From contig NC_089321.1 in the NCBI RefSeq assembly GCF_036669915.1, forward strand, positions 3,083,316 through 3,147,315: a stretch of DNA of 64,000 bases. The letters are read 5' to 3'. Below the pieces are notes generated by a model. It did not search any database. It had not been told where the DNA came from and saw only the letters and a program-made list of their open reading frames with translations. The stretch comes from Pocillopora verrucosa (lineage: Eukaryota > Cnidaria > Anthozoa > Scleractinia > Pocilloporidae). Position numbers and translations under genes: made by a program. The stretch's first letter is position 1. Each line of letters opens with the position of its first letter. Positions 1 to 64,000 of the stretch are shown here, piece by piece.

Positions 1-573
1 CCCCAGAATTCAAGCTCTACAGCATGTATTTGCTGTTCAACTGTTTTTTTTAAAGTAAAACACTGAAAGGTAAAACAAAAAACCCAATTAGTCCAAGAGT
101 GTATGCTCGGGAAAAAGGAAAATAAAAGTGAAACTTGTTCATCTCATGATTAAAAAGCTTTAAAACAATCAAACCTTTTTTTTTTAAATGTAATTGTCTA
201 ACTCGTTGCTTCTCTTGGTTTACTTGTGCAAATGATGTGGTTTCCCGTGCCCTTTTGGCGTCTTCTTGTGCCTCACGAAGTAAATGAAAATAAGCATTAC
301 TGAATTTTCTGGAGCGAAATGTGGACTTTTCCTCTTAAAGTATGCACTCAAAGGGATCATAACATATGATTTGAAAGAAAAAGCAGCGTGAGCTCTATTT
401 AGCCGATGTTCAATATTTATCTCTGACAGTCGGGGAGGAAACTCACGCATGTATTCTATTCATTTCGTAGTAGCTGAGGTATACTGAGCTTTCTAGTGAT
501 GACATTATTTTAGAAATGTTCTCGTGAGGTAAAATAATCACTGACAGTTTTTGTTGTGATTTAAAAAGTGAAG

Positions 574-579
574 TTTATT
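574..579 (-). terminator. Poly(A) signal of minicollagen-like gene 1
   Basis: AATAAA on the minus strand, about 50 nt past the stop codon of minicollagen-like gene 1. Confidence 0.55.
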
Positions 580-628
580 AAAAGTTCGTGTCGATCGTTT
601 TTATTCCTTCAATCTATAAAGGAACCAA

Positions 629-2096
629 TTACTTGCAGCATGCGGGAGCAGGGCAGCATGGAGTAGGTGGTGGAGGTGGGCATGGGACTGGGGCAGCAGC
701 TCCGGGAACTCCCTGAGGTCCAGGAGCTCCTGGAGGTCCTGGTGGACCGGCACATCCTGGGCATCCTTTGAGTCCGGGGCAACCGGGGAGGCCTGGGCTT
801 CCAGCGCATCCTTTAGGTCCCATTGGTCCTACTGGTCCGAGAGGTCCAGGGGCACCAGGAGGTCCTGGGAGACCGACTGGTCCTGGGCATCCTTTCCATC
901 CTGGGCATCCGGGAGCTCCTGGGGGACCAGAACATCCAGATTGTCCGGGTGGTCCCTGTGGTCCAGCGACCTGTTGAACTGGTGGTGGTGGTGGTGGAGG
1001 AGGTGGACAACAGGGACAACAACGTTTGGAGCCTGTTGAAATGAAGGGAGTGCAAAAGAAAAAATATTGCACCTTTCGCCCAAGCATCGTGAAACGTTAT
1101 AACCCTACTCCAGTGACAGCACTGCCTTTTTAACTCACCAGTCACTCTACAGTTGAATGACCACCTGCATCCACACTTATTAGTAAACACATTTTCCAGA
1201 AAATAATAAATTAACTTAGGTTTCCATTTTAAATTGAATTCATATGACTAAGAGGAGTAAATGAATAGGAAGGGTAAATGGAAGTGAAATCTTCCTCACT
1301 TGAATACGTTGCAATGTAAAAGGCTACCTCGTCGTAGAAAGGCAAATGAAAAACAATTGATTCAATCCAAAGAAGCTGTTGAGAAAAGTACCACCTGCTA
1401 ACATGATTTCGCTATGACAGGCGGGTATCAACTAATTTTACGGTCTAAATCGTCGGAAGAAGATGAAAAAAAAAAAAAAAGGTTCATGATACGAAAGGAT
1501 AATGGCCATGAACTCGATAAGTAAAACTCTGCCGAGATTAATGAACTTCTTCCTAAGCTGCTTCCTGTCCTGAAATATGACAATCATCAATCGTTCCAAT
1601 TACATTAAAATTATTAATTCTCATTGGTTCAGATCATTGGGTCGAAAAATTTAGTTCAAACTGGCGGGAAACGAACTTAAATTATATTTAGGATTGTATT
1701 CGGTGATAGAACTGGTTTTCTTTTCGATTTGATGCCACCTGGTGTGCTTTGTGTTAAGTAAGTCACTTTTCTTAGACAATCATCCCATACAAAGGTCTAA
1801 AATAGATTACACAGTTTGACGAAAATTGATGGAATCATTTTTCTCAATATTAGGCATTCGTGGTTCTTGCTTCGAAAATCTGTTGCAGAAGCTGATGATT
1901 TTGACTTGCAAAAGTTTGGCAGAGATTTATTATCTTAGGATAAACATCTTAATTGTTTTTTATCAAAGCTATTATGTTTCACGTTTGACCTATTTCAAAC
2001 TTTACAAAATAAACTAGCGAACTTACCTTTTGTCGACCTAGCATGTGCGTAGCAGACGAAGGCAAGAACAAATAAAAATATTATCTTGGAATTCAT
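629..2096 (-). CDS. Minicollagen-like nematocyst protein 1 (two coding exons, 157 aa)
   Basis: Coding exons are complement(2027..2096) and complement(629..1032), joined by a phase-1 GT-AG intron of 994 bp. Exon 1 gives a signal peptide ([19 protein letters not shown]) and the start of a short propeptide. Exon 2 continues it to SKR, a dibasic site like the one processed in minicollagens. Then come a reduced N-terminal Cys patch (CCPCC), nine prolines, 30 uninterrupted Gly-X-Y triplets, and a C-terminal polyPro/Cys tail (C-X7-CC-X4-CC-K). Minicollagens are disulfide-linked structural proteins of the nematocyst capsule wall. Known members have about 12-16 triplets and Cys domains of the C-X3-C type. 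This one is longer, lacks that exact Cys pattern, and carries seven cysteines inside the helix, all at the X position. It is the 3'-most of three genes on the same strand. Family assignment is strong; capsule location is inferred from the family. Confidence 0.87.
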
Positions 2097-2106
2097 CTTA
2101 CCTAAA
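2097..2106 (-). other. Possible 5' UTR splice acceptor of minicollagen-like gene 1
   Basis: TTATTATTTTAG followed by GTAAG and the ATG matches the position of the 5' UTR introns of genes 2 and 3. The matching donor is not settled; GGTGAGT on the minus strand near 2476 is one candidate. Confidence 0.35.
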
Positions 2107-2109
2107 ATA

Positions 2110-5100
2110 ATAATGAAATAGATGAAGTAAGGCTGTATCCTCAGCTATTTCTCATAAGTTTAAGTTAGAAATATTGGAAGAAGAGTCACAGCGATGTAGT
2201 TCTAAAAAGATATTAGAAAAAGGTCGACAAGGAGCATTTTGAACTTTGAAAGTGTTTGATTTAGGGTAATCGATCTCAGGAATTCGATCATGTTATAGAT
2301 CAAATGGAACCGCGGTCATGTTAAAAAAAATCAACAAGATAACATAGACAAAATAATAATGTTGTGACTACTCTTAAATAGCTTAGTCTTTATAACAGGA
2401 AACATCCATCAAAATTCTCAGCGAATCTGTGAAAATCTTGGTTTCAAACTATGCAACATATAAATGTAAGACTCACCGATTTTCCTATCCTGTAAAGTCG
2501 GTTAAAATGTGACCTACTTTGATGCGCTAGTAGTATTTACCGACATGAAAGTGATTAATTTTAAATGGCTAAGTTGGTGGTGTTGGGTTCTGATTGGTCA
2601 ACAACTTCATAACGAGCAGGTGACGTTAGGTTGTAAAAAAACTCGTTTGGTGTCACTAAAATGGGCAGTGGTTTAAATAGTAATGTGTCAAGCCCACTTT
2701 GTCACGCTTGACTTGGGTCTATTGTGTGCTATTTTATTCTCGTTTTAAATATTATGGATAATGTTAGAGTTTTGTTTGTAAAAATCTAAGTGCGGGAAAA
2801 TGATGAGTTACAAATGTTAAAGACACTCTATTACAAGGCCGTTTGCAAACAGATTTAAGATAATGTGTTTTTTTAAACGCGAGGCACATTTTGCCATTTG
2901 GCCTTAAAGACAAGTTAAATGCTGCTTAACAAATACTTCACCTGTAACATGATAGGATTAAGTGAAAATTAAACCTCGTAATTATGAAAAGAACCACTAA
3001 TATAAGGAAAGTGAAACAGAAATTAAACCATCAGTTAAGATTACAACTCATTTTACAGAGGAAAATTAGTAGCAGAAAAGCTAAGGTAAATATTTGGGCA
3101 GGTTGTGCTTTCATTCTTCACTTGGTAATTACAGGTAATCCTGATGAGTTCCAATGATTCTGGCACAGTTTATTTATCAAAGTTTCACGCTTCGGCTAGC
3201 TGATTAATGCTTCTTTACGCCATCCCAAAGTTATTTTCCACTTCAAGCCAATTTTTAAAGGAGCTGTTAAAAGAAATTCTGACCTTAAGCAGATTTTCAT
3301 GTGATAAAAACTTTTATCACCTAAGAAATAGGGTGGCATGATTGAAACAACTCGTCAAACACAGAGTTTGCTTGTTTCTTTTTATTTTTTAAATGTGTCA
3401 AACTTGTTAAATTGTAAATGAAAGAATTCAGATGTCTGCTGTTGGTTCCTAATCTCCCAGTAAGGCCTCCCATTGTCCAAGATTTGTGCTCGCTGAGAGA
3501 CATTTTACGCTCAGATATAGATGTGCAATGACTATGGAACAACATGGTTCCATAAATATGTTTAAATATGCGCATAGGAAGCCTCAAGCTTTTTAACAAA
3601 ATATATATATTGTATTTTATAGATTCAACTATGTTTTGAGGTGTCTTGATGCTTATCTCTCGAAAATCAAAAGTGATTTTAAAGAAAACTACTCTGTTTG
3701 TTCGTTCGTTTAATAAATGTTACCATGTACTACCACTGTAATAACTGAAGTAGTTATATGAATGAGGAAGTGCAGAAAAGGTATTGCTAATGATTCACTG
3801 CAGTCCGCCCACCATGACTGAGAAATTCGACAGCCGTTTTTTCGAGTCAGGAAATCACTGTTAGAGAGATGTTTGTATGTGGATCTCAAGAACACAAGCA
3901 CTCATTACACGAATTCTTTTTCGGTTAAGGAGAGAAATACTCAGTGTATTTGTTTTACAGCAAGTTTTTGAAATATGTTTTGCAGGAAAGTCACTGCATT
4001 CTTGTCTGTTGGTCCAGTGTCAAACACAAGCAAGATTGAAAGCATTTTTGGTATTCTTTAACGCGTTAGATTTTTTAACGATAATTTGATGAAATTTAAA
4101 AGTTCAACTCTCAATTTGATATGAACAAAAATTCTTTCTCGTCTAGTGAATTCGTGCCTCGTATATCTCAGTTAAATCGTGGTCTGTGAGGAGGATCGGA
4201 ACAGCTATTTCATGCCTTGTGTATCCTGAAATGTTAAGCTTACGTTTTTTGTGTGAGTTGGACACAGCCCCCAAACCGTGTTAACCCTTTCTAGGTGCAT
4301 CCTTAATCCGTCCCCTTTTGCTCTAGATTATTTTAGTTTTTCGGTGATTTCTACCCTAGGTAATGTTATGCTTCACAGAAAACGTTTCGAAATATCATTA
4401 TGTGGCCTTAACCAAGCGTGAGGTAGATTTATTAGAATAAATGGATATCATTGATGGAAGAAGATAACTAGTTTTCAGGGACCGACGCTAAGAAAGGTCC
4501 ATAAAAACGAAAAAAGGAAGTTTACCAGCATGCAGCCATCTAGACCCTACTAGTTGAAGCAAAACAAATAAAGGGCAAAATTTTATAAGAAAGAATTTCA
4601 AAGTAAATTTAACGAGGCTTGTCGCAATTAATTCATGGTTTTGGAGACCTTCAAGACGTGTTTTGCGATTTTTTTCGTTTGCCGAGAGAGGAGGAGGACT
4701 CTCTAGGAAGCAAAAAAAAAAAAAAAGGAGAAAGAGAAAATTTTTTACAACTACTTTTTAAAATACTTCTCTCACTTCTTGAGAAATTTCAATATAGGGA
4801 TATGCGAGTGGCCTGCTGCACGACGAAACCCTTACATAGTGTTTTAACGTTTGAGCCCCAAAAGGTGACTAGCTTTTCTCCTTACATTAACACTCCTGAG
4901 TCTTGAAAATAAAAAAGAAAAACTGATTGCCTTCCTAAGGAGCTGATCATTTTCAAAAACCATCCTCGTAAGTACCGTAGGAAATGTATAAGCACACTGA
5001 TATTAGGGTGCAAAGGGTCAAAACATAATCGGATATCGGGCGTAAGGATAGTTAACTTAAGGTAGCCCTACTGCCTATAATTATGTGGGACTACTATTTA

Positions 5101-5150
5101 AATGTCATACGGCCCCTGTACAGTCATGACACTACGTTTAGAGAATGGGT
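2110..5150. other. Intergenic, between minicollagen-like genes 1 and 2
   Basis: No coding exon, repeat family or RNA gene is recognised. Short open frames lack family-like features. The minus-strand promoter of gene 1 should lie in the first ~600 bp; TATA-like strings occur on that strand near 2388-2395 (TTATAAAG) and 2670-2678 (TATTTAAA). Confidence 0.5.
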
Positions 5151-5160
5151 CAGCATCCTT

Positions 5161-5166
5161 TTTATT
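5161..5166 (-). terminator. Poly(A) signal candidate of minicollagen-like gene 2
   Basis: AATAAA on the minus strand about 140 nt downstream of the gene 2 stop codon. Confidence 0.45.
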
Positions 5167-5307
5167 GCTCAACCGTGACATGCACTACAAAATAAAGGAA
5201 TATTTTGATGTGAAAAACATCTTCTTATCGTCCTTTCCATCTCTCATTAACAAGGCTTTAATAGTCGCTCTTGAAATAACTCGTACTGTTTTGGCTGCAT
5301 GCGCAAT

Positions 5308-6850
5308 TTAACCGCAGCAGCCACCACCGCAAGGGGCGCACGGTGGCTCAGCAGGTGGTCCTGGTGGACCCGGAGATCCTGGGGGTCCTGGAGGACCAGC
5401 AGGGCCAACAAATCCTGGGGCTCCGGGACTGCCGTTGCATCCTTTCATGCCGCTGCAACCGGGGAGACCTGGCGGTCCCATACTTCCGGGTTGGCCAGGA
5501 GGGCCAGGAAGAGCGGGTTTTCCTGGAGCTCCTGGAGGTCCTATTGGTCCCATCGCTCCGGGCTCCCCTTTGAAACCGGGGCATCCGGGAGCACCAGCAC
5601 AGCCTATTTTTCCAGGTAGTCCAGGAGGGCCTGGGAGGGCAGGTGGTCCTGCTGGTCCTACCGGGCCTGGCGGCCCAACTGGTCCTGCTGGTCCTTTCAT
5701 TCCCGCACATCCAGGGAGGCCAGGTAATCCCATGCAGCCAGGTGGCCCGGGTGGACCGGGAAGAGCAGGTTTACCGGGAAGTCCAATAGGCCCCGGTGGC
5801 CCGAGTGGCCCTCCACTGCCTGGTGGCCCTTTAAGCCCAGGACAACCGGCCATCCCTGGAGGACCTTGACATCCGTTAGAGCCTGGTAGTCCGGGAGGCC
5901 CTGGAGGGCCAGGTGGTACTGGTGCTGAAGGGGCAGGTGGAGGAGGACAAGGTGCATCTGGGGGTGGACAAACAGCAGATGTGCAACCACATCGCCTGGC
6001 GACTGAAATATAATCTACAATTAGTTTTTGATCATATTTGATACTTCTCCACCGTGGAAAATGTATATGAAATGAAACAAACCTTATCCTGAAACGTAAA
6101 TTGTGCCTTTTATCTTGGGTTTTTTTTGTACGGACATTCTCAGAGCTAAGATTAATGCTAGTGGTCGAGATGATCAAACATGATTGTTTGAATTTCATTT
6201 TGGCATGAAAAAGAGTTCGCATTTGTAATTTTAGATTAGATTCATATAATACATATGAGATGTTCCCAGACTGGAAAACTCTAAAGCTATCACGCGATCA
6301 TGATATCGAGAAAACAACGTTTTCTGGAATTTGTATCAATTTAAATGTATTGATGAAACGGATTTTTTTTAGCGGATAATGCGGGATGAAAGTACGCAAG
6401 AATCAATTCTTTCACATAACTTGGCAAATATGTCATTTGGATACCAAGTGAGCCTACAAAGATAGGCAGTGAAGTCTTTGAGCTAAAACAATTCCACATA
6501 ATCCTTTTGCTGAGTCCTCGCGATTTGATTTGATTTCTAAAGAGTGCCACTATGGTTAAGGATAGATTGTCTCCTGGCACTTTAATTACTTTAATTATTA
6601 ATTACTTGACGAGAAACGATGAACGGATTAGGAAAGTCAAAATACATTTTTTGAATTGCATTAATGTACGCCAGCTCTTAGCATCTGGATTCGTAAAACC
6701 TTGGTAGGTCGTAATCCGTCTCCACTATGAGTGTAGTGTACTAGAGCAATTTATTATCGAGAAATATTCTTACTTACCACTATGAATTGACTTGGCGGTC
6801 ACGGAGCCAACGAAGATGACTGCGAAACACCATACCAGCTGAGTTTTCAT
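5308..6850 (-). CDS. Minicollagen-like nematocyst protein 2, enlarged collagen domain (255 aa)
   Basis: Coding exons are complement(6778..6850) and complement(5308..6002), with a phase-1 intron of 775 bp. Exon 1 is a signal peptide ([19 protein letters not shown]) plus the propeptide start. Exon 2 completes KSIHSVARR, a dibasic cleavage site, followed by an N-terminal Cys region (C29, C31, C36, C43) mixed with prolines. The helix is 62 triplets long, about four times the usual minicollagen helix. It is interrupted three times by Ala replacing Gly (ALP at triplets 17, 31 and 45, exactly 14 apart). A Cys-X-Gly-X-Lys motif recurs with Lys at triplets 9, 24, 38 and 52, so the domain is a tandem array of 14-triplet modules. 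The C-terminus is [10 protein letters not shown], a C-X2-C-X3-CC patch. The long unbroken frame also has open antisense frames, an effect of GGN/CCN codons. Capsule-wall role is inferred from the family. Confidence 0.87.
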
Positions 6851-7212
6851 ATTTAGGCCTGTCTAGGAGGACGTGAAAGTAGACTTGAATACAAAGAATT
6901 TAGGATGAAATCAATTAACAAAATAAATTCATCATCAGTTAACACAGAGATATCATATAATGCAGAGCCTGTCGGACGCTTTTTGTTAAGTCTACTTGTA
7001 GATGCGAATATTCGCTCTTGTATTAGACACGTATCGTCTATGGTTAGATGAAGATCAAGTAACTCAAAAGTGAAACGCTGATTAAAAACATCTTTCGAGT
7101 CTTCAGATAAAACGAAACTCAAGATATATCTTAGAGGGAACACTTACCTAAACGGTGTGTAAAGACCAAATACCCGTCTGAGCAATTGAGACGTCTATCG
7201 TATATATGAATA
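6851..7212 (-). promoter_or_regulatory. 5' UTR intron and TATA-like promoter of minicollagen-like gene 2
   Basis: An acceptor (CTAGACAG, ending at 6859) lies 8 nt upstream of the ATG. A strong donor (TAG|GTAAGTG) lies at 7148/7147, giving a 289-bp intron in the 5' UTR. About 50 nt further upstream is a TATA-like run (CATATATAC, near 7197-7206), placed correctly for a start site around 7170-7180. Gene 3 has the same arrangement, and gene 1 has an acceptor at the same place. Confidence 0.5.
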
Positions 7213-7214
7213 CG

Positions 7215-9095
7215 CCTGTACTGTTAAATTATTAAAACTGCTGAGATCATATAATACGCTACAATCTTGGCTTCTTAACCAGACGAAACATTCCGGGAAG
7301 TAATATTCCCATTAGGTGAGTGAGTTGTTTTAAGAAATGAATTGAAAAATGATTGGAGAAAAATATCCTAATATTTGTCTTTTCCTTAAGCTGAAGGGTG
7401 TCTTGTGTTTCCAAAACCATTTGTCTGTGGTGTGAAAGAACAAGCAGATACAGGTGTGAAATTCTTGAGTGCCTGCTTAGCACTTGGTGTAATAGATTTG
7501 ATTTTGCATTTCTACTATTTGCAAACTACGGAATTTTTTCCAGTTGTTTTCCATTTGCCTCACTATTTCTTACCTTTATGCCTTATTTCAAGCGATGATA
7601 GTTTTATCGTTCGTATCTTCTTTGGTTATCTTACAGATACTTAGTATTACTTTTTGTTCATTTTCAAGTCTGACTCTTATTGTAAGTTATCTAATTCCTT
7701 GCATACGTTTCTATCCAGTATTCTGAAATACAGTTATAGGGAGAAAAACATGATGTAAAGGTGTGTGGTCTAATCAGATCCAACAATATTTATTTTAAAT
7801 ACGGTCTCTTTTCTTGTTTTTTACCTCATCTCAGGTTTGGTTATCGTTTGGGTGCGAAAAGGACAATGATTTTTATAATGAGTTTTAGCCACCAGAGTCT
7901 TCGATTAAGGACACAAAGGGTTCTACTGATTAAAAGATGTGTTTTTGTTCGGTAATACAGGCTTCACCATCAGCTCAGCAAAGTGTCATTTTAGCCTTAT
8001 TTCGGATAAGGCTTTTATTTAAGAAAAAGGATAAAATCTCAATTGTCCGCGCGTAAGTTGGCTTTATAATGGACACAGGTGGCCGCCCTTTCTTCAGCTT
8101 TCTTCATATAAAAGCTTTAAAAGTTCCAATGCTATCTTCTCCCGAAACTACGCTCCAAGACATGATAAGTAAAGAATCGTGTGGAATATGTTACCGTTAC
8201 TGATTTTTGTAACAGTTTGCAAGCATTGATGTAAATAGTTCGGTGTGGTCTGATATTCCGGGTGAGTTGAGTTCTGAAAGAAATTGTTGTCAGTGGTGGT
8301 GAGTCACTTCTGAGGCGACAATATGATAGTCTTTCAGAGACCACACTTACTGATAAAAGAGGGGATTTGGTAGTTTATGACGACCATTATCATGCTAAGA
8401 TCGGAAATAATTGCCTTTTTTTTAGCGTGTATAATATGACCGCTGTTGCTTGCCCTTTGTTGAACACGGAATCTTTCACCGTAATGCGTTCATGTAATAG
8501 AAACGGAATTATTGTTTCCTATGATCTTGGATAACTAACTTTCAGCTCTTATTTATTTCTTACTTAAATTTCGAGCGAGTTATGTTTGCGCTGTCACTTC
8601 TGGTTGTAACCGTTGGTTTGTCGAAGTGATTTTGGGGTCCTGTTTATGAGGTAGATGGAGTGGTGGAATACATGGGCCTTTTCGGTAAAAAAATATTCTC
8701 TGGCATAATTTATTAATTAAGGCTCTTTAAGTATGTGTGATGTTTTTCATATTTTGAATTTAGCCTTACGTGCCTGATAAGCTATGTATAGGTGAGAGCT
8801 TGAAAATGTGTGTAGCTTTTTCTTGAAATCTGATCATATGGCTGAGTGAACTGAGTCCCCTAGCAACTCTGTGTGTAAGGTTATGAAACACCTTAGTGGA
8901 GGCAAAGTTTAGACGTTTCGGTGAAAGAGGGTACATCACTTTTTTTGTAATTCAAAAAAGATCTTTAATTGATTTCTGTTGAAAGTAGAGTCTCCTCGAA
9001 GGAGAAAGAAGGACTAATACAGAAACAGGTTCTCAGTTATCTTCAATGTAGTCTGCTGTTGCGTCAGGTTTTGGTGATTGATCTGTTTCTGGATT
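7215..9095. other. Intergenic, between minicollagen-like genes 2 and 3
   Basis: No gene or repeat is recognised. An ATTAAA on the minus strand near 8964-8969 could serve as poly(A) signal for gene 3. Confidence 0.45.
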
Positions 9096-9100
9096 GCACC

Positions 9101-10858
9101 CTAACCGCAGCAAGGTTGAGCTGGGGGTCCTGGTGGTCCTGGCGGTCCTGGAGGTCCTATTGGACCGGGGGCACCGTTGAGTCCAGGGCAGCCTTTAAGT
9201 CCTTGGCATCCGGATGGTCCCATGGGGCCCATCGGGCCGGGTGCTCCGACTGCGCCATTAAGACCAGGTTTTCCAGGAAGTCCAATTGGTCCTGCTAGTC
9301 CTGCTACTCCTGGAGCACCTTTCCATCCAGGACAACCAGTGGATCCTGGAGGGCCCGCGCAGCCGAGGGCTCCTGGAGGGCCAGGAGGTCCGGGGGGTCC
9401 CGCAACAGGCGGGGCTGGTGGGGGAGGTGGAGGTGGTGGACAACACCTCTTTGAGGCTGAAAAAAGTTGAGGAAACGTCACATGCATCAATACCACAATG
9501 TTATATACTTGCTACTTTGAGCCCAACTGATCGTTCCGTCACCATTTAAGGTGAGCACATGGCGAGACATTGTTGTTAAATACCTATATCAATATTATAG
9601 TACTTCATTACGATAAGCAAAGAGGAAACATCATAGGGGTAAATGATTGCCATTTCAGCCTTCAAGACTTATGATTTAATTCAGTGGTTAGGATGTCTTG
9701 TCCATTACGCTCCAGAGCGTCTAGAAGTAGGGATGGACTATATGGAAAATTTAAATTTTAAACTTGGACGAAAAATTTAATACCTTCTTTGAACACATTT
9801 TGTTTATTTACCGTTTTAAATCAGGTACCCGTCAAGTTATTCTTAGTAGTCGACGGAAACTTAGCCGGTGAATTGTTACTGCAGAATCATTTTACTTAAA
9901 GACACTTCCATGAAGACGGTACCAAAAACTCTAAATTCAATTAAATCTAAAGATTTTCTCTTCTCAATCTGATTTATCTCCACTCTAAAGAACAGGAACA
10001 GACCATCATCGTGGTCATGGCGGTAGCGGAAGATAATTCTCTTGCATATATTTCAATCAACAGTTGATGAATTTCACTCGAGATAGGATCCCGCATTACA
10101 AGTTTTTTTCCGAGATCTTAGATAGAGTGGAACTAGTGGGGTCACCTAAAGATTACAGATGTATTCTGAAGTCATCGTTCGTCTTTCGTTTTGCCTTGAC
10201 ATGATACGTCAATAGTATTCTAATTGACCCGAATATCTCAGAGTAACTTTCATGGTTTTTTAAAACGATGCGATCATTTCTATGTCACAGATACGGCACT
10301 TCTCAACCAGTTTAAATTTAAATCTACCGCAAAGATTTATTTCGCGAAAACTCCACGGAAAACATTGGCTCACCGCTTAAGTAAAAATAACTTGAGGTAT
10401 CGCTTCAGAGGTATTATTTTCATGCTAGCTTCTTAAACGATTCACGATTCATTCCTCTCAGAGATAAACTTAAGTATTGAACTTAGGCAATTTTGAGAAA
10501 ATTACATCTTAGAAAGACATATTTGTTTGTCGTACCAAAGGCCAAAGAGCGTCTGAATAAACTTTCACTTCCCCTTTTTCGAGAAAGACATTGTATGAAT
10601 AGCTGTCAAGCAATTTACCCTTCTGTCAGGAAGATTTGTATCCCACAATTATTCCTCGTCCAGGCCATATGCACTGTGACTATCTGTGTTCTTGACACTT
10701 TACATGGATTATTGTTTTACATTTATGAAGTTGTCATATGTAGGTCAAATGAAGTAAATAGTGCACTGTTTTTTTTTATTCTGCTTACCTTCGAGAGACC
10801 TCGCGGCTGCGGAAGCTACCAAAAGAACAGCTACGCACAAAATTAACTGGACCTTCAT
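9101..10858 (-). CDS. Minicollagen-like nematocyst protein 3 (141 aa)
   Basis: Coding exons are complement(10789..10858) and complement(9101..9456), with a phase-1 intron of 1332 bp. Exon 1 encodes a signal peptide ([19 protein letters not shown]) and RSLE. Exon 2 completes the propeptide at ASKR, then CC, a proline-rich stretch, 31 unbroken Gly-X-Y triplets and the tail AQPCCG. Both Cys domains are reduced to a single CC pair, much simpler than the canonical six-Cys domain. Four helix cysteines sit at X positions. Two Cys-X-Gly-X-Lys motifs lie 14 triplets apart (Lys at 9 and 23), in the same register as gene 1 (Lys at 8 and 22). The propeptide pattern, intron phase and module register make genes 1 and 3 the closest pair. 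Nematocyst capsule structure is the family role; I infer it here. Confidence 0.87.
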
Positions 10859-11090
10859 GTTCCTGCGGATTTGAAGAAAAATATAGATTAGGGTTCTTAG
10901 CAAAGGAAGAGATTTATAAACATCACCAAATATTAGGATGGTCGAAATGGTTTATCATGCTAATGGTGCCAGCATTAGGTTTTTTTAACTGACAAAAACA
11001 CATTAAGTTGTAGGAAGAAATGGTGAAGTTCAAATTCATTGCAGTGACGAAACACAAACTCTGTAAAATACCGATGGCTTACCTTTTATT
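10859..11090 (-). other. 5' UTR intron of minicollagen-like gene 3
   Basis: On the minus strand the acceptor CAAATCCGCAG ends at 10863, leaving GAAC before the ATG. A donor AAAAG|GTAAGCC lies at 11083/11082, so a ~220-bp intron sits just before the start codon, as in gene 2. The TATA box is not clear upstream of the 5' exon. Confidence 0.5.
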
Positions 11091-11094
11091 GCCT

Positions 11095-12115
11095 TTTCGA
11101 CCTGAAAAATGTCCTATTTGATTAAGGTTCCTCTAGTTTATGCGATCTTATCAATAAATTATTGATTGCTTGCCAGGGGAGATGTTAATGGTTCTGGAAT
11201 TACGTTCGTGCTGCCCGTCAAGTTTCATGTCTTGTATTGGTTACTTCAGGTTGTTATTAATTCCACTAGTTTAGCGCATCAGTCGTTCCTTGTCAAAACA
11301 TTGCATATCTCCTCAAGAGAAGTTTGGAGTTTTAGAATGCATTCGTGATGGAAGGATCTGAAATTCTCCAGCAAAAGAGAAATCAGTTTAAGTATCGTGT
11401 GCTTTTTTAAAGAAGGGAATCAGTAGAAACAGAGAACAAGCGCTTCCAATCATATGAAGAGTCCTTTAAGGATGTATCGTTTCCGTGGTTAGTTAATTTG
11501 TTGTCATATTTCGGTGACGAAACAAAAATAAACACTTAAGGAAGAAGCAGAAAAATCTAGACTTGATCAATAGCAAACGTTTTCAGGCTATGTAAGAGCT
11601 GAAGGAAACTCCAATGCGCTTCCTTTTGGAATGTGAACTGGGTGCTAGATGAAAAATTTTTTGCCCTTAAATCTTAAAAATGAAAAGATAATAATTGGAT
11701 CTGGCACCTGTATCCACATGCTTCTAAAGGAAAATAATGTTGACCTAATTATTTTTGCTTTCTAGTAGAAGTTTGCACTGGGCGGGAAAGCCGTCATTCA
11801 TAAAAAAGGTACTGTAACTGGGGAGGCAGAGAAACAATACAGTACTAAAAACCAAGATGAAAACGAAAAAAGAGCGAGTTAAGATAAAATTTTTGCGTTC
11901 TCAATATAATCACCCCGCAAATTCATTACTGCGATTATCATAACCCAGAGACTGGAGCGAACGTAAAATAAACAGTAGGTGGCTGAACTTGCCTTACGAA
12001 TTAAAAGAAAAGCAGTAGTTAATCTTGCTGGTCCATAGCCTTTATGCCAGGGTTTCCCTGAGATTATGTGGTTTTTATTAGCATGATTGTGTAGTTCTTA
12101 TCATTTTAATTTTTA
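11095..12115. other. Intergenic upstream of minicollagen-like gene 3
   Basis: AT-rich sequence without a recognisable exon. It separates the 5' end of minicollagen-like gene 3 (minus strand) from the 3' side of beta-trefoil-like gene A (minus strand). Confidence 0.4.
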
Positions 12116-12117
12116 TC

Positions 12118-12195
12118 AGGCCCCAATTGATAGCAGTGCTTGAGGCATCTCAATGGGCTACCCTGAATAAATAAAAGTCTTCTTCTTCTTCTAAA
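12118..12195 (+). mobile_element. Probable LINE 3' tail remnant
   Basis: The segment reads like the 3' end of L2/CR1-type LINEs: an AGTGCTTGAGGCATCTCA-like box, GGGCTACCCTG, TAAATAAAAG, then a TTC microsatellite tail. Only the last ~75 bp are present and no coding part is seen. The call rests on pattern resemblance alone. Confidence 0.4.
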
Positions 12196-12431
12196 TATTG
12201 TTTATCCCCGGAAGATGAAAGGCAATGTAAGAGTTAGGTACTTAACCGGCCAATGAAAAAGCACGTTGACTCTGACCGGCGCTGGAGACCCGACTTACTG
12301 ATCCGGAAGTCGACGCGCCATTTTTAGGGCCACCAAGACTGATCCCTCCCATGGAATCTTGGGGAATGTTTATCATAATTAATTGCAAGTAAAAGCTAAA
12401 GACACACATCTGAGTTATCAGATGAATAACA

Positions 12432-12437
12432 TTTATT
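12432..12437 (-). terminator. Poly(A) signal candidate of beta-trefoil-like gene A
   Basis: AATAAA on the minus strand about 135 nt beyond the stop codon. Confidence 0.45.
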
Positions 12438-12572
12438 AGCCTCCTTTTAAACTCCTCTGTAAATTACTTTTACGCTACCTGAATTGTTATTGTCGCGATA
12501 TAAGTGCTGGACAGATGTAAAATCAAAAACAGATTATCGTCATTACCATCAGCTTTAACAGATGATTGTTAC

Positions 12573-14238
12573 TTATTTAAGCTTAAGAAACCTGCACATG
12601 CTCTTAATTTTGTTTGTTGTACTAATTAGAGAAAGATTTCCGTCGCAATCAGTGGCTAGACACATGGTGTTGTATTTTTTATACACAAATCGTTTCGAGT
12701 TTCCACTTCTTATCCTTATTACTGACTCTTCAAAGAGGAAACCGTCCTCAATTGGTTTTTGGCAACCACTTTCCTGTGAAAGAAGAACAAAAATACATGT
12801 CAATAAACATTAATAAACATTCAATTGATGAATACGAACAATGAGCATTAATAAGGTATGTAGACGAGTACCACCTACTTTCTCAGCTTTGCCATAAAAG
12901 GAAACTTTAGTCCACAACTTTGAAGAAATGCAGAGCAATTCGATTGTTTATGTAATTCAGAATGAGTCCACTTTAAGACTGTTTTGTTCCCCGACTGAAA
13001 CCTTTAAGTGACCTTTACATATCAATGCTAATTTTCGTGGAAAATGCAAGACTCGCGACTATTTTTGATTCTTCTAGAAGTCTGACAGAGTGACACTTAC
13101 ATTTACATTCTTTTATTTATGTCTACCATTCCCAAATTCAAGTACGAGAACAAAGATCTAAATGAGCTGTTTTCTTGAGGAGTGGCCAGAGATGTTGAGT
13201 ACTTCTGCTCACGAACAATTCTCAAAAGACTTCCTGACTCACCTCAAAAACAACATTGGTCCCGTTGACGACCTTTAAGGTATATAGGTATTGAGTTCCG
13301 TTTTCGTTTTTAGTGAATTGGATGCACTTCCTTCCTCCCACGGACTCAATTTTAATTCCTTTGATAATGGAAGAGGAAAACAAGATTATGAACGAAATAT
13401 GGCGCTAAATATTACCTTTGATTAAACGGCAACATCCTTTTGATAAATTGCGAGATCGTTTCAAACTACAACTGATATTGGTGTAACAAAAACTCGATGA
13501 AAAAAAAAAGGAGAGGATAAACATGGTAAAGTATTCAATTTGCTTTTTGAAATGGGAAATACACTAAATCAACTTTACCTTCGTGAAAATCGGTTCTTGA
13601 AGAACTAGAAAAATCAACGAACTTATTCATCTTGCCCTTAATTTACTTCTTTGTAAGATTTTTTTTTACTGGCGTCAGTCACATAGGTCAAATTTTGTCA
13701 ATTGCCGCTTCAATACTATGATTTTGAAGTTCCGTTTGCGCTCCATGTCACCAAGATTTCAGACACCTAACTTACTTGTCGTAGGGTCTGAAGTACGAGA
13801 ACCGTCACATTTTGCTACACAGTGCCGTTTTCCTGAAAACGTTGAACATTTTTCAGTATGAATCTTAATGAGGTTTCCTCCTCTGCAATTCTGTCCACGG
13901 TAAACTGAGCTTAGGCTTCGAACAGTTGATCTTGATTCGACGTTCGCCAAAAGCACCAAAAAGACGGCTAAAATCTGCAATCAAAACACTTTATATTTAA
14001 CTGGACTAAGCAAAAAGTTTTTATCGAAATGGATTTATAGCATTGATCTACAGCTTACAGGGGTGCGCTATCCAACCAGCAATCAGGAAGACCTGTGAAC
14101 TATTGGGACTTATAATGAGGTTCGTTAAAAACTATTATTTTAGAATGTGCGTGCCACAAGCTTTAAGCAAAGTCCGGTAAAGCTGTAAAAAAACATATTA
14201 AATTTGCCCATCATACCCACCGTAAGTTTTGAGTCCAT
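12573..14238 (-). CDS. Secreted beta-trefoil-like protein A (four exons, 177 aa)
   Basis: Coding exons are complement(14221..14238), (13776..13974), (13243..13358) and (12573..12773). Intron phases are 0, 1 and 0, identical to paralogues B (28069-30153) and C (49637-51871). Exon 1 holds only six residues (MDSKLT). It joins ILAVFLVLLANVESRS to form a clear signal peptide, so the first intron cuts the signal sequence. Mature features shared with B and C are C-X3-5-L-[IM]-K-I in exon 2, TSDP at its end, KCIQF and NVVFE in exon 3, and SGC, MCLA, DGNLSL and MCRF in exon 4. The alternation of hydrophobic strands and the C-terminal C-L-x(3-5)-DG-x-L-x-L signature resemble the FGF/IL-1 beta-trefoil fold. 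That is inference; I do not recognise the family. It lies inverted relative to B and C. A secreted role as ligand or lectin-like factor is possible but unproven. Confidence 0.75.
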
Positions 14239-14324
14239 CTTTTACGCACAATGGTCTACAATACTGAAGCTCCTGTGTGTTGAGGGTAACTGAGATTTGT
14301 ATTGATTCTTTTTCTTTATATCCT

Positions 14325-14330
14325 CTGTGC
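14325..14330 (-). promoter_or_regulatory. TATA box of beta-trefoil-like gene A
   Basis: GATATAAAG on the minus strand, about 90 nt upstream of the ATG. The same box and spacing occur before paralogues B and C. Confidence 0.6.
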
Positions 14331-14334
14331 GGAA

Positions 14335-15490
14335 GTGAGAAACTTCTCCGGACGTGACCTTCGTGACAAAGACGGGAACGATTGCCATTGCTGCACCGGA
14401 TGATCTCAGATGAAACATATTATTCAGTGCGACTGTGGGATTTGTTTCAATGCAGAGGGGGGTAAACTACATAGGGTTCACTTGGAGTGTTATTTCCCGT
14501 TTTTTTTTTTTTTCAAAGAATGTAACATTGGCCAATGTTGCAAGCTAAAACTTGACTTAAAGTGTAACTCTTGAAAATTCTTTCATGCGATTTTTCTTGG
14601 CGTGCCCTATTGCCCACCTAACTCTGATAATATCCGGTAACTCCAACACAGACCCTCTTTCCACTCTGAGAGATTGGCAAATGAAGCACAACTCTAAGGC
14701 ATTCCTCAACAGTTTGAACTGAAGAAATTTACCAAAGTTAGCAAATTTTCCACGATTACTGGATTCCAATTACGGGTTAATAGGGATATGAAGCGATTAG
14801 TGATAATTAGCGTTTTATTGAGAGGGAGCAACTATAAGTAATGACTACCTCCTGGATAAATGGTATCACCATGCAATACCTTTGGCAGTCGTACAGGTAC
14901 CCTACACCGATTAAAGGCATATCCTTCATGATTGGTTTAACCTGTATGTGGAGCAACAATCTATAAAACCCGAAACCTGTGTTTCCCAGAAATATGTAAG
15001 AGGAATGTCGGAGCTTAAGTTGGGAGCTTCTTGAAAGGCGGATGGCTTTTAGCTAATTGTATGAAATTCTTATATTTTCCTATAAACCTTGATTTAGACT
15101 TCACCAGAAGTTCTGACGTCTATTCAGTTGCCTTTTTCTGATTGTGCAAGAAAAGAAAGCCATGATAAGATTCGGTGAGAATGGACGAAAGCTGAGGAGA
15201 CCCTAACCTTATATCAAGAAGAATAATGATAATGTCTTTCGATGATCCTGCACGCAAATGATACATCATGCGGATCTTATTCAACGGCTACAGAAAGAGT
15301 ACCACGTAAAGAAATAGTCTATCAGTATGGATATTTATATCGGAATAATTGGATTAAAAGTTAAACTCTATCTTTGATTTATGCATCCGTCACTTCAGTG
15401 CCAATTTCTTGTCGAATGCTGTGATCGTATCAAACTCCCTAATTGCTATTGCGGTTAAAACATTACTTTTTCAGTCATACTTGATTACAG
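14335..15490. other. Intergenic between gene A and the duplicated block
   Basis: No exon or repeat family is recognised. A poly(T) run lies at 14501-14513. Confidence 0.4.
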
Positions 15491-15507
15491 TATAATATTG
15501 TATGGAT

Positions 15508-15728
15508 TTTATTTTCCCAAGAGCGAATTGTACCTTTCAACAACGACCAAGAGATCTACCGTTTCCACAGATAATCGAGTTACTAATAGGCGTTCTCTTC
15601 CAAACAAGTCTTTGCACGGACGGGCTGAGAGATTATCTTATCAGACACAAGGCCATACAAAAGCTACGGACACTGGCCAGCTTGAAGAACGAACTCGAGC
15701 TGGCATCTTACGACAATACTCAATAAGG
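15508..15728 (+). other. Exon-like open segment cut by the tandem duplication
   Basis: A pyrimidine-rich tract ending in CCCAAG precedes two overlapping open frames that run to a donor-like AATAAG|GTGTTT near 15729. One frame gives a protein-like end, LRTLASLKNELELASYDNTQ. The 3' part of this segment (from ~15669) reappears at 21594-21652, next to AAAAG|GTATTT. The duplication breakpoint therefore falls inside it. No family is recognised, and it may not be coding. Confidence 0.2.
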
Positions 15729-16794
15729 TGTTTCATTCTTCTTGTTTTCCACTTAGCTTTCCAATCAGTGAAAATCCCTCACACATAAGTGGAATTTCCA
15801 ATCCTCTTAAAATACTGAACAGCATAAATATAAGGGACTTAAAATAGTTTATGGCACGGCTCAAGGACAAGGTCTCTGTGGGTGAGTCGCTAAGAACTTC
15901 CCTTTGGGCAGAACCGGAACCGTGTGATCTCATCCCCACGCCCATGTAAAATTAAAATCTAAACAGTTTCCTTCATCAGCGACCGAACCTAGATTTCCCG
16001 TCTTTCTAAAGCGATCTTCACAAAGGATGGTTTCGACTAAACCAATTCTGGCTGGAGAACATGAACACTTGTCATACATCAACCACGCAGATGGCGTGGC
16101 GCGCTAGCGAGTCCTCTCCACTGGCACAGTTGTTAGCCTCCAAACACAAAATTGAGTGTTTCAGAGATGTCTCTGGCAAGCTTTTAACCGTAAAAGGCAC
16201 TGTGCTCTCATTTGGCAGGTGAACTGAAATTTTCGGGAATCAGCATTTCCAAAATCGTCATATACTATCGTCATAGGAAACTAATCGGAAGGAGGCGTCA
16301 AATGTAATCTTAGCGGTTGAGACAAATGGGTATTGACATATCCTTCTTTATTGTTTATAAGAGCCAATTCATTGCCATAGCTTGCAGTTTTTTTTCTTTT
16401 AATTATGTTTGTTTTTAATCGTAGACCTCTCATTAGCGGATCAGTGTAGATGAATCAAAACTTCGCGTGATGCACACTTGCCAGTGGTAGCTCATCTCTC
16501 TTGATATCCACTCCAGCTGTCTCTAGTTTATTTTTAATAATGCGAGCCTTGCTCGTGGGCTTTTTGGAAACAATCCAAAAGACGCTTGTTTTGACCTGAT
16601 AGAATCTGTTAAAGAATGAAGTGAAAAATAACGTCCTAAATCTAAGTGCAATATTAAGGGAAAAGGGCTCAGCAAGTTCAACATAAAATAAGATAGGCAT
16701 GATTAAACATTAATCAGGACACCGGTTGAGGGGGGATAGAACCCTGAGACTGAATTAAACGAAAAGGTTTTTTTTTAGCAGAATGTCAGGGGAG

Positions 16795-17000
16795 CTGTTG
16801 ATGAAGGGTCTCAATGGGGTTAACTGTTGGCCGAAAAACAGCCAAACAAATTAACCGTTAGCCGCAAACAATGGAAACATTTCAACGGTAGGTCACAAAA
16901 AAAAGTTAAGCGCAGACATTTTTCATTTAACTGTGATGGAAGAAATTAATTGTTAGCCGTAAAATAGCCAAAATTTTAACCGTTAACCGAAAAATCCATC
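16795..17000. repeat. Degenerate TTAACCGTTAGCCG minisatellite
   Basis: Short units of the type TTAACCGTTAGCCGNAAA recur about five times with variation (for example near 16819, 16850, 16950 and 16976). The corresponding part of the second duplicated block (22778-22890) keeps only about two units. Confidence 0.55.
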
Positions 17001-17759
17001 ACCCCATTGATACCCTCTCGATGTAATTTTCATGTGATCAGCTGAATTTACATCAGGAGCACTTTTGGAACTGTCGTTTAAAACAAGATTCCTGGTCTCT
17101 TGTTAATTGGGTAGTTTTCAAGAAGTATATTGTTTCTTTATGGTATGAACTGTTCACACATGTTTAAGACAAGTGCAAAAACAGCTTTTTTGTTTGTTTG
17201 TATGGGCTGAATAGGGATGGTCATAAGAACCGTTGGCAAATTTGATAATTCATCCAAGGAAATGAAATAGTATAAATTAGCTTGAATAGAAGTGGCTGAT
17301 ATCTCGAAGAATTGAATTTATATCATACTTGTTTCGTCGATCAGAAGCTGGTCGCGGCGCAAATTGTATCTGCCAAGCATTCTTTAAACAAAAAGCGAAT
17401 TTTTTTTATAGGAAACTATTATATTGAAGAAATGGAATGAAAAGATATACCTGTGTGACTCATGGGCAGTCAACTTAAACGTGATCTTTGTTTTGTATGA
17501 AATTCGCCTCTTTGCGAGTTTTCTCGTATAAACGCAAGTGAAACGTGAAAGGAAGATAAAAAAGTCTCTCCCCTTACAATTATAAAAAAATGCAATTAAA
17601 AACAAAAAGTATTTTCCAAGAAATTAGGTACCTGCATAAAACAGCCTGGTTTTTTCCAAAATTTCAACGTTCTCCAATGTAACACAGGAATCGGACATGA
17701 GAAATAATTGATCACTTTTCCTAGATATTTCCATGATCGATTCTGATCGAGGGAAAAGA

Positions 17760-18163
17760 GTATAAAATAGCATGCAATTTCTTCAGAGGTTGCTCAGAGC
17801 TTCAAATTGAAGCACATAAAAAATTTAAGCACAGGAAAACTGGAGCAAGAGCACCTTTCGGCAGCACTTTACAAATATTTAGTGTCAAAACGTCCTGTCC
17901 TCAGACGGTGATGATAAAACCGGCGCCACCTTGGCCATAACTGGGTCTCAGTGGTAGACGTAGAAATGCATTTCCTTTGGCAAAATTACAAGTAAAGTTG
18001 AGAAATTACATGATTCAAATGAGAGAGATAGCTTTACTTTGCAAAGAACTCTGTAATGCGGCAGGGAACGTGAAAGAATTTTCTGGAGAGGAAGACTATC
18101 TCGAAGGAAAGGTGTGGTTGGAATCACTCCCAGTATACCTAAGCCAGGCCTGTCAACAGAGAT
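17760..18163 (+). other. TATA-like element and short open frame, duplicated at 23640-24088
   Basis: AGTATAAAATAG near 17759-17770 is followed by an open frame from about 17941 to the TAA after QACQQR. It includes LQVKLRNYMIQMREIALLC and a hydrophilic segment. The second copy (to ~24088) stays open with two replacements and a different, slightly longer C-terminus. No family is recognised and there is no clear ATG context. It may be an exon of an unrecognised gene or chance. Confidence 0.2.
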
Positions 18164-20206
18164 AAGAAAATATGGATATCCAAGGAGAGTAATAAGTTAT
18201 GTTCCATAGGAGGGCCTCTAAACGATTTAATCATGATATATCAAACTTTGTAGCCTCCGACTGCGTCACTTACTTTCTCTTTGCATATTTGACACCCATT
18301 CTTGTGGATTATGGATGTAACTGATGACGTAATATAAAATATGCATGGCATAGGATTTGATATTTCATCACACATTTGTACAATGCTCTTAAGTTTCACT
18401 TGCCTACCTAAGATCTCTTAAAGCAAAATGAAAAAAAAAAGGGGAAAAACGGATACCCGGGGTTCCAAAATAACTCCGTAGTCCTTAAATTGTGCACAAG
18501 TGTTGTCAAATACCCAAAAGATTCAAAATTTCAAAAAAACTCCAAACAGCCTTCATAATCAGGGATTTGAGTAAATAACAAACTACACAAGATGAGGTAA
18601 GGCACTTTAATAATGACGTGCATAGATAACAATGGTCACGTTTTCATCAATTCCTCAACAAGAGGCTGAAATATCCCTCATATCTCATAACGCAAACTTG
18701 GTTCCATTTGATTTTTGTTCAAGGGTCTCTTGATAGACAAAATAGTCGAAATAGTTACTTCTTCTCTGTGAAATGAGAGAAGGTACTCTTGGAATAAGAG
18801 CTATGTAAGGGTAGCTAATGTATAATTTTCCCAATTTTCCCTTTTTTTGTCTCTGTTTTGTTTGTTCTTCTTTATTTCCACAGACACGCGTGGTGCCAAG
18901 GCTTAACAATGCTACGGATTCCAGGGAAGTTACGGGAAATTTCACTCAAATTCCTCGACCTGCTCAACGCACAAAGACCTAAAGCCAAGACAGTCGTGAT
19001 CTGTTAGCTTAAAGTTTCGGTGACAGGAATTAAAATAACTTACCAAACGATACAGATTATTCCCTGAGACGACGAGAGTCATGAAGGGCAAAAGTAATTT
19101 GATCTACGACAACGTTTTCATGATCCAGAATGTTCAGGTTTACTTCTGTAGTGCTTTTCTTAGTCCATAACTTAATGATAACATCATTCATAAATAAGGT
19201 GTCTTCCGGAAAGAGAAGATTGTTAGAGAGATAACGAAACTACTAGGATTTATTTCTGGTGCTTCAATCAGTTGATTTATGAGTAACTCTGTTGGCCCCG
19301 CTGCCAAAGGGATACTATGGTACCTTTGTGCTCTGTTTAAACCTCTATTCCAGTCAGAATATGGCAGCAATCTTTTCAGTGAGTAAATAGGGACAAAACT
19401 GCAGAAGAAGTTAGACTTATTTTCTCGGGGGCTAATGATGAATACGTATTGGCTTCGTCAACATTATAGAACGCTTCGGGTTGCCAGAAAAAATAAAACA
19501 ACAAAAACAACAGAAAACAAGATACCAACACGTTGGAAATTCGTCTTTTTCGAATGGCAAAGGCCACAATTCCGTCCCCTACCTTTAACTGTGGAAACTA
19601 CATATGTTACTAATCATAGATAAAATGAAGTTTCACGAACAAAATAGGCATGAGTGAAACTCTCGTGTTCATCGTTGCATGACCTCGCTCTACGCACCTA
19701 TGAAAATAACCTTGTACAGAAGGCCACTGTTATTTCATGAGGATTGCTTGCGCTCTCTTAAATGGTATAGTGTCCACTCTGTAAAACAATCATCATAATA
19801 TTCTCTAAGAAAACAATTGTCGTATTTGGTAAATTATACCCAGCCAGAGCTAGCCCGACTCTCATATCTTGAGAGCGCTGATCGCTCGTAAGTTTCCCCG
19901 ATTAGATGGTCCCGCTGCCTTTTCAGTAATATAGAGGGTAAAGACATTTCACCCTCAGAAAAGGAAAACAAGACTACACATAAAATATTCAGTTTAAAGC
20001 ATTTCGTTTGACTTGGTACTAACGTTTTGTATTGACGTACAAAGAAGATACCGTGAACAGATACCACACACTGTGTAGTTTATAATCAAGAGTTGCCTGT
20101 TCAAATAGGTCAGCTAACCAATGTAAAATACCATGAAAATATGATATAAGATAATGAAAAAACGTTTAGACAAAATCTCAAAAATTAAAAAAGGAAAAAA
20201 AAATAC

Positions 20207-20660
20207 TAAAGCGGTAGTGCACGAAATAGCTACAGGCTTTATTGATTAATTGTTTCAAATAAAGGAGTCCAACAAGACTACTTCGGGACCCTGGTGATCT
20301 AGTGTTAACAACTGAATTGAAAATATAAATTAGCCACCCTAAAGTATTTCAAGGCTGACGTTTCGAGCGTTAGTCCTTCGTCAGGGCGATTGGAGGAATT
20401 GTGGGTTGTGTGTGGGTTTATATGCAGAAAATTGAGCTACCCTATTGGTGGGGATATGGTGAGGAGAAAACAAGAATAAATTAGTTGAATGAAAAGCGCT
20501 CGTTGATACCGTGGGGATTAAGAGTGCCGATTTGGAAGACAAATTTTGTTCTAGTGTTTTGCAGCTTTCCGAACTGCCTAGATGAAGGGAAAGGCCGCAA
20601 ACTGCCATATACTGTTTAGAATGATTGGGGAGGTACTTCGGGACCCTGCCGCAAAGTAAG
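20207..20660 (-). mobile_element. Penelope-like retroelement 3' end (GIY-YIG tail), duplicated copy 1
   Basis: On the minus strand, 20481-20640 encodes in two frames the end of a GIY-YIG-type endonuclease domain: SSESCKTLEQ, then after a one-base shift FQIGTLNPHGINERFSFN and a stop. The non-coding tail follows (to ~20207), with a GACGTTTCGAGCG box. The arrangement is that of the C-terminus of Penelope-like elements. The reading-frame break and missing RT part mark it as dead. Confidence 0.6.
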
Positions 20661-21593
20661 ATTAAGATCAGATATGTATGAAAATTACATTAAGACTCGG
20701 AAAGACAAGAGCCTGAAACAGGTAGATAAGCAACCACTTCCTAAAATGAACCCTTCTAGATGGGTGAATATTTGTCTCGAAGAAAATAGTCGCGTGGGTT
20801 AAGTGGTTCTGGATAAAAAGGTTCATTAAAGAAACTTTGAATTTCCCCTGAAACGGTCGGAAATGTTTCATGGTTAATTGAACTTATGTGGCGTGACCGG
20901 AACTACGCGGTGTGGCATGCCGCATAATATCTGCGGCCATCACTAACTTCATTCCTGTTTCACGGACGTACCGATTACGATGTTAACGTTACAGCAATGG
21001 AATGGCTCAGGGAATCGTAAAAATATTTGTATGTGGGATACCTTTGTAAGATAAGAAACGGAGGGAAGTCTTCAAACTCCAACACACAGCGATATCCGTT
21101 TTAACTATAACTTTGCTTGTCTTCCTTGTTTACGGCGCCATTCCGGGAAACACTTGGCCACCGTCATCCCCTAATTTTAAGTTTACGGATGGCCTTTCTT
21201 TATCTTAGATGTCGATCACAACCCCAATGGGCCTTTCAGAACCATGAACGAATTCTCTCCTTGATTCTGTGACCTTTTGGTGAATCTATAGATTCACCAA
21301 AATTGCTCACTTTGTTAAATTGTTCACTTTGAATTCACATTTGAAACTTTGAACATTGCTTCACTTTTTCTTGAACTGTATGCTTTATTAGGACACCAAC
21401 TTTCTTCCGATACCACTTATGATAAGGGTGACATGGAACATTTGGACGTTGAAAAGCACTTGTTACCTGTGGTTTATTTGTCTTTTGATTTCAACCGAAA
21501 TCGATCAAAAATTGCAACGCACTGAAATACAGAAACATAATTTTCTCGCATAATTTTGTAATTCCTTTGCTACAACCCTGTTGATTAAATCAG

Positions 21594-24500
21594 ACACTGG
21601 CCAGCTTGAAGAACGAACTCGAGCTTGCATCTTACGACAATACTCAAAAAGGTATTTCCTTGTTCCTGTTTTCCACTTAGCTTTCCAATCAGTGAAAATC
21701 ACTCACACAGAAGTGGAAGTTCCAATCCTCATGAAATACTGAACAGCATAAATATAGCAGCCCGCTTGTTTAATAGGGACTTAAAATAGTTTATGGCACG
21801 GCTCAAGGACAAGGTCTCTGTGGGTGAGTCGCTAAGAACTTCCCTTTGGGCAGAACCGGAACCGTGTGATCTCATCCCCACGCCCATGTAAAATTAAAAT
21901 CTAAACAGTTTCCTTCATCAGCGACCGAACCTAGATTTCCCGTCTTTCTAAAGCGATCTTCAAAAAGGATAGTTTCGACTAAACCAATTCTGGCTGGAGA
22001 ACATGAACGCTTGTCATACATCAAACATGCAGATGGCGTGGCGCGCTAGCGAGTCCTCTCCACTGGCACAGTTGTTAGCCTCCAAACACAAAATCGAGAG
22101 TTTCAGAGATGTCTCGGGCAAGCTTTTAGCCATAAAAGGCACTGTGCTCTCATTTGGCAAGTGAACTGAAATTTTCGGGAATCAGCACTTCCAAAATCGT
22201 CATATACGGATGCAACGTAGGAAAAATGTTTGAAAGGAAACTAATCGGAAGGAGGCTTTGTCAAATGTAATCTTAGCGGTTGAGACAAATGGGTATTGAC
22301 ATATCCTTCTTTATTGTTTATAAGAGCCAATTCATTGTCATAGCTTGTAGTTTTTTTTCTTTTAATTATGTTTGTTTTCCATCGTAGACCTCTCATTAGC
22401 GGATCAGTGCAGATGGTTTAAAACTTCGCGTGATGCTTACTTGCCAGTAGTAACTTATCTCTCTTGATATCCGCTCCAGCTGTTTCTAGTTTATTTTTAA
22501 TAATGCGAGCCTTGCTTGGGAACATCGTGGGCTTTTTGGAAACAATCCAAAAGACGCTTGTTTTGACCTGATAGAATCTGTTAAAGAGTGAAGTGAAAAA
22601 TAACGTCCTAAATCTAAGTGCAATATCTTAGGGGTAAGGGCTCCGCAAGTTCAACATAAAATAAGATAGGCATGATTAAACATAATTCAGGACGCCGGTT
22701 GAGGGGGTATAAAACTCTGAGACTGAATTAAACGAAAAGGTTTTTTAGGCTGGGCCCAGAAAAAGCACAAAGGGTCTCTAGGTCATAAAAAAAGTTAAGC
22801 GCAGACATTTTTCATTTAGCTGTGATTGAAGAAATCAATTGTTAGCCGTAAAATAGCCAATTTTAACCGTTAACCGAAAAATCCATCACCCCATTGATAC
22901 CCTCTCGATGTAATTTTCATGTGATCAGCTGAATTTACATCGGGAGCACTTTTGGAACTGTCTTTTAAAACAAGATTCCTTGTCTCTTGTTAATTGGGTA
23001 GTTTTCAAGAAGTATATTGTTTCTTTATGGTATGAATTGTTCACATGTTTAAAACAAGTGCAAAAACAGCTTTTTTGTTTGTTTGTCTGGGCTGAATAGA
23101 GATGGTCATAAGAACTGTTGGCAAATTTGATAATTCATCCAAGGAATTGAAATAGTTAAATTAGCTTGAACAGAAGTGGCTGATGTCTCGAATAATTGAA
23201 TACATATCATATTTGTTTCGTCGATTTATCAGAAGCTGGTCGCGGCGCAAATTGTATCTGCCAAGCATTCTTTAAACAAAAAGCGAATTTTTTTTATAGG
23301 AAACTATTATATTGAAGAAATGGAATGAAAAGATATACCTGTGTGACTCATGGGCAGTCAACTTAGTAATGTTTGTTTTGTATGAAATTCGCCTCTTTGA
23401 GAGTTTTCTCATATAAACGCAAGTAAAATGTGAAAGGAAGATAAAAAAGTCTCTCCCCTTACAATTATAAAAAAAAATTGCAATTAAAAACAAAAAGTAT
23501 TTTACAAGAAATTAGGTACCTGCATAAAACAGCCTGGTTTTTTTCCAAAACTTCAACGTTCTCCAATGTAACACAGGAGGATATGAGAAATAATTGATCA
23601 CTTTTCCTAGATATTTCCATGATCGATTCTGATCGAGGGAAAAGAGTATAAAATAGCATGCAATTTCTTCAGAGGTTGCTCAGAGCTTCAAATTGAAGCA
23701 CATAAAAAATTTAAGCACAGGAAAACTGGAGCAAGAGCACCTTTCGGCAGCACTTTACAAATATTTAGTGTCACAACGTCCTGTCCTCAGACGGTGATTT
23801 TAAAACCGGCGCCCAGGTGATATTCATCTTGACCATAACTGGGTCTCAGTGGCAGACGTAGAAATGCATTTCCTTTGGCGAAATTACAAGTAAAGTTGAG
23901 AAACTACATGATTCAAATGAGAGAGATAGCTTTACTTTGCAAAGAACTCTGTAATGCGGCAGGGAACGTGAAAGAACTTTCTGGAGAGGAAGACTATCTC
24001 GAAGGAAAGGTGTGGTTGCAATCACTCCCAGTATACCTGAGCCAGGCCTGTCTAGAGAGAAAGGAAAGTATCGATATCCAAGGAGAATAATAAGTTATGT
24101 TCCATGAAAGGGCCTCTTAACGATTTAATCATGATATATCAAACTTTGTAGCCTCCGACTGCGTCACTTACTTTCTCTTTGTATATTTGACACCCATTCT
24201 TGTGGATTATGGATGTAACTGATGACGTAATATAAAATATGCATGGCTTAGGATTGGATTTTTCATCACACACTTGTACAATGCTCTTAAGTTTCACTTG
24301 CCTACGTAAGATCTCTTAAAGCAAAATGAAAAAAAAAGAGGAAAAAGCGGATACCGGGGGTTCCGAAATAACTCCGTAGTCCTTAAGTTGTGCACAAGTG
24401 TTGTCAAATACCCAAAAGATTCAAAATTTCAAAAATTCCAACCAGCCTTCATAATCAGGGATTTGAGTAAATAAGAAACTACACAAGATAAGGTAATGCA

Positions 24501-27500
24501 CTTTAATAATGACGTGCATAGATAACAATGGTCACGTTTTCATCAGTTCCTCGACAAGAGGCTGAAATATCCCCCATATCTCAGATCGCAAACTTAGTTC
24601 CATTTGATTTTTTTTCAAGGGTCTCTTGATAGACGAAAGAGTCGGAATAATTATTTCTTTTCTGTGAAATAAGAGAAGGTACCCTTGGAATAAGAGCTAT
24701 GTAAGGGTAGCTAATGTATAATTTTCCCAATTTTCCCTTTTTTTGCCTCTGTTTTGTTTGTTCTTCTTTATTTCCATAGACACGCATGGTGCCAAGGCTT
24801 AACAATGCTACGGATTTCAGGGGAGTTACGGGAAATTTCACTTAAATTCCTCGACCTGCTCAACGCACAAAGACCTAAAGCCAAGACAGTCGTGATCTGT
24901 TAGCTTAAAGTTTCGGTGACAGGAATTAAAATAACTTACCAAACGATACAGATTATTCCCTGAGACGATGAGTCACGTAGGGCAAAAGTAATTTGATCTA
25001 CGACAATGTTTTCATGATCCAGAATGTTCAGGTTTACTTCTGTAGTGCTTTTCTTAGTCCATAACTTAATGATAACATCATTTATAAATAAGGTGTCTTC
25101 TGGAAAGAAAAGATTGTGAGAGAGATAATGAAACTACTAGGATTTATTTCTGGTGCTTCAATGAGTTGATTTATGAGTAACTCTGTTGGCCCCGCTGCCA
25201 AAGGGATACTATGGCACCTTTGTGCTCTGTGTAAACCTCGATTCCAGTTAGAATGTGGCAGCAATTTTTTCAGTGAGTAAATAGGGACAAAACTGCAGAA
25301 GAAGTTAGACTAATTTTCTCGGGGGCTAATGATAAATACGTATTGGCTTCGTCAAAATTATATAAGGCCTTCAGGTTGCCAGAAAAAATAAAACAACAAA
25401 AACAACAGAAAACAAGATACCAACACGTTGGAAATTTGGTTTTTTCGAATGGCAAAGGCCTCAATTCCGTCCCCTACCTTTAACTGTGGAAACTACATAT
25501 GTTACTAATCATAGATAAAATGAAGTTTCACGAACAAAATAGGCATGATTGAAACTCTCGTGTTCATCGTTGCCTGACCTCGCTCTACGCACCCATGAAA
25601 ATAACCTTGTACAGAAGGCCACTGTTATTTCATGAGGATTGCTTGCGCTCTCTTTAATGGTATAGTGTCCACTTTGTAAAACAATCATCATAATATTCTC
25701 TCAGAAAACAACTGTCGTATTTGGTAAGTTATACCCAGCCAGAGCTAGCCAATGCCCAACTCTCATATCTTGAGAGCGCTGATCGCTCGTAAGTTTCCCC
25801 GATTAGATGGTTCCGCTGCCTTTTCATTAATATGGAGGGTAAAGACATTTCACCCTTAGAAAAGGAAAGCAAGACGACACATAAAATATTCAGTTTAAAG
25901 CATTTTGTTTGACTTGGTACTAACGTTTTGTATTGACATACAAAGAAGATACTGTGAACAGATAACACACAATGTGTAGTTTATAATCAAAAGTAGCCGG
26001 TTCAAAAAGGTCAGCTAACCAATGTAAAATACCATGAAAACATGAGTAATATAAGATAGTGAAAAAACATTGAGAGAAAATCTCAAAAATTAAAAAAGGA
26101 AAAAAAAATAGTAAAGCGGTAGTGCACGAAATAACTACAGGCTTTATTGATTAATTGTTTCAAATAAAGGAGTTCAACAAGACTACTTCGGGACCCTGGT
26201 AATCTAGTGTTAATTACTGAATTGAAAATGTTAGCCACCCTGAAGAGTTCCAAGGCTGACGTTTCGAGCGTTAGTCCTTCGTCAGGGCGATTGGAGGAAT
26301 TGTGGGTTGTGTGTGGGTTTATATGCAGAAAATGGAGCTACCCTTTTGGTGGGGTATGGTGACGAGAAAAAAAGAATAAATTAGTTGAATGAAAAGCACT
26401 AGTTGATACCGTGGGGATTAAGAGTGCCGATTTGGAAGATAAATTTTGTTCTAGTGTTTTGCAGCTCTCCGAGCTGCTAAGATGAAGGGAAAGGCCGCAA
26501 ACTGCCATATGCTGTTTAGAATGATTAGGGAGGTACTTCGGGACCCTGCCGCAAAGTAAGATTAAGATCAGATATGTATGAAACAACATTGAGAGTCGGA
26601 AAATAAACAAGCAGGTAGATAAGCAACCACTTTCTAAAATGAAACCTTCTAGATGGATGAATATTTGTCTCGAAGAAAGTAGTTGCGTGGGTTAAGTGGT
26701 TCTGGATAAAAAGGTTCATTAAAGAAACTTTGAATTTCCCCTGAAACGGGCGGAAATGTTTCACGGTTAATTGAACTTATGTGGCGTGACCGGAACTACG
26801 CGGTGTGGCATGCCGCATAGTATCTGCGGCCATCACTAACTTCATTCCTGTTTCACGGACGTACCGATTACGATGTTAACGTTACAGCAATGGAATGGCT
26901 CAGGGAATCGTAAAAATATTTGTATGTGGGGTACCTTTGTAAGACAAGAAACGGGGGGAAGTCTTCAAACTCCAACATACAGCGATATCCGTTTTAACTA
27001 TAACTTTGCTTTTCTTCCTTGTTTACGGCGCCATTCCGGGAAACACTTGGCCACCGTCATCCCCTAATTTTAAGTTTACGGATGGCCTGTCTTTATCTTA
27101 GATGTCGATCACAACCCCAATGGGCCTTTCAGAACCATGAACGAATTCTCTCCTTGATTCTGTGACCTTTTGGTGAATCTATAGATTCACCAAAATTGCT
27201 CACTTTGTTAAATTGTTCACTTTGAATTCACATTTGAAACTTTGAACATTGCTTCTTCTTTACACTTTTTCTTCAACTGTATGCTTTATTAGGACACCAA
27301 CGTTCTTCCGATACCACTTATGATAAGGGGGACATGGAACGTTTGGACGTTGAAAAGCACCTGTTACCTGCGGTTTATTTGTCTTTTGACTTCAACCGCA
27401 ATCGATCGAAAATTACAACGCACTGAAATACAGAAAAATAGCCTTTCAAATTTCCCTTCTCCTCGCATAATTTTATAATTCCTTTACTACAACCCTGTTG

Positions 27501-27502
27501 AG
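21594..27502. repeat. Tandem segmental duplication, copy 2 (~5.9 kb)
   Basis: Direct repeat of 15669-21586, with a short junction (TTAAATCA) between copies. It keeps about 30 bp near 21757-21777 that copy 1 has lost. It has lost about 110 bp of the CCGTTAGCC minisatellite near 22750-22790, and has gained a short insertion near 27437-27465. Confidence 0.9.
26113..26545 (-). mobile_element. Penelope-like retroelement 3' end, duplicated copy 2
   Basis: Same remnant as at 20207-20660, carried along in the second copy of the 5.9-kb block. The GIY-YIG tail and stop are at 26391 and above, and the GACGTTTCGAGCG box is near 26261. Confidence 0.6.
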
Positions 27503-27504
27503 TT

Positions 27505-27980
27505 CAAGTGACGCAATCTTAACAGCTAACCCAGGGTTCACATGTTATGAATTCTCTTTGGTGGCATATTCTCATGATATCATCTATAAAAATACAGGTC
27601 GCTAATTGCAGCCAGATCCTTAAGGGGGAACTGTTGCTTACAGCTCAGGCCTTACCTGGACTCAATGAAATTGCATAATTATCGTTGATTCGGTTTGTAT
27701 TTGTTGGCAAAGTTCTTGCCGAAACCTCTTGATAAACTGGCTATATTTAGACCAATTATGAACGAAGAAGAACACATGGTTATTTCTGCAACGACAAAAT
27801 TTTTTAGAGATCGTACAAAATTTCCGTTCAGAGAGGTTGAAATAACATTTGCTTCTGTTACCGCAATCCACCCTACAACAGTGGGTTGAATTGCGAGTTC
27901 CGTATACAATAACAAGAATTCAAAACAAAAACAAACTATCCTACTCTTACGTTGGCACGTTAAAAAAATCCTGCCCTTGA
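27505..27980. other. Intergenic, right edge of duplication to gene B promoter
   Basis: Unique sequence without a recognised exon; an open frame at 27695-27889 has no family features. Confidence 0.35.
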
Positions 27981-27986
27981 AATGGT

Positions 27987-27993
27987 ATAAATA
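27987..27993 (+). promoter_or_regulatory. TATA box of beta-trefoil-like gene B
   Basis: GGTATAAATAAG, 82 nt upstream of the ATG at 28069. Spacing is similar in paralogues A and C. Confidence 0.6.
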
Positions 27994-28068
27994 AGACCCT
28001 TGTTCTATGGAAATTTCATTAAAAAATACTTGATTTATTTGAGAAGCAGTGGAAACAAGGTTGTCTAA

Positions 28069-30153
28069 ATGGATTGCAAGAGTATTTTTCTTGTAAGTAG
28101 CTTAGCTGTTTCATTATTGTTATCGTGGCTCCAGACTTAAGCTACGGTACTATGTTTTTCGAAGATTCTTTGATATCATCTACTAATGATCTCCGTCAGT
28201 TTATATTGATGATGCTTGGCATGGCTCTTTAGCCTGGCCAGTAATGGTTGGCTTAACTTTTACAGTGGTAACAACTACGTCCTATTCTACCTTAGCCGTT
28301 GGTCAAGATATATACGATTCTATTTAGAACGGAATCCATCAATGGCCCTCAGCGAATACTGCCTCTAATTGAGGAGTTTTAAGAAAAAAATACTTTTTTA
28401 TAGTATTTTTTTGAAATTGCACTACATGTTGAGAGACAGCGAAATACGAATATTCTGTTCTTCCTTTAGATTTCTGTTATGTGCTCTTTGGAGCTTGTTC
28501 AATTCAGCGAATCAGCACAGGGCAAGAATAGACACATCAGGTCAGCTTTCTGTGGCTGGATAAAAACTAATCGCTGTTTAATGAAGATTGGAAGTTATTC
28601 GGGCAGCACGATCAGAACAAAAGTCAGCATTGATGGTGCCTATACAACAGATCCGGCAACAAGTGAGTATACGCTGATCACCTGAGACTGACTTAAACAT
28701 AACTGAGACTTGAAATTCTAAAATTCGTTTATAACGAATCGGCTTATAGGTTGAAATAAATCTGAAACGGTTCTCTCAACAGCCCATACTTTTAAGCAGC
28801 TTCCTTAAACATTTTTGTCACCTTTACGTCACTGAAAAAATATGTCATTGTCTCTGCTTGAATGCTAAAATTCAAACTTACACAACTCGTTTCGAGATAT
28901 CTACTTTCAACATTGAAAGGGGAGCTCGTAAGGTCCTAAAGCGGTAGTGCATGAAATAACTACAGGTTTTCTTGATTAATTGTTTCAAATAAAGGAGTCC
29001 AACAAGACTACTTCAGGACCCTGGTAATCTAGTGTTAACAACTGAATTGAAAATATAAATTAGCCACCCTAAAGAGTTTAAAGACTGACGTTTCGAGCGT
29101 TAGCCCTTCGTCAGGGTGATCGGAGGAATTGTGGATTGTATGTGGGTTTATGTGCAGAATATCGAGCTGCCCTATTGGTGAGAATATGGTGTCGAAAAAA
29201 CAAGAATAAATTAGTTATATGAAAAGCGCTCGTTGATACCGTGGAGATTAAGAATGCCGATTCGGAAGAAAATTTTGTTCTAGTGTTTTACAGCTTTCCG
29301 TACTGCCTAGATGTAGGGGAATGATGTTATCCAAGACACGAGCTTGCTGACGAAATGATTGTACTTTCTTTCAAGGATTTACTATCGTCACGATCAAGAA
29401 CTCGTCGGGCATGAAAAGAGGAAAATGCATTCAATTTTCAACAAACAGCAAAGTTAAGTATGCGCTGAGGGTCGTCACTATGAGCAATATCATTTTTGAG
29501 GTGAGCGATGCTTATTCATTTGACTACATCATATTCGGATTGAAACACCTGCAAAGTAGGGATTCCTGGACTAAGTAAGAAACGGATTTTCAAAATTAAC
29601 CTTAATTAGTTTGACCAACTTTTAATGATGCGTAAACTGCTTGGTTTCATTTTAAAAAATAAAGATACTTTCTTGTCCCTGGATAACGTATTGTAAACAG
29701 CAGATTTCCTACCCCACTGGGACGTTCTCTTCCCAGAGAACTTCTCTGTTTGATCCTTAAATTAATTGAAACCCATCGAATGCACGCCAGTCTCTGCATG
29801 TGGGGTACATGTGGTTTTTTGGGGGGTTTTTTGTTTTGTTTTTTTTTTACAACAATTTTTCTGAATTAAGATTTGTTCGTAGTTTGTTAGGGATAAGGCA
29901 GGGACATATCTGCTAGAAATTGGCTCATTTCTTATTCTGGTTGCATCCACAGAAGCAGCAGAATGGCTGTCACGACAACATTTCTGATGACTTCGTTTTT
30001 AAAGAATCTAGAATTCGATCCAAAAACAGTTTTACATATACTTATAACTCGAAGTGCCTTGCTGCAAGGAAAGATGGCACGTTATTCTTAAAAACAACTA
30101 ACGATCCAAGCAATGAGCAACAATGCAAATACACTCACCTGAGGTACACATAA
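28069..30153 (+). CDS. Secreted beta-trefoil-like protein B (four exons, 180 aa)
   Basis: Coding exons are 28069..28092, 28470..28662, 29376..29500 and 29953..30153, with intron phases 0, 1, 0. Exon 1 encodes MDCKSIFL; exon 2 continues ISVMCSLELVQFSES. This is a short, less hydrophobic signal peptide than in A or C. Shared family marks are CLMKI (exon 2), TTDPAT at its end, RFTIV, GKCIQF and NIIFE (exon 3), and QQNGC, YTYNSKCLA, DGTLFL and QCKYTHL (exon 4). Compared with C it lacks two exon-2 cysteines (the QRC and RKC positions). A dead Penelope-like tail lies in intron 2, on the opposite strand. The strand pattern and DG-x-L-x-L turn resemble FGF/IL-1-type beta-trefoils; function is unknown. 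Splice sites all fit GT-AG and match the paralogues exactly. Confidence 0.75.
28938..29325 (-). mobile_element. Penelope-like retroelement 3' end inside intron 2 of gene B
   Basis: Closely similar to the tails at 20207 and 26113. It has AAAGCGGTAGTGCATGAAAT at the left edge, a GACGTTTCGAGCG box near 29088 and the GIY-YIG C-terminal remnant at 29211-29325. It stops abruptly at the right, next to the gene B exon 3 acceptor region. Confidence 0.6.
29516..29587 (+). repeat. 72-bp direct repeat, left copy (start of intron 3 of gene B)
   Basis: Begins 16 nt after the exon 3 donor and is nearly identical to 30442-30513. Confidence 0.75.
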
Positions 30154-30415
30154 ATATAAATACAAGTAGACTTGATTTCTACAACTAGCCTATGATCGAT
30201 GGTTAAGGTGATCAGTATTTTTATCTTTATTGTAATCATCATCGTATGTGATGATTTTTATATTAATGTTATCGCTATTTTACATTTGACGATTGTTCAT
30301 ATCAAAGGAGACCTACTTTCAAGATATTTATATAAAAGATTGATGTTGCAACCACATTCGAGTATTTTTTTCTCTTTTTTATGACTTGTACTTAAGACGC
30401 TAAGTTCGAGCCTGT

Positions 30416-30421
30416 AATAAA
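30416..30421 (+). terminator. Poly(A) signal candidate of beta-trefoil-like gene B
   Basis: AATAAA 263 nt after the stop codon at 30153. Confidence 0.4.
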
Positions 30422-30441
30422 TATTTACCCTTTTAACCTAA

Positions 30442-30513
30442 TCATTTGACTACATCATATTCGGATTGAAACACCTGCAAAGTAGTAATTCCTGGACTAA
30501 GTAAGAAACGGAT
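30442..30513 (+). repeat. 72-bp direct repeat, right copy (downstream of gene B)
   Basis: Near-identical to 29516-29587. The two copies bracket exon 4 of gene B and its poly(A) signal. Confidence 0.75.
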
Positions 30514-30514
30514 A

Positions 30515-33500
30515 TTCTCCTTGAATTCTTGTTGTATTTTTTTTGGTGGATCCTATAAGCACACGTAAGAAATATTTTTCGGCATCACCAATAATTTTCC
30601 TATTCTTGGAAATAATTTAGGAGGGAAAGAATCTTGGCTGACACATCGAGTTTTCAAAGAGGTAAACCCCAGATACAACAAAAAATTCAGGTGATAAATA
30701 GACAATACTTTTTAAGGCCGAAAAGCTGGAGCACCAATTGGTTTTATTTGAAACTGCAGCCACTAAAGGTAGCCTTTTGATGTTCTGATATTAATGTGTT
30801 TTGAACATCATATGACGAGTGTGACTATGCCAAAAACTGGTATAAGTATCCTATACTCGGTAGATATACCAGAATAATAATGGCTTACACTTACCGCGAA
30901 TTAGCCAAAGTGGCCAGCCCGCAAGGTCAAGGAACTTGAAGAAGGTAGCCCATAGGAAGAGGTTGTCAATAAGAATTCAAATGATTCAATGTTTTCTTTG
31001 TTTTAGGCACTTGGGCCGATAAGATGGTTCGTGTTATTTAATAACTTGTCCAACCTTACACGTCACTTCCTTTTTCGAAACCGCCCAGAAGAAAAAATCA
31101 GACAAAAGAAAAACGTAAGAACGTGCAGTTTGTCGGCTTAGTTAGGGTCGGAAGAACCCCATTTGATCTGCTTTGTGTTTGTTAAACGAGAATAAAAGAA
31201 GAGATCTCAAATAATCACCCTATTATGTAGCTTCGTCTTTGAGTAAATTTCACTCAACCGAAAGGATGGGCACTGTAAGAAGCTACTACATTTGGCCCAA
31301 ATCATGACAGCTGCGTTGCTCAAAAAAAAAAAATGTCCTTCCATGGTTGATTTACTCCGTACATTTAGGCGTGTTGATTAGCATGGAATCTTTCAACTCA
31401 ACAGTCAATTGTCACAGACGCAGCTGTAAGTAAGACGATGCTAAGGCACCTCTGTTTAAGTGAATGTCTCTACCAGTGATATTTTAAAATGAATATTTTC
31501 CCGGTGAGTTCTTTTGGCTAAAAAAAACAACTGAAATGGAAAGGAAATAGAATGACTGATGTCTCCACAGAAGAAAGCTCTGCCTTACAGAAATGTTTAT
31601 TATTCCTGAACCGGCTTGTCATGATAATCATAAGGTCACCATCTTAGAGATCCAGATTACGCTTCGCTGCGAATACAACAGATCCATATTTTTTTTGCGA
31701 GAACAATAGGCATTCGGCGCGATGTATGAATGACTTTGAGAATAAAAATAAGCGAAAGACAGCTCTATAAACATTGAAATAATGAAGTTCTTTGAGCACA
31801 GAGAGTTTTACAATAACAGTCTCTGGGAAAATCAAAACAAAATGTTGGATTCATGAACATGCATGGTGTTGTTCTTGAACACCACTAAGACGGTCTTACT
31901 TAACAAGTTAGCCTTGCCAAAGTAAACTTGTGCTCTTTGTTTCTAGTTGAAAGCTTAATCAGCGCGGCATGTTCCCCATTAGAGACGGGAAGCGTTGTTT
32001 GTTTTGTTTTTGCCTCTTTTATTCCAAATGGCATTGTTTTTTTGATACATTAAAAACAAATGGCTATTTTGAGAATCCTCCTACGGTTTCCTCGACGTTT
32101 TTTATTTCACCAAGAAGAATGGTCTAGCAGGACGTAGTTTTGGTGAAATTTGAATTGTATAAACCAATAAAAAAATGTAAAAAAGTAAAAAAATGGTGGC
32201 TTTTTTGCTGAATTCAAGTTACTTTGGTCATCATGTAGCTTAACAGCTATCAGTTTCAATCTAACGTAAATTTTATCTTAATTCTTCCATGCGTCAAAAG
32301 TGTCAAAATTTCAGCATGACTGTCAAAAGGGTCTTTCGTTTTCCTCTTAGTAGGTCAGCTCCAATTCGTTTTCTCGACAGGAGCTCATGTAAGAGACACA
32401 CTTGCATATAGGCCGACGCAAAAAGGTGTTTAGAACTAAACCAACCTTAAAATTAAAAAAAAATCTTAACCGGCCCTTTTGGTGGGGATAATTGGATGTT
32501 CTGTCATTCACTGCAACTCACATCTGTTTACGAGCAAAAGGTCTTAAGATGCAAAATCGTCTAATTTCACATTTAATATTTCTTGATCTTTTGTTGATCT
32601 GACGCTTTAGGGTAACCTGTTCCATAAAACTGGGGCAGTAGTAACGAAGGATCAGGCTCTCGTGGTTTACATGGTATTGAAATGGTGCTCTCTAAATCGA
32701 AGAACGCCATTGTTAGTGAGGCGCTGGTACAACGATTTGGTGATTCCTATTATTTGGAGTTCGACTACCTTTCATGCATCGTGGGAACAAATCCTAAGTG
32801 GTGGACACCGGCAGAGTTGCATAATGAATAAAAGCATTGCGTGTTTAAGGCTGCCCTTTAAGGTGAAACCTCTTCCTATGGCCCATCACATGAAATTCAT
32901 CCGCCCACCCCCGCGTGACAAAGAAACTTCTTTGTCTTTTCCGAGATGGAATGATTTTTCCTTTCGCAGATTTTTCGAAAGGTTCTTATGACCAGTTTAA
33001 AGTACGAAAATAGTTGATAGTTGAGTATCCAAAGTATACTTTTATAGAAGAAAATAAGTGAATCTAGGAATGAAATATCCAACAAATAGCTCGACATTTC
33101 TATCACTCATATACTTCAAGAGCGATTTAATCATATAAAATAATAAAGAAATAAATGTGGGATATTCAGCAAAATGTTCCCGCTTAGCCAATCCCCATGG
33201 GATTGTACGATTTAATATCTCTCTTTTTTTAAATTCAGTTTCTGTTCGCAACAATTTTCCACATATCAGTCACGATGGGTCATTTACGATAAGTGGGTCA
33301 AACTTAAAAGAAACGAGAGAATTCAGCAGTTTACCATTGAGGTTTGTTTTCTCAAAGTCAAATTAACTTAGTCGTTTAAACTTAGATTACCTTCATCTGC
33401 CAAAAGATAACATACATTTTGTTAAATTAAAACTAGGTCGGGAACGTCTATCTCCTACACGGCGGACGTCTTTTTGGACATAAGAATTCTGCTTTCGAGG

Positions 33501-35815
33501 GCAAGAAATGTGTGTATGTGAGTTACTCAACTATCATGCCATCGTCGTGTGATGTTAAAAAACAATTATGAATTATTCTGACAGCTCAAAAACGTCCTCT
33601 GTATCCTTCAAGCACGTGCTTGGGTGGCCTTACGTTGGTCGGCAACAAAGAAGGAAGTCTCAGTTACAACGGAAGAGTGTGCCTTTGAACAATAGTAGAG
33701 TCCGACCACTCTTTTCCACTTAGCGTTCCAAGTTCCTGTCTAGTGGGCGGTTGTTTACCCAACAGAAAAGTGTTTCTTTTTTTAACCAAAGTCATCGTCA
33801 CATAAATATTTCAAAACAGGTTGCGAAATTGCCACATATGACCTCAATAATTAGCAGTGCCTGCTTAAGACCAGCTTTGAGGTTTCTATTTAGTCTGAGC
33901 TTCATCTGCTTTGCGCGTCACAGAAGCTTATCAATCTGTAACACTGATGTTCTTTGTTATCGATTCATAAATAGACTTCCTATTGTAGCTCTAACTTCCA
34001 AGTGAGAGTAAGCTAAATTTAAACGCTACTCAGGAGTGTGCTTCAATCCTAGTGTTTCTTATGCTGATAAAGATAAAATAGGATCATCTATCGACGAGCA
34101 TATACAGGCCCCTCGCTTACTGTACATTTCAATTCTCTTTTGTTTATCACCCACTTGGCCCTATGCCACGAGTTCTCTCTTTCCCAAAGCGGATTGACTG
34201 TTAATGGGTTTAAGGAATGATGAAGTTTTAATTTCATAAGGGCGAACATATCGCCAATAATCCTTCATTATCTTTCGAAACGATATCTATAAACGAAATG
34301 AAACTTAAAAAGTTGTTTCTCCTAAGTTCACGCTGTAAGTGAGCCATTGCTACTTGCCCCTGTTTCCTATCAGTTACTGGGTGATGAGAGACACTCTAAG
34401 TGCCAATGACGTAGATGACCCACGTTGGACTGATAACAACCCCTTTAACGGATGTTGCGGTAATTAAGAAAAAGAAAAGGAAACCCACACGCTTTTATGA
34501 AAAAGAACCACGCAAAATTAAGCAACATAGCCCCCTGCCGCGGTTTTGCAGAATTGGACATCAAACACTCTGCAAGTAGTTAGTAACTTATGTTAATGGT
34601 AATAATTAACCGTGACTAAAGTTTGAGCCACGAGCCATTTCATCAGACTTAGAAAGTGACCCGAGCTCCACTTTCAATTAAAATTTCCCCCCTTTCTATT
34701 TTCCAGTGATTTGGTCGTTCTTGTTTCATATTTTCTTTAAGGAGTAGGCCTAGTTAATTTAGGGAAGAAAATATGCATTCTAAATGAAGATAAAGGTCGC
34801 ATGTTTGTACCAAACCTACAGGGATTTTCAACTTAAAATGTACGTTACGCTCAATAGCTGTACTAGGATTTCCTTATAATGGAGTCAAATGTGCGAATTA
34901 CTTCGAACGAATCAAAATGCACATAACTAGAAATTTTTATTATTAATATTATTATAATTATTATTCTGTTTTTCCATTTTTGTTTTCGGGTTTCGTGAAA
35001 TAAGAAGTGGCCAGATCGATACCAAATAAATGTTTGGCCATCTTTACACCTGTATTTGGATGAAGTTACATTGCAGAGAACGATGAACGTTTTGTGCCCA
35101 CAGGTTTGCAAGTATCTTACGCGACAAAGATCATTTTTGTTTCCGACTTATTATATCTTGCCTGTCTAGCTAGCGATACTTTGAGCGCTGGACGAAGAGA
35201 TGGGCGGTGGAGCGTGAATATGAGCGGGGTCTTTAGCGGCTTCGTCGTTCGTCTTTGCGGTTCCGCCGCGCAGCCCTCCAAAGCGCACACAAAACCACCA
35301 GCTACGCGGGCACAAAAAAAAAAGTATTGTTTTTCCTATGATCAGCTTTTTGATGAATGATAATAGAAAAAAATCAACACGCACCCACCTTTTTTGTAAT
35401 TTATAACTCCTTTTCATTACCCCGCCTTTCTAAACAAAGCTTCTCCAAAGTGGGCTAATTGCTTTTCATCTGCATAAATATATCCTGTTTTAATAAAGCT
35501 CCTATATCTGTTGTGATGCATATTGTTATGCTATTGTTTCGCTGTTCCTACTGAAAATTCTCGAGTATTTTCATTATTGCATCAAAGACGTCAGCAAAGC
35601 AATAGATATCGAAAATCAATTCCCAGTCATGATGGATCGTTTTCTTTTCATTCCTTAAGCTTCTTACTCGTCTTCTTAAACCTGGTTGAACAGACGCTTT
35701 CTTAATCCGGGGTAAATCCCCTCCCTGACGTAAAAAGGGGCGGAACTCAATAGGTACCTATGGTGCTTGAACAAATAAGTTTTGTTTTAAAGAAAATTAA
35801 ATCATAATTCTGAAA
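30515..35815. other. Intergenic between gene B and the Ig-domain gene
   Basis: No spliced gene could be supported. An open frame of 109 codons at 32662-32991 has no recognised domain. An ATT-rich simple repeat lies near 34935-34970, and a GC-rich island at about 35195-35315 stands out from the AT-rich surroundings (see findings). Confidence 0.4.
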
Positions 35816-35828
35816 AAGTGTGGGGGGG

Positions 35829-35835
35829 TATAAAT
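35829..35835 (+). promoter_or_regulatory. TATA box of the Ig-domain gene
   Basis: GGGTATAAATTC, 59 nt upstream of the first in-frame ATG (35888). Confidence 0.55.
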
Positions 35836-35887
35836 TCATCAGATTTTAGACGTGAAGTGTAGGCGCGCCAAACCACGCTGTAGAAGC

Positions 35888-38800
35888 ATGAAGAATCAGT
35901 GTTTCGAACAAGACGTGAGGTTCATGTCGAGAAAAGTCTCTTTGCTGTTGGTTTTGTCATTTACTTTGTTTCAAGGTAAGGAGATTGATTGAACAACTAA
36001 AATTGTTCTGTTTATTTATCTAGCAGTTCCTTTTCTTCACGTGTTTCTTTGTACGCTTAGCAGTTCTAAGACGTATCACTTGATAAAATAATTTTTCGAG
36101 GAAATATTCTTTTACTTTTTCGTTCAATTTAACGTGAAAATCTTGTCGACCTTAATAAAGAGTTGTGTTCCAATCTCTATCAAGGAGTAAAATTGTTTTC
36201 AGCATGGAAACTCTGTTACTCATACCAAATTTAATCTGAAAAGGGTCTGGTAATTGTGAATAAGTGCCAGTTAGAGATCTCGCAACCTTCGTCATTTTCA
36301 AGTTGTGGGGTCAGATTCGGCAAAGTGTAATGTCCCCCTTTACTGTTTCCGAGCGCCTAAGAAATGTGTGGCTCTCCATCTCCACTTTTGCTGTATTCTT
36401 GCGCAATTGCCTCAGACAATTCTTATAGATGTTGATTTCATGACCATAGCCAGAGAGATAAATGTAGACCCTTTTATCTGACCTAACGGTGCAATTTCTG
36501 GATTCCTTGTGTCAATTTGATCGTGGAGTGAACGGCTATATTACAATAAATCAGTCATTTGCAAAAGCATAAAAAGCGCAGTTTGTATCAAAGCTGCATT
36601 GTAATTTAATTGATCCAAAATCTTCTTGCGCATATCGAATTATCGAAATAAGAGATACGTTTACCCAAGCATCGATTACGAAAATTTTATTCAGTTTGTT
36701 TTATTCATGTATTTATTTTTTGGTTTGTTTTTGTTTTGCCTATTAAAAATTGCGCTTTTTATTTTCAAAGAGGAATGTACACATATAGGGGGTTTCCTAA
36801 AAAACTTCTAAGAAGAATCTCAAAACGTGCGTGTTCAGTGGATCATAGTCAGTAAAATTTCAAATGCTGCTCTTTGTGAAATGTAGAGAAAAGTATTATC
36901 TTGTAAAGCATTGTTGACTTTCATCGCAAGGAGAAGCACTTTTCACTTAGGTTCTTAATTCTTCAGTTTCATGTTGCTGTTGCTTAATTTCACTCTTAAC
37001 TTAGGGGGCACGATTTTGCATTTTCGAAAAACGATTTTCGATAGATTTTTAGTTTATGTGTCAACTATCCTTTTCACCCTTTTAACCTCCCTTCCTCCCC
37101 ACTCCTCTATCCTCTTTTCCTCCCCCACATAGAGATTGGGCTGTAAGTCATCCATTCGTTTGAAAGAGATTACAAACTCATTTTTCTATTGTTCTGTGAA
37201 TCAGATGTGTCATCTGCGCCTAGCTCGAAATGCGAAGTAAAGGCTTCCTGTTCAGAGTCAGCCAGTTGCCAAATCACAAAGAATATCACAGTAAATCCAG
37301 GTCTCAAGATACCACCCAACTGTGCCATCAACGTGAGAAGAAAGGGAAACATCCACACCTGGCAGCAAGCAAAACAGCAAATTGGTGAAAGCAAGGGCTT
37401 ATTGGATTTGGTCTTACAAGAAAAGGGGAAATCAAAGAATGGGAAGTATATCTGCCAGTGCACCGCTGTACATTTTACACGTAAGCAGCTCCTCATTTAT
37501 TTGACTTGGCTGAAACTGCTCTCAGCCCCCACTGGGGCCTTGTTCCTGTCTCATTTGTATTTATCGTTGTTCGACTCTCATTAAAAAAAAGAACTGTAAG
37601 TTATGCCTGCAAATGTTTAACCACCTTTGCTGTTCGTTTGAACTAAATAGTGCATCTTTACATTTAGCCAAGTGTCTCAGAAGCCTAGAGTTATGGACAT
37701 GGCTTGAAATGGGGTTCGTTTTGGGGAAAAGAAAGCAGCTTTGTCGATTGCTAGTCACATGTTAAACTACCAACCCGATTTCAATTTCTTGAGAATTCAT
37801 TAGGCAAGTGTTGACACCTCAGGTGAAGTAATATCCTTTTTATATCCAGGTGCTGTTAATCTTCTTTGGGGAAGTAGTTCCCCAAATATTATATCAAAAG
37901 ACAAAAAAAATGAACTGGAATGCGTTTTCTCGGCTTGGCCTCTACCTGCTGTTGTCAACTGGTACAAGGATAAGTTGCCAAATACTAATAGAGTGCGTTT
38001 ACCGTTGATGAACGGAACCAAAGGCATTTATCAATCTCTGGAGAAGATACGGGTCAATGAAGAAGAAGCGATTCGTAGTGTCCTTCGTTTCCCATCAGGA
38101 AGCGAGGAACACGAAGGATTCTATACCTGTAGTGTAGTGGATAGTATTCAAGGCTGGTCCAGCAATAAATCCTATATGGTACAACTAATATTCATTTGTA
38201 AGTAGTCATTTCAATCACTTTTGTCCAACATAGAGGCTTCAAAACCACGAGTGTAGGCATGATTTAAGGACCGTTTCATTTTTTTTGATATGTAGCTTTT
38301 GACTATCAGAGTTGCTATTACACACTTTTATGCTTTATGAATGAATGGTGGTATTCACACACAGGTAAATCCACTCATATTGTAACATTCAATGATAGGG
38401 GCAGGCTGCAGGCTGCTTCAAGTAAGAGCGGGCATTCTCAAAATGCAAGAACGTTCATGTTTAAAAAATTTTGATATCTGTTGGTAAACACTGAGACGAA
38501 AAATTTCCTTAAATTATCCACTGTTGCTAGCCACTGTTGTCTATAAGATATGATTGCCTCAGAATAATTCATAACGAAAAAGCACTCCCAACAAATCAAA
38601 AGGTTACCAAAGCCCCTTAATTATTGTTAATGAGTTATCATGGTTTTAAACTTTTTTATCGCGGAAACACAGGTCCTCTACCACAGCCCCCCACCACTTC
38701 AACATCTATGGTCTCTGCAAACAAATTTTCCAACGTAAGCCTAACATGTTTAGTTGACAGCGACGAGACTGGCTGCCCAGATGAGCTGCATTGGTATAAA

Positions 38801-39034
38801 AACAATGATCACGTTCCCTTGGCAAGCAGTAAGAAGTACAAAATAGTAGTGAAACACACACACAGCAAATGCAAGCAGGAATTTATCCTGAATATTTTTA
38901 ACGTCACTAAGGTTGATGAAGGGAATTACAGCTGCCAGTGGAAGTGTGAGTATGAGGACACTACGAAAGCATCAATTGTCTTGAAAGTTTCTACTCGGTC
39001 AACAACAGGTAAATATAAATATGTTCATCACTGA
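35888..39034 (+). CDS. Secreted or surface protein with three Ig-like domains
   Basis: Coding exons are 35888..35975, 37205..37480, 37850..38197 and 38673..39008 (or to 39034), all joined by phase-1 introns, as is typical of Ig-domain exons. Exon 1 encodes an N-terminal stretch and a hydrophobic signal core (VSLLLVLSFTLFQ); the ATG for M13 may be the real start. Exon 2 is a Cys-rich divergent Ig-like domain with KYICQC (C69-C113) and three extra cysteines (C39, C45, C51). Exon 3 is a clear Ig domain: C146, W159 in NWYKD, EGFYTC at C215. Exon 4 is another: C263, W278 in HWYK, DEGNYSC at C325, plus C272, C304 and C329. Read through the last donor-like site, the frame stops at 39034, giving 357 residues. 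Alternatively GGTAAATA is a donor and a membrane exon follows, but I could not find one. Adhesion, receptor or immune-type roles are possible for such proteins. Confidence 0.72.
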
Positions 39035-39039
39035 GTTCA

Positions 39040-42000
39040 GAGTGATGAGTTATAGGAAAAAGCCTCTGCAGCAGGCGCTATTAGCAGTCAAAGTATTATG
39101 TACGGAGTTTTGAAGGTGCAGAAAGACGCGCTTATTGAAAGGATCTCATACTTGAACCAGAATGTCATTTTGTCGGGATGTTATTCAAACATTAGTTGAG
39201 AAATTAATTACAGCAACTGTTAATAGTTTTATCATATTTACTCTGAGAACATCAAGTTCTCCAAACGTACATTTATTTCAGAAGTATTATAGCACCAAAA
39301 TTGGAAAGCTTACGACAGAGCGACCTTTTCTTTTTTTATCTCTCATCCATCCACTAATTCAAGGGTATCATTTTTCTTGCTATCTGGAGGCAATATTCTT
39401 GGAAATGTCCTCGTCATTAACTTTTTATAATGTACAGTTGATATCAAATTAAAGCATGAGATCTTGCACTTTTTCATGCTTAGTTCTCTTTCTATTCATA
39501 GGAGACATTTCTTCTTGGTGAGGGTCAGGAATAACACAGCAGGAGTTAGTCGACAACCAAGAATAAAACGAAATGGCGAATTTTAATTGCGATCAAAAGC
39601 TTCAGCCTTTTTTTTTCTATCTATAGTAAGCTCAGTGGATTTGAGAGTTCGAAAAATATCGAGCTGAATTAGCAGCAAAGCAAGCTTTCAGGCAGAATTA
39701 AAAGTTTTCGGTTCACTTCTGGTTAAGGAGTTGCAATTACTGACTTCACGTTTATTGCTAATTAACTGAAATATTTAAAAAGTATGAAGAAATTCCCAAA
39801 TTTGAAGGTCAAGTTGGTACCCCTGAGGTTCAGGCTTGCTGTAAAAGACTTGAACACATGACTCTGAGTCCCTTTATCGGCGCCGTAACTCTCCCTGGCC
39901 AACTAATCCATCGAGCCATTTAAAAATTGGCAAAAGTCTGATTCTTTATAACTGAGAGGGATGAATATGTGGAAAGGAATATGTGATAATCTTATATTTC
40001 AGTGCTGGAATAAAGTTGGCTAATCAGTTAAGGAGGGGAATTGCGTGGCGGTCATGCAATCGCATTCCGTTTAAGCCTGGTTATTTTTAGGCGTTGTGAG
40101 TAAAAGTAATTTTACTTGATAGAATCTTTTCTGAGGTTTTAAGAAGCAAAAAAAATTATTCAATGGCTTCTTCCCGCCCGCGTCAAGGTTACGGAGATCG
40201 CCTAGCTCTCATTAATTAATGACGGTTCGAGCCTCCACACGATAAAAAAAATAGATTCCATGTTGTTGAGTCTGCTCAGTGGTCGATCAAAGAAAAATTT
40301 CAGTTGGTACGTAAAAGCCTAAGTGTTACTACATTTTGTCGTCTGTGATCCGTAACTGCAGAGACGCACGGAAACTTGGGACGTATTTGTTAAGTAGAGA
40401 GCGAGTACTCGTTGAGCTCGCCTAGAGCCGAGCATAATTAGAGCCAAAATATGTCTGAGTCTTTATCTGCGGTTGAGTAGCCATTCAAAGCATAAGAGGC
40501 TTTTCTTTGAGTTATTTCAGTTATGGCTCTCCACTACTTAAAGCGACACTATCATCCCGAGAAAACCACTTCCTTACGATCACATAACTTTAATTTTTTC
40601 ATGATTAAAAATCTCATCATTTTCTACAACACAATGTCTCAAAGATGCAAATGATTATACATACAACAAGCAAACATGCTGCACGTGGCGACGCTTCCTG
40701 TTTAAATGTTCACATCGCCATAACCATGCTTAGCCATATTTAGAGGCCATCGATGGGGTCAATCGCGAACCATCAATGAAGTGAGCCAACAGTTGTCCAA
40801 CCTCTCGATGATTCAGATTAAGAAGTAAAAAGGAAGCTTAGCCCGGCTTTAATGTGAGCCAAATAAATTTTTGTTCGGACCCTTTTATATACCTCAATGA
40901 AACTTTGGACAGAAATTAGTTTCTTTCGGAGACACTTCCGCTGTCGTAAAATGTTACCTGTAAATCAAGGAGAGTGTCATTCGGTAAATCGCCGACCACT
41001 TCATCGTAACCGGTCGCTCAGCTGAACTTCAGAGTAAAAGGCTTGATTCTGCTCTATAAAACAGGTAAATACGAAGGAACTTGAAACTGAGTTCTGAAAG
41101 TTCATTTACAGCTTGACGCTCACATAAACAAACGCAGGATTTCCGTCCTCATTGTGGGTTGCGATCACTGATAAGTTCCAATTTAAATTGATTACGGAAA
41201 AGAAATGAACTAATGCTCCAAAAATTTTCCTCAGGCGGATTAATATCACTACCGTGGTAACCTCACGTGTTGAACGTGCAACGATTTCATTGCAAAGGGG
41301 AAATGGGTTGGCCAGTGTTTACGTAGAGAGTATATAATAATATGTGTAGTTTGATTAGTATTATGCTGGCAGTATGAGGCGTTTGCAATCTAGAATTACA
41401 TGAAATGTGCATCTCCTGAGCTGAAACTGAAGCATTACAAGGAAAGCGTCTTTTAAAAAAAACTTTTGAGTGAGTTACAATAACATCTTCAACGAAACAT
41501 TTTATTGAGGCAAAATTTTTCATACCAAGAGATCGAGAGGGAATGGCTTAATCCAAACTTACTACAACAAAGTAAACGGCTTGTTGACATGTACAGCTAC
41601 GGCTTTAGCCTCGTATAATAACAGAACAAATTAAAATAAAAAGAGAGCTCAGTAACATACTATAAACCGACAGAAAATCTCCCTTCAGGCTTCGTATTAT
41701 AACGCAGTTAGTGAAAGCTTGCTATTAGCAAAAGTATTTGAATACGGTGTATATTCTCTCAAATCATAATGCTCAAATGTAGTCATAGTGAAGGAATCTA
41801 CATTTTTGTCCATCATTCAAACTCATTCCAGACAAGGTACCATTAGGGTATTTACCTAGACAACTCGCTTTTTGCGAATATATGAAATATCCAGAGCTTC
41901 TGGCTTCTGTTAAAATGAACCCTTCAGGAATGATTTTATGACAGGCATTTTGCTGCTATAAATACAAACACAAATGATAGTGAATGAAGAGAAGGGATAT

Positions 42001-42905
42001 TTCATTCAATCTCTTAAAAAAACGTTCCGTTTTTATAACAACAACAACAGTAGCTATCGAACGTGATATTGACCCCTCATTTGAAACACTCAGCATCAAA
42101 ATGAAAAAGATGTTCCTCAAGAGTATGCCTTAATCTCCATGAAAATTGATCAATCATAGTAGCGGAGACAATAAATATTTTTGAATTGACTATTTTAACT
42201 ATACAGTATAGAAAGGAATTGGCTTTTTTGAATGGACCACTTGCTCATCGTAGAACACCAATGACATAGACAGTGCTCCTACAATTATTAAAATGTCTGG
42301 GTAAATCAAAATTAACATTAAAATTTATGGAATTAAATCAATATAACAGATGCATGAAATAGGACAGTGTGCAGACTCGTAAATGAGAGAATGAACAAAT
42401 GCATGGCGACAAAAAAAAATTAGTCAGTTAACCTTATCAAAATCCCATAGCTTCCTTTTATATGTCAGAGTCAGGTTACTCAATAATCACTCGCCTCACA
42501 AATGATGTTATAGTCGTAGTGTCGACTTTAGCCCATATTCAACTCGGCTGGCTGTAGTGAATTCATTGCACTTTCCAGTTTTTTTGGCTGTTTTATTGAT
42601 GTTAATGACTCCATTAAAAAAAAGCATTGGACGAAATGAAATAAAGACTTTATGATGAATAATCCTTCTGCCGTTAAAAGTAGAAATACCGTCTCTGGTA
42701 TGTTGGATATGGATCTATTAGTCTGGCGTTGTAGGAGCAATCTTTTTCACAACTTGATCAACTTACTGAATGACACTGATTGTACTGACACTGGCTTAGT
42801 CTTTCCAACGAGGAAAATTTCCACAGCAACAAAGTTCATCAAGCTTGAGTTTATTTATCTAGTGGTGTTCTGTATCAGTAAAGTTTAACCAGCCTTTATT
42901 CACTC
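39040..42905. other. Gene-poor stretch downstream of the Ig-domain gene
   Basis: No transmembrane exon or other coding segment could be joined to the Ig gene with confidence. No repeat family is recognised here. Confidence 0.35.
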
Positions 42906-42910
42906 GCTTA

Positions 42911-43065
42911 TTTACGTTATCAACTCAGTTGATAACGTAAATTAGCCATCGTAAAGAGTCTAAAAGTTGACTTTCTAGTGTTTTGTCGTTCGACTGGACG
43001 AAGGGCTAACGCTCGAAATGTCACTCGAACTCTCTACGGTGGCCAATTTACGTTATCAACTCCGT
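42911..43065. mobile_element. Inverted pair of Penelope-like element ends
   Basis: 42911-42941 is a near-perfect palindrome (two 15-bp arms, TTTACGTTATCAACT and its complement, one base apart). The segment to ~42986 resembles the tail of the Penelope-like copies on the minus strand. From ~42990 to 43065 the same tail follows in the plus direction (CGAAGGGCTAACGCTCGAAA, GTGGCCAATTTACGTTATCA). The two arms face each other. No coding part remains. Confidence 0.5.
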
Positions 43066-43069
43066 TGAT

Positions 43070-46000
43070 ACCACTAACTTACCCTGCTATACCCTCTCAC
43101 CGATACAGCATCACAGTTTCTCTAGAAACTTACATCCTTTTTTCACTTTACTCACTCGTTGTTGGATCTGTCTTCCATTTCTCATTTAATCGAACGTCAC
43201 ATTTCTTACCGCCGGATACACAAGTCTGAATCTTTATTAGACATCCAGAAGTTGTAATATTAAACTGGTCCTGAAAAAAATCTTAACAATTTTCAAACAT
43301 CGTAAGAATGAGAGATAAAACGTCTTTACAAACATTCCAGAATAAAAAAAATTGCTACTTGAATTCGGGCAGGGTAATTACGACAGAAGTCTTTTGAGTT
43401 GATTGACCACCTTGTCGACAGGGTGGCTGAGGAAGTTTTGCGTCGGAAATAAACGTCCTCACTCGGTGGAAAAAACCAAGTTAATGCACGACCACGTTAG
43501 CGAGGTTACTGAGCAAGCAGTTTGCCTTGAGTGGATGCGATGCATTGACTTCCTTCTCCACCACCCTGTAACCCGTATCACGCATTATTACGTGACTTTA
43601 ACAAGAAATAAACCCAGAGGGCCAAAACATAAAATCCTATTCGCCGACAAATATTTTATTTATCATTCATGATCAGTTAACTAAAGCCAGGCTGATTTAA
43701 GAGCTTTTGAGACTAATATTGGGTCGAATAAAGTATACCAAATCATAATCACGTGAGAAGTGAAATGAACAGGTAGACCACAAATGACCATTAAAACAAG
43801 ATGGAGAAATTCATCGATGTAATAACAAGAAAAGAAAGAGCCAAACGTCTTTGTAAAGGATCACTTCTAAAGCGGGGAAGTGATTGTTGCTATAAACAAA
43901 TTATTCCTCATTCAAACTAAGCATCTGAGTTATGTAAAATCAAGAAAATGGAAGAAATCATTAAATCGTTTGGTAGGCGCAGGCTGAAGATATTGCATAA
44001 GATCATAGTACTCTTTTAGCTACTTACAAGCAAGATTTTTCGGCACACCATTGTGTGTTCACCAGCCTGTTTGATCTTTCTCGGGATTCTCCTTGAAAAT
44101 AATTCACCCATACACCTTATTTATACCATGTACAAGTGGCTCTGGTTTTCAGAGACTTTGCCCATTACGGAAACCCCATAGCCAAGCATGTGTTAGCCAA
44201 TAGGATGCACAAGAAGAATGAAAGGAATAGAGATTCTTTCAACAAAAGATACGTTTTTACTCAGTTGTTTAGTTAAATATATGCATGATGCATTATCACA
44301 AAAATGAACAAGTGACCTGTTGCCGGTTTACCCACGCTATAAAGAAAGATATGCTGGGAAGTATCTCTGCCTAGGGACAGGTTGTAACGTATCATTTTCA
44401 TGACTTGTATTGATACACTTATTCGACTAAAAATAACGATTTGTTGATTATCATCTAAGACGAGGAGGAAGTTGTAGAAATGTTCAGGTACAGCCGGGAT
44501 TTTAAACGTTTTAGACAGCTTGACAAAATGAACGTCTCAAGCATAACTGAGCTTTAATGAGCAAAGATTACGCTTGTCTTCATTCAATAGTGATGAATTT
44601 TCGTGCGCTCGTATGCCTTTCTAGCTACTTTGTTCCTAGGGAAAGCTTATTTGATGTATTAAAAGCTGATGGAAAAATGAAAAACGCCCAGATCTATTCA
44701 TTTTTACGAGTGAATGCGTAGCATTTATGAGTATAAGAGGTGTGTGGGGGAAAAAAGCGCTTGGTCGATTCCTGTGAACTTTTTTTCTTTGTTGAGCCGC
44801 TTACCAGTGGAAAAAAAACCAAAGCGCGGAGTATCGCGGGCTCAAATTAGTGTACATCGTGCGAGCGCCGAAGTCGTGTTTGAACTGGAAGTAAGTCGAT
44901 TCCCTTGAGGAATGGCTTTTTTTTTTTGGCTATAGCTTTTATTCTTGGTTCTTCTTGGATGTATCGACGTTCGACAGTTTTGTATTCATAATGTATTCTG
45001 CTGACGTAAGTGAACCACCCGTTCCGCCGAATATAGCAAGATGCATTCCACTCAAAGGTCACGGCGAAGGTTTACTAAATTTACGCCAAGATTTTTTAAG
45101 GATTATATGGAAAAAGGCAAAGATTCACACTGAAGATCTTCGGCGTAAATGGTTCAGAATGTAGCCTGGCGAATATACTGGCATCGTTTGTTTTGAAGTA
45201 AGAGTCTTTCATGATAGACGGTAAATTTCACTTCCTACCCACATTTACTTCCGACCTTTTCTTTTGAACCAGAATTAAAAATGATATATGTTTAAAACAC
45301 ATGACATCATCCACCCTTGCCAAATGTGATAGCATGATCATTTCAATTGTGATGCCTTCTCATCCCAACGTTACTTTGTTTCTATGCTACGTTAGCGAAC
45401 ACTGAACTACTGCTCGTACTCTAAATATGACAATCAACCACAAAATTCCCTAAACCAGATAACATTAAATATAATCCAAAAATCATGTAAGTCATCTGTC
45501 AATTCACGAGTTTGCTCACAAAGCACTTTGATTAAGTTTTGAGTTCCCGTTCGAGTTGCGATTCCGTTCCCTAGGAAGTGAAGGTTTAAGATGTAAGGTA
45601 AATTTTATTTTCCAATTAGACTTAAACGGCCAGTCTACGTGTGAATCAAAGGCTGTTTTTATCGCTTTCAAGCTCCATCACAGGCTTTATTATTCGAGCG
45701 AAACTGAGCTGAATTCCAAAAGAAGTATTAGACGTGCCGGCACGTATGCCGTGTCTTACCGAGTTCATACCTCCACATACAAGCGGCTTACATCTTTGTG
45801 GGTGGAATTTTCAACTAGCCATCACTCCCACGCCGGTTCATTTCACTAGCCAACGTAATTGAACCGTGAGCCATTTAAAGAATTGGTGTCCCCTTTTTCT
45901 AAAGCTTGCAAGTTCTATCATACATGCATCTCCAAACTACTAATGCTGGGGTTCAAAGTCCCTTTGTGTATTCACATGCAGTCTCAATTCAGTTTCTCTT

Positions 46001-46740
46001 ATCCTCCAGAAATTACGTATCTCTTACTTTTTGTCCCATGGCTTTACAGTTTTCAGTAAATGCTCGCTTGTTTGTCAGTTTCTATGTTTTTTACAGTTAT
46101 TATATTCCTTTTTTTTCCCGCAAGAATAGATCTACCAACAAATGGGGGTCGAAACACAAATGCTTTAATTCATAATAGTGACACCCCACATCTTACATGA
46201 GCGTCAAATGAACGAAGGAAAATTGAGATTGAGAGTTTGAAAGAAAATGTTGCTATGGTCCAGAATTCGAAAACACACGAATGGAAAGAACGAGGCAAAT
46301 TGGGCCGCGAGGATGATAACACATGGATAAGATTTAACGGGTTGCAAATGACATGGTTGCAAAACTTAAGTCTCCAAGGACACGAACAACATGTAGATGA
46401 ACATGGCGGGAGTGAATCCACAGTGTCGATTTATTTGATAAAGAAGCAGAAGTTGCCAGACCACAATCAAGTATAATTTCTGCGTTTTTACTCGAATATA
46501 CAAATAGTTGCCATTCTAAGACATCCTTTCCAATCATGACGTTCTCAAAATTACTCCCTCCGTTATGAGTGAAATTAAAGGATCAATTTGATTTGTGCGG
46601 TGAAAGTATTTTTATGAGTTGCCATTCAGAGTTTGTGTCCATTCCTGGACCTTCCTTATTCCTTTTTTTTAGCTATGTGAGTTGATACCGAACTACAAAA
46701 CAAACTAATCCTGAGACAATCCAGAACAGATTACTTGAAA
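43070..46740. other. Gene-poor stretch with unassigned open frames
   Basis: Open frames at 43403-43672 (89 codons) and about 46201-46476 (hydrophilic, ending KKQKLPDHNQV) are unassigned. Neither has a recognised domain, signal peptide or splice partner. Confidence 0.3.
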
Positions 46741-46745
46741 TTTAG

Positions 46746-46913
46746 ATTGATATATATCAAGAGGGAGATGAAACTTCTTATTAGCGGATTGAGTAATGCA
46801 AGTAGCCTCTTAAGTATTTAGCGCCAAAGATTGATATATATCAAGAGGGAGATGAAACCTCCTATTAGCGGAGTGAGTAATGCAGGTAGCGTCTTTTTGC
46901 AAGTATTTTAGCA
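46746..46913 (+). repeat. Tandem direct repeat of ~84 bp, two copies
   Basis: ATTGATATATATCAAGAGGG begins both copies (46746 and 46830), and each ends in AGCGCCAAAG or AGCACCAAAG. The second copy has a few substitutions and a short insertion. Confidence 0.8.
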
Positions 46914-46914
46914 C

Positions 46915-49540
46915 CAAAGTTATCATTTACGGCGAACATCTTTACCTCGTTTATTTACGTATGTAACATCCAATATAGAGAATACAAAACACGATTGGGA
47001 AAGGTATTCTTCGAAACGTGGCTCGTTTTTGCGTCACTGCACCTTTGAGTAACTCTGTCCGAAGTTAGTAATTCAGATCCCAGTGATGGGTTCTTAGTTG
47101 CGTCACCTGTGGAAATTAGTGTGCAGAGAAGTCTTTAAGAATCTTGGATGAAGAAGACGGATATAATAACTCTGAACAAGTCAGACATCTTCTATGTCGA
47201 ATTGTCTCTCTCATAGAGTTGGTTTTTTCAACAGATTGGATAATATTTCGTAAAATCGGCGTTAGCCCTTCGTTAGAGCTCCAAATCATCTTGCTTTACC
47301 CCCTACGACGCAGCACCACAGTTTCTTTAGAAACATACCCATTTATCTCTCTCGTACCTTCGATGATAAGAAAGGAGATAGATTCAGTGAGATCGTTAAA
47401 AAAAGCAACATTCAGCGAAATTTTGCAGTACCATAACGCCTTATCAGTAAACTGACGATCAAGGTCTGCTCAAGCGAAGAATTACCGCCTACACAATTCT
47501 TTCTCAGACAGAAACAAATTCTTTTCATTGTAGGGTTATCAAATAACTCTGTTTTTTTCTTTTCGCGTGCCAGATAATTCTTTACACTTGGGTACATTGA
47601 TGTTTCCTTCCGGACTACTCTTGTGGAAAGATTTTGCTAATAGTATAGGATGAACCGCCAGTAATTGTTAAAACGCTTAAAGAATCTCAAAATAGACTGT
47701 TTGGCGGTTTTTTTCCTCCGTTTCCTTTAATCGTGGGGAGGAGGCAAGAGCTAAGCGGGAGTCATGCATCGGGAATGTCGCTTAGGTCACGCTAGTCCAG
47801 CTTCCCTAAAACGAAGATGGAAAACATAATAGAAAAACACTTTTTCAAGTTTACTTAAACTTGAACGCGAATGATGATGATGATGATGATGCAAACCGAC
47901 AAATAACCTGTTACCATGAATGTTTTGTTACTTCTTTAATGAAACGATCATTACATCGGCGAGTTGAAGTTTAGAACTTGTAATTAATAGATTAGAAATT
48001 TCAAATGCAAACAGACTGTTAACAGTTTAAAAACTATGCGAGCGTCTTTACTCCAAATAGGCACTAGTTAATTTGACCAAAGTTATCGCGTAAGCATACA
48101 TTGATTCAAACTAACACTTTGATTTTAATTGAAAAATATTACAATTTCTGGAATTATAATCATAACTAAGTGACAATTTTTTTTAATCGTTGCTGCCCAC
48201 AACTACAAGCTAGGTAGTGAAAGGGCATGTGAAGAAATCTTGAAGTTAATTTGGGTGCTTATGGAGTCTTTTCTGCGCGGCAATTAAACTAGAGATTTTT
48301 AGCATGCTGGTTTCCTGTTTATCAATTTTCCACTTTAATTTATTCGTCTTTTGATTTCTTTCCCTTGCTATAGGAAATTTGCATGAACAATTACTTTAAA
48401 TCTCTTTCAGTAACAATTGATCGTACTTAAACTTTTTTACGTCCACTCCCAGTTTCAATTTTGTTTGGGCTCAATGCCCCACACGCCACGTGTTTGACGG
48501 CTTCGCTTTTCCTGTACGCTCCACGTTGTTTACTTTCCTGTCCTGTCCTAATAGGTAAGAGCCAATTTAAAGTTTTTTTTGTCTCTTACTGTACTTGAAG
48601 TATACACGAAAATTAGGTGAGAGTGATTATTGCCTTCGTTTTATACACTAAGAAGAAAAAATTACTCCATGTATGATAGTACAGTAATCCTCATTCATGA
48701 ATTGACCTTTTAACACTTCTTTACCAACGAATTCATCAGCCTTGTTCTTCAATACATGATGGGTCACACAAAAATCTTTTGTTTAGTCCAAAAATTAACG
48801 CAGTCGTAAATTATTTTTCTTAATTTCTGTTCCCATTCCTTTATTTACACAAACCAATTGACCATCTGGTTGCTTGACTTCTTCTTCCTCTATATAGTCT
48901 TTGCTCTACGATGATATAATTTTATTATGTTGTACTCTGACTGAATAGTAGTAAAAACTTCCTGTTCTTTGCTCTGATAACTCAGAGAACTCCCATCAAA
49001 CCAAAAATTCCTTGTAGTTTTCAGTCAACGGGAGTTCAACTTATCTATTATATCTGGTGGAGTATTTGATTTAGCCAAAACGTTTTTCTCCTGATGTGGT
49101 GAAGGATTCACCGTACCTCCTCGCACATTATAGACGACTGAGGAATAGTTATTTTTCATCTTCATCGATAGACCTCCAAGAGAGGAAGAGTCAATTCCGT
49201 CTGGAAGACTTCCTAAAGGAAGAGAGCACAATCCCTGGTAGATTCTCAGAAAGATACCCCTACCTTTCAGAGTTATTAATTTCCTTTTTTTTTATCTTTC
49301 GGTGGATTAAGTCAAGGAAATTACTTTCATATTCGAAAAATTGTATGATTTTAGATTTGAAAAATAATTATTAGACAATAAACGTGCGATAAAAATAAAG
49401 GATATCCGTTCGCAACAAAGAAGGCTTTTTCAAATCCTGATGCATTTGTTTTTGTTGCAAATTGTTTTTCGGAAGTGGTGAAGTTTCGTAACCAAATACA
49501 TTCCATAGCAGTTAGTTGTCTGATCATTTTAAGAGAATGC
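46915..49540. other. Gene-poor stretch upstream of gene C
   Basis: A short Penelope-like fragment (CGTTAGCCCTTCGTTAGAG) lies near 47261, followed by sequence like that at 43090-43130. A (GAT)n microsatellite lies near 47867-47891. No gene is supported. Confidence 0.35.
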
Positions 49541-49543
49541 AGG

Positions 49544-49550
49544 TATAAAA
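49544..49550 (+). promoter_or_regulatory. TATA box of beta-trefoil-like gene C
   Basis: GGTATAAAAGAGG, 93 nt upstream of the ATG at 49637, matching the layout of paralogues A and B. Confidence 0.65.
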
Positions 49551-49636
49551 GAGGTGGCAGATGGCATATGGCAGACGAACTCACATATACACTTGTTCAA
49601 AGCTGACTGAAATTGAAAGAAAAGAAACCAGAGATC

Positions 49637-51871
49637 ATGGAGTTGAAAAAGATGTTTCCAGTAAGTATATAGTCATTGTCAGTCCTTGCTTGTACATCGA
49701 ATGTTCCTTTTCAGGTTAGGGTAATTTCACATATCAAACATATTTGATTTAGTTTGATAGATTCTATGGTTTAAATGTTTCAGCCAGATAGGTTCTTCAA
49801 ATGAATCGCCACAAATATCCTGCGATATTATACGGTTACTTGGACAGTTGTTTACTTTGTACTGTAAAAAAATACCTTTTTAACCATAATGATTCGGCTG
49901 CGCGCGCTACTCTTCTCTAACTTATTTGCTTTTCCCGCCCCTATGAGAAATGAGCAGAAAGACTTAGCACAAAACAAAGCAGTTGGATGATAAGTAACTT
50001 ATTAGACGTTTTGGTATGTTGTATCGCTGAGTATAGCTAGTTTTGGCGTGTGGTATCAGCGATAATACACCAAAACGTCTAATAGGATATATGTACTCTG
50101 TATGTGTTTCAGTTACATGCTCATTCTGTGTCACTTAAAGGTTAATGTATTGAAATTGTTTTGATAATGGTAAAGTTCTTATGAAATTGTGACAATATGT
50201 CTCGCTATCTTGAATGTCTGGTTAAATTCATCTGAAATCACTTAGATTTTTCTTTTCAATTCTTGACACGCTGAACGAGGGTTGTTAACGAATTTGAAGA
50301 ATATTTCCTTAGTACATCAGACCCTCCAGATACCTTATCTTTCTTGAATAATTAAAAAAATAAAATAAAAGAAAAACGGAAAAAAAGTTCAAAACACGAC
50401 AAAATAACAAGATAGAAGAAAACATGCAAAAAAAAAAATGAAAACTAATAGAATAAAAAGTTTCTCTTTTGTGTTGATGAAACATCATAGTGTTTTTATT
50501 TTACTTTTTCATTAGATTGTCGTTGTGTGCCTGGTAGTTCTCGTGGACTTCAGCGAGTCAAACGAACGTAAAAATAAAACCCTTAAATCAGCGATATGCG
50601 ACGCTCTTACAACTAAAGCATGTCTGATGAAGATTCAGAGGTGTTCAACAAGTCAGAGGAAATGTCAGGTTAGAGTTAATGGTACAACGACCACAGATCC
50701 AGCAGCGAGTGAGTAAACTTTGATGAAAATTTTATTTTATTATAAAAGTGTACATGAATTCTTTACACTCGTCCCTGTTTTTATCTTTCGACTTGAAATA
50801 GACTAGGATGGGATTTGTAAAACTGATGGTTATGAATATGTGATGACACAAGCACACATTTTGATGAGAAGTGCTTTCTTTAAAAAGTGACTTAATGAAA
50901 AATGAAAAATGATGGGAATAAATGCTGATGGCTAAAGTACCTCATACCATTAAAATGACGATTTCCAAATCATCGTCTAAGGGTGGTATGTAATCAGCTT
51001 TCATTGGCCTGCTTTTCGTGTCCATCAGATCAAAGCGAAAGAGACTTAGAATGCCTGATCCTAACATTGAACTTGACATAGAATGTGAAATGATACAAAG
51101 GAGAGAAGGCCACAAAGAGAAAGGAGTATCACTTAGCTATAACGTAGGCGATATCATGAATAAGACGTCGATTTGACAGACCTAGACACTAGTTGTATCT
51201 AACTAAAGTCATGAGTGCAAGGAGATACCTTTTGAAAAACGATAGCTCACAAGGGTAATTATTTTTTTTTGTAGGATTTACCATTGTTAGGGTTTATAAG
51301 TCAACCCCAAACATTACAAAGTGCATTGAAGTCACTTCACCCAGCCATGTTAAATATGCAATGAAGGTTGACTCCATAAACAGCATCATTTTTGAGGTGA
51401 GCAGATCGCAAAACAATATCAGAAATATAATCATCGTGGTCGATAAAAGATGTAACGAAGGAGTTGTACACTCTTTCATGCCTTTACTTAACAATGAACA
51501 ACAGTACTTCAATTCATATCCTCATACACTCAGTGAAACAGTAGTTACCTCTTATCGCTCCTTTCCTAGAGAAATGGACTTAAACTGCTTTGCATTTTTT
51601 ATCATTGGCCTTAAATTGGAAAAGATCTTCCCTAATTAATTTTACGTTTTTATTACATTCACAGGAACAGCAGAATGGCTGCAATAACAAAACTGCTGAT
51701 GCCTTTATTTTTACTGAAGCTCGTGACAGTGATTCTGGCTATTTTACATATACACACAATTCAAGGTGCTTAGGCACAAACATTGATGGCACTTTGTCCT
51801 TGATGACTATTAGTGATGCAAATACAAAAAAATGTAGCTTTAAACACATTAAGTGGCCTCTCCTACGCTGA
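49637..51871 (+). CDS. Secreted beta-trefoil-like protein C (four exons, 181 aa)
   Basis: Coding exons are 49637..49660, 50516..50708, 51275..51396 and 51665..51871, with intron phases 0, 1, 0. Exon 1 (MELKKMFP) plus IVVVCLVVLVDFSES forms a strong signal peptide. The mature part has nine cysteines: SAIC, KAC, QRC, RKC in exon 2, TKC in exon 3, and NGC, SRCLG and KKC in exon 4 account for eight, and the remaining one lies in the signal region. Family blocks are CLMKI, TTTDPAA, RFTIVRV, KCIEV, SIIFE, EQQNGC, YTHNSRCLG, DGTLSL and CSFKHIKW. The end (F-I-F-x-E...Y-x-T...C-L-G-x(3)-DG-x-L) resembles the last two thirds of an FGF/IL-1 beta-trefoil. It shares most with B in sequence and strand. The family is not recognised, and the role as a secreted factor is inferred. 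Confidence 0.76.
50000..50084. repeat. Foldback inverted repeat in intron 1 of gene C
   Basis: Arms of about 30 nt (TATTAGACGTTTTGG... at 50000-50030 and its near-complement at 50056-50084) are separated by a 25-nt loop. It would form a strong hairpin in DNA or pre-mRNA. It may be a tiny foldback element or a MITE relic. Confidence 0.75.
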
Positions 51872-51874
51872 AAA

Positions 51875-52941
51875 AATATGTACTCACAAATACGTTGCTG
51901 ATTTAAAACTGTACCGTAAATATGGTAGAAAATTAACTCAATATGTTGTCAAGTTACCCATGTTTATAAAACTGAGTATTGCACTGCAAAGAGCCTGGTG
52001 ATATCTACAAAATCCACTAATCCTATACTTTCAGAAGCGAAATGTATATCACATGAGGAGCAGGGTGTTGAGGGAGGAGGAGGTGAAACGTGTTATAAAT
52101 AACATAATGAAGCGTCTGCTTGAGTTTGCATCTCAAATACACTTCCTGGGACAAGTAACATCATTCAAGATCATGGATTTTTTACATGACAGTTTTTTTC
52201 GGTCTCAAAACCACATTTTCACATGGCAACTTATCAACGTATATCTGTTATTTCATGATTACTTCGTTTCACCCTCCTTAACTGAAAAGGATTCATGTAA
52301 GCGACAAGGGTTCAAAGCAAAGTAGAGCCTTGTATTTCCTATGTTACGCTTAGCCTAACTCATTGCAAAAAGTTGCAATATTAGTAATTCAATTAGCTCT
52401 ATAATGCGAATAACTGGTGTGGTTCTTTGTAATCGTACACTATTCGATTTTTTTCTAAAGAAGTGTTGGTTTGTCATGTGTACGCCTGCCTTGCTTGCTT
52501 TGCTAAGAATAGCGTCTCATCACGGTTCCCACTTAGACCAAGGTTAATCAAAACTAGAACAAAACTTTAGAATGTGATTGATTATCACCAGCCCGATTTT
52601 AACACTGATAGGACTGCACGCGTCATGCTTGTAATTGCACAATGTTATAAGACAGTTAAAGGGCTTCGCACTCATCCGATTTTGTTAATCACTTGTATGA
52701 TTACAGACAGAATTTGACTCCACTCGGTCCTATTACCACTATAAATAGTTTCGTTCCTTCCATCGCATTCATAGTAATACTAGTTTTCTAGAAAGGAACT
52801 TATAATTAACATCATTTACAATACCACAACGGGATGATTTCTACAGGAGAAAATAAAAATAAATAGGTGAGGGAACAGTTATTTTGGAAAAAGTAATTCG
52901 GAGTCAATTTAATCTGATTTGATTAACATCTAGTGATATGA
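51875..52941. other. Intergenic downstream of gene C
   Basis: No exon or repeat family is recognised. No canonical AATAAA lies close to the gene C stop. Confidence 0.35.
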
Positions 52942-52944
52942 GTT

Positions 52945-53908
52945 AATAGAGACCTCTAGATCGGAGAACCAAGACCAGGATCAGGATCAGTTTTGTTACG
53001 CGTGCGCATACTGAGCATCACACTAGGTCTGTCACGGTCAGGCAACCTGAAAAACTCGTCCTCCCTAAGTGGTCGACGACGAGTTTTTGTTAAAAAGTCA
53101 CCCTCCCGAAACCAGTTTTTTAGGTTAAGTTTACTTATTGGTGACAATGCTTTTATCTTTCAAAAGACATTAAAAAAATATTTTCAGTTGTGTAAACTAT
53201 AGTGTTGATATCCAATTTGAAACAAATGAAGAGAGAAGAACTGATTTTTTGTCGCTTTGTTATGTAAACAAATGAGGCCAAGTTGGTATGTTGCGAACTG
53301 CGTTTTTGTTTTACAAGATAAATTGAGAGTACTAAAGGTAAGGTTAAGTTTACTTATTGTTGACAATGCTTTTATCTTTCAAAAGACATTAAAAAAATAT
53401 TTTCAGTTGTGTAAACTATAGTGTTGATATCCAATTTGAAACAAATGAAGAGAGAAGAGCTGATTTTTTGTCGCTTTGTTATGTAAACAAATGAGGCCAA
53501 GTTGATATGTTGCGAACTGCGTTTTTGTTTTACAAGATAAATTGAGAGTACTAAAGCAGTATCAATACTTTATTAAAATATTTCTTGAAAGCTTTATGGC
53601 CATTGCGGGGAACAATTAAATGAAAAAGAAATGAAAGATATTGTAAAATTACAAATTGTCCTTTTTTGTGTCCATGATAATCTGTATAACCTCCACCTCT
53701 TCAAATACATCGTCAATATATAACATGGTCAAATCAGGGAGAAAGCAGCTTGAAAACTAAAAAGCTCGCACCGACACTGGTTGTTTACAATATAAATGTT
53801 GCCATTTTGACGCGTACCAGTTCGAGGACAAGTCTGTAGTGCCATTGCGCGCGCGGCCAAAACTGGTCCTGGTCCTGGTCCTGGTTCTCGGATCTAAAGG
53901 TCTCTATT
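52945..53908. mobile_element. Non-autonomous DNA transposon-like element with 51-bp inverted repeats
   Basis: The left end (52945-52995, AATAGAGACCTCTAGATCGG...) and right end (53858-53908) are inverted repeats of 51 bp. Their inner half is a CCAGGA/CCAGGAC-type short repeat. Candidate 3-bp target duplications (GTT) flank both ends (52942-52944 and 53909-53911). There is no transposase frame. Inside are a hairpin (53051-53087) and a tandem 219-bp duplication. Confidence 0.7.
53122..53556 (+). repeat. Two tandem 219-bp units inside the inverted-repeat element
   Basis: 53122-53340 and 53341-53556 are nearly identical (AGGTTAAGTTTACTTATTG... to ...GAGAGTACTAAAG); only a few substitutions are visible. 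This suggests a recent internal duplication. Confidence 0.85.
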
Positions 53909-53911
53909 GTT

Positions 53912-55385
53912 GTAAATACAAGCTTCCAAAAATCTCCAGACTATTTATTCATGTTGACTTGCATACCATAGAACTTTCTAGAACATTTTATCAAGTCACG
54001 TGTTTATTACGAAATACTACTAAAATAGTTCTTACATGAGCTTCTGGAATGTACCCGGCAGAACACTTTGTGATTATATGTTAAGACTCACCTATGTCAA
54101 GTAGAAGCAGTAGTAGTTGTTGTTGTTGTTTTCGGAGCGACGACTGTTTCGAAAGCCATATACCGAGGGAGTGAGTTACTGCAGAAGATTGCTCATTTCA
54201 AGGAACTTTGGAGACAGCAGTGAGATGGTGTCAGTGGTGTGCTAGGATATAGACTGTGGTGAGCTTACTTAAGTTTATTAACAATAAGTATTGTACTTCT
54301 TTTAGGAATCGCTCCTGGTTAAGAACATTACTTGCTGTTAAATAAAGAAGTTGAGTTTGTAGGATTGTAGTGTTTTTCTGTCGGTTAGATTATACCGTAA
54401 CACTAACCCTTGGAGAACAATTATAATTATGTTGAGCTTCTCTTAGATATGGCTTAACGTTGTTTCGCTTAGTCAGCAACATGACTGCTTGTGCGCAAAT
54501 GTGATTTTCCATCGCGTTTTGATTTCTTCGTCAGTTTGAATGCTTCTTCCTCTTGTTCTTTTCCTCTGTTTCTCTTTCTCATCGTTTCTATCAGTTTGTT
54601 CGTCAAGAGTTTCGTTACTTTTGAGAGATAACAGTTAATGACAATATTTTTATTGTTGGTTGAAAATCAGGCACTGTGTCAGTCAAGTGAAAATTTTCAC
54701 AGAGGAGAAATCTTGAGGGGTCTTAAAATGGATTATGTTATATTCCGAGGAAATTAAAAAGAAATATTCGAATATAATCTTGTTGAGCTGAATTGTTCGT
54801 GTTTTCGGCTGTATTGATTCGAAATGTGCACATCTCAAAAAATCAATATGCTATTGTTCTTGACCTTGGTTGAATACATAGAGCCGGCTTGTACGTCAGA
54901 AACCTGAATGCATTTCTTTTTTCCGCTTGCTGGGATCGTAAATCCTTTACAAACAAACAAAAAATAAACATTCAAACAATTAGAACATTGATGGGTAATT
55001 GTTTCGTTGTACTGACATGAAAGGACAAGTGAAGTTATTCAACGATTATAAAAACATTACGAATTTTCTACGTCCCAAAGCCATTGGAATTTCTCCTCAA
55101 ACTATTAACCTCCTTTATCGGTGGCCAATGGTGTCCATATATCAAGAGCATTGTCTTTTTTCCTCTTTTTCCTTTTTTTTCAATAATTCTCTAATTAATG
55201 TCTTCAGCCTTGGGACTCTGCAGTTTTCTATTTTTCTCCGTAACCTTTGAATTAGCGACACGAACACGCGCTTACTCGTATCGGAGAATCTTGTGGTCAA
55301 GCTAATACATCTAGCGGCGTGTCACATTGATGCTTTCCGGACTAGACGTTGTACTTATTAGTGCCGATCCCAACAAGATTGTCGC
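53912..55385. other. Intergenic with short simple repeats
   Basis: Contains a GTAGTAGTTGTTGTTGTT run near 54110-54130; no gene is recognised. Confidence 0.35.
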
Positions 55386-55387
55386 CA

Positions 55388-55680
55388 CCACATTTACGTT
55401 GTCTTACGTAAGACTACGAGATCTCGAGGTTGGTCTTGTACCAACTTACACTTACACGAATTGGCAAATTGAACTGCAATGTGACATGTTTTGACTAAAT
55501 GTTGCAGTTTGCAGTAATTCAGATTTTTTTTTTCTTTCATTAGTTTTTCTCAAGTAATTGATATCTGTTTACAAAAGTGAAAAAATTTCCTAAATTTCAT
55601 TCTAAGAAGACAAAGTAGGAACCCATGCTTAACCGCATTAGACATTTTTAAAAGCCGCCTTATAATTGAATATAGCTCCT
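55388..55680 (+). repeat. Dispersed direct repeat R1, copy 1
   Basis: CCACATTTACGTTGTCTTAC... through GCCGCCTTATAATTGAATAT recurs at 57002-57310 with substitutions and small indels. The unit contains the palindrome CTTACGTAAG. It is probably an unidentified repeat family. Confidence 0.7.
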
Positions 55681-56861
55681 GGAGGTCATTATTCATCTCG
55701 TCAATAAGAATGTACACGCTCAAAATTTAAAATATGCCCGATAAATTCGACTATATCTCTAAAGAGGCGAAGAAAACCGAAGGATACAGTAACATGTATA
55801 ACTACACCTATTTGTCTAGTCATTGAGTGAGTGGGCTAAAAAAAGGCGTTTAGCTTTAGGTCAAATCAATCAGTGCCAATTGAAGATTGTGTTAAGATGA
55901 CACGTATTTGAAATATCTCGATCATGCAGTTCAAAATTTCTCTCATGATATTTAAGCGTGTTGATAAAAAATGGAATGATATAAAATCAAATTAAATGAA
56001 CCTTATTGTGCAACTAAAGTTTGGTGAATTCTGACTGTAGACATGACCTGTCAATTGGCAATACAAGTTAAAAAACAGACTGATAGAAAGATATAAAAAA
56101 ATAACTGTGACCTCAAAAGACCAAAAACAATGTATAAGAAAATCCATGTGAACGATCGAGAACATGTTTAGCCTAAGTGTAGCAGAAATATCGGAATGTA
56201 CAGCCACGGCATGAAAAATGTATCAATTGAAATGAAACTACGGTTTGCTTAATTTGTACTTGTCCTTGGATTTTAATTCGTAAGAATTGTGATTCGTTTC
56301 TACTGAGGTCATGATCTCTAATGAAAAAGATATGCAAAATAGGGTGAATCGATTGAAAATTAAGAGATTTATCACTGTAATCTATCACTAGATATTTCAC
56401 CGAAAAGACTTCCCCTACTTCCTCTGAAATATTTCTAAGAATGGATGTATAAATAACATATGCTATGTATCGGCTATGTATCGTTCAGCACTCTTACAAG
56501 CGAATAAAATCAGACCAGGAATACCATTAAAATCAGCCATAATAAAGTCAGTCTCTTTTATGTTTATCATAAAAAATTTTTCGTTTGTTTACTTTTTTTT
56601 TTAGTTTTTGAACGATCTGATTAAGCTTGTGAAAGTCTGAACTTTCCAACATTTCATGGAAAAGGTGCGAAAAATTTTAAGCAACAATAAAAGACTTCTG
56701 AGTTAGTTTAAAACTCGTCTTACTTACCATAGTTAACTTACAACAGGCTGTAAGAGAACAAAGTGTTTGGCATTCATTTCCAAACTAAGGGATTTGGACC
56801 GAGTAATTACTAAATCTCTCAAGGCCTATACTCGAAGAATCATTCGGAAATTCCCTTAAAT

Positions 56862-56995
56862 GGCAAGAGTCTTATCACACCTTATTTTGACTTGCATCGT
56901 GAGTTGAGAAAAGTTCTGCTTTAGTATCCTCTTTCCCCTATTATGGTCCTTTTGGAAAATGACGAAAGCTTTTTATAAGGCTGTCTGCCATCGAG
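56862..56995 (+). repeat. Dispersed direct repeat R2, copy 1
   Basis: The segment from TATTTTGACTTGCATCGTG to AAGGCTGTCTGCCATCGAGT recurs at 57328-57460, immediately after R1 copy 2. Confidence 0.65.
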
Positions 56996-57001
56996 TATTT
57001 A

Positions 57002-57310
57002 CCACATTTACGTTGTATTACGTAAGACTACGAGATCTTGAGCTTGGTCTTGTTCCAACTTACGCATACATGAATCAGCAAATAACTGCAATATGACATG
57101 TTTTGACTAAATGTTGCAGTTTGCAGTAACTCAGATTTTTCTTTCATTAGTTTTTTTTTTTTGTTAATTATCTTCGATAATTGACATCTGTTTACAATAA
57201 TGAAAAAAATTCCGATTCAATCTTTTTGAAATTTTATTCTGAGAGGACAAACTGGGATCCCATGCTTCACCACATGAGACACTTCTAAAAGCCGCCTTGT
57301 AATTGAATAT
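57002..57310 (+). repeat. Dispersed direct repeat R1, copy 2
   Basis: Second copy of 55388-55680, slightly longer because of a poly(T) insertion near 57150-57162. Confidence 0.7.
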
Positions 57311-57327
57311 CTAAATAATCTCTGAAT

Positions 57328-57460
57328 AGGAAGGGTCTTTTTACATCATATTTTGACTTACATCGTGGGTTGAGAAAAGTATTGCTCTAGTATCCTCTTT
57401 CACCTTTTATGGTCCTTCTGGAAAATGAAGAAAGCTATTCATTAAGGCTGTCTGTCTTAG
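57328..57460 (+). repeat. Dispersed direct repeat R2, copy 2
   Basis: Second copy of R2. The order R2-R1-R2 at 56862-57460 suggests R1 lies within or between tandem R2 units. Confidence 0.65.
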
Positions 57461-58899
57461 AGTGTTTCACTAAGGCGAAAAAAAGTGCTGTATCATCGAA
57501 GAAATCCAAATTAGCTAAACGAATAATTTACTCCAGTGGCATAATAATTTTTTTTTTTACTGATAGCAAGTTTTCTTCTCAGGTCACGCATAACTTGAGA
57601 TGAGAAACTTTACCTCCTGAGCAAAAACTGAAAAAGTTGCCTCATCATTGCCACAGCATACTGCTTTTTAGCTTTTGAGAGTACGTGCCGCGTCGTTCGA
57701 TAAAATCTTATACAAAAGGAAATGTTATGAAAGCCTTAATAGGTGTGGGATCCTGTTCCGAAACTGAAGATAAAGATCACGTATACTTGGTACTGAGTTC
57801 ATCCTAAATGTATAGCAATATAAATATGGGAGTTGGAAGAGAGAGCGAACATAATTGCAACAAACTTGCCTCACTTTCACGCACATATTACTCGAGGAGA
57901 TCGAAAATAGAAGGAATATGAAATTTTACTAAGGGTCTGTTTTTGAATGAGGTGACTTACTCTAGGAAAGCCTATGTATCACAACAGCGTTCTTCGGTTT
58001 CCTTTCCATCTTCAAAAATTGTGTGTTCAACTTTGAAGTGTTGTTGAGCATGTTAAGTTAGTTTTGATGAATTTCCTATGCCCTGTTCTTTCGTGCCTCA
58101 AGCTACAGCACCGCCTGAATTCTTCGGGGCTCAAATTTCTACACTTTCTCTGATAATAGAAAAGATGTTGATTCGTTACAGTGGTGACAAAATTCAGCTA
58201 TGCGCAGAATGTAGCAGTGAGATATATTTCTGTAACACTGCAATTGTAATGTTTTTAGGGCTGGGGGCTCTGTTTGAGGCAATACCAGTTAAGGAAAAAT
58301 TTTGAGCAGGGTCCCAGAGTATGGTCATATAAATACACGCCATATTCCTACCCGATCAATCAATCGACTTTATTGACGTTTACACTCGGATCAGCCCAAC
58401 AGAAAGTTTTCTATTCTTCGAAAGGATTCAGAAAACAAAAACGAAACTTAAGAAAGACATTAAGTTGGGCTGTCAAGCAGTAAAGGACTTTAAAACGCAA
58501 ATAGAAACACATAGCGCAAAACAACAACAACAACAAGAAAAGCAGAGAAAACATTTCTCTTTAGACCAGAGTACAGTAATCTTCGTGCACCGAGGGTAAT
58601 ACTATGAATTTGGTGGAGGTATTCCAAACTAATTTCAACCTAAACTTCAAGATGGAAATAACGAGTATTTAGCTCTCTCCTCGTTCGAAACACTTTGGTC
58701 ATTTTGATTCAAGCGCAGTATTCTACAAGGACCCCGTTTCTAAGCTGCCTCGACGGACGGCTGGATATTTTAATTTGCGCTGTGCTCTTTTGTTTTCGTC
58801 ATGCCTTTTTGATTGCTGTCCTTCATGATTTACTTGCGTTTTTGCGCATTTTTTATTTCTTTAAACACAAATTTTAAGGCAGGTAACACAATATCGACC

Positions 58900-60800
58900 A
58901 ATAGCTATTGATAACCATCATCGGGCCAACCTTGGCCAAGGAATACAATTTAACATGTCCCATAATAGCATTTCATCTAGAACATCCAATCTATCGATTT
59001 TTAAAACTTGGCACACGGAAAAATAAATTATTGATTTTTCAAGACAGTCTTGGTCAGGGAACGATGGTAGCAATGAAGGAATTCCTATGTCTAATGTAAA
59101 GCTGTCTTTAAATATCAGATCTGTCCCGCTTGTGCACATGGCATTATTCCAGACATATCGCCTGCGTGATTAACATTTTCAAAGCTGGGGATAAAGCCAT
59201 CTAACGATTTTCTTGTTGTTTGCCTTAACTCTATTACTTTTGGACTTGAATGACAAAATTTCTTCTGCTCTTGATCGCAAAGTGTATGCGACTGGAGTTT
59301 TTACAGATCTTTTTAAAGTCTCCGATACATTGAATCACGAAATTCTTTCTGATAGATTTTATAATTAAGGTATTTGTGGTCTTTCGTTAAAGTGGGTGTA
59401 AAGCTATTTTCAGAAACAAGACAGTTTGCTGCTGGACAAACTCAATCGCAGATCTCGAATGATAAACTGTGGGGTTCTACAAGGGTCAATTCTGGGTCCC
59501 ATTTTTGTGATAAAGATGAATCACTTGAGTAGCACTTCAAAGCTTGATTTAATCTTATTTAGAGACGATATTTATTCGACAGACCTATTTAAATTTCTTG
59601 ATGAGTGCTTTAATTGTGACTAAAATCAATTTTAACTTGCACAATTCAATGAAGCAGTCAGCCTTCAAGTAGTTTTGGATAAAACTTGAACTTGGAAGTC
59701 TCACGTAATTATTTTAGCAAGTCAAATATCCAAATCTGTTTGTGTAATATTTATATTTAGTTTCTACCTCTCAAAACCTTAATTCATACCTTAATCTTTG
59801 TAATTTAGTATAGGCATCAAGCTAATAAACAAATTTTGAAGGAATGCTACGATAAAACAGCGTGTGATTAGGATTATAAACAAGTCTCATGATATTACAC
59901 TAACATGTCACAGTTTTAAGAAATATAAATTGCTGAAATGCCACGATCTTTATTTGTAGCAAAATGGATAGCATATTTTCTCGATCAAAGATCTATACTT
60001 CTAGGAAAATTTGAAAATATTTACACAAGAAACAATCAAACTAAAGGCTAAAACATAAGGCAATTGAACTTCTTTCGTTTTTGGCCATGAGGAAGAAATA
60101 ACTGGAATTTTTCCGTTTTCTTTCAAGGTCCAAAGTCTCATCACTCTTTTACATCAGAGATTGTTAACTCCTTAACTGAAATATGTTTAACCTTCAAAAA
60201 AGAACTACTGATTAATCGATTATCAACAATTATTAATTATATTATTGAAAATATAAATATTTCGTCTGTATTTATCCATCTGTTTTCCTTGTTGGGAACC
60301 TAACTTTCAACTCGTCAAATGGTGTTTATTACTTTTCCTCTCCATCTATATATCTTCACTACTTGTATGACTGGAATTAAATTTCTACCCGTAAAGACTA
60401 GGATCTGCATATCAGCAGTTCTAATAGACAAAAATGATAATAAATAAATGACAGAGAATAAAAATTCAGAGCAAAATATGTTAACGTTCTATGTAGTTTA
60501 AACAATTCAAATTGAAACAAAATAAAATACTCTATAGCCGGAGGTGGACAGAAATAGATATATGAAGAAACAGCACTAATAAAGATTAACAAAATAACTA
60601 AAAAGGCAGCTGAAAGTAGTCATCGTTTATTTCAGGCTGAAGGGATAACAGATGTCACTGGGGTCATTAATATCAAATATTTTTTGATCTGCATTTGCAA
60701 TATTGGTAGATCTGTCACTGCAACCGCAGAGATAATCTTTACCGGCTCAAAATCTAATCCAATAGATTTAATAAAGCTGTCATGAGCTGACTCTTTTTTT
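58900..60800 (+). pseudogene. Decayed non-LTR retrotransposon with reverse-transcriptase remnant
   Basis: 59290-59620 shows broken RT blocks in plus-strand frames. VFTDLFKVSDTLNHEIL corresponds to the catalytic-palm block usually read as DLSKAFDTVNHxIL. GICGLSLKWV and NCGVLQGSILGP are further standard RT motifs, and LILFRDDIYS replaces the usual FADD box. Stop codons (near 59366 and 59398) and the changed FADD motif mark it as dead. The surrounding sequence, including the 3' region to ~60800, is related to 61845-63160. Confidence 0.6.
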
Positions 60801-61844
60801 TCAAATGTGAGGGAAGAGGATAATGCTACTGGATATCACAACCTTTTTAATCTTTCCGGATTCCTTGAGTTTTAAATTTTATAAAGTAAAAAGGTTTTCT
60901 GAAACAATAAAGTGAAAACTTGTAATGGTTACAACGCAAAGTGAACGAACATTTGGCGTATCATGTATTATCAAGTTTTTTCTTCGTAATTATCAACGCA
61001 AGGAAATGAGAGAATTATGAATATCCAAAAAAAGGACTCACGCAAAAACGTATGGCCTTTCATTATCACCTGGAAGAATACAAAATAACCATTAGGTAAA
61101 ATGTGTCATACCAGATCTCGTATACTGAATATAGAATTCAATAAGCTTTATAGTTCATCCGACGGAATGAATGAAAAAAACCGATTTATTATTTGTAACA
61201 TGGGCTTGCAGACATTGCAATTTACAGAAGAATATGAAAAAAAATGAAAACTATCACTAACACGTAAAAGTTCCATAACAAAACCAAGAGAAGTAAAAAT
61301 GGGTAAATAAAGACATCATGTGGCTTATTGTGGTCAGATTCAGGAGAGGAAAGAATTCCATAAACATTGTTTTGAACAGAAAAACCCTAACGACATACAA
61401 CCACTCGTCTTATCCTATCAGAACACAAGATGTGTTCTGCAAAGATAAGTTGAGAAATTCCCGAAACTTCCCTCTCTTACTCGGCTCGTATACCTTGCAA
61501 AGTTCTGCGTGAGTTTTCTTTCATTCCATCAGGTTGCGAGCCGGGTCATCTCGTTGTAATCTCATACATCAGCGATATCATGACTGCCTTTTAAGGTACG
61601 GCATCATTCAAAGCAATCATATCTCCTATTAATGCAATGGACAAAATGTTTCTAAACTTCCATTTTATCCCTAAGACTTAGTTATTTGACTAATCAAGCA
61701 CGAACTCTTCTGTTTTCAAGTAATTTTTTTTTATTCTTTTTCGCCTTCCTCTTTTAAGGGGACACCGAAAAAGTCTAAGCGAAACAAAACTTTTAAAACA
61801 GATAAGAAGGAAACGATGGATCAAACAGTTATTGCAAACAAATT

Positions 61845-63160
61845 TTGTCCATGATTTTCTGGCATCGGGCCAAACTTGGCAAAGGCATGCATCTCCCACA
61901 AATGCCGCATTTATCTGAAACTTTTAATCGATCGATTTTTAAAAACTTGGTAATGGAGGAAAAAAATTATTGCTATTGCAAGCCAGCCTCAGTGAGGTCA
62001 AGTTGTGGGCAATGATGGAATCCCTGTATCCAGCGTAAAGCACTCTTTAGGGAGGCGGGTAAATCTACCTATTTGAGCACGCTTGTAATTTTTCCATAAA
62101 GTATGGCATTGTTCCAGACGTATTGCTCGCGTGATAGAAAATTTCAAAGCTGCTTTTTGACCTCTCCTGGGGATCTTTTACCATAATATCTTAAGATATG
62201 TAAACGATTTTCAAATTCTTTGCTTTCACTCTGCTACTTATTGACTTCTATGGCAACATGTCTTTTTCTCTGGATCAAAGAGTATGCAGTTGAAGGTTTT
62301 ATAGATCTTTCATACATTCCTTTTGATAGACTATATCACTATGGTATTCGTGGTCTGGCGTTGAAGTAAACGAAAGCCAATTTCAGTGGAAAGGTAGTTG
62401 GTTAAGTAAGATTTACTGTAGGGTTCCGCAAAGGTCAAGTACTTCAAAGCTTGGGTAAATCGTAAATTCTAAACTTTGTCAGCTTTCCTATTTCCTTTCC
62501 TACTGCTTCAACCTTCATGAAAAAAAAAAAAAACTCAATAAATCTTTTATCAAAAGTTGTTAACTCTACTGTAGTTTACAAATGTTATACAAATGTTGTA
62601 ATATCCTTTTTATATACACATCCATATTGTTTTCCTTGTTTGTAAACCTAACTTTTCAAGTCAATGTTAGTCATGGGTGTCCTCTCCATTTATTTGTCTT
62701 CAATCAAGTATTGGAATTTAGTTTTCACGTGTAAGAAAAAAAGGCAATATTAAGCTATCACTGAAAAGCTTGGTAATTTTTGCCTTTTGATGACAGAAAG
62801 TGATACAAATTTTTATTTATCTAGGATCCGCATATGGGCAATTCTAAAAAAAAATTTCAGAGCGAAATAAATAAGTTAATGTTCTCCGCAGTCGAAGCAA
62901 TTCGAGGTAAGATAACAGAGAATATTTTAAAGCGGAAGTTTTTCAGAAATATGTGCATAAGCATCAATAATAATAGAATGCATTTTTATATAGTGATCGA
63001 AAACGACTAAATGAAGTTACTTTTTTCTTTCAGGTTGTAGGGATAACACTTTCCAATGGGGTCAATAACCTCAAAGTTTTTCACATGCAGATTTGTGTTG
63101 GCAATATTGGAAGGGTTATCACTTTAATACACCTTCGAGAGCTAAAATAAAACCTCCTGT
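61845..63160 (+). pseudogene. Second decayed copy of the same non-LTR retrotransposon
   Basis: Parallel to 58900-60800. It has CGATCGATTTTTAAAAACTT, GGCATTGTTCCAGACGTATT, and a more damaged RT segment near 62280-62440 (FIDLSYIPFDRLYHYGIRGLALK, then a stop). The 3' region at 63030-63130 matches 60640-60720. Coding blocks after GIRGLALK are mostly lost. Confidence 0.5.
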
Positions 63161-63164
63161 TTCT

Positions 63165-64000
63165 ACTGAGGTATTGGGCGAAATTTTTCTTAACTTATTT
63201 GACCAGTTAAGCAGGAACTTTTGCTGTACGTGATAAAATGAATTATGTCGCCGATTTTTCGCCAGCCGTCTTCCGACGCAAACCGCAAAGCGCTAAATTC
63301 TTCGAAGCTTGAATTTCCATACCTTTTTGAACAACAGGAAGTGTTTTAACTTATTACGATGCAACTTTACTATTGTGCATATTCAGAAAAACGGAATGTA
63401 TAACTTTGATTGAGGACAACTTGGAAGCTTGATTTAGCTCTTTAGCTCTACATGGTATTTTTAATTGCACTTTGGAATTTAACTTTTTTAATAAAGTTGT
63501 CGAAAACGATGACTTCACCAGAAACAAAAGGTGTCTGTCTATTGGGTTTAACTCTGAGTTCCGCAGGATGTGCCTGGTTTCCCTAAAATGGCTGGGTACA
63601 CTGCAAAATGATGTGATGTAAATAAAATGTGTTTTTTTCTCTTTCTGATTCCCCCTAAAAACCTATACCATTTTGTGATGGTTTAAACTGAACCTTGCCA
63701 TTCAGGAAACTTCCTTTGTAGCAATAAATCTTTGGGAAGTTGACATAGGAAACTTCAATTACCACTATTTTCACAGAAGTGAAACTCTACTGACTGTAAG
63801 AGAAATACTCTTAAATTTTGACAGTCATCCCTCACTTATGCATTTATGAACCTCTGTTATTCCTGAATCGTCTTTGCTAACTTAAAATGAAATGGAGGCA
63901 AATCAGGAAATTTCCCGGCCATTGAACTCTCACGATTTAAATCTCTGCTTGATTTCACTGTGTTTGTTGAGCTTTAAAAGGACTAAAAGGAAATATTTGA
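63165..64000. other. Right edge, no gene recognised
   Basis: 63240-63410 shows weak similarity to 58070-58240 (CGCTAAATTCTTCGAAGCTT versus CCTGAATTCTTCGGGGCTC). The retroelement-related duplication may therefore extend outward on both sides. Nothing coding is supported. Confidence 0.3.

Follow-up and report, generated by a model that had tools for sequence, protein, structure and literature searches.

A cluster of divergent secreted proteins in Pocillopora verrucosa that may represent FGF/IL-1-type beta-trefoil ligands

The window, i.e., the whole stretch of 64,000 nucleotides of Pocillopora verrucosa DNA that was analyzed (contig NC_089321.1, positions 3,083,316 to 3,147,315), carries a cluster of genes for small, rapidly evolving secreted proteins. 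We rebuilt the exon models of three genes (A, B, and C) from the sequence, with exon joining inferred from conservation and splice sites. The three are four-exon paralogues, each with a short leader exon followed by three exons encoding approximately 155 residues, and all introns are GT-AG with phases 0/1/0. Three minicollagen-like genes are also present in the window. The exons of A, B, and C are as follows:

14221..14238, minus strand, gene A exon 1 (MDSKLT), model; TATAWA at -82
13776..13974, minus strand, gene A exon 2, encoding the leader and the N-terminal third, model
13243..13358, minus strand, gene A exon 3, between the phase-1 and phase-0 introns, model
12573..12773, minus strand, gene A exon 4 including the stop, model
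28069..28092, plus strand, gene B exon 1, model; TATAWA at -83
28470..28662, plus strand, gene B exon 2, model
29376..29500, plus strand, gene B exon 3, model
29953..30153, plus strand, gene B exon 4 including the stop, model
49637..49660, plus strand, gene C exon 1, model; TATAWA at -93
50516..50708, plus strand, gene C exon 2, model
51275..51396, plus strand, gene C exon 3, model
51665..51871, plus strand, gene C exon 4 including the stop, model

The products are 177 (A), 180 (B), and 181 (C) amino acids long and begin with hydrophobic leaders; B and A are 44% and 31% identical to C, respectively, and the motifs KCI, GC, CL, and DG-x-L-x-L are present. The rebuilt models thus uphold the exon number, phases, lengths, leaders, and cysteine motifs proposed in a previous sequence-only reading of this DNA, except that there are nine introns over the three genes rather than eight. 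That reading had also described secreted paralogues spread by local duplication, which the gene models and further copies in the window and genome support. Its count of three paralogues was incomplete: A, B, and C are real, but one further copy (D) and one relic (E) had been missed.

41776..44051, minus strand, copy D, HMM i-E 2e-12, 1.2e-6, and 0.0021; TATAWA at -74
54838..55494, minus strand, relic E, weak (tblastn E 0.17 and 0.039, HMM E 0.055)

A profile of A, B, and C detected additional exons within the window at E-values of 2e-12 and 1e-6, and single-protein searches detected more copies across the genome; judged from sequence, the relationship between A, B, and C is well beyond chance. 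The pieces of copy D were read separately, not as one joined model. Exon 1 (44028-44051) has a TATA box, exon 2 (about 43156-43270) lacks the leader stretch, the reading frame of exon 3 (about 42.5-42.6 kb) is broken, and exon 4 (41776-41955) is open; copy D is probably a pseudogene. In relic E, exon 3 survives as a remnant at about 54838-54944, and what is left of exon 2 (55309-55494) contains stops.

Genome searches with single proteins identified additional members: chromosome C10 carries more of them, C3 a single one, and C6 a group. These searches also gave one weak match on C9 (E 4.2). Weak matches on C8, at C10:11.3 Mb, and on C11 were rejected as members, their sequence being an unrelated noncoding repeat, and contig searches returned no relative among viral contigs or genome contigs. 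Eleven open copies were read in the genome; exons 2-4 are open and the splice architecture is common to all 11. Nine genes gave 36 pairs, of which 15 had unsaturated dS; dN/dS in these ranged from 0.15 to 0.56, showing that family members are under selective constraint. The distance from a TATAWA box to the downstream ATG is 82 bases in A, 83 in B, 93 in C, and 74 in D; in a random background, 635 of 20,000 places had TATAWA in the interval -100..-65.

We compared this architecture with that of FGF and IL-1 genes. In the FGF genes of the same genome, the internal introns have phase 1 and then phase 0, as in the family; both donors were readable in five of the 12 FGF loci fetched (L061, L063, L064, L065, and L067). 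The first FGF intron follows, for example, SPLG, CPYG, or SPHG and the second follows, for example, GNLYTT, while the family introns follow, for example, TTDPAT (phase 1) and FE (phase 0). In both, three exons encode the core and are separated by a phase-1 and then a phase-0 intron. The middle exons are also comparable in size, at 104-125 nt for the 11 copies and about 34-37 residues for the FGFs of the genome. IL-1beta genes are described in the text of PMC4880838 as having final intron phases 1,1,0 and as encoding all 12 strands in their three final exons, though a figure legend in the same source instead gives the last four exons; A, B, and C share with this description phases 1 and 0 within the putative trefoil.

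Profile searches assigned the family to no known group. Nothing exceeded the Pfam cut-off in the 10 of 11 members scanned (H excluded), including FGF (PF00167) and IL-1 (PF00340), nor the NCBIfam cut-off in four of the 11, in line with the earlier view that the family is an unrecognized one: neither A, B, and C nor their scanned relatives receive a Pfam or NCBIfam name. A PDB profile search gave chance matches only. Elsewhere in the genome, 69 exon matches to PF00167 were listed, 41 of them over cut-off and none inside the cluster; the genome search with PF00340 returned zero matches, yet so did its controls. Direct profile comparison with FGF and IL-1, which the sequence-only reading had named as one of its checks, went against it, since hhalign remained at noise level with 3, 8, 9, or 11 members. 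With 11 members it gave 1.7% against FGF and 0.3% against IL-1, compared to 42% for IL-1 against FGF and 100% for FGF against the FGFs of the genome itself. An internal threefold repeat was likewise not found in the family sequence (21/100 permutations reached the score, compared to 0/100 for FGF and 11/100 for IL-1).

Alignments anchored at the introns were also scored, with assumed exon cuts and intron residue positions for IL-1. The score of the intron-anchored profile alignment to FGF was reached by none of 500 column permutations with eight members and by one of 500 with 11; across all 12 member/target combinations, 0 to 13 of 500 permutations did so. This null is lenient, as a Kunitz trefoil with arbitrary cuts reached 6/500 and its true order was, as for the family, the best of six. 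Exon 4 carried a specific signal: against 23 FGF last exons of the genome it beat its reversals in 22 cases (mean z 1.67), compared to 8 of 15 (mean z -0.25) for unrelated control proteins, and only 1/63 rotations reached the score. The resemblance to other FGFs was lower, with 7 of 10 vertebrate FGFs beating reversals (mean z 0.57) and, against 18 FGFs, 16/63 and 15/63 rotations reaching the score in two runs. Exon 3 behaved like a permutation (204/500 reached the score), showed no similarity signal when compared with 16 FGF middle exons, and beat reversals in 19 of 23 comparisons with the wrong (last) FGF exon; exon 2, compared one by one with six FGF first exons, likewise showed no signal. 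An earlier exon-by-exon test was discarded, its alignments with free ends having come out as offset overlaps; in a local variant of it, exon 2 preferred FGF exon 1 (0/150 permutations), whereas exon 4 preferred the wrong FGF exon (0/150 for FGF exon 2, compared to 17/150 for FGF exon 3). The FGF/IL-1 trefoil suggested earlier thus has indirect support only: the intron phases and places shared with FGF, the anchored score, and the last exon speak in favor, and hhalign, the search for a threefold repeat, exon 3, and the leniency of the permutation null against.

We put at about even the chance that the family represents very divergent FGF/IL-1-type beta-trefoil ligands, possibly for IL-1R-like receptors. 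An alternative, which we regard as unlikely but deserving serious weight, is that these are secreted cysteine-rich proteins of another fold (defence, lectin-like, or matrix/nematocyst) whose FGF-like strand pattern and intron phases are coincidental. The negative hhalign and symmetry tests, the leniency of the anchored permutation test, the conserved cysteines, and the three minicollagen-like genes in the window are consistent with this; the specific last-exon similarity to FGFs, with its flat negative controls, and the match of intron phases and places to FGF argue against it.

A gene encoding a three-Ig ectodomain sits between B and D, inside the cluster:

37205..37480, plus strand, first Ig-like domain exon, phase 1-1, from sequence and conserved in paralogues
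37850..38197, plus strand, second Ig domain exon, phase 1-1, Ig_3 E 2.5e-6 (28.3 bits against a cut-off of 30)
38673..39008, plus strand, third Ig domain exon, phase 1-1, Ig_3 E 3e-8

Taken alone, exon 37205..37480 had no Pfam Ig match. Exon 38673..39008 shares 55% identity with the third Ig domain of a receptor that carries TIR (tblastn E 1e-34), and no TIR for this gene was found within the window. At E <= 0.01, C10 carries four paralogues of this gene, three of which have a membrane span and TIR; a TIR on all Ig paralogues was rejected, there being none in the 3.5 kb beside the copy at 16.67 Mb and none in the window. Another three-Ig, membrane-spanning TIR gene lies at C10:3,202,948-3,207,224; gene K, where the reading of the cluster ended, is about 15 kb away. 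Two three-Ig ectodomain genes are linked to the ligand-like cluster. This gene (C10:3.203-3.207 Mb) and three others share Ig domains, a membrane span, and TIR with the cnidarian NvIL-1R1-3 (PMC1896004); the three-Ig TIR receptors are at C10:3.20, 4.64, 16.61, and 16.68 Mb. Such proteins are candidate receptors and not ligands. None of 54 TIR matches fell on C6, which carries a group of the family. C10 carries other TIR genes; the linkage with receptors may therefore be chance.

If the family does consist of trefoil ligands, its proteins would be exported by the classical route and would most likely act by binding an Ig-domain receptor on a neighboring cell. IL-1R-like proteins (three Ig domains, one membrane span, and TIR) would be the leading candidates, because a three-Ig gene lies inside the cluster and a complete receptor beside it. 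The in-cluster gene, for which the window shows no TIR, could encode a secreted decoy.

It is also conceivable, if rather unlikely, that these are divergent FGFs acting on FGF receptors, within this genome's large FGF expansion, and that their IL-1R-like neighbors are coincidental. The closest statistical resemblance is indeed to the genome's own numerous FGFs (69 exon matches listed, 41 over cut-off), with which the family shares secretion, identical internal intron phases at corresponding places, middle-exon length, and last-exon similarity. However, it falls below Pfam and hhalign detection, with no PF00167 match in the 10 members scanned even though 41 exons elsewhere pass, and has more cysteines; the linked receptors are moreover of the TIR type. 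FGFs carry a basic heparin-binding glycine box, and this was not visible by eye in the alignment of exon 4 from 11 members. To read the gene models as artefacts or as dead copies, given that D and E are broken, is very improbable: exons 2-4 are open in 11 copies that share their splice architecture, dN/dS stays well under 1 in the pairs that allow a measurement, and A, B, and C have TATA boxes in position.

Most IL-1s lack a signal peptide. The secreted IL-1RN is closest to the family among them; the chicken protein has a mature chain of 156 aa, and a signal peptide is predicted for it (PMC4090809). The putative trefoil ligands resemble IL-1 proteins in the phases of the last two introns (1 and 0, as in the exon description of PMC4880838) and in the three-Ig TIR-type receptors close to their cluster. 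They differ in having no Pfam match and in agreeing only partly with the IL-1 C-terminal signature as worded in PMC7144542: by eye, exon 4 does not show it, and gene A agrees only at F-x(9)-L-A-T.

According to PMC9020223, Cnidaria and other invertebrates possess IL-1R-like receptors, yet no invertebrate IL-1 gene is known. As IL-1-receptor-like genes adjoin the cluster, the family may supply the missing signals for them; no description of it was found in the titles and abstract openings of the open-licence papers that the searches listed. We consider it rather doubtful that the family members are in fact the ligands of cnidarian IL-1R-like receptors, with ligand, receptor, and soluble decoy within about 110 kb of one chromosome. 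Were this so, the ligand-receptor pairing would predate the cnidarian/bilaterian split and the ligand would not have first appeared in vertebrates. FGF and IL-1 are structurally but not functionally related, possibly through convergence, in the account of PMC5861070; a family that may descend from an FGF/IL-1 stock could bridge the two. A secreted family with FGF/IL-1-type architecture beside such receptors is a concrete, testable ligand candidate.

The three four-exon genes A, B and C and a family of such genes were proposed in the sequence-only reading, and all three were confirmed, with GT-AG introns in phases 0/1/0 and products of 177, 180 and 181 residues, respectively, each with a hydrophobic leader. 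The cysteine blocks and the DG-x-L-x-L turn described there lie among the 38 invariant columns of a three-protein alignment of A, B and C. A profile of these proteins, scanned across the window in six frames, recovered a further copy on the minus strand (D) and weakly matched a relic (E). The family and other genes of the window are placed as follows (window positions):

629-1096, 5308-6297 and 9101-9511, minus strand: three short minicollagen-like genes (Pfam Collagen, E 5e-16 to 6e-29)
12573-14238, minus strand: gene A
28069-30153, plus strand: gene B
37,205-39,008, plus strand: three-Ig gene of three exons, between B and D, every exon in phase 1-1
41776-44051, minus strand: broken copy D, a probable pseudogene
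49637-51871, plus strand: gene C
54838-55494, minus strand: relic E

Read in separate, unmended pieces, copy D retains the first exon and TATA box, lacks the leader stretch in exon 2, and has a broken frame in exon 3. TATAWA elements precede the start codons of A, B, C and D (4/4) by 82, 83, 93 and 74 bases, respectively, compared to 635 of 20,000 random places. The collagens are short, with proline-rich and cysteine-bearing ends resembling the minicollagen layout, and on this basis the genome was classed as cnidarian. A tandem duplication of ~5.9 kb (15669-21539 and 21593-27440; blocks listed 93-100% identical) holds, among the frames listed, one stop-to-stop frame of at least 110 aa (26338-26691, minus strand). 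Intron 2 of gene B carries a ~300-base repeat (within 28936-29321) present at no fewer than 39 other places in the genome with 85-91% identity.

Local duplication, also proposed earlier, was borne out by several more members beside the window (C10:3,083,316-3,147,315) on chromosome C10 of the 353-Mb, 52-contig assembly. Protein searches located members F, G, H, J and K rightward on C10, out to ~3.188 Mb, together with an additional unread copy near 3.181 Mb, a single C3 member (gene I), and a C6 group of ~6 members (15.72-15.78 Mb). Open exons were read in 11 copies, i.e., A, B and C whole, first exons included, and F, G, H, I, J, K, M and N as exons 2-4 alone. Introns 2 and 3 keep their phases in every copy read; the exon-4 acceptor is weak in copy H. 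Among nine genes, dN/dS was 0.15-0.56 in 15 of 36 pairs and dS was saturated in the remaining 21. These values, together with the copies found genome-wide, indicate that the family is old, under constraint and still duplicating.

The proteins scanned had no match in the curated libraries Pfam and NCBIfam, and the suggested profile check against Pfam FGF and IL-1 left the 10 members scanned unmatched. PDB searches by sequence gave chance matches only, and hhalign of the family against FGF or IL-1 never rose above noise in repeated runs (IL-1 versus FGF control, 42%). An internal threefold repeat was not seen in the family, its score being reached by 21/100 permutations compared to 0/100 for FGF and 11/100 for IL-1. 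A genome-wide search gave 69 FGF exon matches, of which 41 exceeded the cut-off of Pfam, and none of those listed falls in the cluster. Among the open-licence papers listed by literature searches, no title or abstract opening describes the family.

Of 12 FGF loci fetched from this genome, both donors were readable in five; in these, the first intron has phase 1 and the second phase 0, and the two correspond in domain place to family introns 2 and 3. One paper gives the final intron phases of IL-1beta genes as 1,1,0 and places the trefoil in the last three exons, or four in a figure legend (PMC4880838). The genome also holds a large FGF expansion (C1 16.6-16.8 Mb, C5 9.3-9.7 Mb, C9 17.26 Mb, C10 19.8 Mb, and C14).

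Global alignments of every family exon with the corresponding FGF exon were scored against a null of 500 column permutations. The anchored score against FGF was reached by 0/500 permutations with eight members and 1/500 with 11; against IL-1, with assumed exon cuts, it was reached by 1/500 with 11 members. Twelve combinations of member and target sets gave 0 to 13/500, and the true exon order ranked top among six orders. IL-1 versus FGF, a known fold pair, gave 3/500 by the same procedure. The permutation null is lenient, since a Kunitz trefoil control with arbitrary cuts reached 6/500 and likewise preferred the true order. The signal was located in exons 2 and 4, with none in exon 3 (204/500). 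Under a rotation null with 18 FGFs, exon 2 held (0/52) and exon 4 failed (16/63); when 11 members were run against the FGFs of this genome, the values were 9/54 and 1/63, respectively.

A sharper test than anchored permutation is the comparison of family exon 4 with the last exons of 23 distinct FGFs of the genome (FGF-model E < 1e-3, <80% alike), where mean z was 1.67 and 22/23 scored above their own reversals. The corresponding values were -0.25 (8/15) for unrelated proteins, 0.57 (7/10) for vertebrate FGFs and 0.42 (6/7) for IL-1s, the last with assumed exon cuts. The wrong pairing of exon 3 with FGF last exons placed 19/23 above reversals, and neither the six FGF first exons compared with exon 2 nor the 16 FGF middle exons compared with exon 3 gave a signal. 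An unanchored whole-profile test (40 permutations per target) gave a mean z of ~1.95 for eight of the genome's own FGFs and ~0.32 for ten from vertebrates (both averaged over rows), 1.04 over all 18 FGFs, 0.48 over seven IL-1s, and 0.09 over 13 non-trefoil proteins that include avidin (1.65) and one Ig domain (1.73).

For the FGF/IL-1 trefoil of the sequence-only reading, intron phases and places and the last-exon likeness speak in favor, whereas hhalign, the threefold repeat and exon 3 speak against. On these comparisons, the family likely belongs to the FGF/IL-1 stock, but as a member of either the named FGF family or the IL-1 family it fails the sequence tests of each. One study reports IL-1 genes in vertebrates alone and IL-1R-like genes in Cnidaria (PMC9020223), and another traces IL-1 ligands to the earliest vertebrates (PMC12108812).

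In the three-Ig gene, Pfam calls the third exon as Ig, the second falls just below the cut-off, and the first is conserved among paralogues. Four paralogues were found at E ≤ 0.01, all on C10, and the third Ig exon is constrained relative to that at 4.64 Mb (pN 0.32, pS 0.78; dS saturated). Paralogues at 4.64, 16.61 and 16.68 Mb carry a membrane span and TIR; no TIR lies in the 3.5 kb inspected beside that at 16.67 Mb. This fourth paralogue (C10:16,670,421-16,672,084) has a stop near the end of its third Ig exon. The window contains no TIR exon, so its three-Ig gene may encode a secreted ectodomain; neither a first exon nor a 3' end was located for this gene. The nearest PDB sequences are adhesion proteins for the ectodomain, whose 10 matches include FGF receptor 2 (E 0.006) but no IL-1 receptor, and Toll-like receptors for the TIR domain; it is therefore the domain layout that earns these genes the label IL-1R-like.

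A genome-wide TIR search gave 54 matches, one of them at C10:3,206,748, where a gene with a hydrophobic leader, three Ig domains, membrane span and TIR (C10:3,202,948-3,207,224) lies ~15 kb beyond gene K. Arrays of TIR genes, several with equal scores, occur at C1 14.3-14.9, C4 10.9-11.2, C8 8.9-9.0 and C13 4.57-4.74 Mb. Of the six such ectodomain genes identified on C10, two fall inside the 92-kb cluster or no more than 20 kb from it. Independent placement on C10 would give such proximity ~6 times in 10,000, by our own arithmetic and not as a p-value: the interval was chosen afterwards, the sixth gene was read because of its location, the E ≤ 0.01 paralogue search would miss more distant Ig-TIR genes, the ectodomain gene set consists in part of tandem copies, and further TIR genes occur on C10. 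None of the genome-wide TIR matches falls on the chromosome of the C6 group. The linkage of the family cluster to receptor genes is suggestive rather than conclusive.

In the proposed action, the leader would export the protein from the cell and the compact cysteine-rich domain would bind an Ig-domain receptor, with IL-1R-like proteins as first candidates and FGF receptors second; the three-Ig protein of the window could be a decoy. Changes in copy number, together with divergence, would tune the protein, as in immune ligands.
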